From Companilactobacillus kedongensis (GTDB lineage Bacteria; Bacillota; Bacilli; Lactobacillales; Lactobacillaceae), in contig NZ_RHOR01000018.1 in NCBI RefSeq assembly GCF_003946625.1, positions 1 through 42,077 on the forward strand: 42,077 nt of DNA. Direction: 5' to 3'. Numbering within the stretch: the first letter of the stretch is position 1; every line of letters starts with the position of its first letter. Both the position numbers and the translations under genes were made by a program. This document shows, piece by piece, positions 1 through 42,077 of the stretch. Below the pieces are notes generated by a model. The model was not told where the DNA came from. It ran no database searches and saw only the letters and a program-made list of their open reading frames with translations.

Positions 1-108
1 CTTCAGATTCCACCTCGCGGTGAACACCCTTTCCCTCAACTAGTGATTCCGACTACTACGGCTCACAGTGGACTTTCACCACCAAGTTAACACCCATGCC
101 GGGCGCAC
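1..108 (-). mobile_element. Group II intron, 5' end (domain I), runs off the window
   Basis: Read on the minus strand, the intron starts at position 108 with GTGCGCCC, the usual 5' end of bacterial group II introns. It continues with a typical domain I sequence, including GTAGTAGTCGGAA and CACCGCGAGGTGG. The 5' exon ends TTCGCA, directly upstream of position 108. The remainder of the ribozyme and its reverse transcriptase lie outside the window. The exon is a structured repeat (copy A), and the junction matches the one used by the second intron at the right end of the window. Confidence 0.85.
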
Positions 109-252
109 TGCGAACGTTCCAAGCCTTGGTCTTGGAACTCGATTTTGAGCTTTGCTTTCGCAAATCTCAGAATCGTCGGTGGAGTATGAACGGTTCCACC
201 GTTCGACTCCACTTGCACAACTGGTTCCATTATTCAAACTCTTCAGCTACTA
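109..252 (-). repeat. Structured intergenic repeat, copy A (5' part, cut by intron)
   Basis: On the minus strand, from about 252 down to 109, this is the first part of the repeat family also seen as copies B to F. It has the GTGGAGT/ACTCCAC hairpin with an inner GAACGGT/ACCGTTC stem. A TTTGC/GCAAA hairpin follows with the conserved A-G mismatch. A perfect 8-bp stem GTTCCAAG/CTTGGAAC then closes the ACCAAGG loop. The group II intron interrupts right after GTTCGCA, so the 3' arm of the outer stem is outside the window. The outer boundary near 252 is approximate. Confidence 0.75.
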
Positions 253-348
253 TCGTGGACTATAGGAATATATATTCAGCAATATATAATTATATCCAGA
301 AAATATTTCAAATTAAAAGTTTCTAAAGGTATCAGCATGTAAAATCGA

Positions 349-524
349 GCCGGAGAGCGAGAGTGGGTTGGCCAGTAGTGAAAATTCTGTTAGGGCGACG
401 CAGTCGTTCTTACAGAATGGACGTATTTTGAGATTTGCGAACCTGCAAAGCTCAAAATCGAGACTTCGGACCAAGGCCGAAGTCGTTCCCACTACAGGCC
501 AATCCCCTCTCGCTCGTAGGCGGC
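349..524 (+). repeat. Structured intergenic repeat, copy B
   Basis: Intact copy. The outer arms (355-380 and 490-515) pair over about 24 bp: GAGCGAGAG with CTCTCGCTC, then GGG, TTGGCC and GTAGTG, with an A-A mismatch before the innermost helix. Inside lie a hairpin ATTCTGT/ACAGAAT capped by GGGCGAC/GTCGTTC, a TTTGC/GCAAA hairpin with the A-G mismatch, and the 8-bp stem GACTTCGG/CCGAAGTC closing loop ACCAAGG. It ends with GTAGGCGGC. It lies about 110 bp upstream of the dehydrogenase gene on the same strand, so it could be in that gene's leader or be an independent element. Confidence 0.8.
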
Positions 525-582
525 AAAAAAAAATACCACTTCCATTTTTCAAAATTTGAGTTACACTAATAATCACTAACGT

Positions 583-613
583 TTAATTAGAAAAAGATTA
601 AATTTCTAATTAA
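583..613. promoter_or_regulatory. 11-bp perfect inverted repeat in the dehydrogenase leader
   Basis: TTAATTAGAAA at 583-593 pairs perfectly with TTTCTAATTAA at 603-613 across a 9-nt loop, just ahead of the ribosome site of the gene at 636. There is no T-run, so it is not a terminator. It may be an operator or a 5' mRNA hairpin; the sequence alone does not decide. Confidence 0.45.
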
Positions 614-635
614 GCTCAAAGAAAGAGGGATTTTT

Positions 636-1643
636 ATGAAGATATATGTATTTGGTCTCCGTGAAGACGAAATTGAACCTTTAAACCAATGGAAAGCTGC
701 TAACCCAGATGTTGACGTCGATTATACAGCCAACATTTTGACTGAGGAAACAGCTAACTTAGCTAAAGGTGCAGATGGTGTTGTGGCGGTACAAACGCAA
801 CCCTATAGTCGTCACGCCTTGGAGATCATTCATGACCTCGGTATCAGCAAATTCTCAGTTAGAAACGTGGGATTGGATGGATTCGATTTTAAAGATCTGA
901 ACGACTTTGGTTTTACTTTAACTTATGTCCCTGTCTATTCTCCAAACGCTATTGCTGAACACGCCTCTTTCTTAGTTGGACGCTTGCTCCGCCGTGTCCC
1001 AGAATTTGATAAGAAATTTCAGAGTGGTAATTTCAAATGGTTCCCTACTATCGGTACTGAAATCAGCGGCAAAACTGTTGGTGTCATTGGTACTGGCCAT
1101 ATCGGCAGTGTCTTTGCCCGTATTATGCAATTTGGCTATGGCGCTAACGTTATTGCTTACGACATTGATCCTAATCCTGCTCTAGAAAACTTAGGTATCT
1201 ATGTTGATACTCTCGACGAATTACTAGAGAAGTCAGACATTATTTCGATCCATACTCCCCTAGCACCAAAAGATCATCACATGTTAGATGCTGACGCCAT
1301 CGCTAAAATGAAAGATGGCGTCTATCTGATCAATTGTGCACGTGGTGGCTTATTGGACAATAATGCCTTGATCGATGGTCTGGATAGCGGCAAAATTGCC
1401 GGTGCTGGATTGGATGTACTTGAGAATGAAAATGGTATTTTCCAAAACGAATTTGACAGTGTTGAAGCGGTTAACGATCCAGTATTCCAAAACTTAGCCC
1501 ATCGTGACAATGTTATCATCACGCCACATACAGCCTTCTATACTGAACGTGCTGTTCACAATATGATTTTTGATTCCATGAACGATAACAAGGCTATGAT
1601 TTCTGGCAAAGAACCAAAAAATGCTGTTGATACTCACAAATAA
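636..1643 (+). CDS. D-2-hydroxyacid dehydrogenase (D-lactate dehydrogenase-like)
   Basis: A 335-aa cytoplasmic NAD-dependent oxidoreductase of the D-isomer 2-hydroxyacid family, interconverting a 2-oxo acid such as pyruvate and the D-hydroxy acid. Seen: the Rossmann motif VGVIGTGHIG in the middle, the ARGG segment with the substrate-binding arginine, and PHTAFYTE near the C-terminus with the catalytic histidine. PHTAFYT is the usual D-lactate dehydrogenase form. Start at ATG 636 behind AGAGGG. Length is normal for the family. D-hydroxyisocaproate dehydrogenases share this fold, so the true substrate (pyruvate or branched-chain oxo acids) is not settled. It stands alone; the next transcription unit begins with its own promoter and T-box. 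Confidence 0.88.
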   Translation: MKIYVFGLREDEIEPLNQWKAANPDVDVDYTANILTEETANLAKGADGVVAVQTQPYSRHALEIIHDLGISKFSVRNVGLDGFDFKDLNDFGFTLTYVPVYSPNAIAEHASFLVGRLLRRVPEFDKKFQSGNFKWFPTIGTEISGKTVGVIGTGHIGSVFARIMQFGYGANVIAYDIDPNPALENLGIYVDTLDELLEKSDIISIHTPLAPKDHHMLDADAIAKMKDGVYLINCARGGLLDNNALIDGLDSGKIAGAGLDVLENENGIFQNEFDSVEAVNDPVFQNLAHRDNVIITPHTAFYTERAVHNMIFDSMNDNKAMISGKEPKNAVDTHK

Positions 1644-1645
1644 TG

Positions 1646-1674
1646 TTGACAAGTATTTTATCAAGGTGTAACTT
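1646..1674 (+). promoter_or_regulatory. Promoter for the T-box/metE-like operon
   Basis: TTGACA at 1646-1651 and TAACTT at 1669-1674 are separated by 17 bp, immediately upstream of the T-box leader. It starts just after the stop codon of the dehydrogenase gene. Confidence 0.6.
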
Positions 1675-1708
1675 ATTCACCAATCAATTAAAACTTATTT
1701 AATTTTAT

Positions 1709-1971
1709 TAGACGTTGAAGAGAAGAGTAGATTGAATTAGTAATTTGAATAGTGACCGCTAGATAGTGAAAAGGCGGAACGAACGTCAGTCGAATATGAG
1801 CTCAGAGTCTTACTTAGGTGAAAGCCAAAAGTACGCAAGGATGCGATATCATCCCGGACATGTTAGTGTCGTTGAGGTATTTTGTATAAGCAAAATATGA
1901 ATTAGGGTGGTATCACGGGTGATCGTCCCTACATTACAGAGAAAATCTGTAAATGTAGGGACGATTTTTTT
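1709..1971 (+). promoter_or_regulatory. T-box riboswitch, probable methionine specifier, with terminator
   Basis: A tRNA-sensing leader. Stem I is closed by AGAC (1710-1713) with GTCT after the specifier loop and contains the GAAGAGAAGAGTAG region. The specifier is probably ATG at 1796-1798 (context GAATATGAG), meaning methionine. The T-box antiterminator motif AGGGTGGTATCACG is at 1904-1917. The intrinsic terminator has arms starting CGTCCCTACATT (from 1924) and ending ATGTAGGGACG, followed by a T-run to about 1971. Uncharged tRNA-Met would favour read-through into the two MetE-like genes. Confidence 0.9.
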
Positions 1972-2012
1972 ATTGAATAAATTTTAAAAATTATTTTTGG
2001 AGGATTTTAAAT

Positions 2013-3140
2013 ATGACTATTACAAAACAAAAAATTGGATTTCAACATGTAGGAAGTTTCTTAAGACCAGATGAATTAAAGCAAGCTAGAAAAGAATATC
2101 AAGCAGGTAAAATTGATCACGAAGCATTACGAGATGTTGAAGATGCCGCCATTTATCACTTAGTAGAACAACAAAAAGAGGCCGGATTAGATTACGCCAC
2201 TGATGGTGAGTACCGACGTTCATATTGGCACTTAGATTTCTTCTGGGGCTTTGAAGGTGTCGACCATACACATAACGGCGAAGGTTACGACTTTTCAAAA
2301 GGTAGATCACGTGATGATACAGCTGTTCTAACCGATAGGATCAGTTTTGATAAGAACACTCACCCATTCATCGAAGATTTCAAATATCTAAAATCAGTAA
2401 CTGATGAAGTTGGTGGCATATTACCAAAGCAAACTATCCCAGCTCCTGCTCAACTCTACCGTGAATTGACTCGTGATAAGAACCAAGAAGCCTTAGATCG
2501 TATTTATCCTGATAAAGAGCAACTATATGCTGATGTTGAAAAAGCTTATCACGATGCTCTGCTTGCCTTCTATGAAGCTGGTGCACGTGTCATTCAACTT
2601 GATGATTGCTCTTGGGGACGTCTACTGGATAGTAAATTTGTTGCCACTCCTGAAGGACAAAAACTTGTCAAAGAACGCGTTCAAGATATCTACTTAAAAT
2701 TAAATAATGGCGCCGTTGAAGATCTGCCAGACGATTTAGTTATCAACACTCATGTCTGCCGTGGTAACTTCCATTCAGACTTTCTCTTCTCTGGTGGTTA
2801 CGCCCCTGTTGCCGATAATCTATTCGGTCAAGAAAATGTCGATACATACTTCTTGGAATACGATTCCGATCGTGCCGGCGGCTTTGAACCACTAGCCAAA
2901 GTATCTGGTGACAAACGTGTCGTACTCGGTTTGATCACTTCTAAAAAAGGTGAATTAGAAGACCGCCAAGTCATCATCGATCGTATCAAAGAAGCTAGTC
3001 AATATTTACCATTAGACAGACTTTGGTTATCAACTCAATGTGGTTTTGCTTCAACTGAAGAAGGAAACCTCATTACACCGGAGCAACAATGGGAAAAGTT
3101 AGCACTCGTAAAATCAATTATCGAAGAAGTTTGGGGCTAG
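2013..3140 (+). CDS. MetE-like methyltransferase (YxjG/YxjH family), copy 1
   Basis: A 375-aa protein corresponding to the catalytic C-terminal half of cobalamin-independent methionine synthase. It is expected to transfer a methyl group to homocysteine or a related thiol. Probable zinc ligands are His247 and Cys249 in NTHVCRGN and Cys343 in STQCGFAS, as in the MetE family. The N-terminal folate half of full-length MetE is absent, so the methyl donor is uncertain. ATG 2013 follows GGAGG with good spacing. It is the first gene after the methionine T-box and is followed 11 bp later by a close paralogue. Control by tRNA-Met charging fits a role in methionine synthesis or salvage. Confidence 0.85.
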   Translation: MTITKQKIGFQHVGSFLRPDELKQARKEYQAGKIDHEALRDVEDAAIYHLVEQQKEAGLDYATDGEYRRSYWHLDFFWGFEGVDHTHNGEGYDFSKGRSRDDTAVLTDRISFDKNTHPFIEDFKYLKSVTDEVGGILPKQTIPAPAQLYRELTRDKNQEALDRIYPDKEQLYADVEKAYHDALLAFYEAGARVIQLDDCSWGRLLDSKFVATPEGQKLVKERVQDIYLKLNNGAVEDLPDDLVINTHVCRGNFHSDFLFSGGYAPVADNLFGQENVDTYFLEYDSDRAGGFEPLAKVSGDKRVVLGLITSKKGELEDRQVIIDRIKEASQYLPLDRLWLSTQCGFASTEEGNLITPEQQWEKLALVKSIIEEVWG

Positions 3141-3151
3141 GAGGAAAAGTT

Positions 3152-4276
3152 ATGACTATCACAAAACAAAAAATTGGATTTCAACATGTAGGGAGTTTCT
3201 TGAGGCCAGATGTTTTAAAGCAAGCTAGAAAGGATTTCTCTGACAAAAAAATCGATCAAACTGCTTTAACAACTGTTGAAAATGAAGCTATTCGTGATTT
3301 AGTAAATAAGGAGATCAACGCTGGATTAGACTATGTGACTGACGGGGAATTTCGTCGTTCATACTGGCATCTCGACTTTTTCTGGGGCTTTGAAGGTATC
3401 GAACACATCCATTATGGTGAAGGTTATGAATTTGCTCATGAAGAGACACGTGACGATACGGCCATCTTATCTGGAAAAATTAAATTTGATCCGGAAACTC
3501 ATCCCTTCTTGCAACATTTCAAGTTTCTAAAATTATTAACTGATGAAACTTCTGCTGAAGCTAAACAAACTATTCCTGCCCCTGCTCAACTTTATATTGA
3601 GTTGATCCGCGGTACTAACGCTGACAAGATCAAAGAGTTCTATGATACTGATGAAGAATTATTCGCTGACATCGAAGCAGCCTATCACGACGCTATCCTT
3701 GCTTTCTATAACGAAGGAGCCCGTGTGATCCAACTGGATGACTGTTCTTGGGGATTATTCCTAGATGATAAGTTCTTAAATACTCCCGATGGCAAGGCCT
3801 ATGCTGAATCAGGTATCCAAGATATTCTCTTGCAACTAAATAATGGCGCTATCAAAGATTTACCTGACGATTTAACGATTAATACCCATGTCTGTCGTGG
3901 TAATTACCATTCAGATTTTGCTTTTGCTGGAGGATATGGACCAGTTGCTGATACACTATTCGCTAACGAAAATGTTTCGACTTATTTTTTGGAATATGAC
4001 TCTTCACGTGCAGGGAACTTTGAACCTTTAGCAAAAGTATCTGGTGACAAAAATGTTGTCTTAGGTTTGATCACTTCAAAAGACGGTAAATTAGAGGATC
4101 GCCAAGTTATCATCGCTCGTATCAAAGAAGCTAGTCAATTTTTACCATTAGATAGACTTTGGCTATCAACCCAATGTGGCTTTGCATCAACTGAAGAAGG
4201 CAATACCCTTTCAGAAAATCAAGAATGGGACAAGTTAAAGCTAGTTAAGTCAATTATTGGTGAAGTATGGGGCTAA
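3152..4276 (+). CDS. MetE-like methyltransferase (YxjG/YxjH family), copy 2
   Basis: A 374-aa paralogue of the preceding gene, sharing long identical stretches such as RRSYWHLDFFWGFEG and the same HxC...C zinc site (His246, Cys248, Cys342). I chose ATG 3152 because it follows AGGAGGAAAAG and gives the same MTITKQK start as copy 1. The reading frame remains open 63 nt further upstream, but that would overlap copy 1. The pair is a tandem duplication under one T-box. The two copies differ most in residues 28-50 and 85-145, so they may differ in donor or substrate. Confidence 0.85.
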   Translation: MTITKQKIGFQHVGSFLRPDVLKQARKDFSDKKIDQTALTTVENEAIRDLVNKEINAGLDYVTDGEFRRSYWHLDFFWGFEGIEHIHYGEGYEFAHEETRDDTAILSGKIKFDPETHPFLQHFKFLKLLTDETSAEAKQTIPAPAQLYIELIRGTNADKIKEFYDTDEELFADIEAAYHDAILAFYNEGARVIQLDDCSWGLFLDDKFLNTPDGKAYAESGIQDILLQLNNGAIKDLPDDLTINTHVCRGNYHSDFAFAGGYGPVADTLFANENVSTYFLEYDSSRAGNFEPLAKVSGDKNVVLGLITSKDGKLEDRQVIIARIKEASQFLPLDRLWLSTQCGFASTEEGNTLSENQEWDKLKLVKSIIGEVWG

Positions 4277-4281
4277 GATGA

Positions 4282-4310
4282 TTGAAACCGCTTTCAAAAA
4301 GTGTTATAAA
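4282..4310 (+). promoter_or_regulatory. Promoter with overlapping CcpA cre site
   Basis: TTGAAA (4282-4287) and TATAAA (4305-4310) are spaced by 17 bp. The sequence TGAAACCGCTTTCA at 4283-4296 fits the cre consensus and covers the -35 region, so CcpA should repress when preferred sugar is present. It drives the 25-codon ORF and the YxeA-family gene. Confidence 0.75.
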
Positions 4311-4348
4311 GGAGTTGTAGAGAGTTTATAAATGTTGGAGGTGTTATT

Positions 4349-4426
4349 ATGTGGAACTTTATTGCACATATATTCAACGGAATTGTAGACTATACCATCA
4401 ACTTCGACTGGTGGGGACTAAAATAG
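4349..4426 (+). CDS. 25-aa small ORF of unknown function
   Basis: ATG 4349 follows a strong TTGGAGGTG ribosome site and opens a 25-codon frame ending TAG 4426. The peptide starts MWNFIAHIFNGIVDY and ends DWWGLK, with aromatic and hydrophobic residues and few charges. It lies about 40 nt behind a clear promoter with a cre site and precedes the YxeA-family gene. I do not recognise it. It could be a membrane-active small peptide or a translated leader controlling the next gene. The ribosome site and position are the support; there is no homology evidence. Confidence 0.5.
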   Translation: MWNFIAHIFNGIVDYTINFDWWGLK

Positions 4427-4429
4427 GGG

Positions 4430-4456
4430 CTTACAAATCCGTAAGAGTATTGTAAG
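4430..4456 (+). promoter_or_regulatory. Alternative hairpins between small ORF and yxeA-like gene
   Basis: CTTAC at 4430-4434 can pair with GTAAG at 4441-4445; alternatively CTTACAA at 4430-4436 pairs with TTGTAAG at 4450-4456. The two pairings exclude each other and start 4 nt after the small ORF's stop codon. No T-run follows, so a role in attenuation is only a possibility. Confidence 0.3.
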
Positions 4457-4514
4457 TAGAACAAATGTCTAAATAATCACAAAAGCTTTAGTATGTTCTC
4501 AGGAGGTAAGACAA

Positions 4515-4901
4515 ATGAGAAATCTACTAAAGTTTTTATTTATATCAGTTATTGTCGCTGGAGGTATGTATTTAGCCGTCTGTATCCACGCCAAGGACAG
4601 CACCGATCAATTCTCTCAAGCGGTTAATCAATACAATTTTCTAGTTAAACGCGAACCACGTTACATCAAGATCGACAACACCAATGCTAAAGATAAGGAT
4701 GGTTACGGTAATTACTACTATAACCTCACGAGTTACGACGACAATGGAAACCCGCACGAAGTAGAGTTTATGGGGATGGGAAAGTTGAAACAAAACCATT
4801 ACTTACAATTAGACACTAAAGGCAGCTATGTATATTCTTATAAAGAAGTTTTCAAAAAAGACATGCCCAGTGACGTTTACACTAAACTTAATACTCAATA
4901 A
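4515..4901 (+). CDS. YxeA family (DUF1093) exported small protein
   Basis: A 128-aa protein with an N-terminal hydrophobic segment (about residues 5-25) that is a signal peptide or membrane anchor. The remainder matches the YxeA/DUF1093 pattern: a tyrosine-rich middle (YGNYYYNLTSYDDNGNP), then GKLKQNHYLQLDTKG and a conserved SYKEV near the C-terminus. The family has no established biochemical function; it is a small extracytoplasmic beta-rich domain. It starts at ATG 4515 behind AGGAGG and shares the cre-controlled promoter at 4282 with the 25-codon ORF. A terminator follows directly. Confidence 0.75.
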   Translation: MRNLLKFLFISVIVAGGMYLAVCIHAKDSTDQFSQAVNQYNFLVKREPRYIKIDNTNAKDKDGYGNYYYNLTSYDDNGNPHEVEFMGMGKLKQNHYLQLDTKGSYVYSYKEVFKKDMPSDVYTKLNTQ

Positions 4902-4902
4902 A

Positions 4903-4925
4903 AAGCTGATAAATCAGCTTTTTTT
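4903..4925 (+). terminator. Rho-independent terminator
   Basis: AAGCTGAT and ATCAGCTT form a short stem followed by TTTTT, right after the YxeA-family gene. Confidence 0.75.
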
Positions 4926-5034
4926 AATGAATAAAATTAAGTAGACCAATAAATCGATTTTTCCATCAAAATTTTGTTTAATGTAGACAAACTCCTTTGA
5001 TACTCGCAAAATAAATGTAGAAAGGTCGATCAAT

Positions 5035-5499
5035 TTGGAAAATAATATCTACTTAGACAGATTAGAGGAATTACACATTCCTTATAAAACAATCAAACAT
5101 CAGGCAGTATTCCATATGGCAGATCTACCTGAAATTCAGAATCAGTGCACTTTAGTAAAAAATCTATTTGTTTTCGATAAGAATAATGAAAAATACTATT
5201 TAATTTTACAGACGGCAACTGATAAATTGGATTTTAAAAAATTAGCGCAGCAATTACATACTAGCCGTAGTAGCTTGAAATTCGGTGATCCTAAAGTTTT
5301 AGAAACCGTATCAGGGATGGTAAGCCCACTGATATTAGAAGCCGATCTACCCCTTCGCATATTGGCAGATCCTAAGTTAATGAATGCAACAGATCTGGGA
5401 TTTCATGCTGGAACTAATACGGAAACCATCGTTATCTCTTATCATTGTTTGTTGAATTTGATGAATTCATTGAATTATATGATTGAAGTTTTGGAGTAA
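5035..5499 (+). CDS. Prolyl-tRNA editing protein, ProX/YbaK family
   Basis: A 154-aa single-domain YbaK/aminoacyl-tRNA deacylase. Members hydrolyse mischarged tRNA (typically Ala-tRNA-Pro) in trans, in the cytoplasm. Seen: an N-terminal Y(K)TIKHQAVFHMADLPE segment, the KNLFVFDK strand, a TDKLDFKKLAQQL region, and a C-terminal FHAGTNTETIVIS segment corresponding to the family's FHPxxNTxT motif. The start is TTG 5035 behind AGAAAGG; no ATG fits. It is a monocistronic gene ended by a bidirectional terminator. The exact tRNA specificity cannot be read from the sequence. Confidence 0.85.
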   Translation: MENNIYLDRLEELHIPYKTIKHQAVFHMADLPEIQNQCTLVKNLFVFDKNNEKYYLILQTATDKLDFKKLAQQLHTSRSSLKFGDPKVLETVSGMVSPLILEADLPLRILADPKLMNATDLGFHAGTNTETIVISYHCLLNLMNSLNYMIEVLE

Positions 5500-5528
5500 A
5501 AAAGACTGATCGTTTGATCAGTCTTTTT
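5499..5528. terminator. Bidirectional terminator
   Basis: AAAAAGACTGATC and GATCAGTCTTTTT form a 13-bp stem with a 4-nt loop. It separates the convergent ProX-family gene and the surface protein gene. Confidence 0.85.
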
Positions 5529-5530
5529 GA

Positions 5531-7621
5531 TTACTTATATTCTTGAACTTCACTATCTTTTACGAAACCTTCTGTCGATACACGATGATATTTTTCACCA
5601 TTGATAGTCGTATAACGATCAGTCTTCCATTCGGTTGAAGATTCAAGTGCTCGATCAGTTAATTTACCAGTTGGATTAATTATTCTAGTATCCTTATCTG
5701 CATTTACACGAATCTTAGAGTCATTGTAAACATAGACATAAATATCACTAGCTTTGACCCAAGTATCAGTTGATACTCGATAATACGTTACACCATTGAG
5801 TACCATCTTCTTGTCGTTTTTCCAATCAGAGCTCGATGCTAGTTGAATATCTGGAATTAACTCACCGTCACTATTGTAGAGATTTACTGATTTATCATTG
5901 AACGTGGCCACTGTTTGATTTATATCAGTGACTTTTTTATCCGTTATAACTGTTCCACCATCGCTACCAGTGTCTGTATCTGTTGCCACATATTTACCAT
6001 AGTGAACTTCAAAACCATCAAGTACCTTACCAGATAGCTCCTCTGATGGATATTGCAAACTTTTCTCGTTAATATAATTCAACAGATCATTAAAGATATT
6101 TTTCAAACTATGTGTATCGTAATTATCAACGTGAAAATATCTATTTGGCATAACGGCAAATGGCATTGGACCATCATTATTAACAAGAAAATATTTAGAA
6201 AAGTTGTCCATATGGGCAATTGATTTGCTTGGATCTAATGTAGTATTATTCTCAAATTTATCTAGATCCTTTTGACTTATCTCATTAGCAGCATCACTGA
6301 GTCCATATGGCACTTTGATCTCCAATATTTCATCTGGATGACCATCACCATATTTAACAATGACTTTAATGATATAAGGATTCAATTTCTTAACCTTAAT
6401 ATCCATTTCTTCCCCATCTTGGTCATCAACTTTATAAACTCGATCGACTGGATCAAGATTCAAATATCCCAAAAGGCTGATGGAACTATTAGGTATTTCA
6501 TATCCAATATAACCAGAACCCTTTTTTGTAGCTACTGTATTACCCTCATCGTCTTTATAGTTAAGAGTATAGGTATTTTCTGCCAAGTTCCAAGTTGTTA
6601 CAGGTAAATCAGAATTTTCATTATAATATTCAATTAATTTTGAAACTGGTTTATCGGATAAGTCACTACTCCATGATTTAAAAGAATTGCTGTCCTTACC
6701 ATCAATCCCTGTTCCGCTTAAGTCTGCATTTGCCGGTAAAGTTATAGATTTTAATTTTGAAAGTTTGACATCGTTATTTCCAGAAAGGTTTAACATTGAA
6801 GCCTTATCAGTAGTTTTATTTAATGGAATTGACGAAATATCTAAACTAGAAAGATTAATAGCATTATCGAACATACCATAAGTTTTATTTAGAACGCCTT
6901 CTTTAAATTCAGCACCATTAAGCTGAGCATCTTTCAAATTAATGCAATCACTAAACATAAAGCCAATATTGCTTAACCTGTCTGCCTTTACTCCATCCAT
7001 AGAGACAGATTCCAAACCTGATCTCGCAAACATAGAAGAACTGCTCTCGACATTTTTCCAATTAAACATTTTCATATCAAAACTCTTAAGAGAATCTGCG
7101 TTAGAAAACATTCTACTAAAGTCTGTAGTATCTGAAGTATCAAAACTGCCACCTAAGTTTTTGTTCATAGAAATTGATTCTAAGCCTGAAAAACTGGCAA
7201 ATAATCCTGACAAACTAGGTCCAGCTTTTACTGGACCTTCAAAAACTACTGACGATACCTGGTATCTTAATTGATTATCCCTTCCCAATTGGCTGTCATA
7301 GAATACTATATCTCCAAATTTATCTACTGGAGTATTGTCCCAATCACCAGCCTCAATATGAAGAACATTTTCGGTATCTATTCTCCACTCACTACCTGTG
7401 TTTTTTTCTCTTGCTCCACCAATCCTGCCCCATTCTTGACTAGTGGCAATATTATCTTGTGCGAGTGCAACATCATTATTGGATATATCCTGAATATCAT
7501 CAGCCTTTACTATATTGGGACTACTCGCTAGTACTCCAGCAACAAGTACAGCCGGTGTAATTAACAATATTTTATTATTTATGTTAGTGATTACTTTAAA
7601 CTTAAACCCAGTTTTTTTCAT
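5531..7621 (-). CDS. BspA-like leucine-rich repeat surface protein with SLAP domains
   Basis: A 696-aa exported cell-surface protein. A signal peptide covers about residues 1-41 (basic start, hydrophobic core, VKA before the acidic mature end). A DUF285/BspA-type leucine-rich region follows (roughly residues 90-320) with repeats of the form MFS.A.SLKSFDM. Then comes a MucBP-like segment (YTLNYKDDEGNTVATKKGSG). The C-terminus has two SLAP/SH3-like repeats, each ending YYRVST..WVK or YHRVST.GFVK. There is no LPXTG, so non-covalent wall binding through the SLAP repeats is likely. I chose ATG 7621 because AGGGGAG precedes it. A role in adhesion is inferred from the domain types only. Confidence 0.85.
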   Translation of the reverse strand: MKKTGFKFKVITNINNKILLITPAVLVAGVLASSPNIVKADDIQDISNNDVALAQDNIATSQEWGRIGGAREKNTGSEWRIDTENVLHIEAGDWDNTPVDKFGDIVFYDSQLGRDNQLRYQVSSVVFEGPVKAGPSLSGLFASFSGLESISMNKNLGGSFDTSDTTDFSRMFSNADSLKSFDMKMFNWKNVESSSSMFARSGLESVSMDGVKADRLSNIGFMFSDCINLKDAQLNGAEFKEGVLNKTYGMFDNAINLSSLDISSIPLNKTTDKASMLNLSGNNDVKLSKLKSITLPANADLSGTGIDGKDSNSFKSWSSDLSDKPVSKLIEYYNENSDLPVTTWNLAENTYTLNYKDDEGNTVATKKGSGYIGYEIPNSSISLLGYLNLDPVDRVYKVDDQDGEEMDIKVKKLNPYIIKVIVKYGDGHPDEILEIKVPYGLSDAANEISQKDLDKFENNTTLDPSKSIAHMDNFSKYFLVNNDGPMPFAVMPNRYFHVDNYDTHSLKNIFNDLLNYINEKSLQYPSEELSGKVLDGFEVHYGKYVATDTDTGSDGGTVITDKKVTDINQTVATFNDKSVNLYNSDGELIPDIQLASSSDWKNDKKMVLNGVTYYRVSTDTWVKASDIYVYVYNDSKIRVNADKDTRIINPTGKLTDRALESSTEWKTDRYTTINGEKYHRVSTEGFVKDSEVQEYK

Positions 7622-7678
7622 AATTATTTCTCCCCTAATTACAAAATGTGGATATATCATGATTATAACTGGTAATAC

Positions 7679-7711
7679 AAAAAAAGACCACCAAGCATAG
7701 GCTTGGTGATC
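7679..7711 (-). terminator. Terminator of the 44-aa gene
   Basis: On the minus strand GATCACCAAGC and GCTTGGTGGTC form a stem with a CTAT loop, followed by a run of seven T. Confidence 0.85.
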
Positions 7712-7717
7712 TATTAA

Positions 7718-7852
7718 TTATTTAGCGTCTTTTTCAGCACGGCTCTTCAAAAATTCTTTAACTTCTTGTGTTTTGTTTACGCGTTCAGCACCATTCTTAG
7801 CGTTAACGGGACGGCGGTGACCAGTATAACCTTTATGTGTATTTTGTGACAT
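7718..7852 (-). CDS. 44-aa basic conserved-type small protein
   Basis: ATG 7852 follows an AGGAGGG ribosome site and opens a 44-codon frame: MSQNTHKGYTGHRRPVNAKN, continuing to a lysine-rich end ...SRAEKDAK. It is highly charged and has no membrane segment. A strong terminator follows the stop, so this is a self-contained single-gene unit. I do not know a function; the composition (Arg/Lys rich) would fit a nucleic-acid-associated small protein, but that is only a suggestion. Confidence 0.7.
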   Translation of the reverse strand: MSQNTHKGYTGHRRPVNAKNGAERVNKTQEVKEFLKSRAEKDAK

Positions 7853-7948
7853 CTAGAATCCCTCCTCCCTTTTTGTATATTTCTAATTCAACCATACCAT
7901 TATAATGGACGTGGCCTGTAATTTCAAGACTTACTTCATACTAGTATA

Positions 7949-8326
7949 TCATATTCCATGGATGATATTCTCAAATGAAAAACTATCATTTATTATTTTC
8001 GCAGTTTGCATAAAATCCCGCGGATTTGATCTCTCAACAAACTGAATATCTCTATCAGAAGAAATAAAATCAATTGTCCTAAATTGTATAGCATTTATTT
8101 GCCCTGATATTTTTCTAGCATGTATATCTACATACATTAAAGAATCTCTTATCGTACTAGTTATAGGGCATATAGCAATATATCCGGTTTTACTATTATA
8201 TTGATCAGAAGACATAACGATAGCCGGCCTTCTTTTCTTAATTTCTCTACCTACTGAAGGATCAAAATTTAAAAAAATTAAGTCGCCTTGATGTGGGGTA
8301 TATCCATGATATGCATAACTAGACAT
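7949..8326 (-). CDS. MazF/PemK-family toxin
   Basis: A 125-aa PemK/MazF-family protein, expected to be a ribosome-independent mRNA endoribonuclease acting in the cytoplasm. Seen: PHQGDLIFLNFDPSVGREIKK at the start (a G-D-I..V.F.P..G.E pattern), RRPAIVMS, the ICPITST strand with the conserved threonine/serine, and GQINAIQFRTIDF. ATG 8326 shares its A with the TGA of the upstream antitoxin gene, giving translational coupling; a GTG at 8329 is an alternative start. Partner: the MazE-like gene just upstream. Confidence 0.85.
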   Translation of the reverse strand: MSSYAYHGYTPHQGDLIFLNFDPSVGREIKKRRPAIVMSSDQYNSKTGYIAICPITSTIRDSLMYVDIHARKISGQINAIQFRTIDFISSDRDIQFVERSNPRDFMQTAKIINDSFSFENIIHGI

Positions 8327-8541
8327 CACAGACTCTCCCTTCCATAAGAACTATTTCCTAACAGATCTCGTGAAGGTCTTAAGTCCTCACTATCAGAACC
8401 TGTAAATATATTTTCAGCCTTAGGGGTAAATATCAAATTACCTTCTGAATCCGCCATTGCCATATATTCACGTCCTGCTGGTATTTTAAATTCAGATGGA
8501 ATGCTGATAACAATTGAATTACCTTGTTTTCTTGTTTTCAT
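8326..8541 (-). CDS. MazE-like antitoxin (AbrB-type)
   Basis: A 71-aa protein. The N-terminal half has the swapped-hairpin AbrB/MazE pattern (MKTRKQGNSIVISIPSEFKI.AG.EY). The acidic and serine-rich C-terminal tail is the part that usually wraps the toxin. Starts at ATG 8541 behind GGAGGAG. It lies directly upstream of and overlaps the MazF-family gene, the usual order for type II toxin-antitoxin pairs, and should autoregulate the pair. Confidence 0.8.
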   Translation of the reverse strand: MKTRKQGNSIVISIPSEFKIPAGREYMAMADSEGNLIFTPKAENIFTGSDSEDLRPSRDLLGNSSYGRESL

Positions 8542-8611
8542 TATTCACTCCTCCATTCTATGTATTCACATAGTAACATCCAGTAATTACACAATCAAAT
8601 AATAGACCATC

Positions 8612-8645
8612 AAAAAAAACCAACTAAATTATCTTTAGCTGGTTT
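8612..8645 (-). terminator. Terminator of the MFS exporter gene
   Basis: On the minus strand AACCAGCTAAA pairs with TTTAGTTGGTT, with a T-run after it. Confidence 0.8.
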
Positions 8646-8660
8646 CTTTAATATTTAAAT

Positions 8661-10058
8661 TTAATTTTTAGAATGGACTCTGAAAGCCAATAAGAAACCA
8701 AGGATAGCTAATACTAAAGTAAAGGCAAATCCATAGTGTGCACCTTGAGTGAAGGCCAAAGCAGTTGAATGTCCGCCATTAGCGAAGAAATTGCTTTGTC
8801 CAGTACTCAATAAGATCGTAGCGATACCAGTTGCGACAGCACCGATAACTTGTTGGAACGTATTGATAATAGCAGATCCGTCAGCAGATTGATATTCATC
8901 AAGTGAGTTCAATCCATAAGTTTGTGATGGTGACATTGCTAGTGGAACACCGATCATTAAGACGATATGTGCCACAATAATGTAACCTAATGAACTATTT
9001 GAGTTACTTAATAGGAACATAACCGCTCCAATTGCTGAAACCAAGAATCCTAAACGTGACATCCATTTAGCACCAATACTATCGTATGCACGTCCAGCCA
9101 AGAATGAGACCAAGGCATTGACGATACCACCTGGCAACATAACCATACCTGTTAAGGCAACGGCCACTCCCAGTCCATTTTGTAAGTACATTGGCAAAAT
9201 ATACATAGCTGATAATGTAATACCGAAGTTTAACATAACTAAAATAGAACCAGTAACGAATTCAGGCTTGCTCAAAACAGCGAAGTCTAAAGTTGGTGTT
9301 TCTGCGTGTAATTGTTGTCTGATATAAATAACTAAGAAAATAAGGCCAATAACCAACGCAATCAAGGCCACTGGAATACTCTTTGTTAGGAAGCTAACTC
9401 CAAAAACAATCAAACCAAAACTGATTGTTGAAAGAAGAATGGCCAACCAGTCGACTTTTGGCTTAGTGACATCAAAGACATTAACCAGATTCTTTTCCAT
9501 GAAGATCAAACCGATCACTAAGAAAATAATGAATGACCAGAAAATGAATCTCCATGACGATACACCCAAGATGATACCGGAAATTGTAGGTCCAATAGCA
9601 GGTGCAAACATGATAACCAATGCAGCTACACCAAGAGCAGCCCCCAATTTATTAGGTGGGAAAATTCTCATAGCGATTGAGAACATCAATGGCAAAATAA
9701 TCCCAGTTGCGATACCTTGAATCATTCTACCGACCAATAATATAGGAAAGTTCATTGCGACAGCCGCAATAATTGATCCTACGATAAAGTCGATCAAACC
9801 GAATCTAACCAATCCCCTAGTTGAAAAATGCTTTGTTAATAAACTTGATAATGGTAAGACGATGGCAATGACCAACATGTAACCCGTGACCAACCATTGA
9901 GCCGTACCAGTTTCGATTGAAAAAGCTTTCATGATAGATGGCAAAGCAATGTTTAGTGAAGTTTCGCTGAACATCCCCACGAATCCACCAATTAAGACAC
10001 CCATTAAAGCAAGATATGGGTGTTCTACTTGTTCACCCATAGTTTGAGTTTTACTCAT
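8661..10058 (-). CDS. MFS multidrug exporter, DHA2 (EmrB/QacA) type
   Basis: A 465-aa polytopic membrane protein, probably with 14 membrane segments. Seen: the motif-A-like loop with LSSLLTKHFSTRGLVRFGLI, motif C with ALGVAALVIMFAPAIGPTISG (G-P typical of drug:H+ antiporters), and a hydrophobic profile along the whole length. I place the start at ATG 10058 because GGAGG precedes it; an ATG 24 nt upstream lacks a ribosome site. A single gene with its own terminator. Substrates cannot be told from the sequence. Confidence 0.88.
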   Translation of the reverse strand: MSKTQTMGEQVEHPYLALMGVLIGGFVGMFSETSLNIALPSIMKAFSIETGTAQWLVTGYMLVIAIVLPLSSLLTKHFSTRGLVRFGLIDFIVGSIIAAVAMNFPILLVGRMIQGIATGIILPLMFSIAMRIFPPNKLGAALGVAALVIMFAPAIGPTISGIILGVSSWRFIFWSFIIFLVIGLIFMEKNLVNVFDVTKPKVDWLAILLSTISFGLIVFGVSFLTKSIPVALIALVIGLIFLVIYIRQQLHAETPTLDFAVLSKPEFVTGSILVMLNFGITLSAMYILPMYLQNGLGVAVALTGMVMLPGGIVNALVSFLAGRAYDSIGAKWMSRLGFLVSAIGAVMFLLSNSNSSLGYIIVAHIVLMIGVPLAMSPSQTYGLNSLDEYQSADGSAIINTFQQVIGAVATGIATILLSTGQSNFFANGGHSTALAFTQGAHYGFAFTLVLAILGFLLAFRVHSKN

Positions 10059-10222
10059 AAAATACCTCCAAATTTGTTGCAACAGTTGATTAATATACCA
10101 GAAAAAAAATGTTTTCGTAAGTTTTTTCTGAAAATAGTTTTGTTTTGGTATGAAACTGATGATATTTAAAGGTATAAATAGGTGATGAAGCCTTAAATTA
10201 TATAATTAATGTATCCCACATG

Positions 10223-10252
10223 GTACAATAACAAGTACAAGAAGACGTACAA
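10223..10252 (+). promoter_or_regulatory. Three GTACAA direct repeats with 12-bp period
   Basis: GTACAA occurs at 10223-10228, 10235-10240 and 10247-10252, exactly 12 bp apart, ending in the ribosome site of the antitoxin gene. A likely operator where the antitoxin or toxin-antitoxin complex binds to repress its own operon. Confidence 0.55.
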
Positions 10253-10264
10253 GGAGGAATGACT

Positions 10265-10546
10265 ATGACTTTTGCAGTAACACAAAGTGATTTTAGAGAA
10301 CATCTAAAAGAGTATTTGGATAGTGTAAATGATGACGATGAGATTGTTTATATCGCTAGGTCAAAGAGCCGTACAGCAGCCGTTATCTCTCAGGAAAAAT
10401 TAAATTGGTACGAAAGTATCGCACGGTCCAAAGAAGATTCTCTAGAATATGCAATTGCTAGAGATAAACTCATTCGTCATAATGACATGCAAGATGACAA
10501 AGTAGTGGAATCTGATGATAAATATTGGGGACAATTCACTAAATGA
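10265..10546 (+). CDS. Phd/YefM-family antitoxin
   Basis: A 93-aa protein with the Phd/YefM fold signature at the N-terminus: TFAVTQSDFREHLKEYLDSVNDDDEIVYIAR, then TAAVISQEKLNWYES. The C-terminal acidic tail (DDKVVESDDKYWG) would bind the toxin. The start is ATG 10265, 7 nt behind AGGAGG; the ATG at 10259 is too close to it. It overlaps the toxin gene by 4 nt (ATGA). Three 12-bp-spaced GTACAA repeats upstream are the likely operator. Confidence 0.85.
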   Translation: MTFAVTQSDFREHLKEYLDSVNDDDEIVYIARSKSRTAAVISQEKLNWYESIARSKEDSLEYAIARDKLIRHNDMQDDKVVESDDKYWGQFTK

Positions 10547-10896
10547 AAAAATTAAAATTCAAACCACGTGATACATTTAATATTGATTTAAAAAAATTAG
10601 CTAGTTTGGATAGAACAATTATTTCTGAAATAAGATCTGCAATTGATATTCTATTAGAAGACCAGGAATTACCAGAAGAATTTAAAGATCATGAATTGAA
10701 AAGACGTATGACAGGTTATCGCGAATTCCATGTACGAGATGCCCCATCTGGAAAAGCCCCCACTGACGTTAACGATATATTGGTTATTTACACGATTGAT
10801 AAGGATGAATTGATCCTAATTGCAATACGTGCGGGATCACATTCAAGATTGTTTCCAGGATCAAATAGCTCTGAAAAATTTCATAAAAAAATATAA
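10543..10896 (+). CDS. RelE/YafQ-family toxin
   Basis: A 117-aa protein of the RelE/ParE superfamily, best fitting YafQ. It is expected to cleave mRNA on the ribosome. Seen: KFKPRDTFNIDLKKLA, then EFKDHELKRRMTGYREFHVRD (the YafQ-like DH.L.G...G.R..H), NDILVIYTID, and a C-terminal LIAIRAGSHSRLF that contains the usual catalytic His near the end. Compared with short YafQ proteins it has an extra insert (APSGKAPTDV) between two strands. Overlaps the antitoxin gene; a terminator follows the stop. Confidence 0.82.
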   Translation: MKKLKFKPRDTFNIDLKKLASLDRTIISEIRSAIDILLEDQELPEEFKDHELKRRMTGYREFHVRDAPSGKAPTDVNDILVIYTIDKDELILIAIRAGSHSRLFPGSNSSEKFHKKI

Positions 10897-10945
10897 AAAC
10901 ACCGCCAATAGAAGTTTATGATGACTTCTAAGACGGTGTTTTTTT
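10895..10945 (+). terminator. Terminator after the toxin gene
   Basis: AAAAACACCG and CGGTGTTTTT pair around an inner AGAAGT/ACTTCT helix; A- and T-runs on both sides may let it also serve the convergent mrr gene. Confidence 0.8.
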
Positions 10946-10976
10946 AAAATTATCACGAAAACTGTAAATCAATTAA

Positions 10977-11927
10977 TCAATTCTCAAAAAAGTCTTCATC
11001 AATTTCAAACAATTCAAAACTATTTTTAACTTGAACACCTACGTGATATTGAAGCATCAACTCCGTCAACTGAATACCATCAATCAATACAATTGAGAAT
11101 CCTTTAGCTGTCTCAATAGCATTTCTAGAGAAGCTTGAAGTAGTTATAAAGACACCACGATCAGCATGAATACGTGATAATGATCCGAAAAATGCATCAA
11201 TCATAGGACGTTGAACGATATTATCTGAATTATATCTTTTAGCTTGAATATAAATTGTATTCGTGCCTAATGCATCTTGATTGATAACACCATCAATTCC
11301 ACCGTCGTTAGTACTTTGAGTTACTTTAGAATTACCATTTGGACCACGATATCCCATAGCCACTAATAGTTTGACTACTAAATTTTCAAAGAATCTAGGA
11401 TCTGATGCTTGTATTCTGCTTAATAGATCTGATGCTACTTGATTGTTGTAACTTGTGACGGTATCCGCAACATTTTCCGAGATATTTTCAAAAGTTTCAG
11501 AACCACTTTGTTTAACATTAATATTACTTCTCGCATTTCGTTCTTTTAGCTCTTTAACATGTTCTACATATTTAAACTGACTATGAATAACTTCACGATC
11601 AACATTGGCTCCTTCATTAAATAACTTTTTACCTAGAGATGTGATTTTATAAACACCTCGTTTAGGTCTATCAAAAAGTCCCGCCGTATATGATTCGCTA
11701 AGTCCCCAACCAACTCTATCTTCAATCATATTATCCATATTTGAAATATTATAAGTGACATTACGAAGTTCATCTGGCAAGCCTATTGCATCTGATGCCA
11801 TTTTCTTCAAATCTCTACCTATATGCTCTTTACCATCCAAAGTTAAATATAGAAGAACTGGAACCATGGCATCCCACGTAGGCATACCATTTTTACCCAT
11901 TTTCATATTCCTATAATCAAAGTCCAT
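10977..11927 (-). CDS. Mrr-type restriction endonuclease
   Basis: A 316-aa protein. Residues 1-110 are a winged-helix Mrr N-terminal domain (GRDLKKMASDAIGLP, then RGVYKITSLGKKLF). Residues 175-300 form the Mrr catalytic PD-(D/E)xK domain: Glu181 in FFENLVVKLLVAMGY, Asp212 in GGIDG, and Gln228-Ala-Lys230 in IYIQAKRY. All catalytic residues are present. Known Mrr enzymes cut DNA carrying foreign methylation (type IV restriction). It starts at ATG 11927 and is transcribed alone. Placed next to toxin-antitoxin and type I RM genes, it belongs to the same defence block. Confidence 0.9.
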   Translation of the reverse strand: MDFDYRNMKMGKNGMPTWDAMVPVLLYLTLDGKEHIGRDLKKMASDAIGLPDELRNVTYNISNMDNMIEDRVGWGLSESYTAGLFDRPKRGVYKITSLGKKLFNEGANVDREVIHSQFKYVEHVKELKERNARSNINVKQSGSETFENISENVADTVTSYNNQVASDLLSRIQASDPRFFENLVVKLLVAMGYRGPNGNSKVTQSTNDGGIDGVINQDALGTNTIYIQAKRYNSDNIVQRPMIDAFFGSLSRIHADRGVFITTSSFSRNAIETAKGFSIVLIDGIQLTELMLQYHVGVQVKNSFELFEIDEDFFEN

Positions 11928-12206
11928 AATAACTTGCCCACTTTATTTTTAACCATAGTATATAAAAGTTACTGTAATTGGATTTTTCTTTAAAAATATA
12001 TTGATAGTATTTAAATTCACTCTTTAAATCAATAAGTTTTATGAATCAATAACGGTTACGTTTGAAATTAGTAATGTTACTTTGACAACCTCAACCAACC
12101 AAACAATTTTAAAAAATAATACCAACAGATAATAAACTGTTCATAAGTGAGTAATTAACAAATATGGCAGAGCTTTTAGTCAAAATATTAAATAAAATTT
12201 ACTTAA

Positions 12207-13342
12207 AATTGGGAACAGCATTCGTTAGGCAACATAGTAAAACGCATTACAAGAAAGAATACAAATTTGGATTCAACATTGCCACTTACAATTTCTGCAC
12301 AAAAAGGATTAATAGATCAAGAAAGCTTTTTTGATAAAAAAATTGCTAGTAAAGATGTCAGTGGATATTATCTGATAAAGAAAGGAGAATTTGCCTACAA
12401 TAAATCGTATTCAAATGGATATCCATGGGGAACAATTAAACGACTAGACAGATATGATATGGGCGTCCTTTCTACTCTTTATATTGTTTTTGTACCAACA
12501 AAAGTAAATAGTAACTTTCTAACAAAGTATTATGACACCACTTACTGGTATCGCGAATTATCCATGAACGCATCTGAAGGAGCTAGGAACCATGGGCTAC
12601 TTAATATATCACCGTCGGACTTTTTTAACACAAAGCTGACAATCTCTCAAACTCATGAAGAACAAAAAAAATAGGTAATTTCATTTCACGTTTAGATTTG
12701 TTAATTGATCTTCAACAACGGGAACTCGACTTATATAAAAAATTAAGAAAAGGTCTTTTACAAAAACTATTCCCTTCAGATGGGGAAAATGTACCAATTG
12801 TGAGATTTGCTGATTTTGATGAAAATTGGAAGCAGTATAAGCTACACCAGATATTTCAATATGAACAGCCAAGTAAATACATAGTTACTTCAACTGACTA
12901 TAATACAAATTATGAAATACCAGTTCTTACAGCTGGAAAAAGTTTCATTTTAGGTTATTCTAATGAACATTATGGTATTAAAAGCGCAAATAAGAATAAT
13001 CCAATTATTATTTTTGATGATTTTACTGTTGGAATGCACTATGTTGACTTTCCGTTCAAAGTGAAAAGTTCAGCAATGAAACTTATTAGCTTAAAATCTA
13101 ATGATAATAATTCTATTTTTATGTATTACATCCTAAAGAAAATACATTATGTTCCACAAGGACATGAACGACAATGGATTTCAAAGTTTTCTCAATTTGA
13201 TACTTTAATTCCTTTTACCTCTGAACAAAATAAAATAGGTGATATACTGAATAATATTGATAAACTTTTAAAGTCACGAAAATACAAACTGAATGAAATT
13301 TCTATGTTAAAAAAATACTATCTCCAAAAACTGTTCATCTAA
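12207..13342 (+). pseudogene. Silent, frameshifted hsdS cassette (hsdS')
   Basis: Encodes two HsdS target-recognition domains in the orientation opposite to the active hsdS. The first (from about 12207) reads NWEQHSLGNIVKR, then LPLTISAQKGLIDQ. No start codon or N-terminal MDKRVPEVRLKGF segment exists: an in-frame stop lies at 12204. The first domain ends at TAG 12674 just after an A8 run (12664-12671). With A9 the frame would run on as EEQKKIGNF into the shared central repeat. The second half (from about 12698) keeps the central repeat LQQRELDLYKKLRKGLLQK and a second recognition domain to 13342. It is a donor cassette for inversion, not an independently expressed gene. Confidence 0.85.
12704..12823. 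repeat. 120-bp inverted repeat, left arm (hsdS recombination site)
   Basis: Identical by eye, in reverse complement, to 14972-15091 in the active hsdS; identity goes on for a further 8 nt after one mismatch. It encodes the central conserved helix region and lies at the join between recognition domains. Confidence 0.92.
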
Positions 13343-13382
13343 ATAAAGCTCACATGACATTCCTTGTCATGTGAGCTTTATT
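13342..13382. terminator. 18-bp perfect hairpin between hsdS' and recombinase
   Basis: AATAAAGCTCACATGACA pairs perfectly with TGTCATGTGAGCTTTATT around TTCCT. It ends transcription from both sides; the minus-strand recombinase gene stops inside it. Confidence 0.75.
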
Positions 13383-14307
13383 ACATTAACTTAGACATTT
13401 GAAACATTATCTTTTCACTATCTTGTGTTTCTAATTCCTGAATAATATGAAGGTATGTATTTTGTGTAGTTGTCATATTGGCATGTCCTAATCGACGTGC
13501 AACACTTGCAATAGATACTCCAGCAAACAGAAGTAATGATGCATGTGTATGTCTAAGTCCATGTACTGTGATCACTGGAATATTAGCATTTATACAAAGA
13601 ACTGCCAATCTATTATTAATAGTTGAATTGAATATTCGTTGTTTTACAAAAATAGGCTGATCCTGCGGTAATTCTTTTATCATTTGAGAGAATTGCATCG
13701 CCATTTGCCAATCTATTTGCACTTTTCTAACTGATGATGGATTCTTAGTTGGTTGAAACCCACCATTAGTAGCACGATAATTCCAAGTTTTACTTACATT
13801 TAAAAGTTGTTTTGTAAAATCAAAATCATTTGGTGTTAATGCCAGGGCTTCTGCAAATCGTAGACCAGTTTTGGCAACTAATAGGATGTACCAATCCCAA
13901 TTGATTGTATAACCTAAATCCAGTTGTCTAATTAACTGTTGTAATTCGTATTGATTTAGAAATTTAGGTTTCTTAACACTAGGCTTTTTACCTTTAATAA
14001 TAATTTTGCGAGTGGGATTCTGCGTTATTAATCCTTCGTCAAGAGCATCCATTATCGCACCTTTTACTTGGTGATGAAAATCCTTGGTAGTTTGTTTTTC
14101 ATGATCCAAAGCATATCCATTAATTAATTCTTGATAACTTCGTCTCGTTAAATCACATAATCGTAGATTGGGCGCTAATTTGGTAACCCATTTTAAACTC
14201 ATATAATATTTATCCAATGTGACTGATCGAATTGCATTAACCTTGTATAAGTTAATCCACTCTTCGTAATACTTATAGAATAGCTGAGATGATTTAGTTT
14301 TACGCAC
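13381..14307 (-). CDS. Tyrosine recombinase (hsdS invertase candidate)
   Basis: A 308-aa tyrosine site-specific recombinase. An N-terminal SAM-like DNA-binding domain (about residues 5-95) precedes the catalytic domain with TGLRFAEAL (first Arg), HGLRHTHASLLL (His-x-x-Arg), GHANMTTTQNTYLH (second His and nucleophile Tyr). All R-H-R-H-Y residues are present. I take GTG 14307 as start because TTTGGAGG lies 7 nt upstream. It sits between the active and silent hsdS copies, as in other phase-variable type I loci, so DNA inversion between the hsdS inverted repeats is the likely job. The family also holds phage integrases; no other phage genes are seen. Confidence 0.88.
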   Translation of the reverse strand: MRKTKSSQLFYKYYEEWINLYKVNAIRSVTLDKYYMSLKWVTKLAPNLRLCDLTRRSYQELINGYALDHEKQTTKDFHHQVKGAIMDALDEGLITQNPTRKIIIKGKKPSVKKPKFLNQYELQQLIRQLDLGYTINWDWYILLVAKTGLRFAEALALTPNDFDFTKQLLNVSKTWNYRATNGGFQPTKNPSSVRKVQIDWQMAMQFSQMIKELPQDQPIFVKQRIFNSTINNRLAVLCINANIPVITVHGLRHTHASLLLFAGVSIASVARRLGHANMTTTQNTYLHIIQELETQDSEKIMFQMSKLM

Positions 14308-14395
14308 AAAAAAACCTCCAAATAATTTTTGGTATATAGGTACCACTGTTTATTATCCGGAAGTTTTATTTTAATACAGTCATATATCCAAAACG

Positions 14396-15625
14396 TCAAA
14401 CAAAAAGTTTTTGAAGATAGTATTTTTTTATTAAATTTAGTTCTCCCATCCTTCCTTTTTGCAAATCAATAATGTTATTAATATTATTCAATAATTCACC
14501 TATGTTTCTTTGCTCTTCAATTTTTGTAACCGGAACATTCATGTCCATTACTTTATTCTTTGAAATATTATATCGTGAAATACCTTGTGCCAATATAATA
14601 AATTTTTTCCTTATTGATGGTGATCGCAGCATAAAAGCCCAGTAATAGGGAGAAAATGGTATTTCTAGGTTATATCCAAAACAGAAACTATTAAGATAGA
14701 TATTTTCCGCTTTTTCAAGCCATATGGATGACATTCCCACCTCTTCGGGTGTTTCTGATGAAGTCGTGAATAGTATATTTCCATATTTCAATTGATATTG
14801 TTTTGAATCAATTTCAACACTTTCGACCATATTTGGATTTGAAATAGGATTACTAAATACGTTCATATAGGTAACAAATTTAGCATCCCCATGTCCAAAA
14901 TCTTTTTTTGTTTTCCCACTTAAACCAGCAAATGTTTTGCCTATTTCTCCCAACTTACGCTTCTTCCAATCTTCATCAAAATCAGCAAATCTCACAATTG
15001 GTACATTTTCCCCATCTGAAGGGAATAGTTTTTGTAAAAGACCTTTTCTTAATTTTTTATATAAGTCGAGTTCCCGTTGTTGAAGATCAATAAATTTGTC
15101 TATTTTTTTGAATAATTTACCAATTGTATTTTGTTCTTCTATTGATGGAAAATCCATTATCATTTTTGATAGTTGTTTTCCAGAAATTTCAAGGAAAGTA
15201 GATCCGGCACCGTTAATTTCACCATACCTTTTCAATTCATTAGTACGAGAAAAAATAAAATAAGTGTCTAATGTTCCATCATGAGGGACAATCGACTGAA
15301 AACCTTGGTTGGTAGTTCCAGGTTCGGATAAAATAGCGGTATTCCCAATACCTGCACGAGAGGTAAATAAAACAGTATCTCTGGGAAGCATATGTGCGGA
15401 GCTTTTTTCTAATCCTAATTTAGTTATCTTTTTTTTACTACTAACCATATATGAGTTTTCACCAATTTCAGCTGGAGAATACCAATTTATATTCCCATTC
15501 CAAAATTTTTCATTTGATGTATTCGGAGTTCCTCCTCCGACAATTTTCGCTACATCTCCCAACTTACGCAGTTCCCAATCATCAGTAAATCCCTTAAGCC
15601 GTACCTCCGGCACACGTTTATCCAT
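14396..15625 (-). CDS. hsdS: Type I restriction-modification specificity subunit HsdS
   Basis: A 409-aa DNA-recognition subunit joining HsdM and HsdR. Layout: N-terminal segment 1-20, recognition domain 1 (about 20-160), central conserved helices (162-202, ending LYKKLRKGLLQKLFPSDGE), recognition domain 2 (about 220-365), C-terminal conserved helices ending KKYYLQKLFV. Its ATG overlaps the end of hsdM by 8 nt. The central helix DNA is repeated exactly, inverted, in the silent cassette at 12704. Inversion there would swap recognition domain 2 for QYKLHQIFQYEQPS... and change the methylated sequence. Confidence 0.92.
   Translation of the reverse strand: MDKRVPEVRLKGFTDDWELRKLGDVAKIVGGGTPNTSNEKFWNGNINWYSPAEIGENSYMVSSKKKITKLGLEKSSAHMLPRDTVLFTSRAGIGNTAILSEPGTTNQGFQSIVPHDGTLDTYFIFSRTNELKRYGEINGAGSTFLEISGKQLSKMIMDFPSIEEQNTIGKLFKKIDKFIDLQQRELDLYKKLRKGLLQKLFPSDGENVPIVRFADFDEDWKKRKLGEIGKTFAGLSGKTKKDFGHGDAKFVTYMNVFSNPISNPNMVESVEIDSKQYQLKYGNILFTTSSETPEEVGMSSIWLEKAENIYLNSFCFGYNLEIPFSPYYWAFMLRSPSIRKKFIILAQGISRYNISKNKVMDMNVPVTKIEEQRNIGELLNNINNIIDLQKGRMGELNLIKKYYLQKLFV
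14972..15091. repeat. 120-bp inverted repeat, right arm (inside hsdS)
   Basis: Reverse complement of 12704-12823 without a mismatch. Two shorter inverted matches also exist: ATTGGGAAC at 12208-12216 against 15571-15579, and a 23-nt near-match at 13310-13332 against 14406-14428 coding for the C-terminal KKYYLQKLF. Confidence 0.92.
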
Positions 15626-17267
15626 TATGTTTCACCTCATCATCTAGCATAGAAATGAAGTCATTGAGATCATTTTGTATTTTTTCATCAGAAGAAGTGA
15701 GTTCTTTCATCATTGAAAGTAACTCCTTTTTATTTTCTTCAATTTTTTTATTATTTTCTTTTATTTCTTTTGTTATCTCTCCTAAATCAATTTCTGGTTC
15801 AGGTTCAAAAGTATCTACATATCTTGGTATATTCAAATTGAAATCATTCTCTTCAATTTGATCCATTGCTGCAACATGAGCGTATTTATCAACATCTTTT
15901 CGATCATTATATGTATCAACAATCTTGTTAATATCTTCATCACGAAGAAGATTTTGGTTCTTTCCTTTTTCAAAATCACTACTTGCATCAATAAATAGAA
16001 CATCTCTATTTATTTTATTTTTCTTCAATACCATAACAACAGTTGGAATACCCGTTGAATAGAACAGTCCTGCAGGTAGTCCAATAATTGCGTCAATTTG
16101 ATTTTTCTCCAATAAAGCACGGCGGATTTTTTCTTCCTTAGCACCACGGAATAAAACACCATGTGGCAAAACGATTGCCATTGTTCCTTTAGAACTTAGA
16201 TGATATAAGCCATGCAATAAGAATGAATAATCTGCCTTTGTCTTTGGAGCTAGGCCACCATAATCCTTAAAACGTGGATCCTTCATTTTATTATCATTAT
16301 TATCCCAGTGTGCTGAATAAGGAGGATTTGCGACAACCATATCAAAGCTTCTTGGATGATCAATACCTTGTGAGTCAATTCCATCAGGCCAATCGCTTTC
16401 CAATGTATCCGCATTACGTAAATCCATGTTCATGTATGAAACATCATGCATCATCAAATTCATACGAGCCAGGTTATATGTTGTTGTGTTTAGTTCTTGT
16501 CCATAATAAAATAGACGACGATTTTTAATTTGTTCCTGAACCGTTAACAATAATGAACCTGAACCACAGGCAAAGTCATAAACACTTGGCTTGGTTTCTT
16601 CTGGATCTAACCCTTGAACAACTAATTTAGCTAAAACTTCAGATACTTGGTGAGGCGTATAGAATTCTCCAGCCTTCTTACCTGAATTACCAGCAAATTG
16701 AGCAATTAGAAATTCATAAATATCACCTAAAATATCGTGACCATCATCATCTTTATACTGAACTTCATCAACTAAATTAACGATTTCTGTCAGCGCCTTA
16801 GCACGTGCAGCAGTCGTTTGACCTAAACGAGAATTACCAAGATTCATGTCAGCAAAGACACCGTGGAAATCTTGCTTAGCATTTGTATTCAAATCAACAT
16901 TGTGATTAAAGTCATCTAACATATCTTGAAAGTCTGATGGTGCAATGGAATTGTCATTTACTTTATCAACAATCGTTTGCCAAGTATATTGTGGAGCAAT
17001 TGCATAACCTAAAGAATCAGCAAGATCTTCAAGATAATCAGCTAAGTCATCCCCATTAGCTTGTTCTGCATATGCTTCATTAACACTTTGACCTCCAGCA
17101 ACATCTAACAAATCATTTTGGACCATTCTCTGTTCCTGATGTTCTGATAAATAACGATAAAACATAAATCCTAAAATATAGTTTCTATATTCGCTGGCAT
17201 CCATATTGCTACGAAGTCGATTGGCCATTTCCCATATTTGACTGGTAATTTCTTGTGCTTTACTCAT
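15618..17267 (-). CDS. hsdM: Type I restriction-modification methyltransferase HsdM
   Basis: A 549-aa N6-adenine methyltransferase subunit. The N-terminal helical domain (MSKAQEITSQIWEMANRLR...) comes first. The catalytic domain follows, with the S-adenosylmethionine site DFACGSGS (residues 231-238) and the catalytic NPPY (314-317). The C-terminal region (about 490-545) is a charged coiled coil that should contact HsdS. The length is usual. Second gene of the hsdR-hsdM-hsdS operon, 8 bp after hsdR and overlapping hsdS. Works with two copies per HsdS to protect host DNA. Confidence 0.94.
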   Translation of the reverse strand: MSKAQEITSQIWEMANRLRSNMDASEYRNYILGFMFYRYLSEHQEQRMVQNDLLDVAGGQSVNEAYAEQANGDDLADYLEDLADSLGYAIAPQYTWQTIVDKVNDNSIAPSDFQDMLDDFNHNVDLNTNAKQDFHGVFADMNLGNSRLGQTTAARAKALTEIVNLVDEVQYKDDDGHDILGDIYEFLIAQFAGNSGKKAGEFYTPHQVSEVLAKLVVQGLDPEETKPSVYDFACGSGSLLLTVQEQIKNRRLFYYGQELNTTTYNLARMNLMMHDVSYMNMDLRNADTLESDWPDGIDSQGIDHPRSFDMVVANPPYSAHWDNNDNKMKDPRFKDYGGLAPKTKADYSFLLHGLYHLSSKGTMAIVLPHGVLFRGAKEEKIRRALLEKNQIDAIIGLPAGLFYSTGIPTVVMVLKKNKINRDVLFIDASSDFEKGKNQNLLRDEDINKIVDTYNDRKDVDKYAHVAAMDQIEENDFNLNIPRYVDTFEPEPEIDLGEITKEIKENNKKIEENKKELLSMMKELTSSDEKIQNDLNDFISMLDDEVKHNG

Positions 17268-17275
17268 AATTTCTC

Positions 17276-20200
17276 CTAATATTTCTCAACAATTTGATCA
17301 GCAAATTTCTTAAAACTTCTTCTCAAATGTGTTCTATATTTAATTTTTGACAAATCTCTAACATGTTCGGCATCAGCATCATCTATATAAACAGTGGATC
17401 CTTCTTTAACAATTTGATCTAAAATACCATTTATATTCAAATCATCTGCAGATTTAACGTGGTTTTCAATAATTTTATTAATTGACTGTGAGGAATCAAT
17501 ATCTGCTAATCCCCAAGTCTTTTTATATTCAAAAATATCATTTCTTAAGCGCATATTATTTTGACCTGTAACCAAGTTCTTTATATCTTTTTGATTAACA
17601 GGATAATCATAGTCTTTAACATTTCCCTTTAGCACATCATCAGTAAATTGATTAATCTGTTCTGCGTATTTACGATCATCAACTTTATCGGAGATTGTCT
17701 TAATCTCCTCGGCAGTTTTATTAGCGGACTCCAAATCGTCCTCGTGATATTGATTCATCAAGTCTGCAATTAACTCTTCCAAATAATCGTAATTCACTTG
17801 AATTTCTTTGACATGTTCCATCTTCAAATCAATTTGAGATACATCAACATTGTGATAGATAGCCATTTTTTGTTTAACATCATTAGTTAAGGTAGTTGTT
17901 AATACTTCTTCTGTATCAACATCTATCCCTAATTCATCCAAAAGTTTTTCAGGCTTTTTATCATCATACTTGTCATCTTGCTTAATCATAGACATCAAGT
18001 GATTATATTGACGTAAACTAGAATACATTTCTTCCACTTTATTTTGACTATCGGGCGTTCTACTAAAGTCATCTGAATAATTTGCTAATTGATCAACAAC
18101 TTTCTTTAGGTCCTGTTTAATATCCTCATATGGTTTTTCAATTACATCATCAGTAATACCTGGAAGTTCAATCTGAATATTCGCTGAATCTCGATTTGCA
18201 TATGTAGCTAATGCTTTTTTCATAAGTACTTCTGTATGATGTGGCCAACGATAATTGACTATTCGTCCAAATGGCTTTGTTTGCATATCATAAACTCTAT
18301 TAGTTCTTGAGTATGCTTGAATCAAAGCTGCTCCTTGCAAGGTTCTATCAACATATAAAGTGTTCATTTGTGGTGCATTGAAACCTGTTAGCAACTGATC
18401 GACGACAATAACAATATCAAAATATTTACCATCGCTAATTGTTCTATTTAATCTTGAAACAACTTGAGCTGTATATTCTTTTACTTGAGTATCATCAAAA
18501 CTAGTTCCAAATTCTTCATTATAATCATTCATGACCTCACGTAAGGAATCATTATTTTTCAATTGTTTATCGCTATTTGAAGTATCCTGACTAAATGTTA
18601 TTCCAACTTTTAGTGGCTTATCTAATTCAGAATTTCTACGCTTAAATTCATGATAGTATTTCATAGCCATTGGTGTGGATGCTTTTCCACCACCAACATG
18701 CGTTGTAAATAAGGCATTATATTCACCATTACGTGACCGCTTATTCCAATTTTTAATAATATCATCTACAACTAACTCGACATGTTTAGGATTATCATCA
18801 TAAACCGATGGCTTAACCGTATCATCCATATCATCATCGGCCATATTATCAATTTTTGCTTGAACGTCTTCATCAGACATCTTTGGATAACGACTCTTAA
18901 AATATTCTGGTAAATATTGTTCACGTAGAACTGAATCAGATAATGTCGTTTCAAAATCAACCTTAAATCCGAGTACATTTCCATCAGCAATCGCATCACG
19001 AATTGTATACGCATGAATCAAATCACCAAAAACTTCACTCGTTGTTGGATGGACTTCAAAAACCGGTGTACCTGTATAACCTATCCAAGCAGATTTTCTA
19101 AATCCGCCCTTAATACGTTTCAACATATCACCAGAGGTAGAGCGATGAGCTTCATCAACAATGAAGACGATATTTTTATCAATTCGTTTAAAGTTTTTAT
19201 CACGGACCATTGCATCCATCTTTTGAGTAGAAGTAACTATAATTCCGTTACCATTCTTCTTTAACTTACGTTCCAGTACCCAACGATTTGATGTATCTGT
19301 TACTACACCACCATTACTATCATCTGTATTTTCTGGATCATAAGCTTTATATTCATCAACTGTTTGATTAGTTAAAGCAACACGATCAACTAAGAAAATA
19401 ACTTTATCCACATTAGGTAATCTTGATGCCAACCAAGCAGCTTTAAAGGAACTGATTGTTTTACCAGAACCTGTTGTATGCCATACATAGCCAGCACCCT
19501 GTTCATCAATTCCAAAAGTATGCTGACGTAACTTTCTAATTACTCTCTGAGTTGCATAAACCTGATATGGGCGCATAACTTTAATCATTTGGTGTCTAGG
19601 TGTTCCATCAAGAATCATATAATTAGTCGCCATTTGATGAGACATAGGAATAGATAGCATATTATTAGCGAATTCTTTCCAATCAAATACCGGTTTATTG
19701 TCATCCGCTCTTTGCCAACGAAAAGCAAAGTCAGTATTAAATTTGTCAGCAGTTGAATTTGCCATATATCGACTATCATGCGGAGTAATTGCTACCAATA
19801 TTTGAAGAGTTGAGAAAATATCAGAATATTGATTTTCTTCAATATACTGATGCATTTGATTTAATGCTTCTTTAGCATCATGACCATCCGCTTTTTCCTC
19901 AATTTGAATTATGGGTAATCCATTTATTAATAAAGTAGTATCAAAACGACGATTTTTACGACCAGGAATAATTGCTGGTCGTTCAATTTGATTTACGATT
20001 TGGTAAATGGTATCTCCAGCACCGATATTATCTTGATCAAAAATCTTCAAATAAACATGCTGTCCATCGTCACGATCAATTTCTACTTGGGAGATTCCAT
20101 TCATACCATATAAAAATTGACCAGCTTGATACGGAGTTTCAAGTTGTCCAATAATCATTTGAATCTGCTTAAATTCTGCATCAGAAAGAGGCTTATCTAA

Positions 20201-20362
20201 TCTATCTTGATTGTGTTGTTCAACAATACTTTTAAAGTTTCCCCATAAATCATCAGTCGTTTTAATTTGGTCATTATAGTCCCACTGCTTTGTTCCACCC
20301 AAATTAACTAAATAGTCTATTAATTTATTTTCAAATTGTAATTCGTTGACTTCTACACTCAT
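17276..20362 (-). CDS. hsdR: Type I restriction enzyme subunit HsdR
   Basis: A 1028-aa motor and nuclease subunit. The N-terminal nuclease core has Asp141 (RRFDTTLL) and Glu155-x-Lys157 (IIQIEEK). The ATP-driven translocase part has Walker A TTGSGKT (296-302), DEAH (403-406), GYTGTP and the motif VI region QAYSRTNRVY. The C-terminal helical domain (about 780-1028) should bind the methylase complex. All catalytic residues are present, so restriction should be active. First gene of the operon, start ATG 20362 behind GAGGGATATATC. It cuts unmodified DNA remote from the site set by HsdS. Confidence 0.94.
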   Translation of the reverse strand: MSVEVNELQFENKLIDYLVNLGGTKQWDYNDQIKTTDDLWGNFKSIVEQHNQDRLDKPLSDAEFKQIQMIIGQLETPYQAGQFLYGMNGISQVEIDRDDGQHVYLKIFDQDNIGAGDTIYQIVNQIERPAIIPGRKNRRFDTTLLINGLPIIQIEEKADGHDAKEALNQMHQYIEENQYSDIFSTLQILVAITPHDSRYMANSTADKFNTDFAFRWQRADDNKPVFDWKEFANNMLSIPMSHQMATNYMILDGTPRHQMIKVMRPYQVYATQRVIRKLRQHTFGIDEQGAGYVWHTTGSGKTISSFKAAWLASRLPNVDKVIFLVDRVALTNQTVDEYKAYDPENTDDSNGGVVTDTSNRWVLERKLKKNGNGIIVTSTQKMDAMVRDKNFKRIDKNIVFIVDEAHRSTSGDMLKRIKGGFRKSAWIGYTGTPVFEVHPTTSEVFGDLIHAYTIRDAIADGNVLGFKVDFETTLSDSVLREQYLPEYFKSRYPKMSDEDVQAKIDNMADDDMDDTVKPSVYDDNPKHVELVVDDIIKNWNKRSRNGEYNALFTTHVGGGKASTPMAMKYYHEFKRRNSELDKPLKVGITFSQDTSNSDKQLKNNDSLREVMNDYNEEFGTSFDDTQVKEYTAQVVSRLNRTISDGKYFDIVIVVDQLLTGFNAPQMNTLYVDRTLQGAALIQAYSRTNRVYDMQTKPFGRIVNYRWPHHTEVLMKKALATYANRDSANIQIELPGITDDVIEKPYEDIKQDLKKVVDQLANYSDDFSRTPDSQNKVEEMYSSLRQYNHLMSMIKQDDKYDDKKPEKLLDELGIDVDTEEVLTTTLTNDVKQKMAIYHNVDVSQIDLKMEHVKEIQVNYDYLEELIADLMNQYHEDDLESANKTAEEIKTISDKVDDRKYAEQINQFTDDVLKGNVKDYDYPVNQKDIKNLVTGQNNMRLRNDIFEYKKTWGLADIDSSQSINKIIENHVKSADDLNINGILDQIVKEGSTVYIDDADAEHVRDLSKIKYRTHLRRSFKKFADQIVEKY

Positions 20363-20446
20363 GATATATCCCTCATAAATTCCCTAAATTAAATAAAATT
20401 CACATTTTACATAACATTTACCTAAAATTAACCAACTTGATTATAT

Positions 20447-20478
20447 CAAAAAAGACGACCCTCTTTCGAAGATGTCGT
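20447..20478 (-). terminator. Minus-strand terminator upstream of hsdR
   Basis: On the minus strand GACGAC and GTCGTC form a stem around a loop that can pair further (CTT/AAG), followed by TTTTTT. It lies about 85 bp ahead of hsdR and would stop transcripts coming from the repeat C side. Confidence 0.6.
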
Positions 20479-20555
20479 CACTTATCTAAAGTATCAATAA
20501 TAATAGGAAGAAAAATATTATTTTAAATTTTGGCTTTGATCTAGAAATATATCCA

Positions 20556-20730
20556 GCCGAAGGCGTAGAAGATATCCATAAGCAGTGACAATGGCGTTAG
20601 GACAGCGATTTTCTGTCCTTACACCATGAATGATTTCGAGATTTGCAAAGCAAAACTCAAAATCGAGATCCCAGACCAAGGCTGGGATCGGTTCCACAGC
20701 GATGGACATCCTCTACACCGTAGGCGACAG
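20556..20730 (+). repeat. Structured intergenic repeat, copy C
   Basis: Intact copy. Outer arms GTAGAAGATATCCAT (20565-20579) and ATGGACATCCTCTAC (20702-20716) pair fully with G-T pairs. Hairpin 1 is ATGG...CCAT with inner AGGACAG/CTGTCCT. Hairpin 2 is a TTTGC/GCAAA-type stem within GATTT...AAATC. Hairpin 3 is GATCCCAG/CTGGGATC with the ACCAAGG loop. It ends GTAGGCGACAG. It lies between the hsdR promoter side and the SDR gene's terminator; no gene is seen in 20363-20754. Confidence 0.8.
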
Positions 20731-20754
20731 TTTTTATTACTATTTAGAGTAAAA

Positions 20755-20789
20755 AAAGAGACCAGATTATAAAAAATCGAGTCTCTTTT
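20755..20789 (-). terminator. Terminator of the SDR gene
   Basis: On the minus strand AAAAGAGAC and GTCTCTTTT pair and are followed by more T. Confidence 0.75.
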
Positions 20790-20807
20790 ACTACCTATAT
20801 ATAATTA

Positions 20808-21446
20808 TTAATACCAAGCAGGTTTGTCACCGTCAGTATTAGGTTTGTTAACACCTAGTGATTCTCTAACATGCTTGTCAGGTGCTTGAGTAAGATCAAC
20901 AACCAATTGTGCGATTGACTTTCTTGAAACCTCAGTACCCTTAAATGTTTCACCCTTTTGAGTGAGTTCAAAATCAACTTCGTCTTTGTCTGTTAACCAA
21001 GCTGGACGAATGATCGTATAGTCAAGATCTGAATCTTCCAGTACTTTAGCTGCTGCAGCATATGTTGTAATGTAATTTCCAAGTGTACTATTATTCCACT
21101 CACCAAACTTACCAGGAACTTCGTCATAAATACCCAAAGTTGAAATCCAAATCAAACGTTTCTTGCCTGCAGCGTGCATTGCTTCAACGACTGCTTTGGC
21201 TTGATCCTCAATATTGCCACCCGCTAAGTTAGCATAAACGACATCGACATCTTTCATTGAATCTTCCAGTGTTTTGACATCAGTAACATCCCCGCCAATT
21301 ATTTCAACTAAATCATTCTTAATATCGCGTAAACGTTCTGGTCTTCTAAGATACAATTTTAAGCTGTTACCAGTTGAATCCAAGAAAATATCCTCTGCCA
21401 AACATGCAATCTTTCCATTTGCTCCCAAAATCAATACTTTAGCCAT
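20808..21446 (-). CDS. NAD(P)-binding SDR/NmrA-like oxidoreductase
   Basis: A 212-aa single-domain Rossmann protein of the atypical short-chain dehydrogenase group. Seen: the nucleotide motif LILGANGKIA at residues 5-14, DVVYANLAGGN, KRLIWISTLGIYDE, and YTIIRPAWLTD near residue 165. I take ATG 21446 as start because AGGAGGAATATT precedes it; a longer open frame upstream lacks a ribosome site. Members act on flavins, quinones or sugar-nucleotides; the substrate here is unknown. It is a single-gene unit. Confidence 0.8.
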   Translation of the reverse strand: MAKVLILGANGKIACLAEDIFLDSTGNSLKLYLRRPERLRDIKNDLVEIIGGDVTDVKTLEDSMKDVDVVYANLAGGNIEDQAKAVVEAMHAAGKKRLIWISTLGIYDEVPGKFGEWNNSTLGNYITTYAAAAKVLEDSDLDYTIIRPAWLTDKDEVDFELTQKGETFKGTEVSRKSIAQLVVDLTQAPDKHVRESLGVNKPNTDGDKPAWY

Positions 21447-21589
21447 AATATTCCTCCTATATTCCTGTTCATACCTAATATAGTTGAGGTTGGCCTTTAA
21501 TACAAAAAATGTTTCTCGCAAAATTAGTGATAGACATAAAATTGACAATAATATGTTTATTTTTTAATACATATAATTATTTGTCCCCA

Positions 21590-22519
21590 CTACTTGGTAA
21601 TATCCTTCAAAACGTTGTCAATCATTTCTGTATAGGCAATTGGGCCTTTATATTGCCAGCTAGAATCATCACCGTACTGGAATAATTTATCATTTTTTAC
21701 AGCTGAAATATTTTGCCAAATAGGATCTTTAAACATTGAAGCATCTTTGTCGCTATTAACTAAGAAAATATAATCTGCGTCCAATTTAGCTAATTTTTCC
21801 AATGAAACAGCTGACCAATCAGCAGTAGCTTTTTTAGAAACTTGTTTGACTAAGTCTGGTTCTTTCAATTTCAAATCACCATATAATAATGACCCACTGG
21901 CCGATTTGTCACTAACGATAAAAGCCGAGTTATTCGTTACCCAGAGTACCGCAACAGACTTGTTCGGTGCTGACTCTTCTAGTTCTGAACGTGCCGATTT
22001 GACTTTCTTATCGTACTTCTTCAAAACCTTCTTAGCTTTATCAGTCTTATTTACTGCTTTGGCTACATCTAAGAATTGTGCTCGCCAACTGACATCATTC
22101 CCATTTTTAACAACATATGTTGGCGCAATTTTCTTATACTGATTGTATTTGCCATTAGCGACAGCACTATCTGTTCCCATCAAGATAAGATCTGGTTTGG
22201 CCTTAGTCACGGACTCATATGGTAGAGAATAGTCGATCAAAGGAACTTTCTTCAGATCTTTGTTCAAATATTCTTGAGTTCCGGAGCCATTTTTAACTGA
22301 CCATTGAACAACTGGCTTAACACCAACAGCTACTAAATAATCTTCCAAATAACTTCCTACAACGCGCTTTGGATGCGCGGGTATACTAACTTTATGATCC
22401 ATGGAATCGGTCAAAGTTCTAGTTGAACTTTCTTTTGAACTATTGCCACAAGCCGTTAAAAACACCGCCAGTAGTAGTGTCAAATATACCGATACTCTAA
22501 CAAATTTACTTTTCTTCAA
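21590..22519 (-). CDS. Iron-siderophore ABC transporter, substrate-binding lipoprotein
   Basis: A 309-aa FecB/FhuD-like periplasmic-binding-type lipoprotein. The signal peptide ends in the lipobox LTAC, followed by GNSSKESS. Conserved family parts follow: HPKRVVGSYLEDYLVAVGVKPV, KPDLILMGTDS and the C-terminal IWQNISAVKNDKLFQY. I use TTG 22519 as start because GGGGGAAGG precedes it; an open frame runs upstream without a ribosome site. Divergently transcribed from the ATPase and permease genes. Captures ferric siderophore (ferrichrome or citrate type not resolved) outside the membrane. Confidence 0.85.
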   Translation of the reverse strand: MKKSKFVRVSVYLTLLLAVFLTACGNSSKESSTRTLTDSMDHKVSIPAHPKRVVGSYLEDYLVAVGVKPVVQWSVKNGSGTQEYLNKDLKKVPLIDYSLPYESVTKAKPDLILMGTDSAVANGKYNQYKKIAPTYVVKNGNDVSWRAQFLDVAKAVNKTDKAKKVLKKYDKKVKSARSELEESAPNKSVAVLWVTNNSAFIVSDKSASGSLLYGDLKLKEPDLVKQVSKKATADWSAVSLEKLAKLDADYIFLVNSDKDASMFKDPIWQNISAVKNDKLFQYGDDSSWQYKGPIAYTEMIDNVLKDITK

Positions 22520-22544
22520 AATTACCTTCCCCCAATTCCAAAAT

Positions 22545-22557
22545 ATAATTAGATTAT
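22545..22557. promoter_or_regulatory. Possible iron-repressor (Fur-type) dyad
   Basis: ATAAT-TAG-ATTAT is an inverted repeat between the divergent binding-protein and ATPase genes. It resembles part of a Fur box but is short and AT-rich, so the call is tentative. Confidence 0.3.
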
Positions 22558-22654
22558 CTGTGAAAAGGTTATCAAATGTCAATGCAATGAGTTAAAATAT
22601 ATAACAATTAGACGTTTAATTTATTCCATACGTATGTAAAAAGGAGCGAAATCC

Positions 22655-23446
22655 ATGGATATTATTGAGACCAAAGATGTCTGCGTCAGTTATGAGAAAA
22701 AATTAACCATTCATGACCTATCAATTAAAATCCCTAAAGGACAGATCACAACTTTGATCGGACCAAATGGTTGCGGTAAATCCACTTTGATTCGGACCAT
22801 CGCCCATCTGCTCAAGCCTTCTAAAGGGACAGTTTTTTTAGATAGCCAAAATATTGCCCAAAAAAAGATCAGTGATATTGCTAAAGAAATGGCGGTACTT
22901 CCTCAAACTAACAACTTAGCCAATGATTTGACCGTTCAGGAACTCGTAACTTTTGGTCGCATTCCTTATCGTAAGAGATTTGCCTCTATGTCAAAAATGG
23001 ATCACGAAAAAATTGACTGGGCCTTAGAAAAAGCTTCCTTACAAGATCTTCGAGATAGACGTCTCAGCACTCTTTCTGGTGGTCAAAGGCAACGTGCTTG
23101 GATCGCCATGGCAATTGCCCAAGATACCGACACGATCATCCTTGACGAACCGACAACTTATCTCGATTTAACTCATCAACTTGACGTAATGCTTCTTATT
23201 AAAGAGTTGAACGAAAAAGAGCATCGAACTATTATCATGGCTCTACACGATTTAAACCATGCGGCCAGATTTTCTGATCAGCTGATTGCCATCAAAAAAG
23301 GGCAATTACAAGTCAGCGGACCCGTTCAAAAAGTTATCACTCAACAAAATCTCAGAAATATCTTCGATATCGACGCCAAAATTATTGAAGACAACTCTAG
23401 ACCCATGATTTTAACTTATGACCGTTGGCGAGGTGAGACAGTTTGA
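22655..23446 (+). CDS. Iron-siderophore ABC transporter ATPase
   Basis: A 263-aa FecE/FhuC-type ABC ATPase. Walker A is GPNGCGKST, the Q-loop is near PQTNN, the signature is LSGGQRQR, Walker B is TIILDEPTT, and the switch histidine is in MALHDLNHA. Cytoplasmic, energising uptake by the two permeases that follow. ATG 22655 behind AGGAG. The stop overlaps the TTG start of the first permease. Confidence 0.9.
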   Translation: MDIIETKDVCVSYEKKLTIHDLSIKIPKGQITTLIGPNGCGKSTLIRTIAHLLKPSKGTVFLDSQNIAQKKISDIAKEMAVLPQTNNLANDLTVQELVTFGRIPYRKRFASMSKMDHEKIDWALEKASLQDLRDRRLSTLSGGQRQRAWIAMAIAQDTDTIILDEPTTYLDLTHQLDVMLLIKELNEKEHRTIIMALHDLNHAARFSDQLIAIKKGQLQVSGPVQKVITQQNLRNIFDIDAKIIEDNSRPMILTYDRWRGETV

Positions 23447-24441
23447 ACCAGCGATTAAAGTTTTCCATTCATCTAATTATCAGTCTTTTACTACTTACAG
23501 TCTTAATCATTTTAAGTATCCGTTTTGGCGCCAACAAAAATGGATCTTCAACTGTATTTAATGCTATTTTTCATTTCCAAAAAAATAATATCGATCAACA
23601 AATAGTCAGAAATATTCGTATTCCTCGGGTTATCGGTGCAATCTTAATTGGTGCTGCATTAGCCGGAAGTGGTGCCTTGATGCAAAGTATCACCAAAAAT
23701 CCAATGGCCGATTCAGGAATTTTAGGTATTAATTCTGGAGCTGCCTTAATGCTGACTATTAGTTTTGCTTTTTTCCCACATCTTTCTACTCAAGGAACAA
23801 CTATCTTCTCAGTTTTTGGAGCGGCTTTCACATCTGTACTAGTTTTTATTATCAGCTCGTTAAAAAAATCACAAACGAGTCCTACAATTTTAGTTCTAGC
23901 TGGTATGGCAATCAGTGCCTTTTTTACTGCTATTAGCGAAGGACTGGCACTCTTGTTGCACCTCAAACAGGATTTAGCTTTTTGGCATTTTGGCGGTGTT
24001 TCAGCTGTCAGTTGGACGCAGTTAAAAAATCTTGGTCCTTGGATAGCAATTGGAATAGTTATTCTATTATTTCTAGCCCCTAGTTTGAACCTATTACATT
24101 TGAGTGATGACTCCATCAAAAGTTTAGGTCGAAATATCAATGTTATCAGGATACTAGCGCTAGTATGTGTGGTTATTCTATCTGGGATCTCGGTCTCATT
24201 AGTTGGTACTGTAGCTTTTGTTGGTTTGATCATTCCCCACATTGCTAAATTCTTAATTGGGACCGATTATCGACAGATCATCCCTTTAACATTGATCTTA
24301 GGAGCTGATTTAACTGTTTGTGCGGACCTCATTGCTCGAACGATCAATCCACCTAATGAAACACCATTTGGCTTAATAATTTCTTTAGTCGGTGTTCCAT
24401 TCTTCATTTACCTAGCTAGAAAGGACGGTAATAACGCATGA
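23443..24441 (+). CDS. FecCD-type iron-siderophore permease 1
   Basis: A 332-aa membrane protein of the BtuC/FecCD group with about 10 membrane segments. Seen: RIPRVIGAILIGAALAGSGALMQSITKNPMADSGILGINSGA, the family hallmark, and a C-terminal GTVAFVGLIIPHIAKFLIG coupling region. It starts at TTG 23443, overlapping the ATPase stop, behind GAGGTGAG. It should form a heterodimer with permease 2, whose start overlaps its stop (ATGA). Confidence 0.9.
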   Translation: MNQRLKFSIHLIISLLLLTVLIILSIRFGANKNGSSTVFNAIFHFQKNNIDQQIVRNIRIPRVIGAILIGAALAGSGALMQSITKNPMADSGILGINSGAALMLTISFAFFPHLSTQGTTIFSVFGAAFTSVLVFIISSLKKSQTSPTILVLAGMAISAFFTAISEGLALLLHLKQDLAFWHFGGVSAVSWTQLKNLGPWIAIGIVILLFLAPSLNLLHLSDDSIKSLGRNINVIRILALVCVVILSGISVSLVGTVAFVGLIIPHIAKFLIGTDYRQIIPLTLILGADLTVCADLIARTINPPNETPFGLIISLVGVPFFIYLARKDGNNA

Positions 24442-25436
24442 GAAAAAGCTTAAAACTGTCCTACTGGCTGATAATTTTGATTGTTTTAATGATCATATTA
24501 ATGATTGTCAATCTCAATACTGGTGAAATGAATGTTTCTTATAATGATATTTTTAATTTAATCATTGGTCGCGGTACCTATACTCAATCTATGGTTGTTT
24601 TTGATTTTCGTATGCCTAGGATCATGATCACTTTACTGGTAGGATTTTCGTTGGCCATCGCTGGTAGTGTTATTCAAACTACTACTCAAAATCCGATGGC
24701 TGATACCAGTTTTCTAGGTATCAATTCTGGCGCTGGTATTGCCGTAATGCTGTTTATTGCACTAGTCAAAAATCAAGACGCGCATATGTTTTTGTTACCA
24801 ATATTGGCTTTAGTTGGAGCATTAGTAAGCACCTTTTTAGTTTTCCTATTCGCGTTTAAAAAAAAGGATGGGATAACTCCTAATCGCCTACTACTTACTG
24901 GTGTAGCGTTATCTGGTTGTTTTTCATCGATCATGGTCTTGTTGACCTTAAAAATGTCACCGGAAAACTATCAGTTCGTTATGAACTGGCTGACCGGAAG
25001 TATTTGGGGTACAAGTTGGGAATTCATTTTGATTGCCTTACCGTGGTTAATAATCTGTACGGTTTTAATCTTCAGTAAATTAACCATTTTAGATTCTTTT
25101 AATCTCGGTGATGACGCTGCTCAATCATTAGGCATTTCTCTAAAAAAAGAGCGGATCATTTTGATAAGTTTAGCCGTCATCTTAGCTGGTGTCAGTGTTT
25201 CTATCAGTGGTGGAATAGGTTTTATCGGTCTAATAACGCCGAACCTAGCTAGACGTGTTATTGGTTTCAAACACAGCCATCAACTGGTATTGTCAGGAAT
25301 CTTGGGCAGTTTCTTATTATTAGCAGCTGACACTTTAGGGCAACTTATCAGTGCCTCATCCGAAATTCCCGTCGGTATTATAGTGGCCTTGATCGGCGCT
25401 CCATACTTCGTATATATCCTCACAAGATCTAATTAA
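24438..25436 (+). CDS. FecCD-type iron-siderophore permease 2
   Basis: A 332-aa second permease of the same family: FRMPRIMITLLVGFSLAIAGSVIQTTTQNPMADTSFLGINSGAG near residue 55 and GGIGFIGLITPNLARRVIG near residue 270. About 10 membrane segments. ATG 24438 overlaps the previous stop. It completes the importer (binding protein, ATPase, two permeases). No clear terminator follows; 25437-25710 holds only AT-rich sequence and one weak hairpin TTCAGC/GCTGAA at 25665-25686. Confidence 0.9.
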   Translation: MRKSLKLSYWLIILIVLMIILMIVNLNTGEMNVSYNDIFNLIIGRGTYTQSMVVFDFRMPRIMITLLVGFSLAIAGSVIQTTTQNPMADTSFLGINSGAGIAVMLFIALVKNQDAHMFLLPILALVGALVSTFLVFLFAFKKKDGITPNRLLLTGVALSGCFSSIMVLLTLKMSPENYQFVMNWLTGSIWGTSWEFILIALPWLIICTVLIFSKLTILDSFNLGDDAAQSLGISLKKERIILISLAVILAGVSVSISGGIGFIGLITPNLARRVIGFKHSHQLVLSGILGSFLLLAADTLGQLISASSEIPVGIIVALIGAPYFVYILTRSN

Positions 25437-25710
25437 GAGCTGTTTTCAGAAAAAATGAAAGCAATTCTTATTTTTTTGGCTCTAGATTAGGTTTCTTATA
25501 TGGCAAGTTATCTGCTTATTGAAAATAGGAATTAGTTAAATCTTATCGAATCCAGTAATGACAAGGAAATTGGTATACTATTGTTTTCATAAATAAAGTT
25601 TGTGAAATTACTATCCATCAACCAACAAATATATTTATAATTACAACCCTTGTCGCCCAGTATATTCAGCCTTAAATCAAGCTGAAAACAAAGTATTATT
25701 AATTTTCATA

Positions 25711-25765
25711 TTGTGAAATTGTCAAAATCTTGCTATATTAGAGGCGTGATATGAAAGCGATTTCA
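25711..25765 (+). promoter_or_regulatory. ald promoter with CcpA cre site
   Basis: TTGTGA (25711-25716) and TATATT (25734-25739) with 17 bp spacing. TGAAAGCGATTTCA at 25752-25765 fits the cre consensus and lies just after the transcription start region, typical for repression. Confidence 0.7.
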
Positions 25766-25785
25766 AATCTTAAGGAGGCACTAAA

Positions 25786-26901
25786 ATGAAAATTGGTATA
25801 CCTAAGGAAATTAAGAATCAAGAAGAACGTGTTGGTTCAACACCATCTGGAGTAGCAAATTTGGTTCGTGCTGGACACGAAGTAATTGTTGAAACAGGCG
25901 CAGGAATCGGTTCAGGATATTCTGACAGTGACTACACCGCAATGGGCGCTTCTATTGGAAGTGCGCAAGATGCTTGGAACTGCGAAATGGTTATCAAAGT
26001 TAAAGAACCCCTTAAATCAGAATACAAATATTTCCGCGAAGACTTAATCATCTATACATATCTACACTTAGCAGCTGACAAGGATTTAACAGAAGCACTC
26101 TTGAAAGCTAAAACAACTGGTATAGGTTATGAAACAATGGTTGGACCTCGTGGCGGACTTCCTCTACTTGTTCCAATGAGTGAAATTGCTGGACGTATGT
26201 CCGTACAAGTTGGTGCTCACTTCTTAGAAGAACCACATCAAGGAAAAGGATTACTACTTGGAGGCGTTCCTGGTGTTAGACGTGGTAACGTAACAGTTAT
26301 CGGTGCTGGTACAGTTGGTTTCAACGCTGCCAAAATGGCAATCGGGCTTGGTGCAAACGTGACAATTCTAGATATCAATGCACAACGTTTAGCAGAATTA
26401 GAAAACATCTTTGACGGAAAGATTCAAACATTAATGTCAAATGAACATAATATTGCTGAATGTGTTAAAAATTCCGACTTAGTTATCGGTGCTGTCTTGA
26501 TCCCTGGTGCTGTGGCTCCTACATTAGTAACCGAAGAAATGATCAAGAGTATGGAACCAGGATCTGTTATCGTTGATATTCCGATCGATCAAGGTGGAAT
26601 CTTCGAAACAAGTTCAAAAGCAACAACACATGACGACCCAATCTACATCAAACACGGTGTTATCCACTATACTGTTGCTAACATTCCTGGTGCTGTTCCA
26701 AAGACAGCTACAGAGGCTCTTTCAAGTGCAACTATTCCTTATGCTATCCAAATTGCTAACAAAGGACTGGCAAGAGCTTCCGAAAATAACACCATCTTCA
26801 CCGGAATCAATACTCATGCCGGTAATCTAACAGAAAAAGCAGTGGCTGAAAGTCTAGAAATACCATACAAGAAATATTCAGCTGATGCTAAACTCGTTTA
26901 A
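25786..26901 (+). CDS. ald: Alanine dehydrogenase
   Basis: A 371-aa NAD-dependent enzyme that deaminates L-alanine to pyruvate and ammonia (reversible). Family signatures: [20 protein letters not shown] at the start, [10 protein letters not shown] with the substrate lysine, [11 protein letters not shown] with the catalytic histidine, and the dinucleotide motif [20 protein letters not shown]. Length is normal. ATG 25786 behind AAGGAGG. It stands 2 bp before an amino acid permease gene, so import and catabolism of alanine are probably co-expressed, repressed by CcpA through the cre at 25752. Confidence 0.95.
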
Positions 26902-26903
26902 CC

Positions 26904-28346
26904 ATGGGTGATAAGATCGATCTGAAGGCACTGTTGAATGGTAAGTCAGATCGAAAAAAGACGTTGGGATTATTTGACCTTTCCATCTTAGGGATCGGTG
27001 CCATCATCGGTACTGGTATCCTTGTTCTAACTGGGATCGTAGCCGCAACTGACGCTGGACCAGGAGTTATTTACTCCTTTCTGATCGCAGCTTTAGCAAG
27101 TGGTTTGATCGGGTTATGTTATTCCGAATTAACGACTAGTATCCCCAATTCAGGTAGTGCCTATGTCTATGCCTGGGTAACTATTGGTCAAAAAATGGCC
27201 TTCTTTGCCGGTTGGACTCTGCTTGGAGTTTATATAACGACGACTGCTACGGTAGCTAATGGTTGGACAGGTTACGTTCACTCGTTCTTACGAGAATTTG
27301 GTATCGTACTCCCGGATGCTTTAATAAAATCACCATTTAATGGTGGTATCGTAAATCTACCCGCAATTATTATGATCTTACTAGTAACGCTTATTTTGAC
27401 TCGTGGTACTAGCGAGAGTAAGGTTTTAAATAATATCTTAGTAATTGTCAAATTAGCTATTATTCTCTTATTTATCTTTGTTAGTTTGTCAGATGTTCAA
27501 CCTAAAAACTGGTCTCCATTCTTACCTTACGGAACTACTGGTGTTTTTGCTGGTGCTTCAACTGTTTTCTTCGCCTTTTTAGGATTTGACGCTTTGGCCA
27601 CCTCAGCCGAAGAAGTAAAAGACGTCCAAAAAACACTCCCACGAGCTATCATCATTTCATTATTAGTATCGACCCTACTCTATGTAATAGTAAGTTTAGT
27701 AATGACTGGAGTTATGCATTATAAGAACCTCAATGTTCCAGAAGCTATGTCATTTGTTCTGATCGAAAATGGACACGGCGTAGCTGCGCAAATTGTTTCA
27801 GGTGGTGCTATTTTAGGTATTATCGCCGTGGTTCTAGCCTTCATCTATGCTTCATCCAACATCACTATGTCCATGAGCCGTGGTGGATTTTTACCTAATA
27901 ATTTAGCAACTTTAAACAAGAAAACTGGCAGTCCCAACAAAGCTTTATGGTTGATCGGACTTGTTGCTTCGATCTGTGCTGGACTATTGGATATCAAGAA
28001 CTTAGCAATTTTTGCAAATGTTGGTTCATTGTGTGTCTTCTTCTTAATTTCCCTGATGGTTCTACTATTAAGAAGACAACATCCAGAATTAAAACGCCCA
28101 TTTAAAGTTCCCTTTGGAAGGATCATCCCTATCCTTTCAATGCTAGTTTGTGTATTCCTATTAGCCAACCTGCCGCTCAACGCTTGGCTAAATTACTTCG
28201 GATGGTTAGTGATCGGCTTAATAATGTACTTCTTCTATTCGAAGAAACATATTAAAATTGAGCTTGAAGATACAAGTACTTCAGGTAAAGGTGGTGATGC
28301 GTCTGATATTGATAAAGACGATGACGACGACGCTTTACTGGATTAG
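26904..28346 (+). CDS. APC-family amino acid permease
   Basis: A 480-aa membrane protein with about 12 segments. The first segment shows GIGAIIGTGILVLTGIVAA, the APC substrate-binding signature. The middle has FFAFLGFDALATSAEEVKD, common in the cationic amino acid/YfnA subgroup. The C-terminus is odd: a hydrophilic tail with five consecutive Asp (DKDDDDDALLD). Placed 2 bp behind ald and ended by a strong terminator. The sequence suggests amino acid uptake; alanine as substrate is inferred from the operon only. Confidence 0.88.
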   Translation: MGDKIDLKALLNGKSDRKKTLGLFDLSILGIGAIIGTGILVLTGIVAATDAGPGVIYSFLIAALASGLIGLCYSELTTSIPNSGSAYVYAWVTIGQKMAFFAGWTLLGVYITTTATVANGWTGYVHSFLREFGIVLPDALIKSPFNGGIVNLPAIIMILLVTLILTRGTSESKVLNNILVIVKLAIILLFIFVSLSDVQPKNWSPFLPYGTTGVFAGASTVFFAFLGFDALATSAEEVKDVQKTLPRAIIISLLVSTLLYVIVSLVMTGVMHYKNLNVPEAMSFVLIENGHGVAAQIVSGGAILGIIAVVLAFIYASSNITMSMSRGGFLPNNLATLNKKTGSPNKALWLIGLVASICAGLLDIKNLAIFANVGSLCVFFLISLMVLLLRRQHPELKRPFKVPFGRIIPILSMLVCVFLLANLPLNAWLNYFGWLVIGLIMYFFYSKKHIKIELEDTSTSGKGGDASDIDKDDDDDALLD

Positions 28347-28395
28347 CCCTTTCCTAGAATTTACTAGCTCTGCTGACACAAACTCGAAAAGAGTG

Positions 28396-28432
28396 AAAAA
28401 TCCATAACATTCCCCTGTTATGGATTTTTTTT
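28396..28432 (+). terminator. Terminator of the ald operon
   Basis: AAAAATCCATAACA pairs with TGTTATGGATTTTT, followed by T. Confidence 0.88.
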
Positions 28433-28514
28433 GTTGCGAAAATTTACAGATAAGGAATTGAAGATACTTCCATGCTATAATTTGTCTGTAATGCTGAAAG
28501 CTTAGGAGGAAATT

Positions 28515-28943
28515 ATGTCGAGTAATGTGGCTCACTTAATTAAAGTCGCATCAAATGAAATATCGCGCAGCGTAAATAAATTTGCGGCTAAATATGATCT
28601 TACTGGCACACAAGTTCAGATCATCGACTTTCTCACCCATATCCCTGAGAATAAAGAAACCTTTCAAAAAGATATTGAAACAGAGTTCAATATTCGACGT
28701 TCAACAGCTACTAATATTCTAAAAAATATGGAAAAGATCGACTTAATCAAACGCGAGCCGGTCAAAAGTGATTCACGTCTTAAAAAAATCGTTATTTTGC
28801 CTAAAGCAAAAGATCTGCAAGATAAAATCGACGACTTTATGAAGGAAAACGACCAAAAGATCCTCTCAACTCTGGGAACCTTTGAACGTCGTGGCTTTCT
28901 GCATGCTCTACAAAAACTACCTGAAAAGCTAAAAAACAATTAA
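28515..28943 (+). CDS. MarR-family transcriptional regulator
   Basis: A 142-aa winged-helix regulator. Helix-turn-helix at about residues 55-80 (DIETEFNIRRSTATNILKNMEKIDLIKREPVKSDSRLKKI) including the wing with D-S-R. ATG 28515 behind TAGGAGG. It is 17 bp ahead of a nucleoside hydrolase gene and shares a terminator with it, so it may regulate that gene or respond to an unknown ligand. Confidence 0.88.
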   Translation: MSSNVAHLIKVASNEISRSVNKFAAKYDLTGTQVQIIDFLTHIPENKETFQKDIETEFNIRRSTATNILKNMEKIDLIKREPVKSDSRLKKIVILPKAKDLQDKIDDFMKENDQKILSTLGTFERRGFLHALQKLPEKLKNN

Positions 28944-28960
28944 AGTGAGGTAATTAAGTA

Positions 28961-29899
28961 ATGACAAAAGTAATTATGGACTGTGATCCTGGTATTGATG
29001 ACGCCATTGCATTGACCGTTCTATTAGCACACCCCGAAAAGGCCGACCTAATTGGTGTAACTACAGTTGGTGGAAATGTTCAACTCGACTACGTTACAGC
29101 GAACGCCAAAAAATTACTAACATTTTTAGGTTCAGATGCTGAACTAGCTTCCGGACAAGCAACTCCACTAGTAAAAGAAATTGAAACTGCCAGTCAAGTT
29201 CATGGTAAGACTGGTATGGATGGATACGACTTCCCAGAAGACAGTAAAAATTATCAATTAACAAGTAATAACGCCGTTACATATCTATACGATCGTATTT
29301 CAAACTGCGACGAAAAAGTTAATATTGTCGCTACTGCACCACTAACTAACATTGCTTTGTTGTTAAAAGTTTTCCCAGAAGTTAAGAAAAATATCGAACA
29401 CATCTACGTTATGGGTGGTTCAACCCTCCAAGGAAACATCACTTTAGCTGCTGAATTCAATGCTTACGTTGATCCAGAAGCTGCCAAAATAGTCTTTGAA
29501 TCCGGTCTTCCAATTACTCTTTCAGGACTTAATTTAACCGAAAACAAAGCCTATATGACAATGAAAGAAATCGACCACATCAAAGATCTTGGACACGTTG
29601 GCGTAATGGCAAGTTCCATCATGGAATTCTACTCCGCGGCCGAATTAAGAAATGGTCACACCAAGATACCAGTTCACGATGCCTGCGCCGTTATCAGTCT
29701 GATCGCACCTGAATTATTCACCAAAAGTGAAGAATATCCAATCACAGTTTCACTAACAAACGACGAATTTCGTGGCATGACTTATCCCGACCGTCGTGTC
29801 TACGCTTCTAAAGAAAACAACATCAAAGTTCTTGAAGATGTTGATCGTGAAGCCTTCGTTAAATATATCTTTGACTCACTTCAAAGCTATGAAAAATAA
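28961..29899 (+). CDS. Inosine/uridine-preferring nucleoside hydrolase
   Basis: A 312-aa calcium-dependent enzyme that splits ribonucleosides to base and ribose. The metal site DCDPGIDDA (Asp7, Asp9, Asp13, Asp14) begins the protein. The family's VMGGS (IYVMGGSTLQGN), EFNAYVDPEAA and C-terminal HDACAVISLI are present. ATG 28961 behind GTGAGG. Base preference cannot be read with certainty. Cotranscribed with the MarR gene. Confidence 0.92.
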   Translation: MTKVIMDCDPGIDDAIALTVLLAHPEKADLIGVTTVGGNVQLDYVTANAKKLLTFLGSDAELASGQATPLVKEIETASQVHGKTGMDGYDFPEDSKNYQLTSNNAVTYLYDRISNCDEKVNIVATAPLTNIALLLKVFPEVKKNIEHIYVMGGSTLQGNITLAAEFNAYVDPEAAKIVFESGLPITLSGLNLTENKAYMTMKEIDHIKDLGHVGVMASSIMEFYSAAELRNGHTKIPVHDACAVISLIAPELFTKSEEYPITVSLTNDEFRGMTYPDRRVYASKENNIKVLEDVDREAFVKYIFDSLQSYEK

Positions 29900-29910
29900 G
29901 AACTAAAGTT

Positions 29911-29963
29911 AAGAGGAGCCATATTACACTTAATCTCACGTGTAATATGGCTCCTCTTTTTGA
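29911..29963 (+). terminator. 19-bp perfect terminator hairpin
   Basis: AAGAGGAGCCATATTACAC and its exact complement at 29940-29958 followed by TTTTT. Confidence 0.9.
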
Positions 29964-29992
29964 ATAGAGTAATTATTTTAAAAAACAAATTA

Positions 29993-30165
29993 GTAGGAAG
30001 AACTGAAAATATTCACCAGCTATGAGAGTGGCGTTATTGCTTTAGCAATTACACCACCGGACGAGTTTGAAGACTTACCATAGGTGAGGCTTCAAACCGA
30101 AGATCGAGACCAAGGCTCGATCCGGTCCGCATAGCAGGTGAATATTCTCAGTTCTGTAGACGAAA
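29993..30165 (+). repeat. Structured intergenic repeat, copy D (intact intron target)
   Basis: Outer arms ACTGAAAATATTCACC (30002-30017) and GGTGAATATTCTCAGT (30137-30152) pair in 15 of 16 positions. GCTATG/CATAGC continues the stem past an A-A mismatch. Hairpin 1 is GTGG...CCAC with inner ATTGC/GCAAT. Hairpin 2 is GTTTGAAG/CTTCAAAC with the A-G mismatch and CTTACC/GGTGAG. Hairpin 3 is GATCGAG/CTCGATC with ACCAAGG in the loop. It carries CGCA|TAGCAGG, the junction used by the introns in copies A and F. Confidence 0.85.
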
Positions 30166-30173
30166 AGACAAAG

Positions 30174-30629
30174 CTATCCTTCTACATTAACCTTTTTGTT
30201 TCGATGTAAATCTTCAATATTATCAATAATATCTTGAACAGTCAGCTTCGACATTTCATCTTCAGCCGCCTGTTGAACCCGTCTGTATGCCGCATCCAAT
30301 GTTTCCTGAATATTAGCACCAACTGGACAATCCATATTAGTCTTAGGATCAACATGCAATAGATCATGATTAGTTTCAACTGCTCTAAAAACATCTAATA
30401 GTGTGATCATATCAGCTGATCTAGCCAATTTTGGTTTAGCAGCACCAACATGACTCTCTAACAGACCGGCATTTTTAAGATTTGCCATCAATTTACGAAC
30501 CACGCTGGCATTCGCCTCAATACTTTGAGCAATATCATTACTACTGATTCTCTCATCAGAAATAATATCGATATAAGCCAAAATATGAATTGCGTCGCTC
30601 AATTTATAAGAATATTTAATGATGGTCAC
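30174..30629 (-). CDS. Rrf2-family transcriptional regulator
   Basis: A 151-aa winged-helix Rrf2 protein: YKLSDAIHILAYIDII at the start, then helix-turn-helix SSNDIAQSIEANASVVRKLMANLKNAGLLES. Only one cysteine (Cys101 in NMDCPVG) is present, so a three-cysteine iron-sulfur cluster as in IscR/NsrR is unlikely; a thiol or quinone switch would be possible. Start probably GTG 30629 close behind AGAGGAA. It follows the NmrA-type oxidoreductase gene on the same strand and likely controls it. Confidence 0.87.
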   Translation of the reverse strand: MTIIKYSYKLSDAIHILAYIDIISDERISSNDIAQSIEANASVVRKLMANLKNAGLLESHVGAAKPKLARSADMITLLDVFRAVETNHDLLHVDPKTNMDCPVGANIQETLDAAYRRVQQAAEDEMSKLTVQDIIDNIEDLHRNKKVNVEG

Positions 30630-30670
30630 TTCCTCTCTAAATCGATACTCATACTATTATACTCAAAAGA

Positions 30671-31528
30671 CTAACGATTCAAAATTTCTTTGACTGCATC
30701 TGGAAGTATTGCTAAGTTATGTCCCAATACATCAGGAAGATCAGTAGAATCAACGTTTAACTCATTGTCACGCATCATTTCTTGCATACCAACAAAAACA
30801 TCGGCTGTACCTTCATCAAATCCTGCCTTGATCATACTTTGACGATATTCATCATCTGAAACACTCTTGAATTCAAAACTTTTACCGGTAACTTCTTTAA
30901 CAGCTTGACCAAGTTCTGCATAGGTTACTGGTTTACCAGCAAATTCATAAATGTCTTTAGGGGTATCAAGTTCCATAACTTTAGCGGCAGCAACAGCATA
31001 TTCACGTTCCAAAGCAAAACCGATCTTACCTTCTCCAGCAGCATAAACGGCGTCCTGTCCAGCAGCTCCAGCCTTAAGATAGCTCATTTCATTTTCCAAA
31101 TACCAAGCATTACGCAAGAATGAATACTTTAGACCGCTCTCCTTGATCATTTTTTCTGTAGCCTTATGATCTGATGATAAAGCAGATTTAGCGTCGTCGG
31201 CCTTGGCAAAACTAGTATAAGCAATGTAACTTACGCCAGATTCTTTAGCGGCTTCGACAACATTTCTATGTTGAGTTTCACGGGAAATATCTCCACCGGG
31301 AACTGAAGAAATGAACAATAACTTGTCGATTCCCTTCAATGCTTCTACTAGAGCTTTTTTATCAGTATAGTCAGCTCGTGCAATATTGATTCCTGCTGGC
31401 AAAACCTTCTTAGCTTTATCAACATTACGAACTACAGCAGTAATGTCACTAGCACTGATTTCCTTTAATAGTTCATTAATAGCAAGTTGTCCAAAATGTC
31501 CTGTTGCAGCTGAGATTGCGTATTTCAT
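30671..31528 (-). CDS. NmrA-like NAD(P)H oxidoreductase (YtfG/QOR2 type)
   Basis: A 285-aa atypical SDR. N-terminal AISAATGHFGQLAINELL nucleotide motif, DKLLFISSVPGGD, SYIAYTSFAKADDA, and LKYSFLRNAWYLEN match the NmrA/quinone oxidoreductase 2 group. ATG 31528 behind AAGAAGG. A good promoter lies upstream and an Rrf2 regulator gene follows 41 bp downstream, which suggests a redox- or quinone-stress response. Substrate not shown. Confidence 0.85.
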   Translation of the reverse strand: MKYAISAATGHFGQLAINELLKEISASDITAVVRNVDKAKKVLPAGINIARADYTDKKALVEALKGIDKLLFISSVPGGDISRETQHRNVVEAAKESGVSYIAYTSFAKADDAKSALSSDHKATEKMIKESGLKYSFLRNAWYLENEMSYLKAGAAGQDAVYAAGEGKIGFALEREYAVAAAKVMELDTPKDIYEFAGKPVTYAELGQAVKEVTGKSFEFKSVSDDEYRQSMIKAGFDEGTADVFVGMQEMMRDNELNVDSTDLPDVLGHNLAILPDAVKEILNR

Positions 31529-31582
31529 ATTTAATTACCTTCTTTTTTAAGATTATCTGTTGTTTTATTAATTACAGGTATT

Positions 31583-31611
31583 ATCTTAACAGGGTGTTAT
31601 TTTATTGTCAA
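31583..31611 (-). promoter_or_regulatory. Promoter of the oxidoreductase-rrf2 unit with CCTGT repeats
   Basis: On the minus strand TTGACA (31611-31606) and TAAGAT (31588-31583), spacing 17 bp. CCTGT occurs three times (ACCTGTTGACA, ACCCTGTTAAGA, ATACCTGTAATT) overlapping -35, -10 and the start region; a likely operator for the Rrf2 protein. Confidence 0.6.
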
Positions 31612-31681
31612 CAGGTAAGGATATATTTTTTAGTTTGGTGTATATTGAAAATAACTAATCTCTACAATTGGGTGTCAGCGT

Positions 31682-32235
31682 ATGAATGGTAGAAAAGAAC
31701 TTTTGATTAAGTCATCACTCAAAATATAGTGGATTCTTATCAATTCCAACTTTTAATACAACTAATATAGAAACTTTAAAAAGTGAACTGAAAGATTATC
31801 TATCCATAGCAACTTGGATCAATTTTGAATATTTCGACTTTTTCATTCTCATGCTTATTAAAAATAAGTTCCAAACATGGTGTCTCTTTTCAAATTGATG
31901 ATCTCTATTCAATTTTTACTGGTGCAACTCAAGGTATGATTTTTTACCAAATTAGAAAATCACATACCAGAAAAAAAGTAGAAGTTCATGGACTCGATGA
32001 CAAAACTAATCAAGTTTTTCGAAAACTATACTCAACAAGTATTATTTCTAGTTACAAGAACGAGGATCAAACTTTATCGGTCTATATCTCAGAATCAGCA
32101 ATAAGACTGTTGGATTTGTATTCAAATATTTACTTACAGCGATTCATAGATGATTTAGACAATTTAGACTGGAATAACATTCATTTACCCGAAGAAACGG
32201 ACATCAATAACGTTATCAAACCAGACAACGAATAA
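31682..32235 (+). pseudogene. Probable frameshifted ORF of unknown family
   Basis: An open frame of 136 codons (31825-32235, TTG start without a ribosome site) reads SSKHGVSFQIDDLYSIFTGA and ends DNE. Upstream, two other frames hold protein-like pieces that join on to it: MNGRKELLIKSSLK from ATG 31682, then SGFLSIPTFNTTNIETLK and YLSIATWINFEYFDFF up to about 31846. This looks like one gene of about 180 codons broken by two frameshifts. I recognise no domain. A short real gene from 31825 cannot be excluded. Confidence 0.5.
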
Positions 32236-32273
32236 TTGCCAAATCGTCAACAAAATAATCTGTTTTAAGCAAT

Positions 32274-32289
32274 TGTTTCACATGGAACA
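32274..32289. other. Degenerate parS-like 16-mer
   Basis: TGTTTCACATGGAACA differs from the ParB site consensus TGTTTCACGTGAAACA at two positions. One such match may be chance; recorded because 32236-32481 has no gene and nothing else recognisable. Confidence 0.2.
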
Positions 32290-32481
32290 TATTGTATAGT
32301 TATCAATTTTGCAATACTAGATATAGTATTTAGCTAAAATATACCTAATCGAATTTATCTAATATGGTTTATATTTGAATTGAATAATAATCTCATATAG
32401 GATGACAATTCCACTACATTTAAAAAGCTTCACCGATCCCATTTTCCTTATATCAAACAAACCTTAACGAACAACTAGTCG

Positions 32482-32652
32482 TAAGGCATGAGAATATTTA
32501 CCGACTATGGCAGTGGCGTTATTGCTTTAGAAATTACACCACCGGGCAAGTTTGGAGACTTACCGGTTTATGGTAAGGTTTCAAGCCGAGGTACCAGGTC
32601 AAGGCTAGGACCGTTCCGCATAGCAGGTGAATATTCTCATATCTGGAGACGG
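32482..32652 (+). repeat. Structured intergenic repeat, copy E (intact intron target)
   Basis: Outer arms ATGAGAATATTTACC (32488-32502) and GGTGAATATTCTCAT (32626-32640) pair, then CTATG/CATAG. Hairpin 1 has GTGG...CCAC. Hairpin 2 has the CTTACC/GGTAAG top with the A-G mismatch. Hairpin 3 is less perfect than in other copies (GGTACCAG against CTAGGACC) and its loop is GTCAAGG. It carries CCGCA|TAGCAGG, the intron target. It ends GGAGACGG, 27 bp before the MerR-type promoter. Confidence 0.82.
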
Positions 32653-32678
32653 AAATTTTAACCATATTAAAATATCAC

Positions 32679-32709
32679 TTGACTGTAACGTTACCGTACA
32701 GTTTAAACT
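32679..32709 (+). promoter_or_regulatory. MerR-type promoter with 19-bp spacer and operator dyad
   Basis: TTGACT (32679-32684) and TAAACT (32704-32709) are spaced by 19 bp, too long for normal recognition and typical of MerR-activated promoters. The dyad ACTGTAACG-TTA-CCGTACAGT (32682-32702) fills the spacer. No MerR gene is in the window. Confidence 0.65.
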
Positions 32710-32751
32710 AAAGAAACATTAAACCAAAAAATGTGAAAGAAGGATTTTTAA

Positions 32752-34179
32752 ATGTCACATCCAAATAAAAAATTTAATAACGTTCAAGAATGGCTCGGTG
32801 TCGCTTATGGTACTGCTGACCGATTCCAAAAAGCTCAAATCGTACCATTTGAACCCAACCATGAATACAGCCAAAGCGGACCAGCATCAGTTCAACTAAC
32901 CGATCCTGCCTTTTTAAATTCTGACAAAGGTGAAGATGAAGATTGCTTAAACCTTAATATCTGGGCTCCAGATAATGTTCAAGAAAAACTACCTGTTGTT
33001 GTTTACATCCACGGTGGCGGTTGGACTTATGGCGCTAATTCTCAAGATACATCAGATTTATCTGGATTAGTCGCTAGTGGTAAAGTCATTGGTGTTTCAC
33101 TTAATTATCGTTTAGGACCACTCGGTTGGCTTGAGTTATCACAATATGGTGGAAAATTTAAAGATGCCAGTAATTTAGGATTGCAAGATATGGTCTTAGC
33201 ATTAAAGTGGATTCACCAATATATTGAATTATTTGGTGGTGACCCTAACCAAGTTACCCTTACGGGTCATAGCGCCGGTTCATTTTCACTATTAACACTC
33301 TTAGCTGTACCTGAAGCTGACGGATTATATAACAAATTGGCAGCCTTTTCCGGCTATGCCGCACGATATATCCCAGCTTGGTGGGCTGAAGAATTAGCAG
33401 ATAAAGTTTTAAAAAAACTAGATTTAACTTCACCTGAGCAGTTATTAACGGTTGATTCCAAATCACTAATTAATGCAACCAACGAATCTTTACCAACTGA
33501 CGTTTTGAAACGCGGTAATATAAACACACTTTCAATTGGAATTGTTGAGGATGAATTTTTACCAAATGGTATTTTAAAAGCTAATCCTGCTGATGTTATT
33601 AAAAGTGGAGAACATAAAGATATTGACTTAATAATAACTTCAACAACCGCTGAAGCAAGCTGGTATGCAGCTAACATTCCAGATAATGTTGATCCAAAAA
33701 CAATCGAGGCCGTGATTGATGAAATGGTTTATGATTGCCACATCCCACGCAAACAGGCCGAAACCATTGCTTTACATTGTGGAGCTGGTAAAGACTCACC
33801 TCTTAATGTCAGAACCCAATTCTTTACAGACTATAACTTCACTTTACCAGCTATTCGGGAAGCACATGATCATGCTCAAGCTGGTGGACGTGTTTATCAA
33901 CTAAGTGTTGGTCCAGCTGAAGGTTCCCCCGCTTATCATGGTACTGATATGTATGGTATTGTCGGTCAAACCGCACCTAATGCTAGTCAAGAACAACTCG
34001 ACCTCGATAAATTTATTAGTCAAACATTACTCAACTTTGCTACTGATCAGCATGAAAAATTATGGTCACCAGCTGAGCCAGACAAATTAAATATCAAAGA
34101 TATTGGTCAGAGACCATATAACGGAATTGAACATGCCAAAACTGTTCTACAACTATTTAAAGGAATTGCCCGTCCATAA
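32752..34179 (+). CDS. Carboxylesterase, type B family
   Basis: A 475-aa alpha/beta hydrolase without signal peptide, hydrolysing carboxylic esters in the cytoplasm. Oxyanion loop HGGG at 87-90, nucleophile Ser174 in GHSAGS, acid Glu301 in TTAEASWYA and His396 in PAYHGTDMYG make the triad. GEDEDCLNLNIW and SLNYRLGPLGWL are family hallmarks. ATG 32752 behind GAAGGA. Driven by the MerR-type promoter, it is followed by an MFS gene behind only a short hairpin, so the two may form a detoxification unit. Confidence 0.9.
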   Translation: MSHPNKKFNNVQEWLGVAYGTADRFQKAQIVPFEPNHEYSQSGPASVQLTDPAFLNSDKGEDEDCLNLNIWAPDNVQEKLPVVVYIHGGGWTYGANSQDTSDLSGLVASGKVIGVSLNYRLGPLGWLELSQYGGKFKDASNLGLQDMVLALKWIHQYIELFGGDPNQVTLTGHSAGSFSLLTLLAVPEADGLYNKLAAFSGYAARYIPAWWAEELADKVLKKLDLTSPEQLLTVDSKSLINATNESLPTDVLKRGNINTLSIGIVEDEFLPNGILKANPADVIKSGEHKDIDLIITSTTAEASWYAANIPDNVDPKTIEAVIDEMVYDCHIPRKQAETIALHCGAGKDSPLNVRTQFFTDYNFTLPAIREAHDHAQAGGRVYQLSVGPAEGSPAYHGTDMYGIVGQTAPNASQEQLDLDKFISQTLLNFATDQHEKLWSPAEPDKLNIKDIGQRPYNGIEHAKTVLQLFKGIARP

Positions 34180-34193
34180 TTGTTTTTTATAAG

Positions 34194-34217
34194 AAGGTGG
34201 TTATAACCGCCTTTTTT
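34194..34217 (+). terminator. Short terminator after the esterase gene
   Basis: AAGGTGGTT and AACCGCCTT pair across a 2-nt loop, followed by TTTT. Short, so partial read-through into the MFS gene is likely. Confidence 0.6.
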
Positions 34218-34255
34218 ATTTGGTTCAAATAGATTTCAAAGGAGAAAAACAAGTT

Positions 34256-35416
34256 TTGGCAAAGAAATTTTCGTTCTTTTCAAAAGATATTATTTGCGTC
34301 ATGCTAGCGACTTTTTTTTATCAATTTAGTATTCAAGCAGTTAACCCACTAATGAATGGATATGCCCGTAATTTAGGGGTAAATAGCACTTTTGCCGGTA
34401 TTATTGTTGGCGTTATGAGCATCACTTCAATGTTACTAAGACCCTTTGCTGGAAATTTAACTGATCGAATTTCCAAATATCGATTAGCACCAATCGGTGG
34501 TAGTTTGTGTGCAATCAGCGATTCTGGATATCTTTTTGCTTTCAACACAACTTGGCTATTATTTTTTAGAATCATAAATGGTGCAGGTTTCGTCCTATGT
34601 ACCGTTTGTCTGGCAACTTGGATGGCCTATTTGGTCCCACGCCAACATCTTGGAGCAGCGATGGGATATTACGGATTATTAAACGCTCTTGCAATGGCAA
34701 TTGCTCCTGCACTAGCAATCAGTATCTATCAGCTTCTAGGATATAAATTCATCATAGCTCTAGCTGCCTTGGGTGCTGTGGCCATGGTTGTCGTAATACA
34801 ATTAATCAATGATCATGCAAAACCCGCAGTTAAGTCAAAAGACCAACACTTTAAAATAATTCAGAGAGATGCATTACCAGTAGCGATAATTTTTTCATTA
34901 TTGTCCATTCCCTACTTCGTTACCCAAGCCGATATTGTCATGTACGTTCAGGAACGCCATTTGAACATTACCGTAAGTTTGTTCTCTTTATGTTATTCAC
35001 TAGTATTGATTGTTATTCGGATTCTATTAAAAAATTATTTTGATACCATTTCATTTGGTATTTGGTTTTCTATCTGCATAATTGCAACAATCGGTTACAT
35101 CATCCTATTGACAATAATGAAAAACAACTTTGAAATGATCTTGGCAGCTGGATTAATGGCAGTTGGTTTTGGGATTATGGTTTCCGTATCCCAATCAACA
35201 TCCCTCTTACTAGCTCCCTTAGAAGAACAGGGTCTTGCCAACGCGACTTATTATTTAGGAAGCGATGTTGGTATGTCAGTTGGACCCATCATTGGTGGAT
35301 TCTTACCAACAATTTTTCCACTAAAATTCTTTTACCCAGTGATGTTACTAATCGTCCCTTTGACAGCAATTATCTATTTACTTAATCGTACTAAGCTTAA
35401 TGCAGCAGTACAGTAG
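34256..35416 (+). CDS. MFS transporter, probable efflux
   Basis: A 386-aa membrane protein with about 12 segments. Motif-A-like loop at RPFAGNLTDRISKYRLAPIGG, and AAMGYYGLLNALAMAIAPALAISIY in the fifth segment region, as in drug exporters. I choose TTG 34256 because GGAG lies 11 nt upstream; a longer frame from 34220 has no ribosome site. It lies just behind the esterase and may export its product or a toxic ester. Substrate unknown. Confidence 0.82.
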   Translation: MAKKFSFFSKDIICVMLATFFYQFSIQAVNPLMNGYARNLGVNSTFAGIIVGVMSITSMLLRPFAGNLTDRISKYRLAPIGGSLCAISDSGYLFAFNTTWLLFFRIINGAGFVLCTVCLATWMAYLVPRQHLGAAMGYYGLLNALAMAIAPALAISIYQLLGYKFIIALAALGAVAMVVVIQLINDHAKPAVKSKDQHFKIIQRDALPVAIIFSLLSIPYFVTQADIVMYVQERHLNITVSLFSLCYSLVLIVIRILLKNYFDTISFGIWFSICIIATIGYIILLTIMKNNFEMILAAGLMAVGFGIMVSVSQSTSLLLAPLEEQGLANATYYLGSDVGMSVGPIIGGFLPTIFPLKFFYPVMLLIVPLTAIIYLLNRTKLNAAVQ

Positions 35417-35450
35417 ACACTATTCTAAAATGAATTATCCTGCAATATTA

Positions 35451-35497
35451 AAAACCTCCACTATCTAGATTTAGAATCTAATAGTAGAGGTTTTTTA
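35451..35497. terminator. Bidirectional terminator between MFS and GH91 genes
   Basis: AAAACCTCCACTAT pairs with ATAGTAGAGGTTTT (one mismatch) with an inner TAGATT/AATCTA; A- and T-runs on both sides. Confidence 0.82.
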
Positions 35498-35532
35498 ATT
35501 TATAAATTTTACATAGCTAATCAAAACGAATC

Positions 35533-36867
35533 TTATATGGCAGGCGTTGCTCTAAAAGCGTTTTGAGACTTGTCCATAATAACTTGTTCATCCGTACCTG
35601 AATCAAGAATAGTATTCAATTTTGACTCATCTTCAACTACAACAGTCTTTACGTCCAACACCTTAGACTCCCCAGTAGTTAACAAGGCATCCACTTGAGA
35701 ATTAAACGCTGAATCACCACTGCCAGAACTCGTTTCGGTTGCAACAACATTGTTATTTGAAATATAGTTATGAGCTCCTGACATTAAATGCATAATAGTT
35801 GGTACCACATTCAAAGGTTTCAAGAAATTCTTATCCATTATTTCTGAGAAATGATTCCCAATGACAGAGTTATTATTACCATTAATAGACAATAATCCAT
35901 AGCTATCTTCCAGCCCATTATCATGCATTTGCATAGGGATCCATGGTTCCCGGTCATGTAAGAAATGATTCGATGAAATTAGGTTTTCCGAACTATTTTT
36001 ATTTAAAATTACCATTCCAGGATAAAAGGCATGCAAAATATTGTTTGAAACTAACGATCTCGTTACGCCTTCAAACTCGATCGTACTTTTACCTCTTGGA
36101 AAAATATTATTTGCGGTGATCAATAGTTGGGCAAAATTTTGAGCGTAGATTGAATATCCTTTAAAACCTGCTCCCATCAAATTATCAGTAACTTTAGAAG
36201 CTTGGCCCCAACCACGTAATTCAATACAGTTTCCGCACTCGGCAATGAAATTGTTGTGAATCGTCAAAGCATCAGCGTGATAAATCGTAATCCCGTGTTC
36301 CAGGTATACAAAGCCCATACCTGAAATTCTAAATGAATCTTGTGCACTAGCTACATAGATCCCTGTTTTACCATTAACATAAGTATTTTCTGGATTTTGT
36401 TCTCCAGTGCCATCATCTACAAAGTGAACTCCGTCAATACAGAAGTTAGAAAACTCAACTGAACTTATTCGTGGATCTCCATCTCTAGATACAAGAAATG
36501 CCGCAGCTTTTGTTTCGTCATTTTTATCAGGATCGATATCTACAAGCACTCTACTACCACCAGGCCATAGTTCATGTAAATCAGACCACTGATCCTTTGG
36601 TACATTATATCTGATACTTGATGAAGTAAAACCGTGACCAGATCCAACGATCTTTAGAAAACTGATATCGATCACGACTTGTGTCTTCAAATGATAATCT
36701 GCTGGTGGCAAATAAATTACAGCACCAGGTTTTCCGCCTTCATTGATGTTACTGTCACTTTGTTTACTTTTAATATCAGCAATAATACTATTGATCACTT
36801 CACCGATATCTTTATAGGGATCACCAACAGACCATTTAGTTACATCATAATAATTTGTATTATTCAT
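35533..36867 (-). CDS. GH91 inulin fructotransferase / difructose-anhydride hydrolase
   Basis: A 444-aa right-handed beta-helix protein that matches, along its length, what I recall of actinobacterial inulin fructotransferases (DFA III-forming). Examples: NYYDVT.W.VG at the N-terminus, GSGHGFTSSSIR, ELWPGGSRV, SVEFSNFCIDG, FIAEC(G).CIELRGWGQASK, GNNNSVIGNHFSE and the C-terminal NAFRAT. Asp199 and Glu210 sit 11 apart, matching the spacing of the reported catalytic Asp and Glu. There is no signal peptide, so it should act in the cytoplasm. GH91 also includes DFA III hydrolases, which open the anhydride to inulobiose; location plus the permease next door favour that. Third gene of the operon after GH32 and GPH. 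Confidence 0.85.
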   Translation of the reverse strand: MNNTNYYDVTKWSVGDPYKDIGEVINSIIADIKSKQSDSNINEGGKPGAVIYLPPADYHLKTQVVIDISFLKIVGSGHGFTSSSIRYNVPKDQWSDLHELWPGGSRVLVDIDPDKNDETKAAAFLVSRDGDPRISSVEFSNFCIDGVHFVDDGTGEQNPENTYVNGKTGIYVASAQDSFRISGMGFVYLEHGITIYHADALTIHNNFIAECGNCIELRGWGQASKVTDNLMGAGFKGYSIYAQNFAQLLITANNIFPRGKSTIEFEGVTRSLVSNNILHAFYPGMVILNKNSSENLISSNHFLHDREPWIPMQMHDNGLEDSYGLLSINGNNNSVIGNHFSEIMDKNFLKPLNVVPTIMHLMSGAHNYISNNNVVATETSSGSGDSAFNSQVDALLTTGESKVLDVKTVVVEDESKLNTILDSGTDEQVIMDKSQNAFRATPAI

Positions 36868-36888
36868 AATTACTCCCTCAGATAAATT

Positions 36889-38256
36889 TTATTGTTGAAC
36901 CGCTATTTCAGCTCTAACTTTAGCTTCATTATTTTCATATTTTGCATAGAAGAACATTGGGACCGCAGCGATAATAAATAATGCTGCTGGAATCCAAACA
37001 AAGCTTATATTGATACCAAGTAATGATTGTTGAGTCTGAATATGGTTAGGAATATAACCAAAATATTCCATAACCTTTGATGGAATGAAACCACCGATAC
37101 CACTTCCGGCTTTAACACAAAAGGCACTACCGATAGCTGTTAAGAAACCACTAGCTCTGATTCCGTTCTTCCATTGACCAAAGTCAACCGCATCAGCCAA
37201 CATCAAGAATGGCATACCTGCTGCGACACCAGTACCGATTGATCCGATACAATATAATGCAACAACAGCAATTTGATTACTACCAACAAATTGGAACGAC
37301 ATATTAGCAATTGCGGCAACAAATAATGAAATAATAAATACGGTTCTCTTATTAGTCTTTTTAACGAAGAAAGGTGTCAAAATCATTCCGACAACAGCTA
37401 CAGCTGACAGACCTCCAGCAATTGGGATCAAAGATTTTGAATGAATATTGTACTGAAAATAATAGATCATTCCAGAACTTCTAACGGTTGTACCGATCCA
37501 ATAAAATAAGTTCGTAACTACGATCAAGATCCAAGGCCAGTTACTCTTAGTTGCTTTGACACTTTGTTTAATTGAGACTGACTTGGTACTAACGGCATTA
37601 ACTTCACGTAAATTAAAGAAAGCAATTAAGAATGAAATGATTGAGAAGACACCCATAAGTAAAATAGTATATGAGAATCCTTTACGATCATTACCTTGTC
37701 CTAAAATTTGTACCAACGGTAAAACTACGGCATTAGCAACTAATAAACCGATATTTCCACCGACCATTCTAAATGAATTCAAAGCAGTTCTTTGATCAGG
37801 ATCATTACTCAAATTGGGTAAGATCGAAGTCATCGGTGTACTGATACCAGTATATAAAATACCCGAAGTAACATAAGTAAGTGCAGCATATATAACCTTA
37901 CTTGAGCCTGACATATTAGGAGTTGTAAATGTTAACCATGTAAAAACTGCAAATGGCACACACAACCATAGAAAGTATGGTCGGCTTTGACCCCAGCGAG
38001 TATGTGTATGATCGATCAAGAATCCCCAAATTGGAGCATCGACCATATCCAAAAGTCTAGTGATCAATAAAATAGTTCCAGCAATCCCGATTCCTAAGCC
38101 GAAAACATCTGTATAAAAATACAGTAAATAGGTACTAATACTTACAAATAAAAGGTTCCCACCAAAATCTGTAAGTGAATAACTTAGCTTCCGAAAAAGT
38201 GGAATACGTTCTTCATTCTGAACCTGTACTGGTTCTTCATAAGCTTCAGCTTTCAT
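36889..38256 (-). CDS. GPH-family sugar:cation symporter
   Basis: A 455-aa polytopic protein (about 12 segments) of the glycoside-pentoside-hexuronide family (MelB type). Seen: LSYSLTDFGGNLLFVSISTYLLYFYTDVFG at the start, DAPIWGFLIDHTHTRWGQSRPYF (cation-coupling and loop motif), and DAVDFGQWKNGIRASG in the second half, a family hallmark. ATG 38256. It lies 30 bp after GH32 and 21 bp before GH91, so the transported sugar should be the GH91/GH32 substrate: difructose anhydride, inulobiose, sucrose or small fructo-oligosaccharide. GPH carriers do not phosphorylate their cargo, fitting the intracellular GH91 and the separate fructokinase. Confidence 0.88.
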   Translation of the reverse strand: MKAEAYEEPVQVQNEERIPLFRKLSYSLTDFGGNLLFVSISTYLLYFYTDVFGLGIGIAGTILLITRLLDMVDAPIWGFLIDHTHTRWGQSRPYFLWLCVPFAVFTWLTFTTPNMSGSSKVIYAALTYVTSGILYTGISTPMTSILPNLSNDPDQRTALNSFRMVGGNIGLLVANAVVLPLVQILGQGNDRKGFSYTILLMGVFSIISFLIAFFNLREVNAVSTKSVSIKQSVKATKSNWPWILIVVTNLFYWIGTTVRSSGMIYYFQYNIHSKSLIPIAGGLSAVAVVGMILTPFFVKKTNKRTVFIISLFVAAIANMSFQFVGSNQIAVVALYCIGSIGTGVAAGMPFLMLADAVDFGQWKNGIRASGFLTAIGSAFCVKAGSGIGGFIPSKVMEYFGYIPNHIQTQQSLLGINISFVWIPAALFIIAAVPMFFYAKYENNEAKVRAEIAVQQ

Positions 38257-38286
38257 TGTATCTGCTCCATTCTATTGAACTAATTT

Positions 38287-39705
38287 TTAATATTTAACGG
38301 CATTCTTCTCTAATTGATAAATATCGTATGAAACTTTACCTTGCGACAATAGATTTAAGCTTACTTTGTCCTCAGTATAAAGTCTTTCGGTAAATGTTGC
38401 TTCACCGTCATTGACGAATAATTCTACTGAACTAGTATCGACTAACAAGTGAAACTTTAAAGTTTTTGCTGGCATGATAACTGCTTCTCTTATTCCATCT
38501 TTACCAGGACGTTTGAGAACTACGTGACTGTTATCCTTCGAATAAGTGATTTTTAGTAATTCTTCATTATCAGTTGTTAACGTGATACCTGATTTATCAG
38601 CATTGTCAAAATTGATTTCTGCTTCATAATGATTTCCGTTATAATCTAATTTCTTGAAACCATTGATTTCAAAGCTATCTGAAATTACTTCTCCTGTTCG
38701 TAACTTTTTTAATTCGGAAACAGGATTCATATATAACTTATCGTTCTTTAATGTTAATTCACGAGGAAATGTTAAGGCTCCTGCCCAACCGTCTTCTTGT
38801 TCTGGCATGACACTGCCCCACATATCCATCCAACCGATAACTAATCTGCGACCATCTGGTGCCAATGTTGTTTGAGTAGCATAAAAATCATGTCCACTAT
38901 CCAATTCTTGAAAATTTGAATGATCGAATCTATTAGAATCATAACTAAAGTTTCCAGTCATATATCCAGTTTCATTTTCATTACGGAAACGAAATTCATC
39001 CTCTTCAATTCCTTCAGGCGACATCAACAATACATCTTTATCACCTAGTCTAAAGAAATCAGGACACTCCCACATAAATCCTTCAGTTTTTAGATCATTG
39101 GATTTTGTGATCGGACCTAAGTAATCCCAATCGATCAAATTTTTAGATTTATAAGTGAGAACTCGACCTAGTTCATCAACTGACGATTGGCTTCCCAAGA
39201 TCATGTACCAACTACCGTTGTTATACCAAACTTTAGGATCACGGAAGTGCTGGGTATTGTCTTCAGGAGCTGAAGCAATTATTGGATTATTTTCGTATTT
39301 CTCAAAATGAATTCCATCTTCACTGATAGCTAAATTCTGATTTTGCCAAAAATGTTCAGGATCACTATCGCCTTCGTAATAATGATGACCCGTATAAATC
39401 AAATACATTTTTCCGTCTTTAATAACAGCACTACCTGAAAAACAACCATCTTTATCTTCCGTATCTCCAGGAGTTAAAGCTATCGGTAACGTTTCCCAAT
39501 GTACTAGATCCTTACTACGGGCATGCCCCCAGTGCATTGGTCCCCACTCAGCTGAATATGGGTGATGTTGATAAAAAATATGATAATAGCCTTTGAAAAA
39601 AATGAATCCATTAGGATCATTGATCCAGCCTGACTTGGCTGACACATGATATCCAAGTCGGTAACGCATATTTGATAGTTCTATTGGTTTTAATTTTGTT
39701 TGCAT
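38287..39705 (-). CDS. GH32 beta-fructosidase (sucrose/inulobiose hydrolase)
   Basis: A 472-aa intracellular GH32 enzyme. The five-blade propeller carries nucleophile Asp30 in WINDPNG, transition-state stabiliser Asp156 in FRDPK and acid/base Glu213 in ECPDF. A C-terminal beta-sandwich follows from about residue 350. There is no signal peptide. ATG 39705 behind AGGAGATAG. First gene of the operon under two LacI-type operators. Sequence resembles sucrose-6-phosphate hydrolases, but no sugar PTS is in the cluster. Free sucrose, inulobiose or short fructans are more likely substrates; released fructose would go to the fructokinase. Confidence 0.9.
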   Translation of the reverse strand: MQTKLKPIELSNMRYRLGYHVSAKSGWINDPNGFIFFKGYYHIFYQHHPYSAEWGPMHWGHARSKDLVHWETLPIALTPGDTEDKDGCFSGSAVIKDGKMYLIYTGHHYYEGDSDPEHFWQNQNLAISEDGIHFEKYENNPIIASAPEDNTQHFRDPKVWYNNGSWYMILGSQSSVDELGRVLTYKSKNLIDWDYLGPITKSNDLKTEGFMWECPDFFRLGDKDVLLMSPEGIEEDEFRFRNENETGYMTGNFSYDSNRFDHSNFQELDSGHDFYATQTTLAPDGRRLVIGWMDMWGSVMPEQEDGWAGALTFPRELTLKNDKLYMNPVSELKKLRTGEVISDSFEINGFKKLDYNGNHYEAEINFDNADKSGITLTTDNEELLKITYSKDNSHVVLKRPGKDGIREAVIMPAKTLKFHLLVDTSSVELFVNDGEATFTERLYTEDKVSLNLLSQGKVSYDIYQLEKNAVKY

Positions 39706-39738
39706 GTCTATCTCCTATCGAAGTTTCGTTTATTTTTA

Positions 39739-39815
39739 TATGTTAACCGGTTGTCATATTGCTTTACGAGAATTATTGTAATCGCTAACATTCTTTATGT
39801 CAACCGGTTGTCATA
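39739..39815 (-). promoter_or_regulatory. Fructan operon promoter with two LacI operators and cre
   Basis: Minus-strand promoter TTGACA (39803-39798), 17-bp spacer, TACAAT (39780-39775). Two operators with core AACCGGTT lie at 39796-39815 (covering -35) and 39739-39758, cores 57 bp apart. TGTTAGCGATTACA (39790-39777, minus) is a cre-like site with one deviation, overlapping -10. This predicts LacI repression plus CcpA control. Confidence 0.82.
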
Positions 39816-39821
39816 AAAACA

Positions 39822-39852
39822 TAAAAAAATAATTAGAACCTAAATTCTAATT
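39822..39852 (-). terminator. Terminator of the lacI-type gene
   Basis: On the minus strand AATTAGAA and TTCTAATT pair, followed by ATTTTTTT. It separates the regulator from the operon promoter. Confidence 0.75.
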
Positions 39853-39859
39853 ATCGTCG

Positions 39860-40837
39860 TTATATTGATTGGCCTTGCCAAACCTTTACCGGAATAGTCT
39901 GCTCTAGGTCTGTTTTTTTACCGTCAATTCTTTGAATCAGCGTTTTTACAGCCGCCGTAGCCATCTCTTCTACCGGTTGTTGAATAGTTGTTAGTTCTGG
40001 AAGCAACATTCTAGTCGTATTTGATCCGTCATATCCTACAATTTTCAGATCATCAGGTATTTTATAGCCCAGTTTAGTGGCTGTTTGCCAAATCAGCGCT
40101 GCATCAATGTCATTCGTGGCAAATATTCCATCAACTTCTGGATATTCAGTAAATATCTCCTGAACTGCTTTGGCTTTTTGGTCCATATCCCAGTTAAAAT
40201 CGATTAAACAAGTATGAGGATCCAATCCATGATCTTTCATAACATCTTCATATGCATCACGTCTTCTATGTGCTGGTGTTTCCAAATTACGCGGACCATC
40301 AGTATTGATAATGTGCTTGGCACCACTATTTATCAGTAATTCCGTTGCCAATTTGCCCCCCATGTAGTTATCTGAAGAAATCACTGGAATGTCTTCATTC
40401 ATGACTCGATCGATAGCAACAACTGGAAGATTAGCATTGTGATATTCATCGATCCCTATATTTTGAGCTCCAACGATCAACCCATCGACCTGATTAGAGA
40501 TCAATTCTTTTAGATATGTCTCTTCTTTTTCAGGATCATTCATCGAATTGCCGATCAAAACTTTGAACCCAGCATCAAAGAGCCGTTTCTCTAGTTCCGC
40601 AACTAATTCGCCGAAGAATGGATTATCAACCGTTGGAAAAATAAGACCGACTAACTTGGTTTCTTTTTTGTAAAGTTGGCGTGCTACAGCATTCGGCTGA
40701 TAATTTAAATAGTCTATGGCATCGTGAACTTTTTTTATTGTTTTTTCACTCAAGTATCCACGATTATTCAGCACTCGTGAAACTGTGGTTTTGGAAACTC
40801 CCGCAACCTTTGCTACATCATCTATTTTGACTACCAT
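39860..40837 (-). CDS. LacI-family repressor of the fructan operon
   Basis: A 325-aa regulator. N-terminal helix-turn-helix and hinge: KIDDVAKVAGVSKTTVSRVL, then the hinge helix with YQPNAVARQL. A periplasmic-binding-like effector domain follows with VGLIFPTVDNPFFGELV and FATNDIDAALIW. The twin AACCGGTT operators just downstream, before GH32, are the expected targets. The inducer is likely a fructo-sugar, from context. ATG 40837; own promoter with TATAAT near 40878-40873. Confidence 0.9.
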   Translation of the reverse strand: MVVKIDDVAKVAGVSKTTVSRVLNNRGYLSEKTIKKVHDAIDYLNYQPNAVARQLYKKETKLVGLIFPTVDNPFFGELVAELEKRLFDAGFKVLIGNSMNDPEKEETYLKELISNQVDGLIVGAQNIGIDEYHNANLPVVAIDRVMNEDIPVISSDNYMGGKLATELLINSGAKHIINTDGPRNLETPAHRRRDAYEDVMKDHGLDPHTCLIDFNWDMDQKAKAVQEIFTEYPEVDGIFATNDIDAALIWQTATKLGYKIPDDLKIVGYDGSNTTRMLLPELTTIQQPVEEMATAAVKTLIQRIDGKKTDLEQTIPVKVWQGQSI

Positions 40838-40920
40838 TCAAATTCACCTATATCCTTGATTCTGATAAATCCATTATACAGTAATCATATATTTTTTAAC
40901 TCAATCTAAAATAATTGCAA

Positions 40921-40970
40921 TTGACGACCAGTTTTCAGAATGGTATCTTAAATCATCGAAAGCGATTGCA
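40921..40970 (+). promoter_or_regulatory. Fructokinase promoter with cre-like site
   Basis: TTGACG (40921-40926), 17-bp spacer, TATCTT (40944-40949). CGAAAGCGATTGCA at 40957-40970 deviates from the cre consensus at its first base. No AACCGGTT operator here, so control by CcpA rather than by the LacI protein is suggested. Confidence 0.65.
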
Positions 40971-40998
40971 GAAATTTTTAGTCTGGGAGGAATTTAAA

Positions 40999-41871
40999 TT
41001 GTTAGTTGGAAGTATTGAAGCAGGTGGAACAAAATTTGTCTGTGCCGTAGGTGATGAAGACTATCGCATCAAGGATAGTATCCATTTCCCAACGACAACA
41101 CCAAAAGAAACCTTACAAAAATCGATCGAGTATTTTAAACAATTTGATATTAAAGCATTAAGTATTGCCTCTTTTGGTCCCATAGAATTACGTAAAAATT
41201 CACCAAAATATGGCTATATCACCTCGACACCAAAACCAGGTTGGCAAGATACCGACTTCATTGGTGCCCTCAAAAAAGAACTCGATGTCCCAATGTTTTG
41301 GACAACAGATGTTAACGGATCAGCTTATGGCGAATACGTTATGTCGAGCCTTTCAAATGAAAAAATCAACTCACTAGTTTATTACACGATCGGTACTGGC
41401 GTTGGTGCCGGTGCAATCTTTGATGGCAAATTTGTTGGTGGTATGGGACATCCAGAAATGGGACATACCTTACTTAAACGCCATCCTGATGATCTTGATT
41501 TTAAAGGAATCTGCCCATTTCACGGTGACTGTTTAGAAGGATTGGTAGCTGGACCAACCTTTGATGCACGTTTAGGCAAACCAGGTAAAGACGTACCGAT
41601 TACAGATCATACTTGGGATATTATGGCCTACTATGTAGCCCAAGCGGCGATCCAATCAACACTGATTTTGCGTCCTGAGAAAATTATCTTCGGTGGCGGA
41701 GTAGTTAGTGAACAATTTCTAGTCAAAGTACGCGAACAATTCAAAACACTCTTGAACGATTACGTTGAAGTACCAGACCTAGAAAAATATATCACAATGC
41801 CTATCGTTAAAAACAACGGCTCCGCAACACTCGGAGACTTTGCATTAGCAATTCGTGAATTACATGAATAG
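40999..41871 (+). CDS. ROK-family fructokinase
   Basis: A 290-aa ATP-dependent sugar kinase, phosphorylating fructose to fructose-6-phosphate. Phosphate loop GSIEAGGTKF at the N-terminus, IGTGVGAGAI, and the ROK zinc site in GHPEMGH...CPFHGDCLEG (His, Cys, His, Cys) are present. The GPIEL and WTTDVNGSAYGEY parts match the YdhR/GmuE fructokinase group. Start TTG 40999, 8 nt behind GGGAGG; an upstream ATG in frame lacks a ribosome site. Divergent from the LacI-type gene, it completes the fructan pathway. Confidence 0.88.
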   Translation: MLVGSIEAGGTKFVCAVGDEDYRIKDSIHFPTTTPKETLQKSIEYFKQFDIKALSIASFGPIELRKNSPKYGYITSTPKPGWQDTDFIGALKKELDVPMFWTTDVNGSAYGEYVMSSLSNEKINSLVYYTIGTGVGAGAIFDGKFVGGMGHPEMGHTLLKRHPDDLDFKGICPFHGDCLEGLVAGPTFDARLGKPGKDVPITDHTWDIMAYYVAQAAIQSTLILRPEKIIFGGGVVSEQFLVKVREQFKTLLNDYVEVPDLEKYITMPIVKNNGSATLGDFALAIRELHE

Positions 41872-41897
41872 TTAGGTTTATTCGTTTAGGTTTTTTA

Positions 41898-41930
41898 TTC
41901 GTCTCCAGATCTGAGAATATTCACCTGCTA
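41898..41930 (-). repeat. Structured intergenic repeat, copy F (3' end, cut by intron)
   Basis: Minus strand: TAGCAGGTGAATATTCTCAG then ATCTGGAGACG, nearly identical to the 3' ends of copies D and E. The remainder of the repeat is separated by the group II intron and lies outside the window. Confidence 0.8.
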
Positions 41931-42077
41931 ATCGAGTAGGAGGTAAATTAATTACCGACCTCTCACACCACCGTACGTACGGTTCCGTATACGGCGGTTC
42001 ATTAATTTAAGCATTCTTAATAGACTGGAGTTTCTTGGACATATTCATTAGTCCTAGAGACTCCAGCTTTTTATTTT
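41931..42077 (-). mobile_element. Group II intron, 3' end (domains V-VI), runs off the window
   Basis: Read on the minus strand, the domain V hairpin (42000-41967; stems ACCGCCGTA/TACGGTGGT and TACG/CGTA) is followed by domain VI, GAGAGGTCGG...CCTACTCGAT, ending at 41931. The usual AY 3' end is kept. The 3' exon begins TAGCAGG. Same strand and same target type as the intron at the left end, with the opposite end visible. Confidence 0.85.
42007..42077 (-). CDS. Group II intron reverse transcriptase, C-terminal fragment
   Basis: The last 23 codons of an open frame entering from the right: ...NKKLESLGLMNMSKKLQ and on to a TAA at 42009-42007, just before domain V. Position directly upstream of domain V is where intron-encoded reverse transcriptase/maturase genes usually end. 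Too short for motif proof; the call rests on position. Confidence 0.5.
   Translation of the reverse strand, partial: NKKLESLGLMNMSKKLQSIKNA

Follow-up and report, generated by a model that had tools for sequence, protein, structure and literature searches.

What are the structured repeats that recur along this stretch of Companilactobacillus kedongensis DNA, and how did they come to lie there? The window (the whole 42,077-nt stretch analysed here) is contig C10 of a 37-contig, 2.27-Mb genome, and a preliminary description had placed six copies in it, proposing a non-coding RNA family, a small non-autonomous mobile element, or both. All six are present at the places given, and the repeats of the window are confirmed as a real family. 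The reading that we favour, with somewhat better than even confidence, is that they are one family of ~180-nt non-autonomous mobile repeats that work like giant REP/REPIN elements.

Family members in the window and in related genomes

A covariance model was derived from 29 aligned copies (177 positions, 66 pairs); it matches all six copies of the window, F weakly, with copies B–E belonging to the model's own seed (Table 1). Furthermore, copies A–E fold well below shuffled sequence (z-scores in Table 1). The shortness of copies A and F is due to group II introns, one inserted in each. The outer arm of A and the tail F do not pair with each other, so the two derive from different copies.

Table 1 Features of the window, with the span and score of covariance-model matches and the fold z-score against shuffled sequence (a slash in a junction marks the point of insertion)
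Feature	Coordinates	Strand	Model match	Fold z	Basis
Group II intron 5′ end, inserted in copy A, continues past contig edge	1..108	-			begins GTGCGCCCGGCATGGG
Copy A, 5′ part of repeat	109..252	-	76-250, -, 59.5 bits (end set by model)	-4.9	sequence, intron junction; intron interrupts after ...TTCGCA
AT-rich spacer separating A (-) from B (+), head-to-head	253..345	.			sequence, family orientation rule
Copy B, full-length	346..524	+	346-523, +, 149.9 bits	-10.5	covariance model, fold
Copy C, full-length	20553..20730	+	20553-20727, +, 123.4 bits	-7.7	covariance model, fold
Terminator-like hairpin, 5′ of copy D	29913..29962	.			read from sequence
Copy D, full-length	29990..30165	+	29990-30163, +, 183 bits	-10.2	covariance model, fold
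Copy E, full-length	32475..32652	+	32475-32652, +, 159.1 bits	-4.4	covariance model, fold
Copy F, 3′ tail of a further repeat, adjoins intron 3′ end	41898..41930	-	41899-41971, -, 12.3 bits, E 0.054 (weak)		junction CTCGAT/TAGCAGG
Group II intron 3′ end, inserted in the copy whose tail is F	41931..42077	-			RF00029 (domain V, 41931-41999, 50.2 bits) and junction

Used as a BLAST query, copy D finds 43 matches in its own genome, and the covariance model raises the count to at least 150: from 703 first-look candidates 150 were scored and all 150 matched, with a finer search in fetched regions yielding additional copies. The search across the family that the preliminary description had proposed returned matches in 59 of 251 sampled Lactobacillaceae genomes (11 of 40 genera). 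At the genus level the repeat is matched in 28 of 31 genomes, with copy numbers running from 0 to at least 88 per genome, and at the order level in 26 of 395, eight of which lie outside Lactobacillaceae and match weakly (28–45 bits). Two relatives proved especially rich: the single-contig genome G252, where 88 of 88 scored candidates matched (at least 88 copies), and G270, with 142 copies within 400 kb chosen around strong hits, a density that belongs to those hit-chosen regions and cannot be carried over to the whole genome. Outside this genome, an exact segment of the repeat turned up in 11 stretches, all from Companilactobacillus huachuanensis and C. keshanensis (some records of closely related genomes may have been omitted), and C. 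keshanensis holds 28 copies (31 matches minus 3 reverse-strand duplicates) compared to the at least 150 of C. kedongensis.

The family had been called unrecognised, and Rfam indeed places no family over the copies, whether hits are cut at the gathering threshold or accepted to E = 5. BLAST searches using two of the copies, together with one exact-pattern search, found no copy on plasmids, phages or viral contigs, and among the open-licence papers searched none dealt with the repeat in either Companilactobacillus or Lactobacillus. The copies appear to form a family of small mobile repeats not described before, which in copy-rich species fills a large share of the intergenic regions, unannotated by Rfam.

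Fold, covariation and strand

The fold comprises, in order, GYC/GRC closing pairs, a 3 × 3 loop, a long outer stem, an A·A mismatch, an inner stem, hairpin 1, and a short stem around hairpins 2 and 3. The plan drawn in the preliminary description was borne out, with A·A at the outer-stem junction, U·U in the loop of hairpin 1 and A·G in hairpin 2. ACCAAGG, read there as a fixed loop, resolves instead into a bulged A followed by CC/GG enclosing variable letters; the GTAGRCG-like tail exists but is not loose, as it pairs with the 5′ end around the 3 × 3 loop (mostly GGA/GGA or GGA/GUA), and only a subset of the 3′ tails contains GTAG-like letters.

Pairing is maintained through extensive sequence change. 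On an alignment not fitted to the model, 95.1% of cells are paired and both sides have changed in 47 of 66 pairs, while sliding the partners by 1–3 columns leaves a pairing of only 35–42%. The G270 alignment (149 rows, fitted to the model, 7 reverse-strand duplicates included) gives 97.0% paired cells with both sides changed in 59/66 pairs. Inside these otherwise variable stems two mismatches and the bulged A are nearly fixed across genera: the A·G of hairpin 2 is retained in 122/137 copies of G270 and 96/101 of C. kedongensis (39/43 and 41/50 in the other two sets), the U·U of hairpin 1 in 119/137 and 77/101 (33/43, 47/50), and the bulged A of hairpin 3 in 134/137 and 94/101 (38/43, 49/50). 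Because palindrome correction would erase such unpaired bases, something probably reads them.

The preliminary description had taken compensatory change as a sign of selection. A constraint on the folded strand is supported by covariation, G-U pairs and fixed bases, but template switching can mimic the effect: in the account of PMC8794818, template switching in inverted repeats can give rise to compensatory changes without selection. In 74 of 137 G270 copies the terminal loop reads GGA/GGA, and in 19 it is GGA/UCC or UCC/GGA; this exchange of a block of three bases resembles template switching, and some of the covariation may therefore owe nothing to selection. With selected unpaired bases and block conversions side by side, the family lends itself to disentangling selection and template switching as sources of stem covariation.

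Which strand folds can be read from the mispaired cells, where G-U and A-C would be expected about equally often if there were no selection. G-U exceeds A-C by 397 to 57 in G270, by 226 to 147 in C. kedongensis, by 130 to 30 across many genomes (29 loci, 43 copies), and by 139 to 27 in another 50 copies, all on fitted alignments that lean towards the model; the one unfitted alignment gives 96 to 38 (P = 0.053, per-pair sign test). The excess of G-U on the named strand identifies it as the strand that folds; the C. kedongensis genome also contains decayed copies.

A strand-specific fold that tolerates G-U and keeps unpaired bases nearly fixed is also what would be seen in a structured non-coding or cis-regulatory RNA whose copies spread long ago and now function each at its own locus. 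Such a copy could lie within a leader where the gene on its 3′ side is co-directional (25/100 sampled copies in C. kedongensis, 73/131 in G270). Against this, a simple consensus scan upstream of the copies detected no sense-strand promoter bias at scores ≥9, either in C. kedongensis (19 sense versus 22 antisense sites, 118 copies) or in G270 (28 versus 22, 140 copies); moreover, sites are unconserved between species and copies stand in all gene arrangements. The non-coding RNA claim of the preliminary description also sits poorly with the convergent 3′-side genes of C. kedongensis, and we consider this explanation quite unlikely.

Placement, pairing and turnover of copies

No ORF was called across any of 103 copies in the C. 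kedongensis regions, which were mostly chosen for pairs. By our own ORF calls in these regions, 75 of 100 copies have a convergent gene on their 3′ side, 47 of the 75 lying within 20 nt of the gene end, and terminator-like hairpins within 130 nt favour the 5′ side (44/100, compared to 9/100 on the 3′ side and 31/400 in random stretches). These numbers would suit a 3′-UTR element that serves the mRNA of the preceding gene as a terminator or stability element. However, a 3′-side gene that runs against the repeat would carry the complementary strand in its mRNA, in which the G-U cells turn into A-C mismatches. The placement also fails in G270: there 58/131 copies have a convergent 3′-side gene, and hairpins favour the 3′ side (27/138) over the 5′ side (18/138; random stretches 18/400). 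With the C. kedongensis sampling weighted towards pairs as well, a 3′-UTR role strikes us as very improbable.

Close neighbours in the family mostly lie head-to-head, as copies A (-) and B (+) do. Genome-wide, among the matches listed, this holds for 45 of 45 neighbours ≤800 nt apart. Within 600 nt the proportions are 45/46 in the sampled C. kedongensis regions, 43/47 in G270, 11/13 in stretches of four relatives, 8/9 in C. keshanensis, 10/12 in eleven named loci, of which two are also from C. keshanensis, and 13/13 in 29 other loci; the 10 exceptions are nine head-to-tail (two in one run) and one tail-to-tail. The partners are less alike than permuted partners (likeness 0.639 versus 0.656, P = 0.004; 0.663 versus 0.689, P = 0.0002), and the pairs are thus not local duplicates; if pairs that are nearly identical tend to be lost, this would account for the shortage of alike partners. 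The same permuted comparison lends no support to a pairing of unlike subfamilies. A common spacer was likewise rejected, with only 21 flanks among 142 G270 copies and 19 flanks among 98 C. kedongensis copies matching another flank.

Comparison between species reveals turnover. Both flanks of 34 of 118 copies could be located in the C. keshanensis stretches compared, and of ten loci inspected by eye six carry no recognisable copy and four carry stubs, among them a hairpin in which the outer halves of two paired copies are joined (a collapsed pair) and an outer stem that has lost its interior. Another locus has a copy in C. keshanensis and a stub in C. kedongensis. Copies thus decay by deletion, and as stubs occur in both species, loss explains part of the difference in copy number.

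The cleanest site, occupied in some genomes and empty in others, lies 3′ of an ORF that resembles SecG: G256 and G270 pass from its terminator directly into the next gene, and G252 has 259 nt extra, made up of a copy and 79 nt on its 5′ side, with G254 arranged identically. Five further candidates from an automatic search were no cleaner, and most occupied/empty comparisons are untidy, the neighbouring sequence having changed too. This applies equally to the window, where the site of copy D is empty in the relatives G262 and G175, and that of copy E holds a copy on the opposite strand in G229, in each case with different flanking sequence. A possible target duplication of three bases (ATA) is ambiguous and confined to one fairly clean site. 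Copy numbers that vary among relatives and sites that differ by species speak for the small non-autonomous mobile element of the preliminary description, no transposition having been seen. Several observations weigh against the mobile-repeat reading: no insertion event was observed, no clear target duplication accompanies the copies, some site differences are losses and not gains, the strand test on the unfitted alignment gives only P = 0.053, terminator placement varies from genome to genome, and no parent element or enzyme was found.

Candidate mobilisers, known systems and intron landing sites

If the repeats are mobile in the manner we favour, an enzyme supplied in trans would recognise the named strand, single-stranded and folded, through its fixed mismatches and bulge, and would insert copies between genes, close to gene ends and terminators. 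The second member of a pair would come independently and be oriented head-to-head to the first; near-identical inverted partners would collapse and vanish, leaving dissimilar survivors.

Y1, the transposase family searched for such an enzyme (PF01797), occurs in 16 of the 31 genus genomes. It gave no match in copy-rich G252, G254, G229 and G260, was full-length in G003 and G268, both of which are without repeat copies, and in G000 is a fragment at a contig edge. A RAYT/Y1 enzyme was rejected as the mobiliser, its presence failing to track copy number.

A SINE-like retroelement, whose RNA is copied by a reverse transcriptase (perhaps that of a resident group II intron), would agree with the RNA-like G-U tolerance of the named strand and with the group II introns lying inside copies in three genomes. 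RVT_1 and GIIM, however, have no match in copy-rich G252 (a single contig) or G256 and are present in only 9 and 8 of the 31 genus genomes. Reverse transcriptase was accordingly set aside as the mobiliser, and an origin of this kind is scarcely to be expected.

The size, copy number and intergenic spread of the repeat, together with the possible ATA duplication at one empty site, would also fit a classical MITE, i.e., the ends of a DDE insertion sequence that lost its gene and is moved by that transposase. The ends of the repeat, however, pair only as GYC/GRC around an internal loop and form no terminal inverted repeat, and no recurrent ORF (≥100 aa at >70% identity) was found in ~423 kb of G270; we give this origin very little credence. 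Among 327 ORFs, no abundant repeated gene stands beside the G270 copies. It is possible that the mobilising enzyme was lost, or was overlooked by the Y1, GIIM and RVT_1 models. A more specific proposal, which we regard as unlikely though worth entertaining, is that the repeats are substrates of an undescribed transposition of a large folded single strand, carried out without Y1 HUH enzyme or reverse transcriptase and placing second copies head-to-head.

EFAR elements insert into stem-loops. Efa-1 of Enterococcus faecalis is 163 nt long with 65 intergenic copies (PMC2267715) and, compared by description, is similar in size to the present repeat; beyond Lactobacillaceae our model has few matches, all of them weak. 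The pneumococcal BOX, RUP and SPRITE repeats, as portrayed in PMC3049150, are likewise small, folded and interspersed in a Firmicute (compared by description), and are regarded there as slow-moving parasites. The same source describes BOX as modular and gives terminal inverted repeats and target duplications for both BOX and RUP; the Companilactobacillus repeat shows no terminal inverted repeat and no clear target duplication.

The closest parallels are with REP/BIME/REPIN sequences and their TnpA-REP (RAYT) transposases. REPs are described as mostly inverted dimers near gene 3′ ends (PMC3733652) that are recognised strand-specifically through a bulge (PMC8266576). By these accounts, many intergenic copies, inverted dimers, variable spacers and placement near gene 3′ ends are shared with the present repeat, as is a folded single strand with a bulge or mismatch, which in REPs is required for strand-specific recognition. 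In contrast, REPs are single palindromes of 20–40 bp, whereas the Companilactobacillus repeat measures ~180 nt with three hairpins, does not conform to the short GTAG/CGTC-tagged palindrome, and abounds in several genomes that have no Y1 transposase. REP-like habits at roughly five times the size of a REP, in several genomes apparently without RAYT, open to testing the question of which other enzymes can mobilise folded repeats.

Finally, the two ends of the window fall within group II introns, both on the minus strand (5′ end at 108, 3′ end at 41931) and both inserted at one position of the repeat (CCGCA/TAGC relative to copy D). An intron interrupts the matching position at one further C. 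kedongensis locus (L021) and at one G270 locus (L182), the latter encoding a 463-aa TIGR04416 group II reverse transcriptase/maturase, and at a G254 locus (L192) an intron lies on the other strand, after hairpin 1. Introns inside the repeat are thus known from four loci in three genomes; at five other loci (L189, L190, L191, L193 and L194) introns with similar ends come after terminator-like hairpins. According to PMC4424553, intrinsic terminators, behind which they insert, and attC hairpins are the targets of group IIC introns; the introns at the five loci share this habit, and the window introns may belong to the same class. The repeat itself is absent from the targets described in that source, and the family represents an added landing site for terminator-seeking group II introns, copies of which explain why the C. 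kedongensis assembly breaks there.

Possibly extended and unusual copies of the large repeat, and matches in G358

In the relative G270, the 5′ flanks of about ten copies of the large repeat are related to one another over as much as 100 nt and carry the motif GGTGCTAGTT; a unit longer than the repeat itself may therefore sometimes move or be copied as a whole. The two head-to-tail copies of L104 have nearly identical interiors and different outer stems, each stem being self-complementary. When the covariance model of the repeat was applied to G358, a genome of another family in the same order, six weak matches with nearly equal scores (about 32 bits) were obtained at six places; they suggest that this genome has a folded repeat family different from the large repeat.

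Elements accompanying repeat pairs

The spacers of many pairs (e.g., loci L109, L127, L119, and L034) contain terminator-like hairpins that resemble one another in sequence. Such hairpins are also seen at sites lacking the large repeat, and C. keshanensis L234 is a further locus with them; they are perhaps a second, small repeat family. Downstream of one pair lies a leader that, together with its orthologues, resembles a preQ1 riboswitch.

Other features and locations

Coordinates of features
Feature	Location
Copies with related 5′ flank (G270)	L170, L172, L178, L181, L182, L187
Head-to-tail copies	L104, 2120-2276 and 2356-2512
Leader downstream of one pair (orthologues in relatives G254, G270, G256)	L245, about 19780-19860
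Type I restriction-modification locus: HsdR, HsdM, HsdS, integrase-family gene	window 12698-20362
141-nt inverted repeats	window 12701-12841 and 14954-15094
T-box-like leader, two related tandem ORFs downstream	window 1706-4276

Within the type I restriction-modification locus, the inverted repeats (96% identity) suggest that specificity could be switched by inversion. A second, partial HsdS lies there in opposite orientation. The T-box-like leader scores 76 bits, under the Rfam threshold of 93, and the first ORF after it matches Meth_synt_2.
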